Shown piece after piece: positions 1-64,000 of a stretch of 64,000 nt of DNA. The position numbers and the translations under genes are program-made. Location of the stretch: positions 868,001 to 932,000 of the forward strand of contig WFMF01000007.1 in the NCBI GenBank assembly GCA_011033025.1, read 5' to 3'. Source of the DNA: Beroe forskalii (taxonomy: Eukaryota > Ctenophora > Nuda > Beroida > Beroidae). Below the pieces are notes generated by a model that was given only the letters and a program-made list of their open reading frames with translations, did not search any database and was not told where the DNA came from. How positions within the stretch are numbered: the stretch's first letter is position 1; each line of letters begins with the position of its first letter.

Positions 1-1330
1 AAGGGTCGGGTGCCACCTGTTACACCTGGTTCTTGGACTTGTTGCCCTCAGGTCCCCAGAGGTGGGTTTTCTGTTGGTGACCTGCCACCCAGGTGACAAG
101 TACTGTCTCTCCCTCTTCCTCACTCTTGCTCGGTACTGGACATGTGGACCTTCCAGTGGCTCATGCCAACCGCATTACTGGTTCCAGTCAAGTCTTCTTA
201 AGTTTTTACTACTTCCTATCTCGACACAGGACTAAAAGAGCCTCTTTAACAGTTTAACTTAACAGGGCAAAGAACCTGTAGCCATCGTGGGCTTTATAAT
301 GCACGACCTCTTACAGGACACAGAACCTTTATATTCACGCCTCACATATTTAAGCCCATACTACAAACCTTCAGTCTTTTTCAGACCGTGCACAAACTCA
401 ACCAGTTGCGTGCTCACAGGGCACAAGGTTCAGAGGGTATCATCTCTCTTTTCTTACCATAGGGATCAATTTCAAGGTAGTCAATCTTCGGAGGGGCGCC
501 CCCGACCAATTGTTACTCCTACTCCTAGAGTATCACCACCTGGTACCAGGTAAGAGGTTGCTAGCAAGCCTAGTAGTGCAACCAGGTGGGTCCCAGTAAA
601 ACTCTCTGTAGTCTGTGGAATTGAGAGTTGCCATCCATCCCCGGATGTGGTGGTCTTTTGGATACTGCACCAAGAAACTGGTGATCCTCATTGCTATGTA
701 GTGAATGCAAATGAGTGCCATACCAGGGCAAATTGTAGGTCGTATCGAGGCAAAACACGTACTGAGAGCTGCCAGTGCCACTTCTGTCTTAACCATCATT
801 ATCAGGACGGGAGGCTTATCGCTGTTGTTGATTATTATTGGTTTTCCCAGCTTAAGATTACCCACTTCGCCCATGAAAGAGGCAGTTTCCTCTTTTCAAT
901 CTATCATTATCTATGTCTTTTATTTAAATATTTTCATTTAATTATTTAAATCCTACGGATGTGGTATGATTTAAGGTACATTGTGTGGCGTAGATGCGTG
1001 TAAAATTAATGTACATTTTTGCTCCGTATGACCGAGGCGTCACATTTTGATGTGGCATCTTGACGCATCACCACATTCGCTCTGAGTCGCATAGACTGAC
1101 ATCTCTGCCGGTTGAATGACGCTCACATGTCACGATTTGAGTGGCACTGAGAGGTTCTCCGGCTCATGAATGTCACGTGCGGATCATGAAAGGATCACGT
1201 GCGGATCATAAGATGGTCACGTGCAGATCACATGACCCCGCTCTGTCTTCTCAGTGGACGGTAGTTGAGGTGTCACGCCGACGCCCCCCAAGTCTTTAGT
1301 CCAGTACACGGTCTCTCAGTGCCATCATAA
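1..1330. other. Unassigned left-edge region, repeat-like
   Basis: No convincing gene was seen. The first ~950 bases contain a moderately open stretch on both strands without recognisable domains and end in an AT-rich TTTAAAT-type tract, which resembles old transposon sequence, but I could not name a family. Bases about 1130-1245 contain three spaced copies of a GTCACGTG-centred motif (TCACGTGCGGATCA and variants), that is, repeated E-box palindromes. They lie upstream of the secreted-protein gene and could be part of its promoter; this is inference only. Confidence 0.3.
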
Positions 1331-1511
1331 TTGTCAAGTTATAACTCGTTCCGATCGCAGCGCTTCACTTTTTCTAAAATTATTGCTTCATCGATTTAGA
1401 CGGTAGGGTTAGCACCTAATTTTGTTTTCATTTGACAACATATGGAAGATGTATCTTGTTTATCTCTCCTCTCTAAAAGCTCTTTATAAATCAGCGCCTA
1501 TAATACAAGCA

Positions 1512-1740
1512 GAAACTAGCCGAAACAAGCGGAACTACCCGAATCCACCAAACCAAGCAAAAGTTTTACCCGAATCAAGCCGAAACAAGCGAATCAACTC
1601 GAAATAAGCGGTTAGACTTGGGGTAGATTGGAGTTAATTCACTTGTTTCTGATTGTTTCTGCTTGATTCGAGAAAGTTGTTTGGGTTGTTTTTGGCTTGT
1701 TCCGCTTGTTTCGACTTGTTTCAGCTTGATTTGGTTATAA
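1512..1740. repeat. Imperfect inverted repeat (AAACAAGCGGAAC family)
   Basis: The left part has repeated GAAACAAGC / CGAATCAAGC words. The right part has their reverse complements (GCTTGTTCCGCTTGTTTCG). The two halves could fold into a long imperfect hairpin. It ends about 90 bases before the start codon of the Ala/Asp-rich secreted protein, so it lies in that gene's promoter, 5' UTR or first intron. Confidence 0.6.
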
Positions 1741-1830
1741 TAATATAAATAATGGAATTATACGAGTATTATTATACGGGTTTAAAGGCTTTGCATTTTG
1801 ATTCTTACTAAACAATTTTCTCCCTAGGAA

Positions 1831-2724
1831 ATGATGCTTCAGCTCATTTTCATTCTCGCAGCCTTATCACAGATAAGTGCTGCCCCTTATCTTGAACATG
1901 AAAAGCGACAAGACGACCGCTCCCCAGATGCAGTCCTACCCGCAGACACAGGCGACGCCGCCGACACAGCCGACGCCGCAGACACAGCCGACGCCGCCGA
2001 CACGGCCGACACAGCCGACGCCGCAGACACAGCCGACGCCGCAGACACAGCCGACGCCGCAGACACAGCCGACGCCGCAGACACGGCCGACGCCGCAGAC
2101 ACGGCCGACGCCGCAGACACAGCCGACGCCGCCGACACAGCCGACGCCGCAGACGCAAACGCAGGGGGAAACGCAGGTGGCGATGAATCAGCTGCTGCTG
2201 AACTCACTCCAGAACAGGAGGCTCACGTGAACGAAAGAATACAAACCCATGCAGCATTAGTCAGTCAAATGGGTGACGCTTGGGAAAAACACGAGAGCGT
2301 AACAGCTGCTGCTGATGCTGGAGCTGATTCTGGAGCTGATGCTGGAGCTGATGCTGGAGCTGATGCTGGAGCTGATGCAGCTGATGCTGGAGCTGATGCT
2401 GCTGCTGATACTGCTGATGCTGCTGCTGATACTGCTGCTGCTGATGCTGGAGCTGATGCTGCTGCTGACGCTGGAGCTGATGCTGCTGCTGATGCTGGAG
2501 CTGACGCTGCTGCTGATGCTGGAGCTGACGCTGCAGCTGATGCTGCTGCTGATGCTGCTGCTGATGCTGGAGCTGATGCTGGAGCTGATGCTGGAGCTGA
2601 TGCTGCTGCTGATGCTAGTGCTGATGCTGCTGCTGATGCTGGAGCTGATGCTGCTGCTGATGCTGCTGCTGATGCTAGTGCTGATGCTGCTGCTGATGCT
2701 GCTGCTGATGCTGCTGCTGCTTGA
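1831..2724 (+). CDS. Secreted Ala/Asp-repeat acidic protein
   Basis: This 297-residue ORF starts with a clear signal peptide (about residues 1-17, hydrophobic core LQLIFILAALSQISA) followed by a Lys-Arg processing-like site. The mature part has three blocks. The first (about 40-108) is built on AADTAD hexapeptides, the middle (about 110-165) is non-repetitive with NAGG, PEQEAH and WEKHE words, and the last (about 166-297) is built on GADA/AAADA tetrapeptides. There are almost no positive charges after the signal region, so the protein is extremely acidic. The two repeat blocks use different codons (GCC-GAC-rich versus GCT-GAT-rich), so they expanded independently. A TTTTCTCCCTAG just before the ATG looks like a 3' splice site, so an upstream non-coding exon is likely. 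No family is recognised. A role in mucus, cuticle or mineral binding is only a guess. The other frames stay open because the repeats contain no stops. Confidence 0.65.
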   Translation: MMLQLIFILAALSQISAAPYLEHEKRQDDRSPDAVLPADTGDAADTADAADTADAADTADTADAADTADAADTADAADTADAADTADAADTADAADTADAADTADAADANAGGNAGGDESAAAELTPEQEAHVNERIQTHAALVSQMGDAWEKHESVTAAADAGADSGADAGADAGADAGADAADAGADAAADTADAAADTAAADAGADAAADAGADAAADAGADAAADAGADAAADAAADAAADAGADAGADAGADAAADASADAAADAGADAAADAAADASADAAADAAADAAAA

Positions 2725-3367
2725 GCTGATGACACTGATAGTTAATTTGGAGATTGCTGAAAATGGGGCGGAGACTGACCAATGGGAGCAAGCCCTGTTC
2801 TCTAATTGCCATTCCTGGGAATCTTTTATGTAGAGAGGTCAAATGATGATATATTTATACAGGAGTTCTTTGTAAAAGCCCTGATTTCTGTACCTTATCA
2901 AAATATTAAAAACAAAACCATCGTTTTATTTGTGTTAAATGTCATTGTCATCTGTTGGGATTAATCAAAAATCTGAAATTAAATACAGATCAAGCTCAAC
3001 AGAAGTTTTTGGCTGTGGTTCGAATAATAATATAAAAGTAATTACAGTAAATTGGTCAAAACTGGAATAGTCATTCAAATAGTCAATTGGGTCATACTCA
3101 TCAGTCCGATTTTTTTCTCGAAAATCAAATAATAGCCATCAATGGAATTAATGTCACATTTGGGGTACGAAATTTTGGGATATTTTTGGGAATAATTCGC
3201 ATCTTAAAGTATAATGATGAATGCATTTTGAAATTTTGTGGGTAACAAAAATATGGGGATTTTTTCGAAAAATCCCCAAATATTTCGTACCATATAATTA
3301 TAAATTTGTCTCGCAAGGTAGACAATGGAAACCCTATATACTCCTGACCTGGTTATTTCTCCTGCAG
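2725..3367. other. 3' flank with small foldback repeat
   Basis: This is AT-rich and holds no gene. It probably contains the 3' UTR of the acidic secreted protein. Between about 3155 and 3295 an inverted repeat pairs GGGGTACGAAAT-like sequence with ATTTCGTACC-like sequence around a perfect core palindrome at 3254-3278 (GGGGATTTTTTCGAAAAATC region). The run TATTTCTCCTGCAG just before 3368 is the 3' splice site of the next exon. Confidence 0.5.
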
Positions 3368-3521
3368 GTTCGTGCCGATGCTGCGCCGTGACGGCGGGGT
3401 GGAGCTGCTGGTGAAGCTGATCGGAGAGCCTGACTGCCCGGAGAACATCACAATCCTGGCATCCACCACGTTAGGCGATGCCTACGATCCCAACATAGGC
3501 TCCGACATTGAGGAAGCGTGA
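3368..3521 (+). CDS. Terminal exon of an ARM-repeat-like protein
   Basis: An excellent 3' splice site (branch-like CTGAC, pyrimidine tract, CTGCAG) is followed by a 50-codon open frame ending in TGA at 3519-3521. The peptide contains the words LRRDGGVELLVKLI, ITILASTTLGDAY and GSDIEEA. The GGVELLVKLI and LASTTLGDA patterns are typical of the second and third helices of an armadillo repeat. GC content and codon use are clearly higher than in the flanks, which supports coding. No upstream exon was found in the 3.3 kb available, so the rest of the gene lies to the left or has been lost. An isolated captured exon is an alternative. The exact ARM family is not recognised. Confidence 0.5.
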
Positions 3522-4692
3522 CATCGACAAATCGTTATCTTACCCATTGAGAAAGCGTTATATCGCAGCAAGTGCAACGTTTTATCTTACCCATCGTGTG
3601 GTAACTGGTAGTGGTAGTGCGAGTAATCGGTGCACTCAGGATTGATGTGATACTGATATATACTGTGCCGATTTGTCGAAACATAGGACTATGGGGTAGA
3701 TTAATTTGCTTTCGCCTATAAAAACAAGACTGGATATATTTCATCTGAACTTCTATGGCCGAGGTATGTGAAGCAGGAATTTAACGTGAGAAGTGTAGTG
3801 GATATTCTGAGGGTAGCGGAGAACAAATTTCACGGAACTGAGATATGAACGAAATAGACTCTCAGTCTAAGTCTAAGATAATTTATGAGTCTGAGAATTG
3901 ATTGTGGAAAAGAATTTGTTGTGGATGTGAAAACCATCGGAGGGGCAATGAACCCAATAGCAGCATTTAGATCACGCCCTATTATTCTAGTGTTCTTACT
4001 GTCCCAATTACCGTGGGAGTTTTTCCCGAGCTCACTCAAATTCCTAGAATTTTATATAAACAGTAACGGTACTACAGAATTACTGGTTTTGTACTTTTAC
4101 ATGAGCTTGCAACTGAGATGACCCTCATTGATAACCAAGGACCATATACGAGCCGTCTTGCGAAGCTTTTAAAGTTTTAAGTGTTTTAAGAGTACCTGAT
4201 GAACATATTAAATGGCACATTTGAATTAACACTAACAGGAGTTTGATATTTTGTTATAGCTAGGTCATTTTAAGATGAAATGCTTCAAATTTTCACAGAC
4301 GCTGTCTTACTCTTATGCCATGAACTGTCTCCATTCAAATTTTGGTATCGATTGGAATTTCACAAATGGTTTTATTAGTGAGATTTTGCGCGCAGCACTT
4401 TCGGTCCGAAACTGATTCATGTTGTACACAGTTAGAGAAAGCGGAATGTGTTTGAAATTGCATGACATTGACTTTTAGTTTTACTGTGCACATGCTGATG
4501 CAGTTGCACAGTGAAATTGAATTTAAATAACGCTAGAAAGTAGAATTTAGGGAGCAATTATCTTACTTTCCTGAACGTTCATATAATTATAAGATTAAGA
4601 TAAAATTATGATTGCCGTTAAATACCGTTTAACTTTATTTATATTGTAGGTACTGCCTAAGGCAGTATAGGTACTGCTAAGGCAGTATAACT
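3522..4692. other. Gene-poor AT-rich stretch
   Basis: No gene is seen. Just after 3521 an approximate duplication (CATTGAGGAAGCG / CATTGAGAAAGCG, each followed by CGTTATCTTACCC-like sequence) occurs twice within about 75 bases. A short tandem copy of CTGCCTAAGGCAGTATAGGTA lies at about 4650-4690. Nothing else stands out. Confidence 0.4.
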
Positions 4693-4695
4693 TAA

Positions 4696-5072
4696 GGGGC
4701 CATCCATAAAGGACGTCCGCAAAATTTCAGCTTTTTAGACCCCTCCCTCCCCCCGTGTCCGCAAACGTCCGCAACCTGAAATACCCCCCCCCCTCCGGAC
4801 GTCCGCATTTTCATTGAAAATATTTTGTGTGGTCATTTTCATGCATGTTTTCTCAAATATGGTGACAAAATAACTTCATTATTTGACTCAATGTCGAAAA
4901 TCTAAGTCAAAATTCTAAAAAATCGACCATTTTCAAGTGAAGAACTACTCAAATTGACCAAAATTTTCATGAATGCGGACGTCCGCATTTGGCCGAACAC
5001 CCCCCTACGTCCGCAAACGTCCGCATTGGCCAGACTCCCCCCTCTTTGCGGAAGTCCTTTATGGATGGCCCC
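4696..5072. mobile_element. MITE, PIF/Harbinger-like, TAA target duplication
   Basis: The 377-bp element has terminal inverted repeats starting GGGGCCATCCATAAAGGACG and ending in the reverse complement with one mismatch, about 28 bp long. It is flanked by a TAA on each side (4693-4695 and 5073-5075). A GGGGCCATCCAT terminus with a 3-bp TWA target duplication is the usual signature of animal PIF/Harbinger elements. Internally it repeats ACGTCCGCA and TGCGGACGT words at both ends and has no coding capacity, so it is non-autonomous. Confidence 0.8.
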
Positions 5073-5431
5073 TAAAGTTTAACTTTAAATTTAATACTCT
5101 CCTGGCATGGCTTTTGTTATCTGTTTCACTTTCACGGGCCTTAAGATAAAATCGAAATAACTGCCGGGCCACGCAATCGTATCGAACCTGCCTTAAGTTT
5201 AAGTTTACCACCGTAAAGTGCAATGCTTGATGATAAATATGGATATGTATAGTATAAATTGATTTTAACGTCGGAAAATGGAATTATGATTTAAAATTGA
5301 ATATTTTAATTTTATGTCTGCTTTTAACTTCGAAAAATTCGATCGATAATCATAAAATGAAGTACTGTTCTTAAAGTTAACAAAGGGAATCCTTCCGTTG
5401 CCACATGTCCATGACGTCCCTGTTTGTCAAA

Positions 5432-5545
5432 CGTTGCCTGACCCCCTCGCCTTCGGCGGCGCGGACGCGCCAGCCGAAAGGGGTCAGACCAGACATTGAG
5501 AACGTGACTCGCCCGGCGGGGCGCGCGGAGGGGGGTCAGGCAACG
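5432..5545. repeat. GC-rich inverted repeat, CGTTGCCTGACCCC ends
   Basis: The short GC-rich island starts with CGTTGCCTGACCCC (5432-5445) and ends with its exact reverse complement (5532-5545). The interior has CTTCGGCGG and GCCAGCCGAA words that can pair. The same GGGGTCAGGCAACG word appears at about 32195, and GGGGTCAGACAACGTC occurs inside the next palindrome, so this is one dispersed hairpin family. It stands out sharply from the AT-rich surroundings. Confidence 0.65.
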
Positions 5546-5634
5546 TCTGCGAGTATACGGGGCGCAATTTCCTGCGTCGCGATTTAATTATGGATCAGGG
5601 AAGTGTAAGTCTACGTGGCATATCATAATCGCAT

Positions 5635-5962
5635 AACGCCGCGTGTGGATGCTTTTTCTAACTTAAAATAATAAAAGGAATATTAATAAGGAGGCTTTTT
5701 TAGGCTAAAGCATCCACGCGCGACATATACCGCCTTCGGCGGACGCGCGCCCACCGAAGGCGAAGGGGTCAGACAACGTCTGACAACTACAACTTGTAGT
5801 TGTCAGACGTTGTCTGACCCCTTCGCCTTCGGTGGGCGCGCGCGCGAAGCGCGCGCGTCCGCCGAAGGCGGTATATGTCGCGCGTGGATGCTTTAGCCTA
5901 AAAAAGCTAAAAAAATTCCCTTGTAGTACAAGGGAATTAGAAAAGCATCCACGCGCGACGAA
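5635..5962. mobile_element. Nested near-perfect palindrome (foldback/MITE)
   Basis: A near-perfect palindrome is centred at about 5793. Left arm 5695-5792 and right arm 5794-5905 match base for base over ~98 bp, except for an extra GCGCGAAGCGCGC run in the right arm. The arms carry GGCTAAAGCATCCACGCGCG, CGCCTTCGGCGG and GGGGTCAGACAACGTCTG. A further outer pair (TGTGGATGCTTTTTCTAA at about 5643, and its partner TTAGAAAAGCATCCACG at about 5938) encloses it, suggesting one hairpin nested in an older one of the same family. There is no coding capacity. Confidence 0.75.
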
Positions 5963-7097
5963 ATCGTTTACCTTACGCCGCGCACGAAAAGTTCGTGACA
6001 GTGCCGGTATTGAATTTGAATTGACAATGAAATTTAAGTTCGGATTTGATGTATAAATTAGGTTCATCAAATAATAACAGTGACATTGAAGTCAATATAT
6101 CATTATCAGTCGTATTTATAATCAAATTTAAATCAAACTGGCGTTCATCAAAAACAGGGCATATAACCAACAATCAAAATGCCTTATTATTATCACTCTT
6201 CTAAGTGAACACGGTATACCCAAAGTTAAATTGAAATTTAAAAGACAAAAACATTCAAATTTTAAACTTAAACAAAAATTTAAAAATCAAAATCAGTTTA
6301 AATTATCATTATCAACTCATAAGTATATCTGACCCCAAAACTAACCAAAAAATGAAAAAACACTTTTGCCTGACTTATTATAGAAGTAAGGCCTGCAATA
6401 TTCTAAATTTTCAAATGTAAAAAGAAATGCGCCTGCCGGCTTATTTCTTGTGCCCGTTGTTCCCGTATGCAGGCGCTTAATTTCCTGTTCCCTGGGGCTG
6501 GTATTAAACACGCCGTCATTAGAAATAGAAATATAATTAAAGCAATGTCAGATCAGCGAAAAGCAATGCCATATCAGCGAAATCAAGGGATCTTGAAACT
6601 CGTCGAATGGAGAAAGTCCCAACTAGTGTTGAAACTAAACATGTAAATAAAACATTAAAACACGCCGTCACCATTGTCTGTCTCGCTTACTGGCAAGATT
6701 TCTCGATGAGTTGACGATAAAACGCTTCATCGTTTTGAACATCGCAATACTATGTTTTATGAATCAATTTTATAGATATTCCATTCGTTAAAGTATAAAC
6801 TGGAAAGAATAGATACGCTCGTTTTCTTTAACCTCGCCGAGCGCCAAGCGCTTAAATTCTATGAAGCAATATATGGTCGTACGTGATCACAAGTCGCACG
6901 TGCATTTTACTGCGCGCGCAAAATTCATGAACACCTGCCATGTTCTGTTTGCGCGCGTACGCATTCATTCTTGTTTGTTTCCTTTTGAGCTTTGTGAATC
7001 GTCTCGTGCCACATCAAGCGTGCGCATTATCATTTATCAACCGTTTCCATTCGAAATCACATTATTTTCTGTCCTTACAAGTTTCTGCTGTTTGATG
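5963..7097. other. AT-rich gene-free stretch with a shared 57-bp repeat
   Basis: No gene is seen. Bases 6431-6487 contain GCGCCTGCCGGC ... GTTCCCGTATGCAGGCGC followed by TTAATTTCC. The same sequence, in opposite orientation and slightly diverged, is present at about 58430-58485. Its ends can pair (GCGCCTGC with GCAGGCGC), so it is a dispersed small hairpin repeat. The rest is low-complexity AT sequence. Confidence 0.45.
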
Positions 7098-7101
7098 TTA
7101 T

Positions 7102-9249
7102 GGTCAACTGAAAGTATGATTTGACATAATTCCAACCAGTTTTTCAGCATGGTTGGAGGTAGATGGACTGAAAGTTAAATATCTCCGCCGTTTTTTACTT
7201 AATATATCTCAAAATTTGAGGTTTTACTTATAATACTTTAGTCTATTGTTTTATATAATTCTTAAATTTCAAATCCAACCAATGTGGAGCATACACCAAT
7301 ATAAACTAGCATTCTCCATTTGTCACTTGAAGCTTTTTTGTCGAACTTGGGGTTATTCTATGAAATGGAATGTGTACATGATACTCCAAACAGTTAGAAA
7401 TACCCTGGTTGGACAAGATCGTACAGCCAACCATTGTGGAGCAAAACAATGAAAATTGGGCTGATTTCAGAGCCATAAAATACCATATTTTTTCTGAAAT
7501 CAGCTCGTATTTTGTTTGTAAGGGAACAATACGAGTCTCTAGAATACTATATATGCTAATATATGATCATATATTGACCAACCAGTGTGGAGTAGGTGAT
7601 TATTTGAAACTCATTCATAGTAAAAACTATTATTGGGGCTGCATGGACTCAAATAAGACACAAATTTATGAGAAACGACATCAGAAGTTTGTAAATATCA
7701 ACCTACAACTATTCCAATGCATGTGGAGGTTGTACCACGTTCATCCAACCATGTGGAGGCAAAACTTTTACCAGAAATCACGTTTTAACACGGATGATTT
7801 TGGGATACTAAAATTCTGAGAATTAGCAATTTTTGGTTTAATTCGAGTTGAAAAACATCATTAAAGATTCCCAGGTAAGTTTTACTTAACAATTCTATCC
7901 AACCATGTGGAGCAATGGCTTTAAAATGGGGCTATTTTAGTTATGGCAATTAAATAGTATCCCGTCTTCAATATTCCAACAAATCTTGAGATGGAGGTAT
8001 CAGAACTTAAGAAATATATCTCGTGTGCGTCCTCGACAGTAACAACCCAACCAGTGTGGAGCAATAAGGTCATCATTGAGGGCATCTGGAGTCCTGGAGC
8101 TGTACCACTAGGATGATATATAGTATTATGCAATAGATATAACGCAGAAACTGGATTATGATTGTGCATTGTAGTCGTTCAATCATCAAGTTACGTTTTA
8201 CCAACCATGTGGAGCAAGATACGTGTTCATTTTGAAAAAGGGGACGGTTAAAATTATTTATAAGTTAACTCGAAACTGGCTCCACATGGTTGGCCTATAA
8301 ATTAACTATACAGAAAGTATAAAATTAACATAATTTTCAATACAAGAATGTGCAAATTACTTATTTAATGGTGACATACTATTGAGTAAAACTTACTTTT
8401 TAGATTTACTAATATTTGCATCATTTTGGAGGTCAGCTCCACACTGGTTGGAGCTCTTTGGTGTTGAATCTTGCTCCAAGAGGATGTTTATTCATGTATC
8501 CATATTATTAGAGTCTCATATGGATCCGAGACATCAATCCAACCGTAGTGGAGCAGTCTTTCCGATTCAAACAGGCCTTGCTCCACATGGTTGGATTAGT
8601 TAGAGATTTAAATTACTCCACATGGTTGGCCTAGGAATACGTTACTTGAATAGATAACTTGGGGCAAATTTTAATGTTCCTGTGACTTTTACAGCCACTT
8701 TTTGCACCATATCTGAAAACCACAAAAGTCTAAAATTATGGATTTTTGACATGACTTTTTGAAATGCCTGCTCCACAGTGGTTGGTAGGAATTAATAAAC
8801 GAATATGATTGATTTAAATTGACAAGAGAATGAATTTTGCTGTGATGAAAACCATTTGTTTCTATCTCAACTCCACACCCTGGTTGGATAGATATATGTC
8901 TCAAAATTCCAGTTATTGCCTATTACTCCACATTGGTTGGATGGTTTTGAATCGTTTTTCATCGCATCTGAAGGGCATAATGATGCTGTACCAAGTTCAC
9001 TCAAAAAATAATTTCAAAACCTCACACAAGCTTTGAAATATGCCCGCTCCACACAAAAATGCTCCACAATAGAAAACCTTGCATAACTTCTGCTCCACAA
9101 ACACTATTGAAATGGTTTTTCAACCATCTTACAGCCAAAACATTTGAGCATAAGGCAATAATCTTCACCAAGTGGCTCGGGAATATGGATTCGATTGACA
9201 GCCATTTTCCTAAACCATGGTTTTTGTCAAATCATACTTTCAGTTGACC
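7102..9249. mobile_element. Non-autonomous TIR element with phased subterminal repeats
   Basis: Perfect 25-bp terminal inverted repeats (GGTCAACTGAAAGTATGATT and 5 more bases at 7102-7126, reverse complement at 9225-9249) are flanked by TTAT on both sides (7098-7101, 9250-9253), giving a clean target-site duplication and a length of 2148 bp. Inside, the motif CCAACCANTGTGGAGCA recurs about every 150 bp in direct orientation through the left half (near 7276, 7430, 7578, 7748, 7900, 8048, 8202). It recurs as its reverse complement through the right half (near 8277, 8434, 8578, 8611, 8768, 8870, 8927, and degenerate copies at 9046-9100). One direct copy sits at 8540. No transposase ORF is visible. 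Such repeats are often transposase-binding sites; the superfamily cannot be named from TIR and TSD alone. Confidence 0.85.
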
Positions 9250-9253
9250 TTAT

Positions 9254-9955
9254 GTTGCTAATGCTCAGAGCTCACTTGATCGCGGATTGCTCATGACGAC
9301 TATTGATATTCAACCAAATGCAATGTCCTTCATGGGCGTCGAAATTTGCGACTTTATGATCAACTGTGCCAACTTGAACATTAAAAAGGATTACTAGATT
9401 AAAGATTAAAGATTCAAATTGCGTAAATTCATGATGGAGAATTTCAAGAAAATCGGAAGTCATTCATGTAACTCTCATTATTAAAAAGTTTGAAGAAATT
9501 GAAGAATGATGAAGATTTAAAGAAAATCAATTTCCAAGTTTCAATATTACGATGAACAGAGCATTGAACCCGGATAACTGCAAGCTAGCTGCAGTGCAAA
9601 CAGTACAGAATGCCACTACACCAAACTATATTGGCGCGAGTGATATTATAAAGGAGTATTAGTCGGATGCTTGCATGAAGTGACATACATACCACGCGCA
9701 TACGGCCAAATTCGGTCGCGCGCAGCACACCACCTATTTCAGATTTAACAGTACGCGTAAAGGTAGTATACACACAACCCCCACAAAACACGATCTCTGC
9801 TAACCTTTTCTCAATGCCTTTTTGTAAAACAAAAACACGATTGGGAACAGGTAAAAATTTTATTATTCGTTAAGTGTGCTACGCGCAAAAGCGCACACCA
9901 AACAAGATCTGCAGTCTTGCAAAATTTGTCACCCTTCTATATTTCTATTGAACTA
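9254..9955. other. Intergenic region downstream of ZnT6
   Basis: No gene is seen. It holds the presumed 3' UTR of the ZnT6 gene that ends at 9956. A minus-strand AATAAA lies at 9859-9864, about 95 bases after the stop codon, and is a good candidate polyadenylation signal. Confidence 0.5.
9859..9864 (-). terminator. Candidate poly(A) signal of ZnT6 gene
   Basis: AATAAA on the minus strand about 95 bases past the ZnT6 stop codon. Position and sequence fit; there is no cDNA to confirm. Confidence 0.5.
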
Positions 9956-12900
9956 CTAAAGTGTTTTCTCGTTCCTAAAACCCTGGTTGAGCGAATTGAC
10001 CCTGCCAGCAGGCCTGTAATTGTAAGTTGACCCCATCAAATTGCTACTACTGCCGTTATTGTAGGGGAAGGAGGTGACAGGCTTGCTGGAAGTCATCACC
10101 GGCTTGAAGGAGGAGGTGGTGTGAGCGTTGAAGAGAGCTGGCGTCTCCTCTTTCACTACTTGGACATTCAGCAGGGTCACGTGTTGCGAGAGCCGGTGTG
10201 TAACCTGAAGACGGAGTGTTAGGGATAAGGGAGAGTCAGAAAGGGAATGCAAATCAGAGAGGCGCAGGAGATTGAGGGGAATCAAAGACAAAGTGGGGGA
10301 TATGAAGGGGAGATTGTAAACGTAGTTGACAATGAGAGTTGACAATTGACTGCTGATTGAAATTATATAATGAAACAACGGTCACTGATCAAGGACTGTC
10401 GTACACTCTTACAGTTACATTACCTCAGCAAAGACTCTCTAACTCTTACCTCAGAAAGAACTGCCTTACCTCAGCAAGTACTCTCTTACCTCAGCATTCA
10501 GCAAGGACTCTCTTACCTCAGCATTCAGCAAGGACTCTCTTACCTCAGCAAGGAATCTCTTACCTCAGCAAGGACTCTCTTACCTCAGGTCCTCAGCAAG
10601 GCCTCTCTTACCTCAGCAAGGCATCTCTTACATCAGCAAGGCATCTCTTACCTCAGCAAGGCATCTCTTACATCAGCAAGGCATCTCTTACCTCAGCAAG
10701 GCATCTCTTACCTCAGTAAGGACTCTTACCTCAGCAAGGCATCTCTTACCTCAGCATTCAGCAAGGACTCTCTTAACTCAGGAAGGCATCTCTTACCTCA
10801 GCAAGGAATCTCTTACCTCAGCAAGGCCTCTCTTACCTCAGCAAGGACGGTTTGTTCGTTGGCGTCTCTCCGGACCCTGACATCCAGTGTTCCCGCCAAC
10901 ACGCCCCACGTCACTGTCCAGAAATGCTCATTCCTGGGGGGCGTGGTGTGAGAGTGACAAAACCAGTGAAAACACGGCAAATATGCCATGAACCTCATGG
11001 CAACAAAAGTTCTTGCACTTACATTATCCGAATAAGAACCGATAAGAAAGTAAAAATATATTTCTAAATCTAAGCAGGATTATTCAGTCAAACTGCTACG
11101 AAAGTATTCATGATATTTCTAAATCTAAGCAGGATTATCCAGTCAAACTGCTCTACCTGAATTCCAGCACACCGTCAAGAGTAGCAGCTTCTCTGAGACA
11201 CTTGTCCAGCGATGCAATGATGTGAGCGGGGGTGGTTTGCAGGAGAACTTTGCTGCAGTATACTGTGGAGAAAAGGAAAGTGTTAGGATGGAGGGGTGGC
11301 GCGGGTGGGAGAGCAACCACTTCTTGGAACTGCCAGTGAAAATGTCATGGGTTCGATTCCCGAAGCTTCGCATAAGTGTACTGATCGTTCGATTGACAGA
11401 CGGCTCGATAAAGCAGTGCAATCTTGATGTACTTTCGATTGAATCTAAGTAAAAGTTGACACGCGAACAGCAAATTTGTGCGTAGTTATGGAGCCCTCTG
11501 TCAATCGAGCGATCTACTCACAGCAAATTCATGCATTTGATCATTACCTGTCATAGGAAGTAAGGTTGCTATGGTGATGAAGCTAATTAGTATAGCAATT
11601 AGTGGATCAGCTCCAGGAAGGTTGTACGATGTAACCAGATAGTAGGAGACTGCCACCCCGAACGAGGATAGACTTGTGATGGTGCTGGTTTAATGTAACC
11701 TGTGAAGGTTGCCTGATAACGCGTTATGGTTGCCTGGTAACGCGTTATGGTTGCCTGGTAGCGTGTTATGGTTGCCTGGCAACGTGTTTAGGTTGCCTGA
11801 AAACGTGTTAAGGTTGCCTATAAAAAACGCGTTACGGTTCCCTGATAACGAGCGTTATATGGTTGCTTACAAACACGTAATATGGTTGTTGGGCATTGTG
11901 CAACCCATTAGGTATGTTTGTTAGATTATACTTTAAACTTGATGGTTCTCACACTCACTTGTCACTAAAGCAAGAGGGTTGAGAGGTTTCCCTGGCAGGA
12001 AGACACCAGCCAAGAGAGGGACGTAGCCGAACAAACTGCTGCCTGGCGGGGAATGAAGTCTCACATTTCATAATTTTCATTTTGCGCTGATTCAACTAGT
12101 TAATAAACATGAAGACATAAACATGAAGTATAAACGATAGAAGTAATCAGCTTCCTTTGAAGATCTCATGATCTCATTCTGAGTAATCTTCTAACTAATA
12201 AAGCAGTGAAAACATTAAATCACCCTGGATTACCGAGGTCGTTGACGGAGTCCTGGACCCAGTTGCTGGGGGAGGCATGGGACAGGTGCTCGTAGGCCGG
12301 GATCTTCACCAGGAAGGTAGCTCCGAAGTGGAGGCCGAGGCCGAAGAGCGTGGCTGGCAGCATGCTGTCAGGCCGAAGAGTTAGGCCTTCCAGGAGGTGG
12401 TGTACCGCCTCCTTGATTATAAAGAAGGAGATGAACTGCGTTAGCAGGGTCGCTGAGAAAGGAGTAAATAAACATGATGAAGAAGGAGATAAACTGAATC
12501 AACATGGTGGATTAATTGATGAGTGTTTGTTGCTGAAATGGGAGTTACTGATTTCAAAAAAAAGGTTTGATCACTGAAAGCCGATTTGAGTTTGGGGGTT
12601 TGGATTAAGGCAATACAATATCAAGCTGATTGATTGACAACAATATACACGACACAACATCCAATCAAGCATGCATTACATCATCTGTGTAAGTTCGTTA
12701 CATGTATCAAGCATTGGCTTCTGCGCCTTGTAAAAACGTTACATTTTCTAATATTAACACAGTGAAACGTAATGTGTATAGGTCGCTGAGAAGACAGCGA
12801 GGACCTCGACTCTTGAGTAACCAAATGTAAAGGTCAGGTTGGGACGCTGCTTTTCAGACCACCTGGGTGTTTAATTGCGTCAAACTCACTTACATAAAGA

Positions 12901-13478
12901 AACCCAATGTGGAGACTTATAGGTTGATTTGGTAATACATTCCACTAAGTTGTAAAGTGGTCGGGCTGATTGTGGAATGAGCGTGTCAATGAGACTCAAT
13001 TACACGGTAATTGGACAATGAACACACTAATTGCCCAATCAGCACACCAGTTTAAATGCAAAGTACCGACTAATGGCCATTGTTACCTGAATAGGAGGGC
13101 TGTGATAAGGTTGGCGAAGTCAAAGAGAGTTAGGAAGGTGAGTGCTCTCAACGCCAAACTTCCCGTCGAATAAACCCAATAAAACATCAGCAGAATACCT
13201 GAAAACACGGAGAGAGTTTTACTAATTGTTGGTGAAGGCGTTAAAGGGAAAGTGCAGTTTCGTTTATTTTAAAGGGGCAAGGGCTTTATTTTGTTTCAAT
13301 GCAATATTTAAAAAAAAAACTTCATTAGGATCAGTTTGAAATTGAATGAACTACTCAGACCATAAAACAGCTGGTTTAGGTTATTGTGGTTACCTGCGAA
13401 TGTAGCCAGTATGGTGTAAATACACTTCTGTGACTGTCTATCCCGTGACAACTCCTTGAGAGCGTCTACCAGAGACAT
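9956..13478 (-). CDS. SLC30A6: Zinc transporter 6 (SLC30A6/ZnT6), 9 coding exons
   Basis: ZnT6 is a cation-diffusion-facilitator family protein that pairs with ZnT5 in the early secretory pathway/Golgi to load zinc into lumenal enzymes. It is itself thought to lack transport activity. Exons read from splice sites: 13394-13478 (ATG at 13478), 13087-13198, ~12786-12862, 12234-12452, ~11959-12042, 11548-11684, 11157-11262, 10837-10933, 9956-10204 (stop). Diagnostic words are GYSRVEVLAVFS, SNWVQDSVNDL, KVLLQTTP, NEHFWTV and VRVRRDANEQTVLAE, which match ZnT6 closely in order. The metal-site histidine of the HxxxD motif is absent (LTLFD in exon 2), as in vertebrate ZnT6. The predicted protein is about 390 residues, slightly short of the human one. 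The exon 3/4 junction lacks a canonical donor and the exon 5/6 phase does not close, so those borders are uncertain. Confidence 0.88.
10418..10850 (-). repeat. Minisatellite copying the ZnT6 exon-8 donor
   Basis: About 20 copies of a 19-26-bp unit. On the coding (minus) strand the unit reads CCTTGCTGAGGTAAGAGAT, identical to the last 10 nt of exon 8 (CCTTGCTGAG) plus the donor GTAAGAG at 10836-10830. The array begins exactly at that exon border and runs into the intron, so the intron starts with a ladder of near-consensus 5' splice sites. A second phase of the unit includes a GCATTCAGCAAGG insertion (about 10490-10530 and 10755). Confidence 0.85.
11284..11375 (+). repeat. tRNA-like/SINE head with A and B boxes
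   Basis: Within the ZnT6 intron between exons 6 and 7, TGGCGCGGGTGG (about 11295) fits a polymerase III A box. GGTTCGATTCC (about 11350) is a textbook B box. The spacing of about 50 bases and lack of an obvious acceptor stem argue for a tRNA-derived SINE rather than a functional tRNA. The tail to about 11510 contains TTCGATTGACAGACGGC and an inverted CTGTCAATCGAGCG, so the element may extend that far. Confidence 0.4.
11703..11892 (-). repeat. Minisatellite near ZnT6 exon-6 acceptor
   Basis: Eight or nine copies of a ~20-bp unit (plus strand GGTTGCCTGGTAACGCGTTAT and variants) lie directly upstream (coding sense) of exon 6. In coding sense the unit TTACCAGGCAACCATAAC resembles the exon-6 acceptor TTAAACCAG followed by CACCATCACAAG, so it may be another acceptor-derived array, but the match is imperfect. 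Confidence 0.5.
12413..12510 (-). repeat. Two-copy duplication of ZnT6 exon-4 start
   Basis: The plus-strand word AAGAAGGAGATGAACTG inside exon 4 (about 12421) recurs as AAGAAGGAGATAAACTG 58 bases further on (about 12479), in the intron just upstream (coding sense) of the exon-4 acceptor. This is an old tandem duplication of the exon start and acceptor region. Confidence 0.55.
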
Positions 13479-14452
13479 TGTGGAGTAGACAACTTCAGAG
13501 AGGGAAATACAGACAGCAGAAAGGGGAGTACAGAAAGTAGGAAATGTAGGCTAGTTCACTGGAAGACTCAGAGAGAGATTATTTGGGGAGTGTGAGGTTA
13601 GTTCACTGGTAGATGCCTAAACTCAGAGAGAGGGGCGTGAAGTTCACACACAATCTGAGGTTCAGGATATATAGCCCAGTCGCTCACTCCAACCAACTTC
13701 AACAAAGGTCTTTGTACTTTATACTCTCTGTAGGTTCAGCAAGTGGATGAAGGTGTCATCATAACAACATCCTGCTCATTTCACATCCTGGGCAATAAAA
13801 CTGTAAATTAAAAGTTAAGAAGAAATTACAAAATGAATTCTTAGTCATTTCGTCAACCGGTTAACTACTATGTATTAGAACAAAAAAAGTAATAGACCAT
13901 ATTTTGATGAGACAATGATACACGAATATATTTATTTCAATAACGTAAATTACTGATTGCAATTAACTGCAGTCTCAACAAACAAGAAATGTGAGTAAAC
14001 TTTTACTCTAGGTTTATACAAAACGTTCATACAAAACGTTTATATTATACAAAAAAGTAAACTGTTTAAGAAATAACGCTCTGAATGTAAAGTATCAGGT
14101 GAATTATATGAGATGAATATATTAACATTCAGATTCACAAAAAGAATTAATATTAATTTAAATTCCAGGAATTTAAGTGGAACCAGGGATATTCCATTTC
14201 GTTCGGGATATCGTTGATAAAACAAAGAAGTGTTCTGTACGATGGTTAAAAACAAATAACGTAGGAAAATTAGCATATGACAAAAATACAAAACATAAGC
14301 AACGAAACCAAGAACGTCACCATGACATGGCCTACATGACAACTAAACTTTGAAACCACCGTGACAACTTAACTTTGAAACCACCGTGAAAAATGTTATA
14401 CCTTGTCACCAAGACAACTAAATATTATCACCATGACAACTATAGTAATAAT
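13479..14452. other. ZnT6-DAXX intergenic region
   Basis: No gene. It contains the ZnT6 promoter side and the DAXX 3' UTR. A minus-strand AATAAA at 13931-13936 is a possible DAXX poly(A) signal. A minus-strand GAGTATAAAGTA near 13720 could be a TATA-type element about 240 bases before the ZnT6 ATG. At about 14320-14445 a loose minisatellite of CACCATGACAACT / CCACCGTGACAACTT units lies just after the DAXX stop codon. Confidence 0.35.
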
Positions 14453-17400
14453 CTAGTTCAGCTCCACAATGTCATCACTGTCACTAGAGCCACTTTCTGT
14501 CCGTGAGTTACTTTCCTCATCTTCCTCCTCCTCCTCCTCATCTTCTGATATATCAACCACTTCATGTGATGTGACGTCATCAGTTTCCTTAGTGACGTCA
14601 TCATCCTGGTTACCGTGGTTACCTCGAGGGGAGGAGGGCTCCATTTCCTGGACTTCATCGTCGAAGATATCCTTGTCAATGAACTCCTTCATAAGCTGCT
14701 TGTTGTCGAACCTGGGGGTTGAGGTGTTTCAAGAAAGAGGGCACCGTGCATTAATTGATTTTGTAACAAGGAAAACTAAATTAGAACGATATTCCGTGAT
14801 CGAGAAGTTAGGAAAATCAGAAAATGCCTAAAAATGCCGTATTTCACCAATTTATTCAATCCAATTTGGTCGTATGAAAGTATACCAATGACCCCCTGCT
14901 GACCCCCTACTGACCCCTACTGACCCCCTGCTGACCCCCCTACTGACCCCCCTACTGACCCCCTGCTGACCCCCTACTGACCCCCTACAGAACCCCTATT
15001 GACCCCCTGGTGACCCCCTGGTGAACCCCTACTGACCCCTACTGACCCCTTTTGACCCCCTGCGCGACCCTGACCCCCTGGAACCCCTGGTGAACCCCTG
15101 GTGAACCCCTTACTGACCCCCACAGTTCCCCCTACTGACCACTTCCTGATCATAATTCTAACATATCATGAATGTTTTAAAGCATTTAAAATAGTACTCA
15201 GCCTTATAATGACGCTTTATTGGTCTGTTTTGCCTCGATCGAGGCACCCTAAACGCACGCTCAAAACATAAACGAGTCAGTTATATTTTTCATGTTCGTT
15301 ATGTTATTCTGTTATTCAAGTCAGTCAAATAAGTCAGGACAGTCACGTTAGTCAAGTTATTCAAGTGAAGTTAGTTCGATTAAGTTATTCAAGTCTGCCA
15401 GGTCAGCCATACGGTCAAGTCAGACAAGTCAATCATATCGGTCGGGTCAGTCCTGGCCCTGTCGTTCAAGACAGTCAAAAGGTCAAAACGGAATAACTTA
15501 ATCGAACTAACTTCACTTGACTGACTTGACCTGACTAACCTGATCGACCTGACCGACCAGACTTACCCGAACGAAATGACTGACATGACTGACATGACTG
15601 ACATGACTGACATGAAATGGATGACTGACATGACTGACATGACTGACATGACTGACATGACATGACTGACATGACTGACATGACTGACATGACTGACATG
15701 ACATTTGACGCAGTATGACTGACATGACTGACATGACAATTTAAACTGACATGACTGACATAGTGACATGACTGACATGACGTCAATTCTTCAACATGAC
15801 TGACATGACTGACATACCTGGTTGACATGACCATGACCTGAGTTCTGAACTTGACTTGAGTGGTTGACTAATTTGGCTTGACTAACTTGACCAACTCCAG
15901 GAAGAACTGACTTGAATTAGACCAACGTGTCCTGTCTTATTTGAGGACTTGAATAACAGAATAACATGAAAAATATAACTGACTCGTTTATGTTTTTGAG
16001 CGCTCAATCAGTCGCCGTACGTCATTATAAGTCAGTGCTATTTTAAATGCTTTAAAACATTCATGAAGAATCAGAAAGGGGTCAATTTTAGAGGGCTCTA
16101 CCAGGGTCAGGAAGCAGGGTCAAGAAAAGTCGCAAAACTAGTTCACTCACCAGGGGTCAGTAGGGTTCACCAGGGGTCATTCTATCAAAATTGATCAGCT
16201 GGGTCAGTATTGAACAGTAAATTTCATTTTTAGTCCGTTTAGCAGGGCTGATTATTCCTAAATCAAGAATGAGCATACCTAACGAACATTTTAGAGCTTT
16301 CGGCCTAATCAAACCTTTCTTGAATGCTCTTCAACTTTTCCTTGGCATCAGTTTTACTCCTCTTCAGCTTCTGTCTTAGGGTTGCATCATCCTTGGCTGG
16401 ATCTTTAGTAGCATCCACCTGATCCATGAGATGGAATCCGCCATCCAACCTGTGGCAAGTTAAGTTGGAATATACGGATCAAATATATCAAAAGTCATGG
16501 ATCAAAAGTGTTCATGTCCTCAAGACTACAACAGGATAAGTTAGGTGTTTCTCAGTGATGACTGACTTCAGTGTCCTGATTTAAAAAGTGGAATCAATGA
16601 AATCACAGCGTCCATTTTTCACGCTATTTGCACTAGGTTGCTTTACCTGAGTTCTGTCTTGCGGTGGTTCTGTATCTGGGTACCAGCATCCAGGAACACC
16701 TGCTTAGCCAGGGTCTTGATCTTAGGTTCCTTCATCGTCATCTTGCACTCCGTTAGACCTCGCTCAATCAGCCGCCGTACGTCCTCTATGTCAGGAAATT
16801 TCTAAGGGAAGAAATGAGGAAATTTCTGAGAGAATATATGGGGAAATTTCGAGGGAAATAAAGACGCAAAACAGTTCTTTTGACATACATCCTATCAAAA
16901 TTGATCACTCGAACAGTAAATATCGCGTCTTCATAGTACACACATGTAGAACTGTAGAAGTTCAGTATTCATGCCCATTCATGTCACCAACACAAACAAA
17001 ATGGAAACTTTTCTTCCCTTCAATCCCACTTAAAAAGCGAATATACCCATCATACACGCTCATGCAAGGTACTGACCTGTCTGGCATTGAGTCTGTCCTC
17101 GATATACTTAGAGAGCTTTGGGATGCCGCAGTTAATCTTTACGTTGAAGCTGTAGTGCACGTTAAGTTCGCCCTGAATCTCCTCCAATTCCCTTAACACG
17201 CTCCTGTGCTTCTTCTTCAGCTTCGCTTCCTGAAGGCAAATGATGCAGTCAGCAAAGGAAGTAGTAGTCAGAGATAGATAAGAGGAAACATACTACCTGA
17301 AAGCAAATAAATAGAGAGCAAACAAAACGATCAGAGACAATATGCAACAGGTTTTTAACATGAAGCCAAAAACGCAAGATAATAGCCCGAGCTGACAAAA

Positions 17401-20400
17401 ACAAATTCGCAGTAAAATCTGCAAAGTGCAAACAGAAACGACAATTTAGTGTTGAGTGTGTATCAACAGTTTACAGTTTGAAAGATTAATCTTGAGGGTA
17501 TCAAGTCTTATATCAAAATTGAAACGAAATACAACCAGGGTCATATTACTTTCACTGGTAATTTTCTAAGCCTAAACATTCCCCAACTCCCTTACCTGGA
17601 GGTAAAGATTGCCCCATTTGTCCATCTCATCGCTGTCCATATCAGCCTCCTGCACTGCTTTGATCCTCCTGGCTAACCGGACCAGTTTCTTACTCAGCTT
17701 CTCAATCCGTGCTATCTTCTCCAAGTAATCCGGGGCATTCTCGTCTACACTCACATCATCTGAAACATCACTATTACCACACTCACATCATCTGAAACAT
17801 TACCACACTAACGTCATCTGAAACATTACCACACTAACGTCATCTGAAATATTACCACACTCACATCATCTGAAACATCAGTATTACCACACTCACATCA
17901 TCTGAAACATTACCACACTCAGGCCATCTGAAACATCAATATTACCACACTCAGGGCATCTGAAATATCATTTTCATGAGCCGCTAAGTCGCTACGTATT
18001 AATAAATTTAAAGGATTTGACAGACTTGAAATTTCTAAAACAACAGAAATAAGGAAATAGGCGATAAGGATTGATTCCGCATACCTTCGCTCCCGGACTG
18101 TTCTTTCTGCTCGGCAGGAAATTCCAGGCGTTTTGAGGAACAAGGTTGGTCAGAGAATGCTGATGCAGCTTTAGAAACCGGTGAAACGGATGAGATGAGT
18201 TGAACTCTTTTAGGCGGGCACCTCGAGCTATCATCTCCAGAGTTTTCTCTCTGTTTGGAGACGCGTTCTTTGCCGGAAGGGGGTTGCTTGGGAGCAGAAA
18301 GTGTTTCCTTGGTGACAGATAGTGTTTTCCTGGCAACGGAAAGTTTTTCCTTGGTAACAGAGGATGGGAGCCTCGAAAACTTGGCAGGTTTTGCTACAGG
18401 AGAATCAGACAACACCACTGGTACTCTCTTAGCCGGATCACCTGGTTCCTTTTCTGAGCAAGTCTTTGAGGCATGTTCTGAGGAATTCTTGTCATCTATT
18501 GATATCTCTACATACCGAACGGTAGATTCTTTGACTGACGTTATCATGCACTCATTTGATAGTTCCTCAATGAACTCCAATGAAGGTTGAGAAGATGGTT
18601 TTGGCCTCTGGTGCCTCAATGAACTCCAGTGAAGCTTGAGAAGATGGGTCAGCAGGTACCGGAGGTTCCTCAGCATCTTTCTCAATATTAAGGCCTGTTG
18701 TTATTACCTTCTCAGGGCATTTATCATTCTCTGCTCTGTCGTTTAAGGAATTGATAATTTGGACCTGTGATTTCTGGGGTGTAACCACATTGTCACAATT
18801 CTCCGTGTCAGGATTCTCCTCATCATTTGTCTCAGACTCTGGTGTGCTCTCTGCCATGTCGACTTCAGGAACCTCAGGAGATTCTAATCTTTCCTCCATA
18901 TCAACATCCAGCACAGTAGGCACATCAGTCGAATCCATCACTTCATCACTAAGGGCCGTGTCTTCAGACATCTCCACATCTTGGTTTTCAGAGGATACCG
19001 CTCCAGTGACCTCCATGGCACTTTCAACAGTATCCTTTTCAGCACCATTTTCTGATGTCAAGTCGTTTCCCTCAACGTTAGTTTCAGAAATCAATATTCC
19101 TGTTTCTGGTAGATCATCGTCTAATGACTCATTGAGCTCTTCCTGGTCACTTTCCTCTTTTGAGGCCTTTTCAGTACAACTTTCTAAAGATACAACTCCA
19201 GTTCCACAATTCGCTTGTGAAGCTGTGTCCTCAGCAGGGGATTCAATCGCGGATTCGTCGGTTACATCCACTTTGGCACTGACACCGGTGTCACTGGTCT
19301 CATCAGTCACCTTATTTTGGCTACAACAAATGGCGTCCTCATTCACTTTGTCACTGATACCGGTGTCACTATTAGGAACAGACTCATTAGTTTGAGCTTC
19401 TGAAGAAAGCTCTGTGGTTGGTTTTAGGTTTGACGGCTCCAGCGGACTGTCTGTATCAGCAGTGGATTCAATGGAACTTTTTGAAACCTCAGCATCTGGC
19501 CTGACATTCTCAGCATTTTCCAACAAGTTCTGATGGTTATCGGTGGATTCAGGTGCTATCCCGATGTCAAAAGAGGGTACAGTCCGATCAGATTTATCTG
19601 AAGGTTTGGAATCATCGGCGGGTTCAGATAAAGTTTCCGATTTGCTGTCTGACCCAGGATCGTTCGTTGGGAATGCTATGATGCTGGAACAAAGTGTCGG
19701 TGACAGCAAATTTGACTGCTTTTGAGACTCCCTGAAAAAAAAATGTATGAGGAAAATTAATCGAAACCACAAAGTTTGGGAAGAGTACCATGTATGAAAT
19801 TTAATTCGTGATAAATACAAGTACCCGCAACGGCCCACACTACAGCAAATACAACACAAATACATCCATTCAATTTACCTTGAATCTGGCTCCTTTTCCA
19901 AGTCAACAACATCAGTACTGCTTTTAGACCGACTCTTAGAACGACTCAGTGAGACTGTAGCGTTCTTTGGTTTAGACTCACTCCTCGGTTTAATGAAAAC
20001 TTCCATACAGTCCCCCAGACACCGTAACAGGCTGGTTTTGTAGGACTTACTCTGGATCCCATCTCCCGTGTCTTCGACAATGTCACACTTGGAAATCATG
20101 GAGATGATGGTTTCCTTCTGGGCGTTGCTCGCACTGAAAACATTCGAGGCATTTGGACATGGATCAATGAGGTCTACAGTCTACACTTCATAAGAAGTAA
20201 TTGTTATAGTTGAATCAAAATAATTCTCAAAGTTTATTTGTTATTGATATTCTCTTATCATACAATCAACTTAATTTGTCACCATACTTAGAGAACTTCT
20301 TGACGAACAGCTCCACCGTTGGTCTCCGACTCTCAGGCAGAACTCGGCACAACAGCCGCTTAAAAAGCGACACCATAACAAAGTCCGCCAGCAGGAAAGT

Positions 20401-21601
20401 CTGGTCCGAACACCAGGTCTCAGGAGAGATGTGCACGGGGTTAACTTCCGAGAAATACTTCATTTTGAGGAGCCTGAGCAGGTGAAAAGGATAGAGTACG
20501 CGCTCTTCAACTTGACCAGGATTTTACAGTACTTCTCCACTGCTGAACTGCACTCCGTTATATTCATCCGGGATATCTCGCTTGATAATATCCTGATAAC
20601 GACCAACACGTCGTGGTCGTCAGGGAACCGGGTCTCTATCTTGGATAGGTTGGAGAGGATGGTGCTAGGACGCGGTGGCGAGGGAGGGTTGGATGATTTG
20701 GAGCTAGGTGACGGGGAGGAAGGGCTGGGTGATTTGGATAACCGGTCTGATGAAGGGCTGTGTTTTGAGGGGTTTTGTTTAGGACAGGGTTCTGAAGGTT
20801 TGGGGCTAGTTTGTAGTTTATCTATCTGATTCTCGGTAGAGCTTGCCGATGGTGAAGGGGATAAAATGATAATGTCACTTGGAGGGTCGGACACAGAGGG
20901 ATTGGTGTTGGCAGCAGCAGAGTTAGGAGTATCAGGTGATCTGGAGAAATCCCCAGATAGGTTCACTATCCCTCCCGAGGGTAACATACTGAGTAATCGC
21001 TTGCTGAGAGAGGGGCTAGCAGGGCAACTCTTCATTTGTTTTGCCAACTTGTTGAAGCAGCTCTTCTTCTTCTGAGCTAATCCAGGAACACTGCGATTGT
21101 TCCCGTGATTGCCATTAGAATTTGTACTGTTCTGTAAGGTTACCGGCGTCCGATCTTCCGCAGGATTACTCCTGGGAGCATCCAACTTCCGGCGCTTCTG
21201 GGGCGGGACCATGGTCAGCGGACCACCTGTATCGACCTTATTACTGGTCAGTCGCAGACCCAAGTCACGGATCTTAGCCATGCAATTCTCAGTGCTAAGT
21301 CCTTTCTGCAGTCCTCAACATCATCAGCAAACACTTCACTCTCGAGGTACTCCGGGTCACATTGCTCCTTCAGGAGGACGAGCGAGCTGAGGAGGCCTTT
21401 GAAGGCCGTGTTTCCGTATGTGACGCGTTTGAGATCGCACATGAGTTGCTCGAAAAGGGGAAGGGTCGGAGCGTCTTTTATTTCAGTGATTGAGTCATCG
21501 TCTGAGTCGAGTGTTACTACTTCTACCATGTTGCTAGCACTGGGAAGTATGGGGATAAGTATTTCATTCATCTTAACATTCAACGATTTTACAACATTCA
21601 A
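14453..21601 (-). CDS. DAXX: DAXX histone H3.3 chaperone, 8 exons, frame-broken
   Basis: DAXX is a nuclear H3.3-H4 chaperone and SUMO-dependent co-repressor. Exons: ~20288-21601, 19879-20133, 18085-19731, 17596-17759, 17087-17229, 16647-16801, 16315-16449, 14453-14711. An N-terminal SUMO-interaction motif (VEVVTLDSDDD) precedes a helical segment like the DAXX N-terminal bundle. After a long Ser/Pro-rich and acidic linker comes the histone-binding domain: APDYLEKIARIEKLSKKLV, KFPDIEDVRRLIE, LAKQVFLDAGTQIQNHRKTE and RLDGGFHLMDQVDATKDPA. The end is poly-acidic with a terminal SIM (SDSDDIVELN). The order and motifs are those of DAXX, but the protein is nearly twice vertebrate length (~1340 codons). 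A helical segment encoded around 20000-20560 has no counterpart I recognise. The frame breaks near 21295, near 20480 and at a 49-bp duplication (18571-18645). Start is the ATG at 21601 or 21568. Family call is firm; intactness is not. Confidence 0.85.
14884..16185. repeat. Large imperfect inverted repeat in DAXX intron 7
   Basis: The left side begins with a minisatellite of CTACTGACCCCC units (about 14884-15135). The right side ends with reversed copies (CCAGGGGTCAGTAGGG, about 16140-16180). Between them, the left arm 15165-15345 (ATGAATGTTTTAAAGCATTT ... ATAACAGAATAACA in reverse) pairs with the right arm 15945-16070. TCAAGT/ACTTGA-rich segments fill the middle. The symmetry marks an old palindromic element. 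Confidence 0.6.
15570..15835. repeat. Minisatellite of ATGACTGAC units
   Basis: About 25 copies of a 9-10-bp unit (ATGACTGACATGACTGAC) with several short interruptions, at the centre of the DAXX intron-7 inverted repeat. Open frames across it are artefacts of the repeat. Confidence 0.8.
17748..17970 (-). repeat. Minisatellite copying the DAXX exon-4 acceptor
   Basis: On the coding strand the unit is GATGTTTCAG followed by ATGATGTGAGTGT and GGTAATA. The exon-4 border itself is the same sequence: TTTCAG at 17765-17760, then ATGATGTGAGTGTAGAC from 17759. Seven further copies spaced about 26-33 bp fill the end of the intron. Each copy carries a usable-looking 3' splice site and the first codons of exon 4. 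A GTGAGTGTG word in each also resembles a 5' splice site. Confidence 0.85.
18571..18650 (-). repeat. 49-bp tandem duplication inside DAXX exon 3
   Basis: The coding-strand phrase CATCTTCTCAA(G/C)CTTCA(C/T)TGGAG occurs twice with an offset of 49 bases. It encodes PSSQASLEFIE, then in another frame PSSQPSLEFIEELSNE. Because 49 is not a multiple of three, the reading frame switches across it. Confidence 0.75.
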
Positions 21602-22233
21602 AGACTTTTCAAAGAATCATGACTGAGTGCATTCTTGATGTCTATAAATTTCGCACAAAATGTTAGGCAAAATGATATTTCTTTGATCCTTAATGAAAAG
21701 TTGCCGAGCTCCCAGAACTATTTCAATAATTTAAATCCATTTCCTGGACTGTCGCCGACAAGAGTAATTCACTGAAAATGTCATGGATTCTTAAATTCAA
21801 TAATGTTAACAAATTCATAAAGATAATTTTCTTAAATCTAAACAGTCACATGCAATCGTTATCTTAATGATTTATCGAATAAATTGCTTTATCTAAATCT
21901 GAAATGTTGGATGAATCTTTGTGGTAATTTCTTTTCTACAGCTAAAAATTCCACAATCCACATAATTTTCAACGAATTATGAACCAAAAACAGCCCTGAA
22001 ACTAGTGAACACGAACATGTCCATAACATTTTGAAGTCTATTCCATCTAAGCGTTATCGGTTTGAAGAGTCAATCATTTTCATCATGAAATAACTGCCTG
22101 CAGTTAAACAGGAAAAATTAATTGCATCGAGAATAACAAACTTTTGGCTAAACGAAATGCAGAACCAGTGAAGTTATACTTCGTTAATCAAACCCTTACC
22201 AATAACATATCATGCACACATTAGTTTAGACTC
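21602..22233. other. DAXX-COPE intergenic region
   Basis: No gene seen. This ~630-bp AT-rich spacer must hold the DAXX promoter/5' UTR and the COPE 3' UTR. No distinct element was recognised. Confidence 0.4.
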
Positions 22234-23408
22234 TTATCGGTTAGCAAGGAGTGCTGATGATAACTCGTCAAACATCTTCTCCTTCTCCTTCATCTTAACC
22301 ACGTACGGGTGGTGGGGATGAGAGTCCTCGACCTGGGCCGTGTACCTCTTGGCAGAGTCTCTAGCCCCCAGGAAATGAGACACTATGGACAGATTAATCA
22401 GGGTTTCAGGGTGCCCGCTATCCTTATCAAGCGCTTTCTGTAGCACATCCTCGGCTTGCTCAGCCTTGTCCTGGAGAATCAGACACACTGCCTGTCCGTT
22501 TAGCAGGATGGGAGTAGGACCGAACTTATCAGCCAGCTCCATGTAGATGTAAAGTGCAGTCTGCACACTCTTAGCATCTGCCATGGCGATGTTGAGGGCA
22601 GCAGTGGCGAGCTGAGTGACAGTAGCATCATCATCTCCCTCCTGCATCTTCTTAACTTCCTTGGTGGCAATATCTACTCTGTTCATCTGGAGGAGGGTCT
22701 GTACTGCCAGAGCTGCACATTCCAGAGAGTTAGCAGAGTTTGTAACGCGGAGTGTGGACTCGAAGTCACCGGCAAGTAGGTAGATGTTAGCACAGAGCAG
22801 GGCGACTACCTCAGGACATACGCTCACTTCACACTCGTTCAAAACGTTACCAACCTGTGAGAGGGGACAGGGTTCTGAAGGGAAGGGGACGACATGTGTA
22901 CAGTGGTGGAGAGAAACACAAATGCTAGAAGAACTATTCATTGCTGGTAGTTGACATACTCAAAGATGAGTTTGATGGCAGCATTGAATGGGATACAAAT
23001 CTCACCTCTGAAATGATAGCATCTTTGTTGTTCGGATTCTGCATGATTTTAGCGAGGAGCAACAAAGCCTTGAACTCAGGTCCTGATCTAGTCTCTACCT
23101 CCCCAATTACAAGGTTGTATTTACCTGAAAAGAAAATGGTGAACGAGAAACGCATTGTAAGTGTATATGGAGCGCATTGGAAGTGTGAATTTTCTAAAAG
23201 CACCATAGCTCAGTTTGAGAAGTCACGCCCTAATCAATGTCCTAGGAATTAACGTCTCACCCTCTCCCAAATACGCTCTGTACATCAACACATCTTTCTC
23301 CAGATTCACTGTGCTATCCCCCGACTGCATCTTCTGAGCATCTTTGACACATTGTCTGTAAGACCCGATGTAGAAGGCTGTCTTCACCATAAACAGAGGA
23401 TCTGCCAT
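22234..23408 (-). CDS. COPE: Coatomer epsilon subunit (epsilon-COP)
   Basis: Epsilon-COP is the TPR-like solenoid subunit that binds alpha-COP in the COPI coat on Golgi-derived retrograde vesicles. There are three exons: 23261-23408 (ATG at 23408, MADPLFMVKTAFYIGSYRQC), 23006-23124 (KYNLVIGEVETRSGPEFKA) and 22234-22854 (VGNVLNECEVS to stop). All junctions are canonical GT-AG and in phase, giving about 295 residues against about 308 in human. Hallmarks are FYIGSYRQC near the N terminus, EGDDDATVTQLATAALN, LADKFGPTPILLNGQA and LQKALDKDSGHPETLINL near the C terminus. The tandem alpha-hairpins are visible throughout. TTGTGTAG just upstream of the ATG could be a 3' splice site of a 5' UTR intron. 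It lies head-to-tail with DAXX, and nothing suggests co-regulation. Confidence 0.93.
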
Positions 23409-25969
23409 TGCTGCCCTACACAAATAATAGGTATAATTAGAACGATTAGAGAGTAAATTAGTCCCATGATTAGGTAAACAATTAGCGGTAAATGTGCCAA
23501 GTTTTATTGCCAGCCATATCGCACACTTGTCGAATCGTACACGTACCAAGAAAATTCCTCCGAAGTTCCTATTGCTAGTTTTTGATGCATAAATGGGATC
23601 CTTTATTTATTTCGCGCTGGGAAAATTGTGTGCTTTTTCACGCGCGCGCGCACACACGACAAGTTTCCAGGTGTGACATTCGTGCCACGACCTTTAATTT
23701 GAAAGTGTTGAAATCGAGAAAAATTTGAATGAAATTTCGACATACATTACAAGAGCAAAACAATAAAGGACCGCAGCTGCATCTTAAACTTAGCGAAACA
23801 TTTGAAGCTATCATGGTATAGCCCAATATAAGGAGCAACGGGAATTGTAAGAATAACCGTAGAAACATTGAAACACACTAACATTACAAATTTTACAAAA
23901 GGATAGCATGGCACAACACACTATGAGACACAGTGCGTGTTACGACACTCCGAATGACAAACGATAACTGAAAAAACCGTTGAGGACTGAATCGAATGTA
24001 TAAAACCATTAAACCCACTATCGTCTATTAGCGACTCCGTAAGTTGCGGTGTGTAACTTTTATACAACAGCGCCCTGTAATATCTCAATATTAATCAATT
24101 AAACCAATTAAACTGGAAAGTGGTCACTCAGGTACCAATTAGAGTGTTTCTCTTGGCTTTTTTTCCAATATTGGTTATCGTTTCTCACCCGTATTATCAA
24201 TAAAGAAGTATCAACAACATCAAATAAATCTTGATTAAAAACTATGTCTATCGTCGTTTAGCAAGGTAAAACAATATATTATATCCTTTCCTTTCTCTAC
24301 CACAACAACACAGTACATCAAAATAGTGGTACAATTGTAATGGAAATTTCGGGGGAAAAATAAAGAAATATGGGTTGATTCTGGGGTTGATCTATTTTCA
24401 GTCTAAGTCAAGAGTTCAAGCTGAAAATGTTCTTGATGGCAATTCCACAAAATTTCCACTGTACCATTATACTTTTAGGGGTAGTGTGTATAGCATTGTT
24501 AGTAAACCATGTGATAAATGTTAAATTACAAATCAAACCGCAGCTTTTACTCCAAGAAAGCGCACACATACACTAAAACTTATAAATACATTGAGGTGTG
24601 AACTGTGACGACGCTAACTTTTAAAAGTTGTAGGTTAGGGCTAAGTCTTGTGCTACATGGAGATACTTTCTATATTATACTGTATAGTGAATCCAACACA
24701 GTTACACAGTGCACAGTGTACAGTACACAAGTATACGTGTATACTGCATAGTACAACTATACACAAATACAAGTGTGCATTCTACGGGCCAATACATCAC
24801 AGCAAAGGGTTATTTTATTTACAGCAACAAAACGTACAATACATATTTGTCTTGGCATATCTTTAAAAAGGGTCTAATATCATGATCTCTCTTCATTGCG
24901 CGTCTGTAAGTGTGTATTTATATCATACTGCTTAAAATTTAAAAGATAAAATTAAAACTGTTATCACTTTTACGAGAACGATCGTATTGATGCATAGATA
25001 TAATACTCGATACTACTTAGAAATATCTTACATTATCAGTGAAATATCCTTCACACCTGGCCTTGGGATTTTACAGACCCTCAAACTGTGCAGTAAACCT
25101 TAGTTTTGAAAAATTCCAATTCCAAAATAAATCATGGAGTGAGGCCATGAAAGAAACGAGGGTTGCTGACTCGAAAATTAAAGTGAAATATCACGCACGG
25201 AGGAAATAAACTGCAATGGGAGTATCAATAGATGATCTGGTTTTTCAAAGGTTTACTGCGTCATGATTTTAAATCTAAACAAATTAATTATGGTTTAAAG
25301 TTATATTGCAATATACTATAACATGATCATATAATATATAGAATATAAATCAGTACAAAACCGTGGTATATCAGCACACATTTACCATCCTCAATCCAGG
25401 TAGGTTATGCAGATTGCAGGTTTGTCACGTGATTAAATTAGACTGAAATAATCGGGTCACATGATCAGTACGTGACAATTGTTTAGCTGGGTGAGTGATG
25501 AATCGTATGAGACAATCGTATATAAACTGTAAAATACCGATCAATAATATATTAATCACGTGACTAAATCTTTTAAATCTCAACTTACATACAAAACATT
25601 CGGGTGCAATTTGACACTAGAAGTATATTGTCTATTCTTCAACAGGAGAATAGACTAATAGAGAATCATGGAATTTCAGCAATGTGTTCTGGGATGAAGT
25701 TCAATTACAGGGGGATCTAAGGTAAAACAAAACTCTTAAAGTCAGTTACTCGCATTGAAAGTCTACACAAGTCACGTGTGACGCATTGCACGTGGTACAT
25801 AATGCGTGACGCGTTGCACGTGATACATAACGCGTTGCAGCGGCAGGTCAAAAGACTTGGTAAAGGTTGATATAAATGAAACAGATGAAAGCACAATCAC
25901 TGGAAATAGTGGTACATATAAGCGGAGCAAGTTACCAAAATAACACCAGTCACAGTCATCACCTTACCA
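23409..25969. other. COPE-MAP2K4 intergenic region
   Basis: No gene seen. It contains the COPE 5' flank and the MAP2K4 downstream region. Points of note are a GC/CA alternating run (CACGCGCGCGCGCACACAC) at about 23639, scattered poly-AT tracts, and clusters of CACGTG/TCACGTGA words at about 25425-25560 (a TCACGTGATTAA / TTAATCACGTGA pair) and 25772-25840. Confidence 0.35.
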
Positions 25970-26282
25970 GGACACGACCATGTTACCATGACACGACCAT
26001 GTTACCATGACACAACCATGTTACCATGACACCACCATGTTACCATGACACGACCATGTTACCATGAAACAACCATGTTACCATGACACGACCAGACCAT
26101 GTTACCATGACACGACCAGACCATGTTACCATGACACGACCAATTTGTTATCATGACACGACCATGTTACCATGACACAACCATGTTACCATGACACGAC
26201 CATGTAGCCATGATAAGACCATGTTACCATGACACGACCATGTTACCATGACACGACCATGTTACCATGTTACCATGGCCTC
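25970..26282. repeat. Minisatellite ACCATGTTACCATGACACG
   Basis: About 15 copies of a 19-21-bp unit immediately downstream of the MAP2K4 stop codon, probably in its 3' UTR or just beyond. Variants include an inserted CCAGA. I found no match to a splice junction. Confidence 0.8.
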
Positions 26283-26345
26283 GCCTTGACACCGCCACCA
26301 CCATTGTTATAGAGGTGTCCCTTGTTTTAGGGGCTAAGTAACTCC

Positions 26346-30290
<3,945 letters not shown>

Positions 30291-30580
30291 CTGTAGGAAA
30301 AATAAGAAAATAAGTTTTATTATAGTCATCATTTTCAATAAATAAACTTATATAAACAAACTAATCTAAACAGATTGGTATAAACAAACATTAACTAAAA
30401 GAATGACCCCAAGTTATGTAAACCAAATAAGTTTCTAACATTATAATTTATATCAACATTTCAAGAATGAATCCTTTAAAACACATTGATCTGCAAGTTG
30501 CAAATATTGATAATTATTGTTAAATTTGTTAATTAAGAAAATCATAAGTTCTTATTTAAATCACAAAGAAAAATTTCTTC
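30291..30580. other. Intron/upstream region of MAP2K4
   Basis: AT-rich with no exon recognised. The missing 5' exon of MAP2K4 was looked for and not found here. Confidence 0.35.
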
Positions 30581-30850
30581 AAGACATCAATCTGCAAGAC
30601 CTTTCTCCAACTCCATACTTGAACACCACCATGATTCCTTTAGGTAATGCAATGTGGAGAGCGGTAGGATCTAAGTTTGTTCACATCGAGATGAGTGGTG
30701 TGCAGGCATCATGAGTCAAATACCTACCTCAGCTTTTGGGGTGTTTCAAACTGCAAGAGCTTTTTATGAGGTAGGCCCCCCAGCAGTCACTCCCTGGTAA
30801 AAGGGTATGGCACCATCAAGTGCAGTGACCACCTGCCTGAATGAAACCTG
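30575..30850 (+). repeat. Copy 1 of dispersed repeat (CAAGACATCAATCTGCAAGA)
   Basis: The segment shares long near-identical sequence with 32725-32985 and 33230-33490: AATCTGCAAGAC, GATGAGTGGTGTGCAGGCATC, TTTTTATGAGGTAGGCCCCC and CAAGTGCAGTGACCACCTGC. This copy continues directly into the retrotransposon 3' part at 30950-31700, so the repeat is probably an internal piece of that LINE family. Confidence 0.65.
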
Positions 30851-30949
30851 CACAGTGTCTCCAACACCACTCTTAGGAGGAAGACTATTGAGGTGTGTAC
30901 CAGCTCCTTCAAGGCTGGCCCTCCCAGAATGTTTGGCATGATGTAGAGT

Positions 30950-31720
30950 GACAGACTTGCTAAGGTGCTGCGCAGCATGGGTAGAAGTGACTTGAGAGTG
31001 CCCACTCATCTTTTGACTGGCCATACAGCCCTAAACTACCACCTCAAGAAACTGAACTTTTGCTGTAAATGCAACTTTTCCACTCTGCCTGAGTGATGAA
31101 GAGATGGTGTCACATTTCCTCAGAATGTGTCCCCCGCCCTGGTCAGTATTAGATTTGAGTATTTTGTTACCTACTACTGCACAGGGACTGACATGTTCAA
31201 CAAGTTCAAGATCAAAAGGATTGTTAGCTATGCTCATAGGACTGGGGAACCTAATAGAAAAGCTGATAATGATCCTGAAACAAACTAACCATGGAATCTT
31301 ACTGGACCTGTGACAGGAAGATCCACACCCAAGGACACCACGAGCCCCAACCTGGTTGGGACTCGACGGTATCCCGGCTGGCTGCTCTCAGCTCAGGACA
31401 TCCATGGAAGTCACGTGGCCTATAAAACCACCCAGGGGTTCACACCCTTAGCCTAGTGTACTAGGGATAATCTCTATTCTCAGCATGGCTGCCACTGGCC
31501 TGGTTGATTAAACCAACCTTGGGCAACACTGGGCAGGAAGTCTCTTCCCGTAACCATGTTGGCAACACCAATGTGCTCCTGGCATATTGTTCCTCCTGGA
31601 GAGGTACGGGATTCATTCCCATCCACAGAAGCCCTGGCAATTGAGACCTTCCTGCAGGAGGTCCTGTACTGGGGTTTCTGTTTGGATCTTAAAACTTAAT
31701 GAACTGGGTAAAATACTGCC
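30950..31720 (+). mobile_element. LINE (non-LTR) 3' remnant, plus orientation
   Basis: The conceptual product around 31000-31130 reads LLTGHTALNYHLKKLNF..C..C and, after a frame break, DEEMVSHFLRMCP. This is the conserved tail after RNase H in many LINEs (TGH...L..HL...C..C.....E...H.L..C). The 3' part (31395-31520) is about 85-90% identical to the reverse complement of 56570-56680. It includes CACACCCTTAGCCTAGTG and GCCACTGGCCTGGTTGATTA. Stops and shifts show that it is dead. Confidence 0.7.
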
Positions 31721-32099
31721 TAAATTATGCTTTGGAGCCCTACTATGCAACTCATCTACACATCACATACTATGCAGATCAATATTGAGAGTTCAACAGC
31801 CGAAAGTATACAATATTGTTTGAAAATGATGGAATAATGAATAAGTTAATCAGAAAGATGACTGTATTTGTATCCGAAAGATTATTAATCAGACAAAATT
31901 TAGCAAAATTTAGCAAAATTTAGCAAAATTTAGTGCTTGTAAATTCAAAACAACTTCCATGTTCAATAGTTATTATAAATACAGTGAACAATCGGCATGA
32001 CCAATATGGTTAACAATTCTAAACTCACACTTTTGCCTAACCATTACTCAAACGAGAGTCCTCTTTTGCGCGCCGTTGTTTCACTCCTCAAAACTTTGC

Positions 32100-32400
32100 C
32101 GTTTGGTACTAGCATCTGGTAAAGTGAACCTTAGCCATGACCCTTGTCTGACGTCGTCAGATCCATTTTCTGCGAGTCGAGGCGCGCACAAGGGGGTCAG
32201 GCAACGTAACGCCTGACACCAAAACCCTGGTTTCGCGCGGCGCTTGCAGAGTGCGCGGCGCAAAAAGCCCCTGGCCCTGCGGTTAATAGGGGAATTCACG
32301 CCAGACACGCCAGCTGTGCGGCGCTGATTCATGATTCTCACGGGGGTCTGTCAACGGCCAACAAGTTTGATCGGCCGTTGACAGACCCTCGTAAAAAGTC
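32100..32400. repeat. GC-rich island with 21-bp palindrome
   Basis: GGGGGTCAGGCAACGTAACG at about 32192 matches the hairpin family at 5.4-5.9 kb. At 32345-32393, GGGTCTGTCAACGGCC and its reverse complement GGCCGTTGACAGACCC flank a short AACAAGTTTGATC loop. Composition (GCGCGGCGC words) is very different from the AT-rich flanks. There is no coding evidence. Confidence 0.55.
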
Positions 32401-32699
32401 ACATCCAGTGCCGCGCGCTGAATCCAGTTGTAGTTTTATTGAATTGAACAGTTATAGTTTATTTCTATCAAGCCCTTTAATTTTTCCATGTGATTTAAGG
32501 AAAGAGCTATCTCTCTCTGAACTGAATCAAAGAAATAACCCATGGTAAGCTTATTAAAACCAGTAACAACCCAACTTCAGAGCTGAGTAGTGATTTATTT
32601 TGGATCTTGTAGCTTTAGATCACTTCGTGAATGAAACTGAAACTTGCTTTTTAGTCTTTGTTTGTACTCCAAGCATTAAGAAATTAAGCAACACACTTT

Positions 32700-33720
32700 T
32701 TTGAATTAAAAAGAAATCTTTCTTCAAGACATCAATCTGCAAGACTTTTCTCCAACTCCGTACTTGAACACCAACATGATCCCTTTAGGTAATCCAATGT
32801 TGAGAGCAGCAGGATCTAAGTGAGTCACACCAAGATGAGTGGTGTGCAGGCATCTTCAGTCCAATACCTACCTCAGCTTTCGGGGTGTTTAAATTGCGAG
32901 AGCTTTTTATGAGGTAGGCCCCCCAGCAGTCACCCCCTGGTACCAGGGTATAGCACCGTCAAGTGCAGTGACCACCTGCCTGAATGAAACTGAAACTTGC
33001 TCTTTGGTCTTTGTTTGTACTCCAAGCATCAAGAAATTAAGCAAAACACTTAGTGAAGAGAAGTAGAGGACTGGTGGATGGATCCGGGTTATTTGTGTCC
33101 TTTTACGTTGCACATTAATAAAATTAATGAGAAGTGGCATGCATCCTGATCCAATACTCCATCTTGAGAGATGCTTCTCCTGAAAATCAGGGTTAAAACA
33201 TTTTTGAATTAAAAAGAAATCTTTCTTCAAGACATCAATCTGCAAGACTTTTCTCCAACTCCGTACTTGAACACCAACATGATCCCTTTAGGTAATCCAA
33301 TGTGGAGAGCAGCAGGATCTAAGTGAGTCACACCAAGATGAGTGGTGTGCAGGCATCTTCAGTCCAATACCTACCTCAGCTTTCGGGGTGTTTAAATTGC
33401 GAGAGCTTTTTATGAGGTAGGCCCCCCAGCAGTCACCCCCTGGTACCAGGGTATAGCACTGTCAAGTGCAGTGACCACCTGCCTGAATGAAACTGAAACT
33501 TGCTCTATGGTCTTTGTTTGTACTCCAAGCATCAAGAAATTAAGCAAAACACTTAGTGAAGAGAAGTAGAGGACCGGTGGATGGATCCGGGTTATTTGTG
33601 TCCTTTTACGTTGCACATTAATAAAATTAATGAGAAGTGGCATGCATCCTGATCCAATACTCCATCTTGAGAGATGCTTCTCCTGAAAATCAGGGTTAAA
33701 ACATTTTTGAATTAAAAAGA
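32700..33720. repeat. ~503-bp direct tandem duplication
   Basis: Two consecutive units (about 32703-33205 and 33206-33720) are almost identical. Each contains the ATCAATCTGCAAGACTTTTC repeat found at 30.6 kb and a segment from GAATGAAACTGAAACTTGCT to CCTGATCCAATACTCCATC. The minus-strand open frames at 32907-33245 and 33410-33796 are the same translated repeat and match no known domain. High identity suggests recent duplication. Confidence 0.8.
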
Positions 33721-33984
33721 AAATTATAATTAAAAATCTGACTACAAAGATGACTGTATTTGTTCTACAAAGAAGAAAAATCTGGGTGCTTAGCAATAAA
33801 TTTTGTTTTCATATTTGCAGGTGTTATCAACATTGAGTTTCATTCATTTGTTACCATGAAGAACATGGTAAAGATTTGCATGTTATCTATTGTTAATAAC
33901 TATCTATTTATTCTTTAATTGTTGTTATATTGTCAATAACTTCTTTTCAATGCAATGAATTACAGGCATATGCAACAGTGAACT

Positions 33985-35511
33985 ATGACTAAAAGAAAAA
34001 AGATCAAAGTTCACCTTACTAGGACAAGTTTACCATCAGAACTTCTTGAGGAGGCTTTATCAGAAATTGATTTTAAGGTTGATATTGTTGAATCATCTTT
34101 TTTACTAGCTGCTCACAGTAAAGTTAAATATGATCTTTTATGGTGTGGCTGTGATACAGAAGATGCCTTGCCAGCAACATTTCAAAATAGAATTCCTGCT
34201 ATAAAATTTGTGTGCAGAAAGGGCCCTCTATGCCAGTTAGTTAACTTAATGCAAGAGCTTTTCCCTGGAGAATTCTCATTTATGCCTCTTTCTTGGCCCA
34301 TTCCTAGTCATTATGCAGAGTTTTGTCATTATGCATTTACACTGAAAGGATCTTCTAAAAATTCCCAGTTTTATATACTAAAACCAGATGAAGGATCTCA
34401 AGGTGATGGTATCTATCTGTTCAAGTCTCCTACAGACATCACACAAGGGACATTATCACGAAATAGTGTTGTCCAAACATACATTCATAACCCTCTTTTA
34501 ATTGATAATTTTAAGTTTGACTTCAGATTATATGTTCTCATTGCCAAACTAGATCCTCTTGAAGCATATATGTGTAAGGAAGGTTTAGCACGTTTTTGTA
34601 CTGAAAAATATCAGAAGCCAAGTCATAAGAATATTGGTAAGGCATACATGCATCTTACAAACTATTCTTTGAATAAGTATAGTGCTGAATTTGATAGATC
34701 AGAACAAGATTATCTTGGATCTAAGCGCACAGTGTCCTCAGTGATGAAAGCATTAAAAATGAGTGGTATTGATACAGATAAAATATGGGCAAGGATTGAA
34801 GAAGTTGTTTTCAAGACACTGATCTGCATTGCTCCACTGACAAAAGTAGAACAACTCAATATAGAAAATTTCCAAGTCAACACCTCACAATACTTTCACC
34901 TTCTTGGTTTTGACATTTTAATAGATCAAAATCTTAAACCATTTCTTTTAGAAATCAATGGGTTTCCAAGCATGCGAACTGATAGTGAAATTTATGATAG
35001 CTTAATGAATAAAACAACTATTCCAAGCCCTGTTGATCAAAAAGTCAAAAAGATAGCCCTTAAAGGAGCTTTACATATCCTTCTGAAAAACTGCACTGAT
35101 GATTCTTATTGCCCTATAATCCAGCCACCTCTCTTAGAAGGAGAGAAGAAAAAGTATCTCATTTTTGAAGATTGCTGTCAATTATTCACATTATTTATCA
35201 AAAGGTCCAGCCTCCGTAAAGGATCTCTGCTTGGATCATCAGGATTCCGCACATTTGTCAGAACATGTAAAATCTTGCAAATTGTCAGAGGTATAACCAA
35301 TGCTGATATGGACCTTTTATATATTAATGTTTGTCAACAAAGTGACTGTAATTCTGGAAAATGTTTGTCATTTATGTCATTTTATAGGATTCTTTTAACA
35401 TTATCAACAAAAACATTTCCTGAGGATACATTGGTTGCTGGGCTCAGGAAATTTGTTGATGCTTGCTTCAAAAACTATTCACAAACAATGAAAATAACTG
35501 TTGCCAGGTAA
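33985..35511 (+). CDS. Tubulin tyrosine ligase-like polyglutamylase, intronless
   Basis: TTLL enzymes use an ATP-grasp fold to ligate glutamates to tubulin tails. This 508-residue ORF has the full set of signatures: KPDEGSQGDGIYL (133-145), KFDFRLYVLI (177-186), EGLARFCTEKY (199-209), MHLTNYSLNKYS (222-233), GSKRTVSS, then GFDILIDQNLKPFLLEINGF (308-327). The closest groups from memory are TTLL6/11/13-type polyglutamylases. The C-terminal ~115 residues (about 395-508) carry no ATP-grasp motif and look like an EF-hand/p25-alpha-type helical module. The whole CDS is one exon amid intron-rich neighbours and has AT-rich codon use, so a retrogene origin is likely. No poly(A) tract was seen, and a CATGAATTACAG acceptor-like word 20 bp upstream leaves a 5' UTR intron possible. 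The ATG at 33985 precedes a basic KRKK stretch. Confidence 0.85.
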   Translation: MTKRKKIKVHLTRTSLPSELLEEALSEIDFKVDIVESSFLLAAHSKVKYDLLWCGCDTEDALPATFQNRIPAIKFVCRKGPLCQLVNLMQELFPGEFSFMPLSWPIPSHYAEFCHYAFTLKGSSKNSQFYILKPDEGSQGDGIYLFKSPTDITQGTLSRNSVVQTYIHNPLLIDNFKFDFRLYVLIAKLDPLEAYMCKEGLARFCTEKYQKPSHKNIGKAYMHLTNYSLNKYSAEFDRSEQDYLGSKRTVSSVMKALKMSGIDTDKIWARIEEVVFKTLICIAPLTKVEQLNIENFQVNTSQYFHLLGFDILIDQNLKPFLLEINGFPSMRTDSEIYDSLMNKTTIPSPVDQKVKKIALKGALHILLKNCTDDSYCPIIQPPLLEGEKKKYLIFEDCCQLFTLFIKRSSLRKGSLLGSSGFRTFVRTCKILQIVRGITNADMDLLYINVCQQSDCNSGKCLSFMSFYRILLTLSTKTFPEDTLVAGLRKFVDACFKNYSQTMKITVAR

Positions 35512-36816
35512 TTTATACATACTGCACTGTAATAATGTAATTAACATGTATATCTAATGTACATAAACAATTTAGCCTAGAGATAACCTCTTTTACAAAA
35601 TATATCCCTAGATTAGTATACTGTATTAATCAAGTCTTTCATAAGGAAAACATCTTAACTTTTCAAGGGAACATTCTTTTTGAACATCAAATGCTCTTTA
35701 AATGATGTCATATGGAGTTTTAAAATATCTTATTCAATTATCCAATTTGTTTTTTCCATGAATATATATGATGAAAAAGATAATGTAAAATTACTGTCTG
35801 TTTGGTATAATCCTTTGATAATTCTTTAATTGATAAAAATCATAATTTCAAAATATACTTTAAATACTAATGCATTGCTTTTTATATCAATGATGCATGT
35901 TTCAAATCATACATTATAATACAACTGAAGGATTCATTTTAGGGTGAAGTTTATAACTTCAAATTGATACTAGACCATATTATGTAGCCCACTTAGAATT
36001 TGTTAATGATCTATTGTGTTTAATTACAACTTTTTTTCTTACCTGCATTCTACCACTTAATTTTACGAGATTTCATCGGGAAGTCTTTTTAGTAAAAACT
36101 GAATTCTGCTATAAAGGCTGTTTTAGTTCATCTTTAATTGAATTATATCTTTTATTACTTGATACATTTTGGAATAGATTTGATATGAAATAATTTACAC
36201 AGCATTTATGAGATTTGAATAACTTACCAATCAATTATGGATAGTATAAAATTTGTATTCTTGTTTTGTTCAGATTTCAAGTGAAGATATTCATTGTTTC
36301 ACGGTGTTTCAATTGATTGAGATTATATAGCTCATACAGCATTTTAACAGATTAACAACAGTCCCATCAACAAATCGTTATGTCATATTTGGTTAGTTAA
36401 CTGTGTCCACTCCTCTTGTAGACATTCTATTCTATCATGTATTTCTATCCTAATATCCAAGCTAGATTGATCATTTCCTAGCTTGTATGATGCATATTGC
36501 ATAACCTACCCAACCTAGCTCATGATAAATCATTGCACCTAGAAATGTTTTATTGGTAGGGGTACATATCTATTTCTGGCATGACTGAAGACTTCATGAA
36601 GAGATCTTTGTCCATATGGGTAAGTGCTTAAGTGAGATTTTTCTTATGTGAGTTAAAAAGTCTTTTTTACCTATTTGATAGGAAAATTACTATCATACTT
36701 TTCTAGTAACAAGCTGAAGATTTAAGTGCTAGATAGTCAAATGGACCATTGAAGTTAGAATGCATGTTCCAGATTCATTCTTCTGAGAAAATTCCACTTA
36801 ACAAATAATTCTTCAG
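35512..36816. other. TTLL-CCDC88 spacer
   Basis: AT-rich sequence with no recognised gene. It must include the TTLL 3' UTR and the promoter or first introns of CCDC88. The exon encoding the first ~15 residues of the HOOK-like domain was not found. Confidence 0.35.
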
Positions 36817-39800
36817 CTGACACGAACGTTTGAGGACCTTGGACCTCCTTCTAACCTTTACAACTTAGCTGATGGAGAGTTCCTGAATAAGGCTATGTCA
36901 AGCATGTTAGTTCAGAATCTCAATCTGTTTCCTACATATAAAATCGCTGTTGTGGTCTAAACTTAGTACCTATAAACTTAGATCGCTCTGAATTCGATTG
37001 AAACCATGAAAAGTTTTTAAATATTATTCAATATTTTTAAGTATATTGTACAGTGGCACTATTTCAGATCTCCCTCACGTTTTACCATGTTACGAGTTCA
37101 CAAGGATGTTGGGGATGAATCCAAAGCAAGGATTGACAACCTGAATTTCCTGCTCAAGAGCCTTATTGTTTTCTACGAGGTATTGTTATACATTGCAAGG
37201 GTGATTAGGAGATGATGATGGCAATCAATGGACTAATTTTCTTTAGCTATTTTCCAAATTAGTCTACCAAATTATCGAGGTTCATTTGAATTTTGACCCT
37301 TTCCACTATTTCAGGAGGTGATGAACTCAATGCTTGTGACCAGGCTGCCTGACATCAGACTATTAGGACAGCAACCACAATCTTTTGCCTCTACCTCATA
37401 CTGTTATAAATTGTAATTCTTTGATGAGAATGGATACTCGATAGGATCCTCAATCCAAAGACCGAAGTATCATCTTGGAGCCATACTTGGTATTATATTC
37501 TATCTTTTCAATCGAAAGTTTGCTTGATGCACCACGCAGAACAAAATGATTATTATAATATGTTTCACATATCCTAATTGATGCGTTACACAGAGCAAAC
37601 TGATATATTTCCACTCACCGTCAGTCCTCTGTGTTTCAGTTGCTTCTACTGGTGTCCTCGAAGCTCTGATCACTCTGATGCTTGGAGTTGCTTTCCAGGT
37701 ACCTATTAGTATTACACTTCACATATATTTGAAATAAGGGCAGTGCTCGGTTAATCCACTGCCTCCCACGTCAACTCCTTTGTGTGTGATACCAAATGGA
37801 CCAACCCCACGGTTAAATCTGACGTTGCCAACGTCAGATTTAACCGTTTGATCGGTTGATTTGGTATTTTACACAAAGGAGATGACGTGAAAGGCAGTGG
37901 ATTAACCGAGCAGTGCGCCAGTTTCAAAGCGAAGTATGATGTGTCTTATTATGGATGGTTCACATAGACGTGCCAGGGGGAGGGAGGGGTTATCAAAGAG
38001 AAGTGTTTATTGTAACAAATAAATCTGCTGTAGACATGATTACGGGAGTGTCAAGGGAATGATGAAAAACTGATAATGTATTGTGTGTAATATCCCTAAT
38101 ATCCCTTCATTAACTTTACTGCTCAGAAATAATGCAAGAAATCTCTTAAACTAGTTTATTGTATTTAACAGTGTACTACTATCGGATCTATAAATAGAAA
38201 TGGCATCATCAAATTCTATGAAAATTATTCTATGAAAATTATTATAAATCAGTGTGAGAACAAGACGATGTACATAGAAGAGGTACAGCAGCTGCCTGAA
38301 GACATCCAGAAGGAATTAATGACCACTATTCAAGAAGTGAGCGACTGTCAGGCTGATTTGCATGATTATACTTGCGATTAATTATACTATTTAAATATCA
38401 TGAGTATTGAGTATACTGTATTGATAGTATATAATTATTTATGACTAGCATTATGATAATCCCGAGTACCTAGGACGGAATAATATGATAGTTGTACGCA
38501 TAATAGTGCAGAACGATTTATTTGATTAAAGAGTTAAAGTCTTCTTGACTCATCAGTAAAGTAAGAAATAAGAAAGTATGGACTTTTAGGTACGTCTAGA
38601 GATCCTCAAACAAGTGCTTATATCGGCTGTTCAGTCACAAAATTTCAAAACTTATCGCAATGTTGTGTTATCCTTGTACGTAATGTTAGAGACTGAGTTA
38701 AGAAGAAAATGACTGAAGTTAAACGCATGCCACATTTTCATCTTTTCTCTGAGTTTGCAGCTTTTCCATGTTGTTCGTTCCTTTGAACAGTGCACTGTGT
38801 CCAGTAGTAACTACTATCAGCTTACAGTACCTGTGATTTTGTGCTGCTCATTTTCTTCTCTCTTTTACGCTGTTGAGCTCAGATCTTAATTCTTCAGACG
38901 GCTTCAGATCGATGTATTGGTAGGTCTCGAGCTTGTCGAATCTAACTAATCAACATTTCCTGAAATGATCTGTCATATTCTGTGTTCCTTTGATCTATAT
39001 AATTAATATTTATTTTCATTATATATGGTAGTCAATTGTCCATTGAGAACCGAATTTTCAGCTGACAGAAACGAACAGGATCGTTGTTTCAACATACATT
39101 GATACAGACGGAATGGAGAAATCGGAGGTTGGAATTTAATATTTCTATGAAGATTTCCTACCAACCATTATTCTCATGAATAAATATGCAAACATAAATG
39201 GGAATATTATGTTGGGTCGACTTTGCATCATTCAAATGGTTAAAGCTTCATAAAATCAATATGTGTAGGAACTTAACTTGTTGACTACAGCAATCCACCA
39301 AGCACATCCTACCACCTTTTAAAGCACTAGGAGCTCAGCATTATTTAAAACACTTGATAGATGTAAACTTGAGTCTGTTATAGTTTACCCACTGAACATT
39401 GATCAACCAATAAGCACACAGTATCACACAAATACTGTTGTCTGATAGGTTAAACCTAAATGCGCCATGGGGAAGCATCAAGTGCGCATATTATAATACA
39501 CTATACATTGTCAAGCACAAAGTTCGCGAGGGAGGCTGACTGGTAGGTAATTTCCTGTTGACATCTTGACCAGTGACCACTTTGGCTTAGTGGCTTGGTG
39601 ATCTCTATTTAAATGTGATGAATGATAAGATCACCGTCTAAACTCTAAACTTACACTCATTGGAATGCGGATGTAACACTGTAGCAGGCAGATTTCAAAT
39701 TCATGATATTATATTGAATTTATGATATCTATAGAATTACTCATTGATATTTCGTTGTATGAAAGACATCTCATATTCTCATAGTTCATGCATATAGTTT

Positions 39801-42800
39801 GTCTGCATTCTGTATCATGTCACTACAGCACCATGTCGAGTGTCATATATTAAGCTATTATCTCGCCACCTGAACTCAGTGTGGTTTTGTCGAGCTCACA
39901 ATCAAGAGATTAAGTTTCTCTTTGTGGGCAATCAGCGAGGATTTTTCATGAACACAATGCAAAGATTTATAAACTTATAAATCTAGTGGGTACTGCTTAA
40001 ACTTGAAGAATTAAATGCGATTAAAAGCAATCATTTTGGTATTTGAAAAGAAAAACACGGCCTACTAGCTTCGTGACACCCTTTCCATAACATAACAACT
40101 GAGTCTTCCCCATCGATTTTTAGATCTACTCCCACACTAAATAAAACCTTGCATTAGAGGTTACCTCCCACACACCAGTAATTCAGTTTATTCCTCTCCG
40201 AGCGTTATAACACCCCACCCCATCCCACCAAATTACACCCATCCCTCACTCCCACAGTATAACTGTATAACATCCCTTCCCTCCCCACATTATAACACCC
40301 CATCCCCACAGTATAACACCCCCTTCCCCCGCAGGGAGGTAGGGGAGCTATGTAACGAGTTACTGGGGTCCCTGCAAAGTGTCGTGTTGGAGCGCCCCAT
40401 TCCTTTCCCACAGTGTAGTACCCCATCAGTCCCCACTTCCTCGTCCCGCAGGGGACTTACAAAGTATTTGCAAAGTATTTACACAGTACTTCATGAGAAA
40501 TACATCAGAGCAACCCAGGAGAGGGACGACTATCTGGATGCTCAGGTCAGTACTTACAAAAGTCAGTAATTTGTAAGCATGGATGGTTGGATGTGTCGTG
40601 GCCCTCAAGTCCCCGGAAAATGTTATTTGTAACATGGGTGCCCCTTCTGTCCCTTTTTGTCAACTTTTCTACCCCCATTTTTTCCTTTTGGCTCAAAGGC
40701 ACGTCCGCCTTTTAGCATTACTTTTATTCAGAATATGGAGATATTTTGATAAATTTCACTTATATCATTTTAGACCGTTACGTGAAGGTATAACATGTAG
40801 GTATGTTTTTGACCCACAAGCCTAACTGACGATTATTTTTGTGAAGCAATGATCACTCGACACATTCTTTTGAAAATGTATTCTACGAAGCTATGAACAG
40901 CACTTGAACTGGACATTTCATGTTTGATTCGGTTGGATTCTTCAAATTTTTGCGTTGCTCTTTCTTGAATTGTTCCTTGAGTCCTGATCTCATATTCTTC
41001 GAATAATTTAGTGAGACTTTCCTTTGTGATAATCTTAGATTCAATGATTTTGATGCAAATTTTATCACTGTTCAAGTAACACTCACCCTTTACAGTCCGT
41101 GATTTAATGCAACAAACTTTGTACTACATCAGACGTTTTTTCAGAATCTAAAGCCTAGTGCAGTTGTTTGTTAGACTAGCAATGATTCACTGCTCTAGGA
41201 ACCCATAGACATATAAACACGACTTTAATGTGTCAGTGGGTACCAAGTATATCTGCACATCATATCTGACGTTCAGTCCATCCCTGACTGGATTATTTTA
41301 TTCACAGGTCACTTTGACCAATCAGCAAGCGACTTGATTGTCAGCTTCCGTGCTGATTGGTTAACATCGATTTAGGGGATACCATGGGTAAGCTAATAGC
41401 TGTTATAATAAACTGCTAATATTAGACCAGGCCGAAGTCTGTTGCAGCCTGCCGGTGAGACTAGCCGACACGCACACAAATTAACATGAACAAATGTTCC
41501 TAATATTGCAACACCTACCAACGAGAACACAAAAAGACATATACAAATCATCAACTCAGAGTTTGGACACACATCTTTAAGTGCCAAAGATGAATAATTG
41601 GTGATTTTGAAGACCTCAACTTACCGATCTAACCCCTGAATTTGACATCATTCGGACTAACTGTTTGAGTGTGTGGCCTTATTTACACACAGCCACACAT
41701 TTAACACAGCAGTTACAACAATTGAGGGATGTGGAATTTTAAAGGATTGAGTTTCGTTAATCCGAGCCTTACCAACCGTGAGTTTGTATGAGAATAATAT
41801 TAATACCGCACATGTTATGTGTATACCTATTGCGAACATTGTCCCACGTCAAAAATTGGCAAGACTATTTCCAGGGCTCCCCATGAGGTAATTTTCAATG
41901 CTCATGGTCGACAATGTTTATTTACTCCATGCTACTATTCCTACTGAGTATTTACGCCATATAATAGAAACTACGAATAACATATAGTGGGACCTGCTAA
42001 TGTTGATAATTTGCAGCTAAATGGTCACTGGCCATTGTGGCATTTAAATACTGACCAGACCATATAATATCAAAAGCACAGTTGTTGGACGATGTACTTA
42101 TTTTGCGGGAACTATAAAACCCAGAAGATTGAACTATCGGTTGAATGTTTTATGGAAATCGATCATTTGTTTACTTGTTTGTCTCCCATTTCCTGCTGTA
42201 CATATATGTTTGAAACATGAACGGTAAACAGAGTTAGGTAGTTAGACTAGGTTCCTGTTTTCCTGTACATACATGTAGTCCTAAACCTCCCGCGCGCGAA
42301 AAATAGGCGGTTCAACGTCTTCAACTTACTACGTTTCGCTATAATAATGACGTCATCTTAACTGCCCATATTTCTCTCGCGTACTAAAGAAGTAGTAGTT
42401 CTAATGGATCTAAAGAAGAGCAGTACCGGCTGCTTTCAGAAGAGCACAATGCCATGGTTGTGCTGTAAGGCCAAGCATAACACACTACAGACTCTAGGTC
42501 GTAGCTTGGTGGAACAAGCATGTCAATCAGGCTAAATTCATAACAGTTGGATCCATGGTTTTTGGAAAGATTGTTAAGGTGATAAAAAGGAATTTGACAA
42601 GATCCAAAAACGGAGTCTTCCGGGAATATCTAACCTGGGCTGTGCCCACTTGAACCGTTGGAAACTGTTGAATGGTGCTTCTGTGTATGTTTCCACCCGA
42701 ACTTATTTTCCTAAATGTAAATACTAAATGATTATTTGATACCTCAGTTGAATGCTTAGAATGCTATTGAGTCAATGTATAAAATGTATAATGTATCTAT

Positions 42801-45800
42801 AGGCTTGATGTATAGAATTTTACTCCAAATGATTCTTCATTCCCTGCTAAATACCTATATATAATACACATACCCACCCAGTAGTAGCAGTAGTTGGTAT
42901 TACGAGTTTGCGTCTAAATTTGGTATAAGTAGCTATACATGCTCCCGATAGGCTATATTATAGATCGTGTCTTAGAAGCGGTATTATCAGTAAGTTCAGA
43001 ATGTAAGTGGGAAGCTTCTCCGTATTGCTGAATTTCTCAAATGGAATAAATTTAGTTTAATGTTTGGGGAAAATTTTTGGGACTTCTGTGGAAATTTTTT
43101 GCCTACTTCTAAAAATGGCCAATTTTCCTCTTTCAAAATACTAACATACGGAGTAGTCTGCAGACTTTCAGCCAACAATTATTCTTTGTAGGCAACTTCC
43201 AGTCACTGTAAAGTCAGAGTAAGCTATATACTGGATTGCATTGTGTAGCTGATGTAAAGCAATATAAAGCGAGATTTAGAGAGATTGTCTACATGCTTCC
43301 GTTTACTGAGATACCTCTAACTTCCAGCTACACTAACTAAAGCACATTCCGATATTTAAGGGCAAGTTGAATAGGCGGGTAGGATGACCTCATCGTCACA
43401 GCATAACGTGTTAAGCAGATGATTTGGAAACGCTTCATGTTTTTGCGTGTCGGTACTCTACAAGAAGATATACACGATGATTTGTACACAGGTTGTATCT
43501 AGCTTGTACATTCTATCTATGAAATGTATATAATATCTTTCTCTAGATCATAGATCTCCTGTAAACCCTCCCTCTTTTGATAAATAATAGCCCTGGATAA
43601 TAACTTAGAACGGATACAAAGTATAATAATAAGGATGCTGAAGATGTAAAAGTAAGGGGTGTGTGGAGGAAGGAAGTGGTCCGAGTTCATCAGTTTAACG
43701 CTATTTTCGAAAAATAGGCGATTATAATGACGTCATTGTCACAGTTTAACGTAGTGAAAAGATGGTATAGAGTCGCGTACTTTTCCAGCACGACATAAAC
43801 AACATTACCTCATAAGTGTGAGTTATATAGTTCGTGGAATGGCTTCCACATGGCCTGAATACTGGGCATCGTACATACGCGCATGTTATCTTGAATGTGC
43901 TATTTGTCAGATACACTTGACACTTGCCATTGCAACATCAGATAGTATATGTGATGTAAGTGTGGTAAGTGTAAACTGTAATGTTGACTATTGCGTGTGG
44001 TAAGTTTAATATTGAGTGTGGTGAGTGTGGTTAGTGTACTGTGTAATGTTGAGTGTGGTGAGTTTGATATTGAGTGTGGTTAATGTAATGTGTAATATTG
44101 AGTGTGGTAAGTGCAATGTTGACTATTGAGTGTGGTAAATTAAATGTTGAGTGTGGTTAGTGACATGTTGAGTGTTGTTAGTGCAATGTTGAGTGTGGTA
44201 AGTGCAATGTTGAGTGTGGTAAGTGCAATGTTGAGTGTCGAGTGTAGTGCTGTTGGTAGTCTGCCCTCCAAAATCCACATGTCTTAGTGACCACATAACA
44301 TCTGCAATTAACATAATGTGGAACTAGGGGTCCAGACAACAAACTTACTACAAATGAAACAGTATTTACTAAATTACAGTAGGTACTTACTAAAAATAAA
44401 ACAGTAGCTGATGCTAGTTGTTCTGCTTCTTTCTAGGGGTTTCATGTTCTGGTCTCGCTGCCTGTCAGTTTTTCACACTACAGATTTGTTTTTATTCCCA
44501 ATGGTAAACAAGAGCAAGTTTCTTATTTTGGTGATAAAGAGTACTACAAAGCGTTTTAGTATAAGTAACTAGGTATTATTTTACATATACAGTATACATT
44601 ACTATATACAATACGTCATGGTGATTTCTGCATGAAGATAAAAGTGGCAGCAATCAGACCATACATGGTTTTGATTTGTAAGTACCGTGTTTTAAGTGTC
44701 GAGCAAGAAGTACGTTCTGTCTGATGCTCGCAAATCACGATTTCAAACTTTAATAGTGACATCAATCTCAGTGAGCTATCATTATCACGGACCCAGCTAA
44801 TAAGTTCTAACACCTTTGATATTTGGTCACGCATCCTCAGATCATAGTACTATGATGTTGGTGTATCAGGTTAAGATATTATTGTATGTATGTATGTCTG
44901 GCACGTGTGAAAATCACAAAGTTACAACTGGCGATGCCACTCGTACTAAGTTTCCAGTTGGCAGTTACTCTTATTAGAGTTTCCAGTTACTCTCATTAGA
45001 TTTTCCAGTCATGGTGGAATGCTGAGAAACTTTTCAGTTTCGAGATAAGAGTTTAAAATGTACATCGTACGATGTAAATAATATGATGTGTTTTTGCTGC
45101 TTCTAAATCCCGTGATCCCATGCTAAATTTAAACTGTGGTCATCAGTCGTGTTATTTGAACAGTACGTACACCCCCTTAAACTCAACTGAGCTTGACATC
45201 AAAATAATCCTCCTTTTCACACTTCAAATCTTCTGAAGAATGACTAGAGCTGCTAAATCATGATATCAGAATATTAGTCTTTCTTCCAAATTTTCAAGAT
45301 CAAAATTAAAAACTCTATTTTATCCATCCTACAACAAAAATAAGTTCTTCCCCACAAATCACAGTAGCGTCGCAACTTGTAATGTTATCTTTCTTGTCTC
45401 ATGATAAGTCGGTCATACACCACTATAATCTAGCCATGAAGGCGTTATCATGCTCTGCTGAATACAACACATTTTCTCACGAATTTACCGTTGTTGTTGT
45501 TTATAACATTGGCGGCCCCACTTTTAATGTCTTTACAAGACCTGTTATAACACAGCTATTCTGCTGCTTGAGAAAGGAAAAATATTATTGTAATTCAGTG
45601 TAGTAAAAGCTGTACGTAGCATTTTATATGATGCTTTCTTAATAAGGACTTGAAATGGTCAATTAATAACGGCACTCGATCTTAACATCGCTAGAGGCAT
45701 ATTTGGCTCCAAATGTAGTACTGTCGTTATTATCTTCAATATTCATCTACATTTCAGTTATTAGAGTTTTCATTACGAATATTAAAAACGTGGCCCGTTG

Positions 45801-48800
45801 ATTCAACTTTGAAGTGTAGACACAGCTTTAGTGTTCTTACTTTGCTATCATGTAAGCTCTAGACCTGGCTATCAGCCAAGGTCCTGAAAAACAGAACATC
45901 ACAAGTCGATACTCGATATATAAGAAAATGTCGCGAAAGTGTTTCCCGTTTACTTTTTTTAAAACAAGCATAAATGTTAAACGGACTACCGATTCTATGT
46001 CCGATTCCACGACAAAGTTGCGATAGTCCATCTGTTTAAAACATGTTACACGAGTAGTTATTGGTCGGCTGATATCATCGAGTGGCGAAGCCACGAGATG
46101 ATGTCAGCCGACCAATAACGCTCTTATTTTCCAACACGCAACAACTCTTAACCAATAGCAGTTCATTCATGTGCCCACAAGGTGCTGTCCTGTGACTGTA
46201 TGTAATAATTTCGTGTCATTTTCGCGGCACATCTATTGGCGGTGAGCTAGATCACGTGATACGCATCATCATCACACGTGACACAGCGTATTAGATACAG
46301 TGAGATACCCTGAGATATCTTACGGCTGGAGAAGCTGCTGCAATACGCAACAGACATGCCTCACAGAACTATATCGAAGGAAGTAGAATCATCTTTAATT
46401 TGAACTTTGTTGTAGTGCTGTTGTCTATTGTCTAAAACAGGTTACCTCAGTACTTATAACTTATCAATGAGATTTTGGAAGTGCGTTTTTGGAATTTCTG
46501 TTCATTAAAAACTCCTACTAATTAGTTATTAGTGCACAGGTCGCACGAATTAAGTGACGCACTTATTTAGGTACATAGTTGTTACACAGTACTATACGCA
46601 GTACGCACGTAACGAATTTTTAAACGGTGACGAATGAAACGAATTTTTCAAAGCCCAGGGATAATTATAATTTTTCGTGAGATTATGTCTCAAAATCAGG
46701 AAAAATTTTCGAAAGCGTGAATTCTGTTGTGATTTCATAAAACATTTCCATTTTCCTTAATTTGAAATATGAAATAAGTGCCGAATTTCGGCTAAATTTT
46801 TGACAAATTTAACAACTACCTATGCCTATTTAACCAAGCAAGGTAACTGACTACTGTGGTTATCTCTCGCATAAATTCAGCTTAGAAAGTAAAAATTACG
46901 TCAGATTTCTTGTTTCGAATAGCGAATTGATCACGTTAAATCGCCTATTTTCCGTGCAAGACCTACATAGTTGCATACCGCACGCTTCTCCCTTCGGACT
47001 GCTGCACCTCTTTGGCATTGTTCCAGCCGTGAGCAGTGAGATATCGATACACCGAAAGTTATTTAACGGCTATATATCCGATACAAGTTCTGGTGCTTGC
47101 TTCACAAGCACGGTGCTCAGCAGGATATCCTATGTGACTGGTTGAGAGGGCATCACGTGCGCTAGTCACGTGGTTATTCGGCTCGGGCACGCTCAAGCCA
47201 CGAGTGCAGGGGCAGGGGTAGTTGGAAAATAATTTACTGTATATCCGCTTCATCTGCATTTGCAGATCACGGTGTAAGTTGTTAAGGTGCGCGCGCGTGA
47301 CAATTAGGCGATGTTAGATGAGGTCATCATCATAGCACAAAGTGGCACTTTAACGATGCTAATCCATTTTGTGCGCGTGTGAGTGTGTATAAATGGAAAT
47401 GTGACAAACAAGTCTGGCACACAAACCACTGTGACAAGCCTTCTCTCTGGTACTTTAGACTGGAGTGATCTACTGGATGTGATTCCAGTGTTGCCATGGT
47501 AACACTGTACATCATATATGTTATGTTATATACTTACTGTACATGTATACAGCTCAGTACAAGGGATATATTATTACCAAACATAATGAGATGATAAAGT
47601 TTGTGTTAGCAGTCGTCAATTATAGATGAGGTGTAATTCAAACTTGTAATTATAAGTTTCAATTTAAAATTACTAACTATATACGCACAGCATCTTTATC
47701 CACAAAGAACAGAGATTGCAGTGACAGAAGTGCTGGAGTTTCCTGGAATTGTTGACTATCGTGGCACGATTTGGAGCATCTAGCTGGTTTATATTTGAGA
47801 CGGTTTGAGATGCTATCAATTTCCATGATTCCGCGATCTGATGATGGTGTAATTAAGTCATTAGACGTACACACTCGACTGATAATGAGATAATGAGGAT
47901 GCTCTTGATTCAAAGTGGAGAGAATCATCTCTACGAGTCACAATGTGACTCGTAGAGATGGTACTCAGTACTCACCTGTCACATGGTCTAGAAACTTCGA
48001 ATGATTTTATTGTGGTAGAAAACACTGCTGGTACAATTCATTTTTTAATGAACAGCGTTACTGAACAGTCAAATATTCAAAAAATGTGGAAATCTTAATT
48101 GATCAATATGTGGCAGAAAAACCTATACAATTCATTTCACAATTATTCACAGTCACAATTTTTGGGTGTCTGATTGGTGGTGAAATCACTAGCGTTCATT
48201 TCCTTGATATACGCGAGAACGGGTTGGAATAAGTATGTACTATCTTTAGGTTTTAGGTTGTCAAGTCAAAGACATGACAGATTCATTAGGTTCGGTGTTA
48301 GGGTACGGATAATAGGTATCCTGGTATTGTTATCAGGAGTTAGGTTCTGTGCTAAGGTACTGCTCTGGCATTATCATTATCAGGAGTTAGGTTCTGTGCT
48401 AAGGCACTGCATTATCATTATATCGGGAGTTAGCGGAGGTGTTAATAACTTATATCACTCTATGAGGATTCCCTGGTAGTATAGAAATGCCAGGTATACT
48501 TCACCCACGAGCCTGCTAACGGGGTGTCCTGTCATCACTTCCTTCCCTGTAGGAGCACTACCTGGGCTGTAGTGACGTCATTATCAGGGGTTAGAGTGGG
48601 GCGTTGATGACATCACACTGCCTGGGCTGAGTGATGTTTATACGGAGCATATAGCTCTTCTACTCCTGTTCTGGGGAAAGTGAAGAACAGAGCATAAGAC
48701 TGACTTTATTGCTAACTCGAGAATGCGGTACATAGCGCTCTGGAGATATTCCAAGTTTCGTCACTGCTCTCAATAGGATTCCATCTTTAGATAGATCTCA

Positions 48801-51800
48801 CGTACATCTGAGTCAGTGTGTCACTGTGCCAGCTGCTTCTGATTTGTTCAGAGCTTGTTAAACATAGTACATCCGACAACAGAAATCAAATTCCTAATTG
48901 CCCAAGTCACGACTGTTGTAAAATTTTATATCATCTGATAAACAGGGGAAGAATAGGTATATTATTCAAAATTCCGAGGATTCTTTTGTATTATATTATA
49001 TTTGGACTCTGGATACCGGATAAAATAGCAAATTCCTCACAGCAGTCAGACATCTGCTTCACGTACGTTCTATTTGTTGCAATTCTTTCAGAACAAGCGT
49101 GGGAACTCAGCATTCCGGGGTGATCTTGTGCTGATGTTACTAATATACGCTGCCTGATGACTGAGCCTAATATATCCAATAAAAGACAGAATCCAGTCTG
49201 ACACTGTACCTTACAGAATGTGGCTTCTCACTGATAGTCTCACTTTTTGTAGAACTGCAGCGAACTACATTGGCGGTTGAGAGTGACGTCATTATCATGA
49301 GTTGGAATGGTTAATTGACGAGGTCTACAAGCGCATTGTCGTGTACTGCCTGACTATAGTCTGACCTGTTAATATCTCTGTAACTTTTGGTATCGGCTGG
49401 GTTTGCTTGACTCTGATAACTTACAATATCTAATGAAAATTTGCAACCAAAGCTTTTTTAGCTAAAGCTTTCTTCAGATAAAGTGAGCTTAAGGGGACAC
49501 AGAAAAAAATTTTTCAGCTGGTGCCATCTTGCCGCTTATGTAGTCGTGTTAGGTATATAAAAATATGAAAATTACCCGAATATGAGCCATAACCGAGATG
49601 ACTAAAATTTTCAAATCGGCATTTAAGTTTTCAGCAAAAACGACGTTTTTGACTATTGTACGTGCTAGGAAAGTGCCCCGACCACCAAACTTGGAGGAAT
49701 TTTAGTTCAACCTGACCATCTAACTTCTCTCAAAAGGATTTTGCTTTATCTCAAAAAATGAATTTTTCCCGGCCAATTAAGTGATTTTTTGAGGCTCCCA
49801 TCTTTAAAATAGTCTCAAAGGCGTCTGGGGCATGATATAAGGTTGTCCTTTGGAAATTAGTTCAATTAAACATGGAAAAAAATTTGGTGAAAAAATCAGC
49901 CTTCGCACGTAAAAAATGTAGGCACAGTAACGAGATAATCTCGGCTGGGCTTCAAAAAGGCCGTTTTTGGCGGTTTTTGCTGTTTTTGACCACATAAATG
50001 TCTCTGGAACAAAAAGTAAGGCTTTTCCCATGCTGCCCGTAGGGTATGTCTTAGATAAACCATTTTTCTGAAATATATCTGAAGTTCATTGGTTTAGACA
50101 ATGTGCATCATGGCCAAACTGGCAATTCAAAAAATTGTGTTTTTCGACCTGAGCTCCTAAAACTGGAATTATTATGAAAACCATTTCATTTGAGATGACG
50201 AAACCGACAGGAAACGATTTTTTGGGTCTTTTCACGTCGGAATAATGCTTTTTTGAGCGTTATTACATATATTTCTTGGAGTTTCTCGAGATTCGAGGGC
50301 CCAGACTCGAGGAAGCCGCCAAAATGGCCATAATTTCGTATCTCAGTCCAGGAAGGTCGTAGAGACTTCGTTTAGGGCGCAAAATGAGCGGAAACATCAT
50401 TTTTATATACAACTTGTGAATAAACATATGGTCTAAAATGCTCAGGAACAAAGTTATAGGCCAAAAACCGGTTTTGAAGCCAAAAAACAGGCCCTATCCA
50501 AGTCCAGGAAAATCACAGGGGCTCGGCTTTAGGCTCAAAATGTTTGTAGCTGCCATATTCATATTCTATTGTCAACCAAAATATTGCCTAAAATGTTCAG
50601 GAACCGAGTTATGACACAAAAACCATTCAAACTGAAAACAGCAATAACTAACGTACCTAACGGATGACAGTTTTTGTGTCGTATAATATAAAAATGATGT
50701 TTCCGCTCATTTTGCGCCCTAAACGAAGTCTCTACGACCTTCCTGGACTGAGATACGAAATTATGGCCATTTTGGCGGCTTCCTCGAGTCTGGGCCCTCG
50801 AATCTCGAGAAAATCCAAGAAATATATGTAATAACGCTCAAAAAGCATTATTCCGACGTAAAAAGACCCAAAAAATCGTTTCCTGTCGGTTTCGTCATCT
50901 CAAATGAAATGGTTTTCATAATAATCCCAGTTTTAGGAGCTCATGTCGAAAAACACAATTTTTTAAATTGCCAGTTTGGCCATGATGCACATTGTCTAAA
51001 CCAATGAAATTCAGATATGTTTCAGAAAAATGGTTTATCTAAGACATATCCTACGGACAGCATGGCAAAAGCTTTACTTTTTGTTCCAGAGACATTTATG
51101 TGGTCAAAAACAGCAAAAACCGCCAAAACGGTTCTTTGGAAGCCCAGCCGAGATTATCTCGTTACTGTGCCTACATTTTTACGTGCGAGGGCTGATTTTT
51201 TCACCAAATTTTTTCCATGTTTAATTGAACTAATTCCAAAGGACAACCTTATATCATGCCCCAGACGCCTTTGAGACTATTTTAAAGATGGGAGCCTCAA
51301 AAATTTAATTGGCCGGGAAAATTCATTTTTGAGATAAAGCAAAAATCCTTTGAGAGAAGTTAGATGGTCAGGTGAACTAAAATTCCTCCAAGTTTGGTGG
51401 TCGGGGCACTTTCCTAGCACGTGCAATAGTCAAAAACGTCGTTTTTTGCTGAAAACTTAAATGCCGATTTGAAAATTTTAGTCATCTCGGTTATGGCTCA
51501 TATTCGGGTAATTTTCATATTTTTATATACCTAACACGACTACATAAGCGGCAAGATGGCACCAGCTGAAAAATTTTTTTCTGTGTCCCCTTAAGGGGCA
51601 TAAGTATAACGTTTCGGTAAGGGGACTGTAAGGATTTGAGAGTGTTTTAACCAATATCAATTTAGTGTGAATGTAGCGAGCCATGAAAGATGTTTTGTTC
51701 AAATGTTTCGTTTGCAAGCTGAAACTAAATCAGTAATTCGTTCCTCCTGAATGGCCTGTGTATATTACGTTTTACAAACAATGTGTCCTAACTTTATTAC

Positions 51801-54800
51801 ACCACTTAATGTTCGTGGTTAACAAACGTAATCAAATCATGCACAATTGCAGTACTGAAATTAATATGACCAAAGATAGATTTGTGACCCTTTTGCGCGT
51901 ACTTTTTTCAAAGCATATATAATGAGATTGAAAGTTCTCTCCTGGAATTTTTCCAAGTTTGTGGCATGAATGGTTAGAGAGAGCATAAGGTTTTGTGCTC
52001 TGAAATGCTGGCTTTAATCCTCGGTGTGTGTTAACTAAATATGTGCTAATGATTAATTGAGTAAGTCCTGGGTTTTGATCGGTTGTCTTCTCAAGTTGAA
52101 TCACCATGAAACCTGCGTTATTTATGGCTGCAATGTCAAACAGAAATCACTGAAATTTAAAATTTGGTAGACGATAGTATTTTTCATTCCCAAACCACTC
52201 TTTTTCACCCTCACTCCCCCAGTCCCTCATCCCCACCCCTCTTACACCTTCCCTTTCCCCTCAGGCTGCCAGGAGCGGTAGACGCAGTACTGTCAGCAGT
52301 CTGAACGATTGTTCGTTCAATGACACCCGGTCTGAGGCCTCCTCCCGTCCCACCACCCCCGGGTACTCCACTGAGATATCCGAACTGAGGAGCAAACTCC
52401 TGCAGTACGAGGAGGAGATGTGAGTTGATTGTTTGTTTGTTTGTTTGTTTGTTTGTTTGTTTGTTTGTTTGTTTGTTTTATAAGCTAGAATCATTCCATG
52501 TCACTCATAACATTACAGCATTAATCAAACACAAGGAAACATTTTGTACTAAAGAATAGATTGCTTCGGTTCGCCAATAGAACAAATTGATGGTGTTATC
52601 AATCATTAACGATCAAAATTTATCCTTAAGGGGTGCTTTACTAAGCACCCACAGGAGATACAAAATAAACATTCTACGCATTGTAATTGGGTGTAATTGT
52701 CATAATCGATTTTCCTAATCAGAGTCAACTGAGTGAATTGTTAGAACTGTCTAAAACTGGTTCAATAGTGCTCAAATGTACAAAAGATAAAATTGTCAAA
52801 GATTGTAAATTAAGGTTTCAAATTGATCTATGAGCTGCTATATTGCGAACACAGTCTGTAACTGTTTATGCAGTCCAGAAACCTTTAAGATTCAGGATAA
52901 ACTGATCATACTAAGAATCCAACGAATTCACTGCTACAGAGGTTGTGTATTATCTAAGCCTAAGATTTACACTCCAGCTCTTGATTGTTCTAGCAATGAT
53001 ATCATCTGAAGGTGTGGATTAGCGGTTATGATTGATGCTTGCTGCAGAACGTTGCAATCAAAATACCACCACAAAGCGAATCAGTTTTGCGTGTGTTTGA
53101 TAACATCCAAGTAGTATAAAAGTGGTGCAACTTTATCGGAATTAAATTTTACCTTCTGCCGGCGAGCAAAACGTTAAAATTATTCCATGCTGCAACTGAT
53201 TTAAATAGAGTTTACATGCGAGTCGCTTGGTTGATAATCACTTGGCAGACTAGAGAGGGACCTAAGTGTACCAAGTGTACCAAATTATGCGATTTGGTAC
53301 AAGTGTATATTACTCGAAAACTAGTGGTCACATTTTGATGAAACTTTCCAGTTATCTCAAGCATGACCCAGAGAACATAAAAACGTCAAAAAACTAGGGG
53401 GTCTATATGCTAACTTACGAGCTATATTCATTTAATTCAAACACAAGGAAATATAATTTTAGCGATTTTCACAGTATTTTGGTACAACGATTACTCGAAG
53501 ACTAGTCGTCACATTTTGATGAAACTTTCCAGTTATCTCAAGCATGACCCAGAGAACATAAAAACGTCAAAAACTAGGGGCCTATTTGCTAACTTACGAG
53601 CTATATTCAAACACAAGGAAATATAATTTTAGCGATTTTCACAGCATTTTGGTAAAACGATTACTCGAAAACTAGTCGTCACATTTTGATGAAACTTTCC
53701 AGTTATCTCAAGCATGACCCAGAGAACATGAAAACGTCAAAAAACTAGGGGGTCTATATGCTAACTTACGAGCTATATTCAAACACAAGGAAATATAATT
53801 TTAGCGATTTTCACAGTATTTTGGTACAACGATTACTCGAAAACTAGTCGTCACATTTTTGATGAAACTTTCAGTTATCTCAAGCATGACCCAGAGAACA
53901 TGAAAACGTCAAAAAAACTAGGGGTCTATATGCTAACTTACGAGTTATATTCAAACACAAGGAAATATAATTTTAGCGATTTTCACAGTATTTTGGTACA
54001 ACGATTACTCGAAGACTAGTCGTCACATTTTGATGAAACATTCCAGTTATCTCAAGCATGACCCAAAGAACATAAAAACGTCAAAAAATTAGGGGGTCTA
54101 TATGCTAACTTACGAGCTATATTCAAACACAAGGAAATATAATTTTAGCGATTTTCACAGTATTTTGGTACAACGATTACTCGAAAACTAGTCGTCACAT
54201 TTTGATGAAACATTCCATTATCAATTTCCACAGTATTTTGAGAACATAAAAACGTCAAAAAACTTCTATATGCTAACTTACGAGACTATATTCAAACACA
54301 AGAAATATAATTTTAGCGACGTATTTTGGTACAACGATTACTCGAAAACTAGTCGTCACATTTTGATGAAACTTTCCAGTTATCTCAAGCATGACCCAGA
54401 GAACATAAAAACGTCAAAAAACTAGGGGGTCTATATGCTAACTTACGAGCTATATTCAAACACAAGGAAATATAATTTTAGCGAATTTCACAGTATTTTG
54501 GTACAACGATTACTCGAAGACTAGTCGTCACATTTTGATGAAACTTTCCAATTATCTCAAGCGTGACCCAGAGAACATAAAAACGTCAAAAAACTAGGGG
54601 GTCTATATGCTAACTTACGAGGTATATTCAAACACAAGGAAATATAATTTTAGCTAATTTCACAGTATTTTGGTACAACGATTACTCGAAGACTAGTCGT
54701 CATATTTTGATGAAACTTTCCAGTTATCTCAAGCATGACCCAAAGAACATAAAAACGTCAAAAAACTAGGGGGTCTATATGCTAACTTTCGAGCTATATT

Positions 54801-57800
54801 CAAACACAAGGAAATATAATTTTAGCGATTTTCACAGTATTTTGGTACAACGATTACTCGAAAACTAGTCGTCACATTTTGATGAAACTTTCCAATTATC
54901 TCAAGCGTATTCCAGAGAACATAAAAACGTCAAAAAACTAGGGGTCTATATGCTAACTTACGAGTATATTCAAACACAAAAACCGAAATATAATTTTAAG
55001 ATTTCACAGTATTTTGGTACAACGATAACTCTGAAACTATAATAGTCACATTTTGATGAAACTTTCCAGTTAAGTCAAGCATGACCCTAAGAACATAGGG
55101 TCTATGTGCTAACTTACGAGCTATATTCAAACACAAGGAAATATAATTTTAGCGATTTTCACAGTATTTTGGTACAACGATTACTCGAAAACTAGTTGTC
55201 ACATTGTGATGAAACTTTCCAGTTTTCTCAAGCATGACCCAGAGAACATAAAAACGTCAAAAAACTAGGGGGTCTATATGCTAACTTACGAGCTATATTC
55301 AAACACAAGGAAATATACTTTTAGCGATTTTCACAGTATTTTGGTACAACGATTACTCGAAAACTAGTCGTCACATTTTGATGAAACTTTCCAGTTATCT
55401 CAAGCATGACCCATAAAACATGAAAACGTCAAAAAACTAGGGGGTCTATATGCTAACTTTCGAGCTATATTCAAACACAAGGAAATATAATTTTAGCGAT
55501 TTTCACAGTATTTTGGTACAACGATTACTCGAAAACTAGTCGTCACATTTTGATGAAACGTTTTCATGTTCTTAGGGTCATGCTTGACCTAACTGGAGAG
55601 TCATCAAATTGTGATGACTAGGCAGTTAGTTTTCGAGTAATAGTTGTAAAAATACTGCGAAATCGCTAGAATTATATTTCCTTGTGTTTGAATATATCTC
55701 GTAAGTTAGCAAATAGACCCCCTGTCGTTTCATGTTCTCTTGGTCATGCTTGAGATAACTGGAAAGTTTCATCAAACGACTAGTTTTCGGTAATCACTAA
55801 AAATACTGTGAAAATCGTTGTAAAATTACCAAAATTTGAATATATCTCGTAAGTTAGCATATAGATTTTTCGACTTTTTATGCTCTTCGTATTTGACTAA
55901 CTGGCGCTTTCATCAAAATGTGACGACCTTTTCGTTTTTAATCGTTGTACCAAAGCATACTGTGAAATAGCTAAAATTTATTCCTTGTATTTGAATATAG
56001 CTCGTAAGTTAATCGTAGACCCCATAATTTTTTGACGTTTTATGTTCTTCGGGTCAAAATTATAAAGTTTCATCAAAATGTGACGACTAGTTTTCGAGTA
56101 ATCATAGCACCAAATACCGTGAAAATCGCTAAAATTATATTTCCTTGTGTTTGAATATAGCTGTTAGCATAGCCCCTAATTTTTCCCTCCCCATTGACCT
56201 TTTGTGAATACAAAAGGCAAATGAGAGGGTTGGCAGAGATCGTGGTTTGGGAAGGTGAGAAATACGATATGTGTATATCAGGTCCAGGTTTGCAATACAA
56301 CTACTGTAATTTCCGGAAAGTGCCCGGAAAATGGAAGTGGCGTAAATTCGTCATAAAAGTGGCGTAAATTCGTCATAAAAGTGGCGTAAATTCGTCATAA
56401 AAGTGGCGTAAATTCGTCATAAAAGTGGTGTAAATTCGTCATGCAGTCGAGTCTCCTAGCAACTCTTACATTTGCGCGCGCACAACGCGCGCGCAAACGC
56501 TTGCGCAGGTGTGAGATTGTTGGTGTAAGTTCGTGCGCGGCGCTCTTAGTCTTAGTAAAATGGCCAAGGTCGGTTTAATCAACCAGGCCGGTGGCAGCCA
56601 TGCAGAGCATAGAGACTTCCCTATACACTAGGCCAAGGGTGCGAACTCCTAGGTGGTTTTAGGCCACCCGACTGCCGGGTTATATCCTGAGCTGAGAGCA
56701 GAACCCAGTCCTGGACCACACAGGTCTGGAATTCTACCAACGCCCGTGGCTTCAAACAGACTGCAAAGCAAGTCAGGGGCGTGCCTGCAGATTAGGTCAG
56801 CTATCAGCTGAAGGTGGCTATGTACCACCTCCCTCCAACTAATGATGCACGAGATGGTCTGCATCAGTAGTCTGAAAACATAGAGTCCCTTCTGTTTTGA
56901 CTGCACAAAGATGCAGCTTCAGCCAGGTACAAAAGGGCATAAACCCAGCCCAAAGAGTTAGTGGCTCTTTGGAGACCAAATAAGAAGTAGGTAGAAGTGT
57001 GTATTTTGGGATGTTGTATTTGGTTTTATTTATCAGGATTTCATCTTCTTGCTTTCTTGGAGATATGGGCTCTGTAAATTGTGGGATTTTATTGAAGCAG
57101 GCGGATTTTGTGAAGAATTTTGTTGTTTTGTGCAGGGTTGATGATAGTGGCTGCTTAGAGTTAATTACGTCTTATAGTTTAATATTATGGTCTTGGAAGT
57201 GGTAAATTATCTGTAGGGAGAAGGCTGGACATTCTTCTAGAATGTGCATTGCTGTCTCATCCGGGCAGAAAACGGGGTCAATTCCACAGTTTTGTAAGTC
57301 ACAGTAATCACAAAGAGGATCAAGTGCCATATTCAATCTGTGTAGGTGACTATTGAGGTTATTGTGTCCAGTAATTATTTTGAGAAGGATGCATAGATTT
57401 CTGTTGTTAGTTTTATTATTGTGTAGCTTAGTTAGATAAATATCAAGTTTCACTTTACAATGGTTATTTGCCCTGTCTAGTATTCGGTGTGGAGGGAGAT
57501 GTGTGTTGGCGTTTATTCTAACGTTTTGGCCAGTCAAGCTGGCGCCCTAAAGTGAGATGAGTGAGTGAAATGAAAAAGCCAGGAAAGAAACGAGTTGACC
57601 CCCCTGCTCAGAACCTGATCAGGAGGGTCTACCTGGGGTGCTCTGCCAGGTAATCACTGTGTATTAGCCTGCCTTGACAACAAATGAATGGCAGTTACCG
57701 CCACTCACCACGGGAGGGACCCATACTGTCTCGGACTCACCATCTTCACTGGGTGATGAGACCAGGGTGCAGCCGCAGCTTCAAGGGTGCGAGAACAGTA

Positions 57801-60800
57801 TGGGGCACTGGGTCTTACGGATGCCGTGACCAGACTATGGCAACCCAGCTACACAGTATACAACATACACAGGAGAACAGTGTTCCTGTGTACGAGGGTG
57901 CATTGGTTGTGAAAAGGAACAATGCACGAGTGGCCGTGCGCGGCGCTGTTTAAGTCCAATTGGACTTAAACGTGCGCGGCGCTGTTTAAGTCCAATTGGA
58001 CTTAAACAGCGCCGCGCACGAACTTACACCAACAATCTCACACCTGCGCAAGCGTTTGCGCGCGCGTTGTGCGCGCGCAAATGTTAACAAGCCACACGAA
58101 TAACGATTTCCGGATTTCAGTTGAAATAATTATGTAGAGCGTCCAAGAAATGTTAATTGAGAATCGAAGCAAAGATCATGATAAATATTGAAAAGTTTTC
58201 CACAAAAATAGTTTCCCTCTTAGCATTCTGTTTCAGCAGAGGGCCCAGCGTTTGCACCGCGCACTCCAGCTTGTAGCTCCGAGAAAATTAAGCGGCTTTC
58301 CCATGAGCTACTGAGCTCTGAGCCAAACACTCACTCTGGCACACTGCTCTCAGTGATACAATCACTCGTTAGCGTTACGCATTTTCGTCGATCGTGATCA
58401 TATACCTCTAGCTGGGGGAGGGAAATTAAGCGCCTGCATACGGGAACAATGGACAAGGAATGTGCCGGCAGGCGCAATTCTTGTTTGAAGTTGTTATGTT
58501 CTTTGGGTCATGCTTGAGACAACTGGAAAGTTTCATCAAAATGTGACTACTAGTTTTCGAGTAATCGTTGTACCAAGATACTGTGAAAATCGCTAAAATT
58601 ATATTTCTTTGTGTTTGAATATAGCTCGTAAGTTAGCATATAGGCCCCCTAATTTTTTGACGTTTTTATGTTCTTTGGGCCCTGCTTGACCTGACTGGAA
58701 AGTTTCATCAAAATTTGACGACTAGTTTTCGAGTAATCGTTGTACCAAAATACTGTGAAAATCGCTAAAATTATATTTCCTTGTGTTTGAATATAGCTCG
58801 TAAGTTAGCATATAGACCCCCTAATTTTTTGACGTTTTCATGTTCTCTGGGTCATGATTGAGATAACTGGAAAGTTTCATCAAAATGTGACGACTAGTTT
58901 TCGAATAATTGTTGTACCAAAATACTGCGAAAATCGTATTTTGTTACAGATCATACACCGAGTTTTCCGCAGTATTCTTGGTACACTTTTGATTTAGGTC
59001 TTAGTGGCAGACTACATTTTCTTGAACTTCGCGTAACGCGCGATGCGAAAGTTACGGGCATCTGCGATTTCTTAATGCGCAAAATTTGAATTTTCATTTA
59101 TTTTGAACATATTCTGAGCACTCGCATATTTTATTTTTTATGCTTCGATTTAAATTTGAGAATCCCAACCAATTTGAGTGCAACATGCAATGAATTCCAG
59201 CGTTAAGCAAACGAGCCCAAAAACGCGCAGTTCTGGTTTTTGTACAATCATAATGGAACTATAATCAATTCAAAGTTTCCCGCGGTAACTCGAAACCATA
59301 GCTATAATCTTGGATCATATAATACAATAGTGTTTTGTATTGTTTGATGTGTTATTGTTTTACAATTGAATTAGAAGTAATGTGTGAATTACATTTCAGT
59401 GAAACTAAGACAGTCCAGATAAACCGACTGAGAGAGGAAAACTACTCATCGGCAGAACAGATTGTGCGTCTTAAAAACGAGGTAATATTCTTGAAATGGA
59501 GATAATTTAAAATATTTAAGGAATTTCAGTGTTTTAGTGTCACCCTCGTGTCTGGTGCCGTACAAGCCTTTGCTGGTTTTCCATGCAGGTAGATCCATGC
59601 ACAGATCATGACGCAGTACTTGTGTTTTCAGTTGAAATTTGATCGCTATATTATTCTGTATTTAATACACTCCATGGCCCTTTGATTGCTCAATGATCAC
59701 AATCTTTATACGCATTCTATGAGTACATCTCTGTGTATCTTCAGATGTGGCGTATTTCCAAACCAGTCAATAGTGCATAGTCAATACTTCAATAACTTTT
59801 ACATCTTCTTGACACTTGACATCACTTAGTCTACTGGCAACACTTGGCATCTTTTCGTCGCTAGACATCACTTGACAGCACTTTGACACTTTAAATCACT
59901 TTGACACTTGACATCACTTTGACACTTGGCACCACTTTTTCACTTGACATCACTTAGTCTAGTGGCAACACTTGGCATCTTTTCGTCGCTAGACATCACT
60001 TGACAGCACTTTGACACTTGACATCACTTTGACACTTGACACCACTTTTTCACTTGACGTCACTTAGTCTACTGGCATCACTTGGCATCTCCTCGTCACT
60101 TGACATCAATTCATCGCAGTGCCGCACGCTGTATGACGACGCACAGTCAGCCCGCATATACCGAGATGAAATCGACGCACTACGGAGTAAAGCAGAGAAA
60201 CTTGACAAGTACGAGGCAGACATCGCTAAATACCGGGATAAGCTCGAGGATATGGAGTATCTGAAGAACAGGGTGAAGGAACTGAAGAGCCACAACGATC
60301 AGTTGGCGGAGATGAACGAGTTGCTGAAGGGAGAGCTGAGGAGTAGCGAGCAGATCAGCAAGGCAATGATAGGTGAGTGGGGAGAGGAGTGAGGGGGGGG
60401 AGCAGATCAGCAAGGCGATGATAGGTGAGGGGTAGGGAGTGAGAGGGGAGGTGGTGACTGGTGAGGGGGTGTCCCGGTGGTTGGTAAGAGGAAGAGTGGC
60501 ACGAGCAAGGTAAATAAGGAGAATTTCCTATATATTTGAGTTGCTAAGAACTTCGTTGTTAGTGCTTTATTTACTTTCAGCCGAAGAGGAGAAGAACATA
60601 AAGCTGAGAACAATGTTGGAAGAAGTTGGAAGTCAGAAGGAGTTCAGTGAGAAAGTTATCCATGATCTGAATAACAAGAAGAACCAGATAGAGCTTGAAC
60701 TGAGGCACAGGTTAATAGAGGCACAGGTTAATAGAGATTCTCTTTCATGTGCATAACGTCTATTCTATAATTATTGAAGATTTCGTTATGAATTAAGGTG

Positions 60801-63800
60801 CAGTGTACGTTTTTGTTCTTGTAAGGCTTCGTTTGAACTAATATCACTTATAAAGTTATACCAATAAATTACGGCAAAATTGACCATAGCAACAGCTATG
60901 GTAATATAAACGAAGATAGTAGGATATCTTTTCATGCCTTATTTTTTGTTGGAATGTTTAATACACTATCGTGCATGTTTTCCGGAATTTGGCGCATTTT
61001 AACTGAATTCCTACCCTTGGGACTCCCCAGTGCGAACATGGTGCGGCATATGCAGAAAGAGATTGACGAATTGACCGCCTCCAACAATGAGACGAGGTCA
61101 GTGTTGGTCAGGAACAGTCGCAAGACAAATAAGCCGAATAGGCACTGTTTCATCATAATAATTATCAGCCAAGCTGGAAACGATATTTTGCTTTTTGAGA
61201 CATTCATGGTTCATAATTATACTGTTTAAATTGACGTTCAGACACAGTTTCCTCTATTTTCGGATTGAATTAAGCCTCGATATTCTACTCAATATTCTCA
61301 GTCGATCATCTGTGTATCGTGTATATCTGATCGGATCGTTTATATCTAATGGTGTATATTGTGTGTATAATGTACTAATGTATACCTGATCGTGTATGTA
61401 TCTGAAGCACTCTTCGTTCTAGGTTAGCTCTTCTGGAGCGGGACGGAGAGACGGGAGGGGTGGCGTTCTGTGTGTCTGCAGAGACCGAACTGTCGCAGGA
61501 CGACCAGGGACAAACTCCCATGATACACCGGCGGCGGAGTGAGTTTAACAATGGATTAGCATTTATATTAGCAACAATCATGAATCAACCTAGCATTAGC
61601 AACATGGCTTATTTAGCGTGGTATTTGTTGATTGTATTTTGTAACGAACTCAATCCAGAAATCTAGGCAGTAATCTTAGTGAATATCATGATATTTTGAA
61701 AGCATTACATATTCTAATCTCAAGCACCGCACTGCAGGTACAATAAAAGCTGGTAGTAACGAGGATCCTAATATGGAAGTCCTGAACAGTAAGATAAAAC
61801 GTCTTGAAGTCGACAACCTGCACCTTCGAACACAGAATGAAACGCTTAAAAACACCAACGCACGGTTAAGTTGACCTGCATAATGGCGAATTGCCAAGTT
61901 TCAAAACACTTTGAATGAATTGCAACATGAATCCCAGCGCAGAACATCTGCGAATATTTTCCTTTCTTTGATCTCACTGATTTGTTTTCCAGTTACAAAG
62001 GTTTGAACAATGTACAGAGAAGGACAAGTTGGTGATTGACACAAACAAAGCAGAGATTGCCAAGCTTCAAGATGAAATTCTGTTAGAGGTTGGTATCACT
62101 GATTGATTATATAAAATGCGCGTCTATGTTATTAATCCCTTCGTCCATTGTTGTTGCATGTGTACACATATATGGGTGAAACTCAATGGAAATCCCCCAG
62201 AAAACCAAGGTGGATAACGTACAACAGAAGATGGAGGAAGCCTACTCAATCCTGAAGGAGATGGGATACGATACTGAGAAACTTAGTGAAGTCAACGTTA
62301 TCAGCGATAAAGAGTAAGTGGATGGAGTTTCCTTCCATTTAACATGATGCCTGGCAATTCTTTATCAGTTTTTAGACCGCCATGAAGACCTTAAGGGGGC
62401 TTAGTATTTGATTTTTGAAGAAATTTTCCTGTAACTTCTGCTGTCTTTCTGGCTTACTCTTCGATATAGATACCGAGAAAAAAAACCCGCGATGGGGTAC
62501 CACTAAGGGCTTTAATCCACCACTTCACAGGAAGTTCCTGAAATACGAGGAGCGGTTGAAGGAGAGTATGAACCACTCGATAAAGATGAAGGAGGAACGG
62601 ATAGCTGTCCTGGAGGACAGAGTCAAGGAGAACACTTGCCAGAACGATATCCTGCGACAGGAACTCTCCATCATCAAGGGACAGAATAAGGATGTGAAGA
62701 AGCACAATAGGAGTCTGCAGGAGAGTCTGGATGCCAGCATTACGAGGTTAGTGTTTTTAACCTCGTTGTAGGTAGGGCGATGGTTAGAGTGATCATGATT
62801 TTGTTGTATTTCCTGTTTCCTGGAGTTGGACAAAAAATCATAGGACAAAAATAATAACCCCTAATCCCCCGCTTATAACGCCTCATCCCCTCTAATAACC
62901 CATCGCTCCCTCTAATAACTCCGTCACTCCCCCAGTAACCAAAGTGCCACGCCGCCCACTCGTCGCATCAGTAAGGGAGTACAGTATGAGCACCATGTGT
63001 CAATGTCCTCTACTCCCATCAAACAGAGACCTTCTCTAGTCGCCATGACATCGCCAAAGATAAACATCAGCTCGATCAAGGAGGGTCAAGCAGCTAATGC
63101 GTCCATGAATAGCAATATTCTCAGCTTCGAATCGTAAGTCTGTTAGTTAGTATCTAGGGATGTGCTTCAATATTGAGGAAATTCAAGAGGACAAAATAGA
63201 CAGTAAACAGAACCACTCTAAATATCCCAAAATTACATTTATGGTAACTTCCATTTATGGTAACTCCGAAAAACCCCGGATAAATCTGCACTGATGGTGC
63301 CCTCCCCAACTTGATGACATCACTCACTCGTTTGCCATATACGGTGCCCTTTCAGTTTTCTGAACTGAGGTATCAAGTAAAACTAAATTGCAATGATAAG
63401 GCATTCACCAAGGAGACACGGACCTGAGCGTAAGGAAATTTTTAATATAAATACACTGTCTTTTGGACTATAAAATACTGAGGTAATAGCCAAAGATTGT
63501 AAAGGTCTTTTAAACGGTGCCTCGTTATTTAGTTGTACTGAGATCTGTAAGACACGCATTTATAAATTGATAAAATTCCTTTTTTGGAGATAAAAATTCA
63601 GACTGCAGTTGGAACAGCCAAGATTAATATAGTTTCATTTAAAAAACACGCGTTATTCAGTTGGTACAGATACTCTTTGTGTTCTGGTTGCAAATTTCTA
63701 CCTGCTGTAGTTCTATTTTCTCTCAAAATAATTCAGGAGCTGCAGTTGACTGTTTCCAAGGTACCTTGTGGAGATACAGAACCTCAGAGAACACGCCATG

Positions 63801-63811
63801 AACCTCAAGAG
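36817..63811 (+). CDS. CCDC88: Girdin/Daple family protein (CCDC88), partial, ~20 exons
   Basis: CCDC88 proteins have an N-terminal HOOK-like domain that binds dynein/microtubules and a long coiled coil; they link polarity and trimeric G-protein signalling. Exons read: 36817-36905 (TFEDLGPP, LADGEFLNKAM), 37068-37179, 37315-~37402, 37640-37698 (LEALITLMLGVAFQ), 38253-38336 (EEVQQLPEDIQKEL), 39062-39127, ~40335-40378 (weak), 40452-40545, 52265-52419, 59400-59481, 60120-60372, 60581-60710, 61031-61096, 61423-61538, 61738-61864, ~62001-62088, 62201-62313, 62531-62746, 62936-63133, ~63737-63811. DDAQSARIYRDEIDALRSKA and MKEERIAVLEDRVKEN match the girdin coiled coil closely, separating it from true HOOK proteins. 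Both ends are missing. The 11.7-kb and 7-kb introns host the satellite and foldback elements. Phases close at most junctions but not around exon 40335. Confidence 0.85.
37742..37916. mobile_element. Palindromic MITE in CCDC88 intron
   Basis: Two ~85-bp arms (CAGTGCTCGGTTAATCCACTG ... CGGTTAAATCTGACGTTG and reverse complement) pair nearly perfectly around the centre at about 37829, with minor indels. No coding sequence. A clear target duplication was not found. Confidence 0.7.
40235..40452 (+). repeat. Acceptor-like repeats CCCCACAGTATAACACC
   Basis: Four or five degenerate ~25-30-bp units (CCCACAGTATAAC, CCCCACATTATAACACCCC, CCCCACAGTATAACACCCCC, CCCACAGTGTAGTACCCC) lie in front of the CCDC88 acceptors at 40334 (CCCCCGCAG) and 40451 (GTCCCGCAG). 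Each unit contains a polypyrimidine-CACAG acceptor-like core. Confidence 0.6.
43940..44250 (+). repeat. Minisatellite GTGTGGTAAGTGCAATGTTGA
   Basis: About 12 degenerate copies of a ~21-bp unit in the 11.7-kb CCDC88 intron. Many copies contain GTG-GTAAGT, a consensus 5' splice site on the sense strand, but no neighbouring exon matching the unit was identified. Confidence 0.7.
46057..46120. repeat. Palindrome, ~24-bp arms
   Basis: GTTATTGGTCGGCTGATATC pairs with GATGTCAGCCGACCAATAAC around a GAGTGGCGAAGCCACGA centre that also pairs. It is a hairpin of about 64 bp, possibly a very short MITE. Confidence 0.65.
47926..47960. repeat. Short perfect hairpin
   Basis: CATCTCTACGAGTCACA and its reverse complement are adjacent with almost no loop. 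No terminator role is expected in this intronic, eukaryotic context. Confidence 0.6.
48250..48650. repeat. Degenerate minisatellite (AGGAGTTAGGTTCTGTGCTAAGG)
   Basis: Loose copies of TTAGGTTCTGTGCTAAGGTACTGC and TCATTATCAGGAGTTAG recur three to four times. The related phrase GACGTCATTATCA...GAGTTGGA reappears at about 49285. All lies within the large CCDC88 intron. Confidence 0.5.
49489..51597. mobile_element. 2.1-kb foldback element with ~0.9-kb arms
   Basis: Left arm (about 49489-50407) and right arm (about 50690-51597) are almost exact reverse complements, from CTTAAGGGGACACAG to CTGTGTCCCCTTAAG. A ~280-bp unpaired spacer contains two copies of CTAAAATG(C/T)TCAGGAAC. The arms' matching open frames are repeat artefacts with no recognised domain. 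High identity implies recent origin or arm homogenisation. Because it lies in a CCDC88 intron, the transcript could form a ~900-bp hairpin. Confidence 0.9.
52432..52479 (+). repeat. (TTTG)n microsatellite beside a donor site
   Basis: Eleven or so GTTT tetranucleotides start about 12 bp after the donor of the CCDC88 exon 52265-52419. Confidence 0.9.
52480..53279. other. Intron sequence before satellite
   Basis: AT-rich intronic sequence with no exon or element recognised. Confidence 0.4.
53280..55560 (+). repeat. ~171-bp satellite, direct array of ~13 units
   Basis: Head-to-tail units of about 168-173 bp contain GGTACAACGATTACTCGAAA, ACTAGTCGTCACATTTTGAT, GAAACTTTCCAGTTATCTCA, AACATAAAAACGTCAAAAA, CTAACTTACGAGCTATATTC and AAACACAAGGAAATATAATT. 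Most units are over 90% identical. A few are shortened or scrambled (near 54215-54320 and 54960-55080). It is intronic to CCDC88. No ORF is conserved. Confidence 0.92.
55561..56170 (-). repeat. Same satellite, inverted and degenerate
   Basis: About 3.5 units of the 171-bp satellite are in reverse orientation (GTTTTCGAGTAAT, TTTGAATATAGCTCGTAAGTTAGC). They are far more diverged and truncated than the direct array. Orientation flips abruptly at about 55560. Confidence 0.85.
56334..56441 (+). repeat. Five copies of a 21-bp unit
   Basis: Near-perfect tandem repeats of AGTGGCGTAAATTCGTCATA just outside the left end of the TIR element at 56469. Confidence 0.85.
56565..57545 (-). pseudogene. LINE (non-LTR) 3' fragment, minus orientation
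   Basis: The reading frame at 57537-57172 encodes ILLKIITGHNNLNSHLHRLN, DPLCDYCDL and DETAMHILEECPAF. This is the zinc-knuckle-like tail that follows RNase H in many LINE ORF2 proteins. The 3' UTR part (56570-56700) is homologous to 31395-31520. Only ~1 kb of the ORF2 end and UTR remains, so it is 5'-truncated. Confidence 0.75.
57546..57935. other. Interior of TIR element, unassigned
   Basis: About 390 bp between the LINE fragment and the right-hand inverted modules. It may be further LINE or host sequence. No domain is recognised. Confidence 0.35.
57936..58020. repeat. Tandem and inverted GTGCGCGGCGCTGTTTAAGTCC modules
   Basis: GTGCGCGGCGCTGTTTAAGT followed by CCAATTGGACTTAAAC occurs twice in direct orientation. 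The second copy ends in an inverted CAGCGCCGCGCAC, making a palindrome that overlaps the start of the right TIR. Confidence 0.75.
58084..58489. other. Spacer with second copy of the 57-bp repeat
   Basis: Bases 58430-58485 carry GCGCCTGCATACGGGAACAA...GCCGGCAGGCGC, the reverse-oriented homologue of 6431-6487. The rest is unassigned, although it separates two parts of the inverted satellite and is probably part of the same insertion. Confidence 0.45.
58490..58940 (-). repeat. Inverted satellite, second block
   Basis: Nearly three well-conserved units of the 171-bp satellite in reverse orientation (AAGTTTCATCAAAATGTGAC, CGAGTAATCGTTGTACCAA). They resume where the 56.2-58.5 kb insertion ends. 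Confidence 0.9.
59800..60119 (+). repeat. Higher-order minisatellite abutting a CCDC88 acceptor
   Basis: Short CACTTGACATCACTTTGACA units are organised in a ~125-bp higher-order repeat (CACTTAGTCTACTGGCAACA at about 59823, 59950 and 60060). The last copy ends in TTCATCGCAG, the acceptor of exon 60120-60372. Confidence 0.8.
60345..60425 (+). repeat. Two-copy duplication of a CCDC88 donor junction
   Basis: GAGCAGATCAGCAAGGCAAT plus GATAG and GTGAG occurs at the end of exon 60120-60372. It occurs again 52 bp downstream with one change (GGCGATGATAGGTGAGGGG). The exon's last ~25 nt and the donor are therefore duplicated in the intron. Confidence 0.9.
60701..60732 (+). repeat. 16-bp duplication of the next CCDC88 donor
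   Basis: GAGGCACAGGTTAATA is present twice in tandem. The first copy spans the end of exon 60581-60710 (GAGGCACAG) and its donor GTTAATA. Confidence 0.85.
62850..62945 (+). repeat. Degenerate acceptor-derived repeats before exon 62936
   Basis: About four ~19-21-bp units (AATCCCCCGCTTATAACGCC, CATCCCCTCTAATAACCC, GCTCCCTCTAATAACTCC) precede the true border CACTCCCCCAG-TAACCAAAG. They look like decayed copies of the acceptor and first exon bases. Confidence 0.55.
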
Positions 63812-64000
63812 TAAGGTACACAAACTTTCTATTCAAAACAACATGCTGTATTTCTATTTTCTCTCCATATGATCCACCCTTCAATATTCTCCACAAGAAT
63901 AGACATTTCAGCCTTCTCAAGTATCCTCTAGAAATCAAGTTTTTCCATATGAACAAAAAGGGGGAGGGGACAAGGGGGAGGTCTAGTGTAACGAGTAGAT

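Follow-up and report, generated by a model that had tools for sequence, protein, structure and literature searches.

Tandemly copied exon–intron borders form rows of near-identical splice sites in a comb-jelly genome

The window, a 64,000-nucleotide stretch of the Beroe forskalii genome, carries a ZnT6-like gene, a DAXX-like gene, MAP2K4 and a CCDC88-like gene, in which exon–intron borders are copied in tandem (Table 1). The five main arrays lie where the initial annotation had placed them, each consisting of exon sequence together with its own splice site, and the observation as a whole is partly confirmed: the tandem splice-junction arrays are real at these five sites. Four weaker acceptor-type cases had also been read as junction-spanning; however, the junction word does not recur at their boundaries (62935, 40452, 11684, and 12452). 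Near 12452, a short exon stretch is found again 58 bp off, inside the intron.

Table 1. Repeat arrays and associated exons in the window. A slash marks the splice border; TRF spans and copy numbers are given where available.
Feature	Positions	Strand	Unit or sequence	Evidence
ZnT6-like donor-type array	10418..10850	-	~20-bp unit CTTGCTGAG/GTAAGAG(A)	TRF 10443-10848, 19 copies
ZnT6-like exon seeding the array by its donor	10837..10933	-	ends ..RDANEQTVLAE/	
21-bp array adjoining ZnT6 acceptor	11696..11848	-	21 bp	TRF; junction word not repeated
Second DAXX-like acceptor-type array	16793..16857	-	24-bp unit	TRF 2.8 copies
DAXX-like acceptor-type array	17747..17970	-	~26-bp unit TTTCAG/ATGATGTGAGTGTGGTAATA	TRF 17747-17970, 6.7-7.8 copies
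MAP2K4 donor-type array	26690..27840	-	61-bp unit; fills most of a 1113-bp intron	TRF 26878-27773, 14.8 copies
MAP2K4 exon before the array	27803..27974	-		Bolinopsis protein P0121 reads IDPAPGRDGFDV through the junction
Repeated acceptor-like intron sequence ahead of CCDC88-like exon	40235..40452	+	21 bp	junction word not repeated
CCDC88-like two-copy donor duplication	60345..60448	+	52 bp, TAG/GTGAG	TRF 60348-60448; recurring junction word
CCDC88-like two-copy donor duplication	60702..60736	+	16 bp, CAG/GTTAAT; GAG repeated at ends	TRF 60702-60736
20-bp array adjoining CCDC88 acceptor	62852..62932	+	20 bp	TRF; junction word not repeated

Ladders of near-identical splice sites, as had been proposed, are present in ZnT6 and MAP2K4, each with 15 further donors of at least authentic strength. 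In the ZnT6-like array these are GAG/GTAAG sites, of which 14 equal the authentic GAG/GTAAGA (10.1 bits) and one reads GTAAGG (10.9 bits), and two GAT/GTAAGA sites are also present; the seeding exon joins the exon at 10204 (VTHRLSQHV) in frame. In MAP2K4, which is 85% identical to Bolinopsis, the further donors read CAG/GTAAAT and score 8.8 bits, as does the authentic CAG/GTGAAT; 83% of the intron positions are repeated, with the last recognisable piece located approximately 40 bp from the acceptor. In the DAXX-like gene, the border of the larger array reads TTTCAG/ATGATG, the junction word recurs seven times, and the exons join in frame across the array, while further on a DAXX_hist_bd match stays below its cut-off (20.2 bits vs 27). 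The smaller DAXX-like array, absent from the initial list, repeats the junction word of the acceptor at 16801, with acceptor-like sites at 16801 and 16825. The CCDC88-like exons join in frame at the 52-bp duplication, and a HOOK coiled-coil match in this gene falls slightly under its cut-off (33.8 bits vs 35).

Homology, reading frames, and the splice consensus guided the manual placement of junctions, which represent readable genes, not all genes; a codon-bias gene finder was dropped because the coding signal was too weak. A 20-bp junction word recurs nearby (at least 16 of 20 positions matching, within 1.5 kb) at 6 of 57 placeable window junctions, six of the 57 boundaries being loose (lacking GT or displaced by at most 3 bp) and the 11684 acceptor uncertain. 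In the 30-kb right flank, the word recurs at 5 of 23 junctions, all from two readable genes (CCDC88-like and XPO4-like) and placed with the repeats in view. Pooled, 11/80 junctions have a recurring word, and both the 5′ and the 3′ borders are affected (5/39 donors and 6/41 acceptors); these counts leave aside the 40-kb left flank (L032-L035) and 30 kinase loci. The same junction words reversed (57 from the window and 23 from the flank), serving as the chance control, recur in 0/80 cases.

Beyond the locus, the genome was searched for triples of CAGGTAAG in three partly overlapping spacing windows, with the program's own backwards-word counts as the control. The triples give 467, 279, and 711 matches versus 48, 18, and 45 backwards, and the single word 6031 versus 4967. 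Among the matches listed, 17 arrays were read from 19 places, those at 286k and 313k of C122 being twins and a second C216 array, with the C216 unit again, being left out. Nine of the 17 span an exon border (the one at C110:619k only probably), in genes that include MCM5, an HCF-kelch gene, and zinc-finger genes; the C343 array adjoins an acceptor, and the other seven (C122:286k, C159, C165, C175, C229, whose edges were not reached, C247, and C562) have no visible exon. MCM5_C (positions 1–59 of 59) and zf-C2H2 read across the array junctions above their cut-offs. Kelch_HCF reads across the HCF-type junction with an E-value of 1.9e-14, below its 113-bit cut-off, and Kelch_1 is over its own; an alternative acceptor in this gene gives a cleaner PRP-RHGHRAVAI, and the acceptor behind the Kelch_HCF match adds six residues. 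The structure is recurrent, as the initial annotation held, and is seen in many genes, from two copies to more than 60 (65 in C216), and the tandem copying of exon–intron borders into rows of near-identical splice sites looks common in this genome.

Unit lengths range from 16 to 72 bp, and the units are unrelated in sequence, again as claimed: among 18 units compared, 11/153 pairs share matches, of just 10–12 bp and mostly splice consensus. Five of the 20 unit lengths entered are divisible by three, with approximately seven expected by chance. The GT is intact in 18/19 (the ungapped ZnT6-like copies), 13/14, 64/65, and 4/5 copies of four donor arrays, and the AG in 27/27 and 65/65 copies of two further arrays; hence, many units across six arrays keep their AG/GT signals, and the ladder sites are not visibly purged. 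In the XPO4-like array, with five copies, conservation of the GT falls below that of the other positions (0.90 vs 0.98).

These features are probably best explained by ordinary minisatellite birth overlapping junctions, similar to the "mirages" of amphioxus, with the arrays nearly neutral and tolerated owing to continued splicing at the exon-proximal site. A short tandem duplication, generated by replication slippage or by end-joining at short direct repeats, would happen to overlap an exon–intron border, and the array would then expand and contract as any minisatellite. Such a difference in copy number is seen in a gene present as a diverged pair, the XPO4-like donor array having 6.7 TRF copies versus 2.8 in the inverted gene copy. 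The introns of the host, full of minisatellites, would provide the setting, with 25.8% of the window intron positions and 41% of those in the flank more than 100 bp from a junction being repetitive. Since the extra copies sit on the intron side, the protein stays unchanged while the spliceosome uses the exon-bordering site; the arrays would persist because this choice is reliable, and would therefore be nearly neutral. In four genes, conserved proteins or domains that continue across the junction indicate use of the exon-proximal site, which presumably extends to the others; from genomic sequence, rather than transcripts, we infer it for this species. Bench work suggests frequent preference for the intron-proximal member of a pair of identical donors, a choice that would break these proteins.

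The initial annotation had further proposed a process that specifically duplicates splice junctions. Among the repeat runs in annotated introns of the window and flank, 10/33 span a junction versus 4.64 expected (P 0.0075), an approximately twofold excess, and in the flank alone 4/8 versus 1.58 (P 0.041); this test covers introns with placeable ends, omitting among others the intron that precedes the 75819 acceptor array, and may score a two-copy repeat as two events. It replaces an earlier test on a hand-made list (6/16 vs 2.0 to 2.6 expected; P 0.003 to 0.017), in which junction and interior cases had been found by different means. The excess indicates that blind placement may not fully account for the events, but per base the junctions and the neighbouring intron are repeated at about equal rates. 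Junction targeting of duplication is weakly supported.

The parity per base also speaks against the leading rival, in which junctions are preferred birthplaces because transcription or splicing (R-loops, paused polymerase, or the short repeats inherent in AG/GTRAG and pyrimidine-AG signals) starts the duplications. Together with the twofold excess of events, the donor-word ladders, which exceed the backwards control 10- to 16-fold compared with just 1.2-fold for the single word, favour such birthplaces, although these counts refer to matches rather than arrays, and a search with a donor word inherently retrieves donors. Nine of the 17 arrays, among the matches listed, lie on exon borders. Furthermore, donor-like words (7 bits) occur in 19/161 array units versus 9.4 expected, a count that 0/60 random draws reach; however, under the strict donor cut-off the excess is not significant (6/161 vs 4.2), and acceptor-like words are found in 5 units versus 8.3. 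Overall, we regard this rival as unlikely. It is rather doubtful that splice junctions are true tandem-duplication hotspots in ctenophores (and amphioxus), approximately one in seven being repeated via a transcription- or splicing-linked mechanism, with the spliceosome having to pick the exon-proximal member among up to dozens of equal sites. If true, such genes would serve as natural experiments on how splice sites are chosen and would supply raw material from which new introns could arise.

That some introns were themselves born by tandem duplication of exon sequence with AG/GT, the Rogers model proposed for amphioxus globins, appears improbable. The MAP2K4 intron, with its largely repeated sequence and repeats coming close to both ends, fits such an origin; however, the arrays read here contain one of the two junctions, so that expansion is explained better than the origin of introns. 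It is highly improbable that the ladders are functional, supplying alternative proteins or tuning of splicing: the sites are intact and of about equal strength, but frame-keeping unit lengths show no excess, the 18 units have little in common beyond splice consensus, and conserved proteins in four genes skip the copies. We give equally little credence to an assembly artefact, with arrays collapsed or inflated, or bases changed by RNA-based polishing. Local errors are likely, since one array enters a low-quality stretch (L068) and two exon ends (ZnT6 12785; L063) run straight into the beginning of the following exon where a GT would be expected, but more than 20 arrays with different, internally diverged units occur on many contigs, and ordinary reads are long enough to cover the two-copy cases. 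An introner or other mobile element was set aside, the 18 units sharing only short matches and the ZnT6 array region having one match in the genome (with very common words excluded from the search).

The ctenophore lineage diverged from that of the chordates at, or close to, the root of the animal tree. Mirages are not an amphioxus oddity, being present, apparently commonly, in a ctenophore. Where the correct protein comes from the exon-proximal member of a ladder of equal strength, the ladder is a ready test of the choice between identical splice sites, and the arrays bear on the extent to which introns grow and arise by tandem duplication. In addition, gene predictors and assemblies may misplace exon ends in such genomes.

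Related structures have been described elsewhere. Turri et al. reportedly described in 1995 a minisatellite of human IFI6 (6-16), a single gene, in which each tandem unit carries a 5′ splice site, as the ctenophore donor arrays do, and several donors are used. In human segmental-duplication genes, internal tandem repeats include minisatellites at exon–intron boundaries, as here, and are able to give rise to new introns or novel splice forms (PMC2812944), whereas the ctenophore arrays seem to keep the old form. The intron gain by tandem duplication of AG/GT put forward by Rogers in 1989, as cited in PMC3087553, shares the duplication of a proto-splice site, but the ctenophore copies lie within existing introns. 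The initial annotation knew of no described class of splice-junction minisatellites; however, amphioxus mirages have the same structure, and are known in Adh3, troponin C (TnC), the globins BflGb6/BflGb9, and PGBD5, as minisatellite-like repeats over 5′ and 3′ borders with units of 10 to 160 bp and unstable copy number, splicing being reported as undisturbed and somatic instability being reported for Adh3 (PMC3087553, PMC3902484). Common to amphioxus and the ctenophore is a tandem unit spanning the exon–intron border, 5′ and 3′, with AG/GT kept. In contrast to them, the ctenophore belongs to another phylum, its arrays were found by pattern in many genes and at 11/80 sampled junctions, and they reach lengths of approximately 3 kb, with copy numbers above 60. 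Literature on ctenophores and minisatellites, judged by title and abstract start, yielded nothing related, and what is new here is the ctenophore host and the density of the junction arrays.

Repeated splice junctions, each in a tandem repeat whose unit holds a piece of an exon and its own splice site, are real and are present in many genes. In the window (C802:868001-932000 of the 216-Mb source genome, 1134 contigs), TRF places tandem arrays at all five main sites of the initial annotation, and exon sequence and the splice site lie inside the repeated unit in each, as had been proposed; the junctions were placed by inspecting the sequence for homology and open frames. The ZnT6-like array carries 15 extra GAG/GTAAG donors, 14 equal to the authentic site (10.1 bits) and one stronger, and the MAP2K4 array carries 15 extra CAG/GTAAAT donors at 8.8 bits, the score of the authentic CAG/GTGAAT. 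Recurrence was scored with 20 bp across the junction, at least 16 of 20 matching, within 1.5 kb. Four weaker acceptor-type cases annotated as repeated junctions are not confirmed, with the 20-bp word recurring in none of the four, and acceptor 16801, absent from that list, has a recurring word. Altogether, the word recurs at 6 of 57 window junctions (six boundaries loosely placed, one uncertain) and at 5 of 23 in the 30 kb on the right side only, C802:932001-962000, which the initial annotation had not covered; among reversed junction words, used as the control, 0 of 80 recur.

Junction arrays and other features (window-frame positions, those above 64000 lying in the right flank; slash, splice junction)
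Feature	Position	Strand	Details
ZnT6-like donor array	10418-10850, donor 10836	minus	..VLAE/VTHRL
DAXX-like acceptor array	17748-17970, acceptor 17759		
MAP2K4 donor array	26785-27835, donor 27802		..IDPAP/G
CCDC88-like donor duplications	60345-60425 and 60701-60732, donors 60372 and 60710		two-copy
CCDC88-like acceptor duplication	right flank		two-copy; recurring word
CCDC88-like acceptor array	right flank		72-bp unit, ~27 copies; recurring word
XPO4-like acceptor array	right flank		34-bp unit; recurring word
XPO4-like donor array	right flank		59-bp unit; recurring word
XPO4-like acceptor duplication	right flank		two-copy; recurring word
Inverted partial XPO4-like gene copy	76611-81884 and 84994-92173		84-90% identical
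MCM5 array	exon border		MCM5_C over cut-off, across or beside junction
HCF-type kelch gene array	exon border		Kelch_1 over cut-off, Kelch_HCF below
C2H2 zinc-finger gene array	exon border		domain over cut-off
KSR-like kinase array	exon border		labelled by eye; weak Pfam match, E 0.019
Cathepsin-like exon array	exon border		labelled by eye; no Pfam match
Cysteine-rich exon array	exon border		TNFR_c6 E 0.05, no real label
Exon array, contig C209	exon border		no real label
Array at C110:619k	exon border		exon only probable
Acceptor array, contig C216	exon border		29-bp unit: TATTAAC-like stretch, pyrimidines, CAG, exon's first bases
Satellite	53309-55559		172 bp, 13 copies
Satellite-like array (TRF)	58484-58936		172-bp unit resembling reverse complement of the satellite
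Inverted-end element, DAXX intron	15160-16070		ends 49 bp, 92%; 9-bp minisatellites inside; related copy on contig C159, ends ~95% identical
Repeats within open frame	1940-2731		18 and 12/24 bp; frame start resembles secreted protein
Short-period repeats	about -6.6 to -1.9 kb		upstream of window
Tubulin-ligase gene	33991-35508		single exon

Genome-wide, three CAGGTAAG words in a row, sought in three partly overlapping spacing windows, gave 467, 279 and 711 matches, where the backwards control gave 48, 18 and 45; these figures are not array numbers, since matches overlap and large arrays dominate. Single words numbered 6031 forwards and 4967 backwards. Among 17 arrays inspected, nine span an exon border, one adjoins an acceptor (with an RWD match slightly under cut-off), and the other seven lack a visible exon.

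The identity of MAP2K4 is firm, the protein being 85% identical over its full length to that of Bolinopsis microptera, with one further relative at 78% and the other 118 at no more than 63% (best 120 of 2306). The names ZnT6, DAXX and CCDC88 are presumptive, taken from the initial annotation, known sequences and weak or below-cut-off Pfam matches, and the ZnT6 peptide gave no match in the Pfam scan. The XPO4-like gene, presumptively so labelled by tblastn with human XPO4 as the query, has an IBN_N domain match. Among 120 matches listed, the tubulin-ligase gene has eight relatives at 58-89%, and the next, TTLL11-type proteins of other animals, Branchiostoma included, stand at 33-45%. By these MAP2K4 and tubulin-ligase identities the source is a ctenophore, distinct from B. 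microptera itself and from Branchiostoma. Elsewhere in the genome, many similar kinase genes (e.g. loci L009 and L014-L019) hold the entire domain in a single exon, which suggests expansion of a family, perhaps PIM-like.

Conserved protein needs the exon-proximal site, because the exons read through the join: Bolinopsis MAP2K4 is continuous across exons joined there, MCM5_C (positions 1-59 of 59) and the zinc finger are likewise continuous, and the HCF-type exon with the better acceptor joins as PRP-RHGHRAVAI. The DAXX, CCDC88 and XPO4-like exons give stop-free joins across their array junctions. The ZnT6 exon end at 12785 (window 12786-12862, 12452) reads CAG/CGACC without GT, the five bases being the next exon's start, and at locus L063, after the first exon copy, the next exon's first 12 bases stand where GT is expected. 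Such endings resemble a trace left by polishing the assembly with RNA reads, or else a highly unusual intron; if RNA-read polishing caused the L063 ending, it would be direct evidence for splicing of the first copy.

The initial annotation had further proposed a process that duplicates splice junctions. Per base, no junction-targeted process is seen: in window introns, 25.8% of positions are repeated overall and ~12% of those lying 10-100 bp away from junctions, vs 10.5% of junctions, and in the flank 21-41% of intron positions vs 22% of junctions. Since near-junction positions fall under the same arrays, repeat runs, detected identically everywhere in 24 introns of the window and 9 of the flank (33 in all), were counted as events, the expectation being a unit dropped blindly into the pre-expansion intron. 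Junction-spanning events make up 10 of 33 runs vs 4.64 expected (P 0.0075), 6 of 25 in the window alone (3.06 expected, P 0.063) and 4 of 8 in the flank alone (1.58 expected, P 0.041), an excess of about twofold with small numbers and assumed ancestral intron lengths beneath it. In the 161 array units of 227 kb, the strict cut-off gave no enrichment of donor-like words (6 vs 4.2 expected), a looser one did (19 vs 9.4), and acceptor-like words showed none (5 vs 8.3 expected). Targeting of junctions by the duplication process is a possibility only.

In the most probable mechanism, a duplication would first overlap the exon-intron border; copies would build up on the intron side while splicing retains the exon-adjacent site, and the array would thereafter be free to grow. 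Six arrays compared gave no sign of purging of inner ladder sites: in five, conservation of the splice dinucleotide equals or exceeds the mean for the rest of the unit, and in the XPO4-like array (5 copies) it falls below that mean. Frame-keeping unit lengths (5 of 20) are not above chance. Copy number moves, as arrays in the inverted XPO4-like gene copies differ, the donor array having 6.7 TRF copies vs 2.8 in the inverted copy of the region. Slippage is only an inferred step, because a short end repeat (exact extension; GAG at 60702) was found in just one of four two-copy duplications.

Among the matches listed in the literature searched, with subscription journals mostly outside it, no report of mirage-like repeats in ctenophores was found, and the examined parts of the Hormiphora genome paper do not mention junction repeats. 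In human duplicated genes, tandem repeats at exon-intron boundaries can create new introns (PMC2812944, seen in part). Splice-junction minisatellites, initially thought to have no described class, are known from amphioxus as mirages, in Adh3, the globins BflGb6 and BflGb9, troponin C and PGBD5 (60- and 108-bp repeats); both borders are hit, lengths are unstable, splicing is reported as normal, and a possible route to new introns is proposed, according to the available portions of the papers (PMC3087553, PMC3902484). A density such as 11 of 80 sampled junctions is not mentioned in those portions or in the parts seen of the other papers cited. As far as the same portions describe it, the structure of mirages is the same as that of the ctenophore junction arrays, which are an already described kind in a new, very distant lineage.
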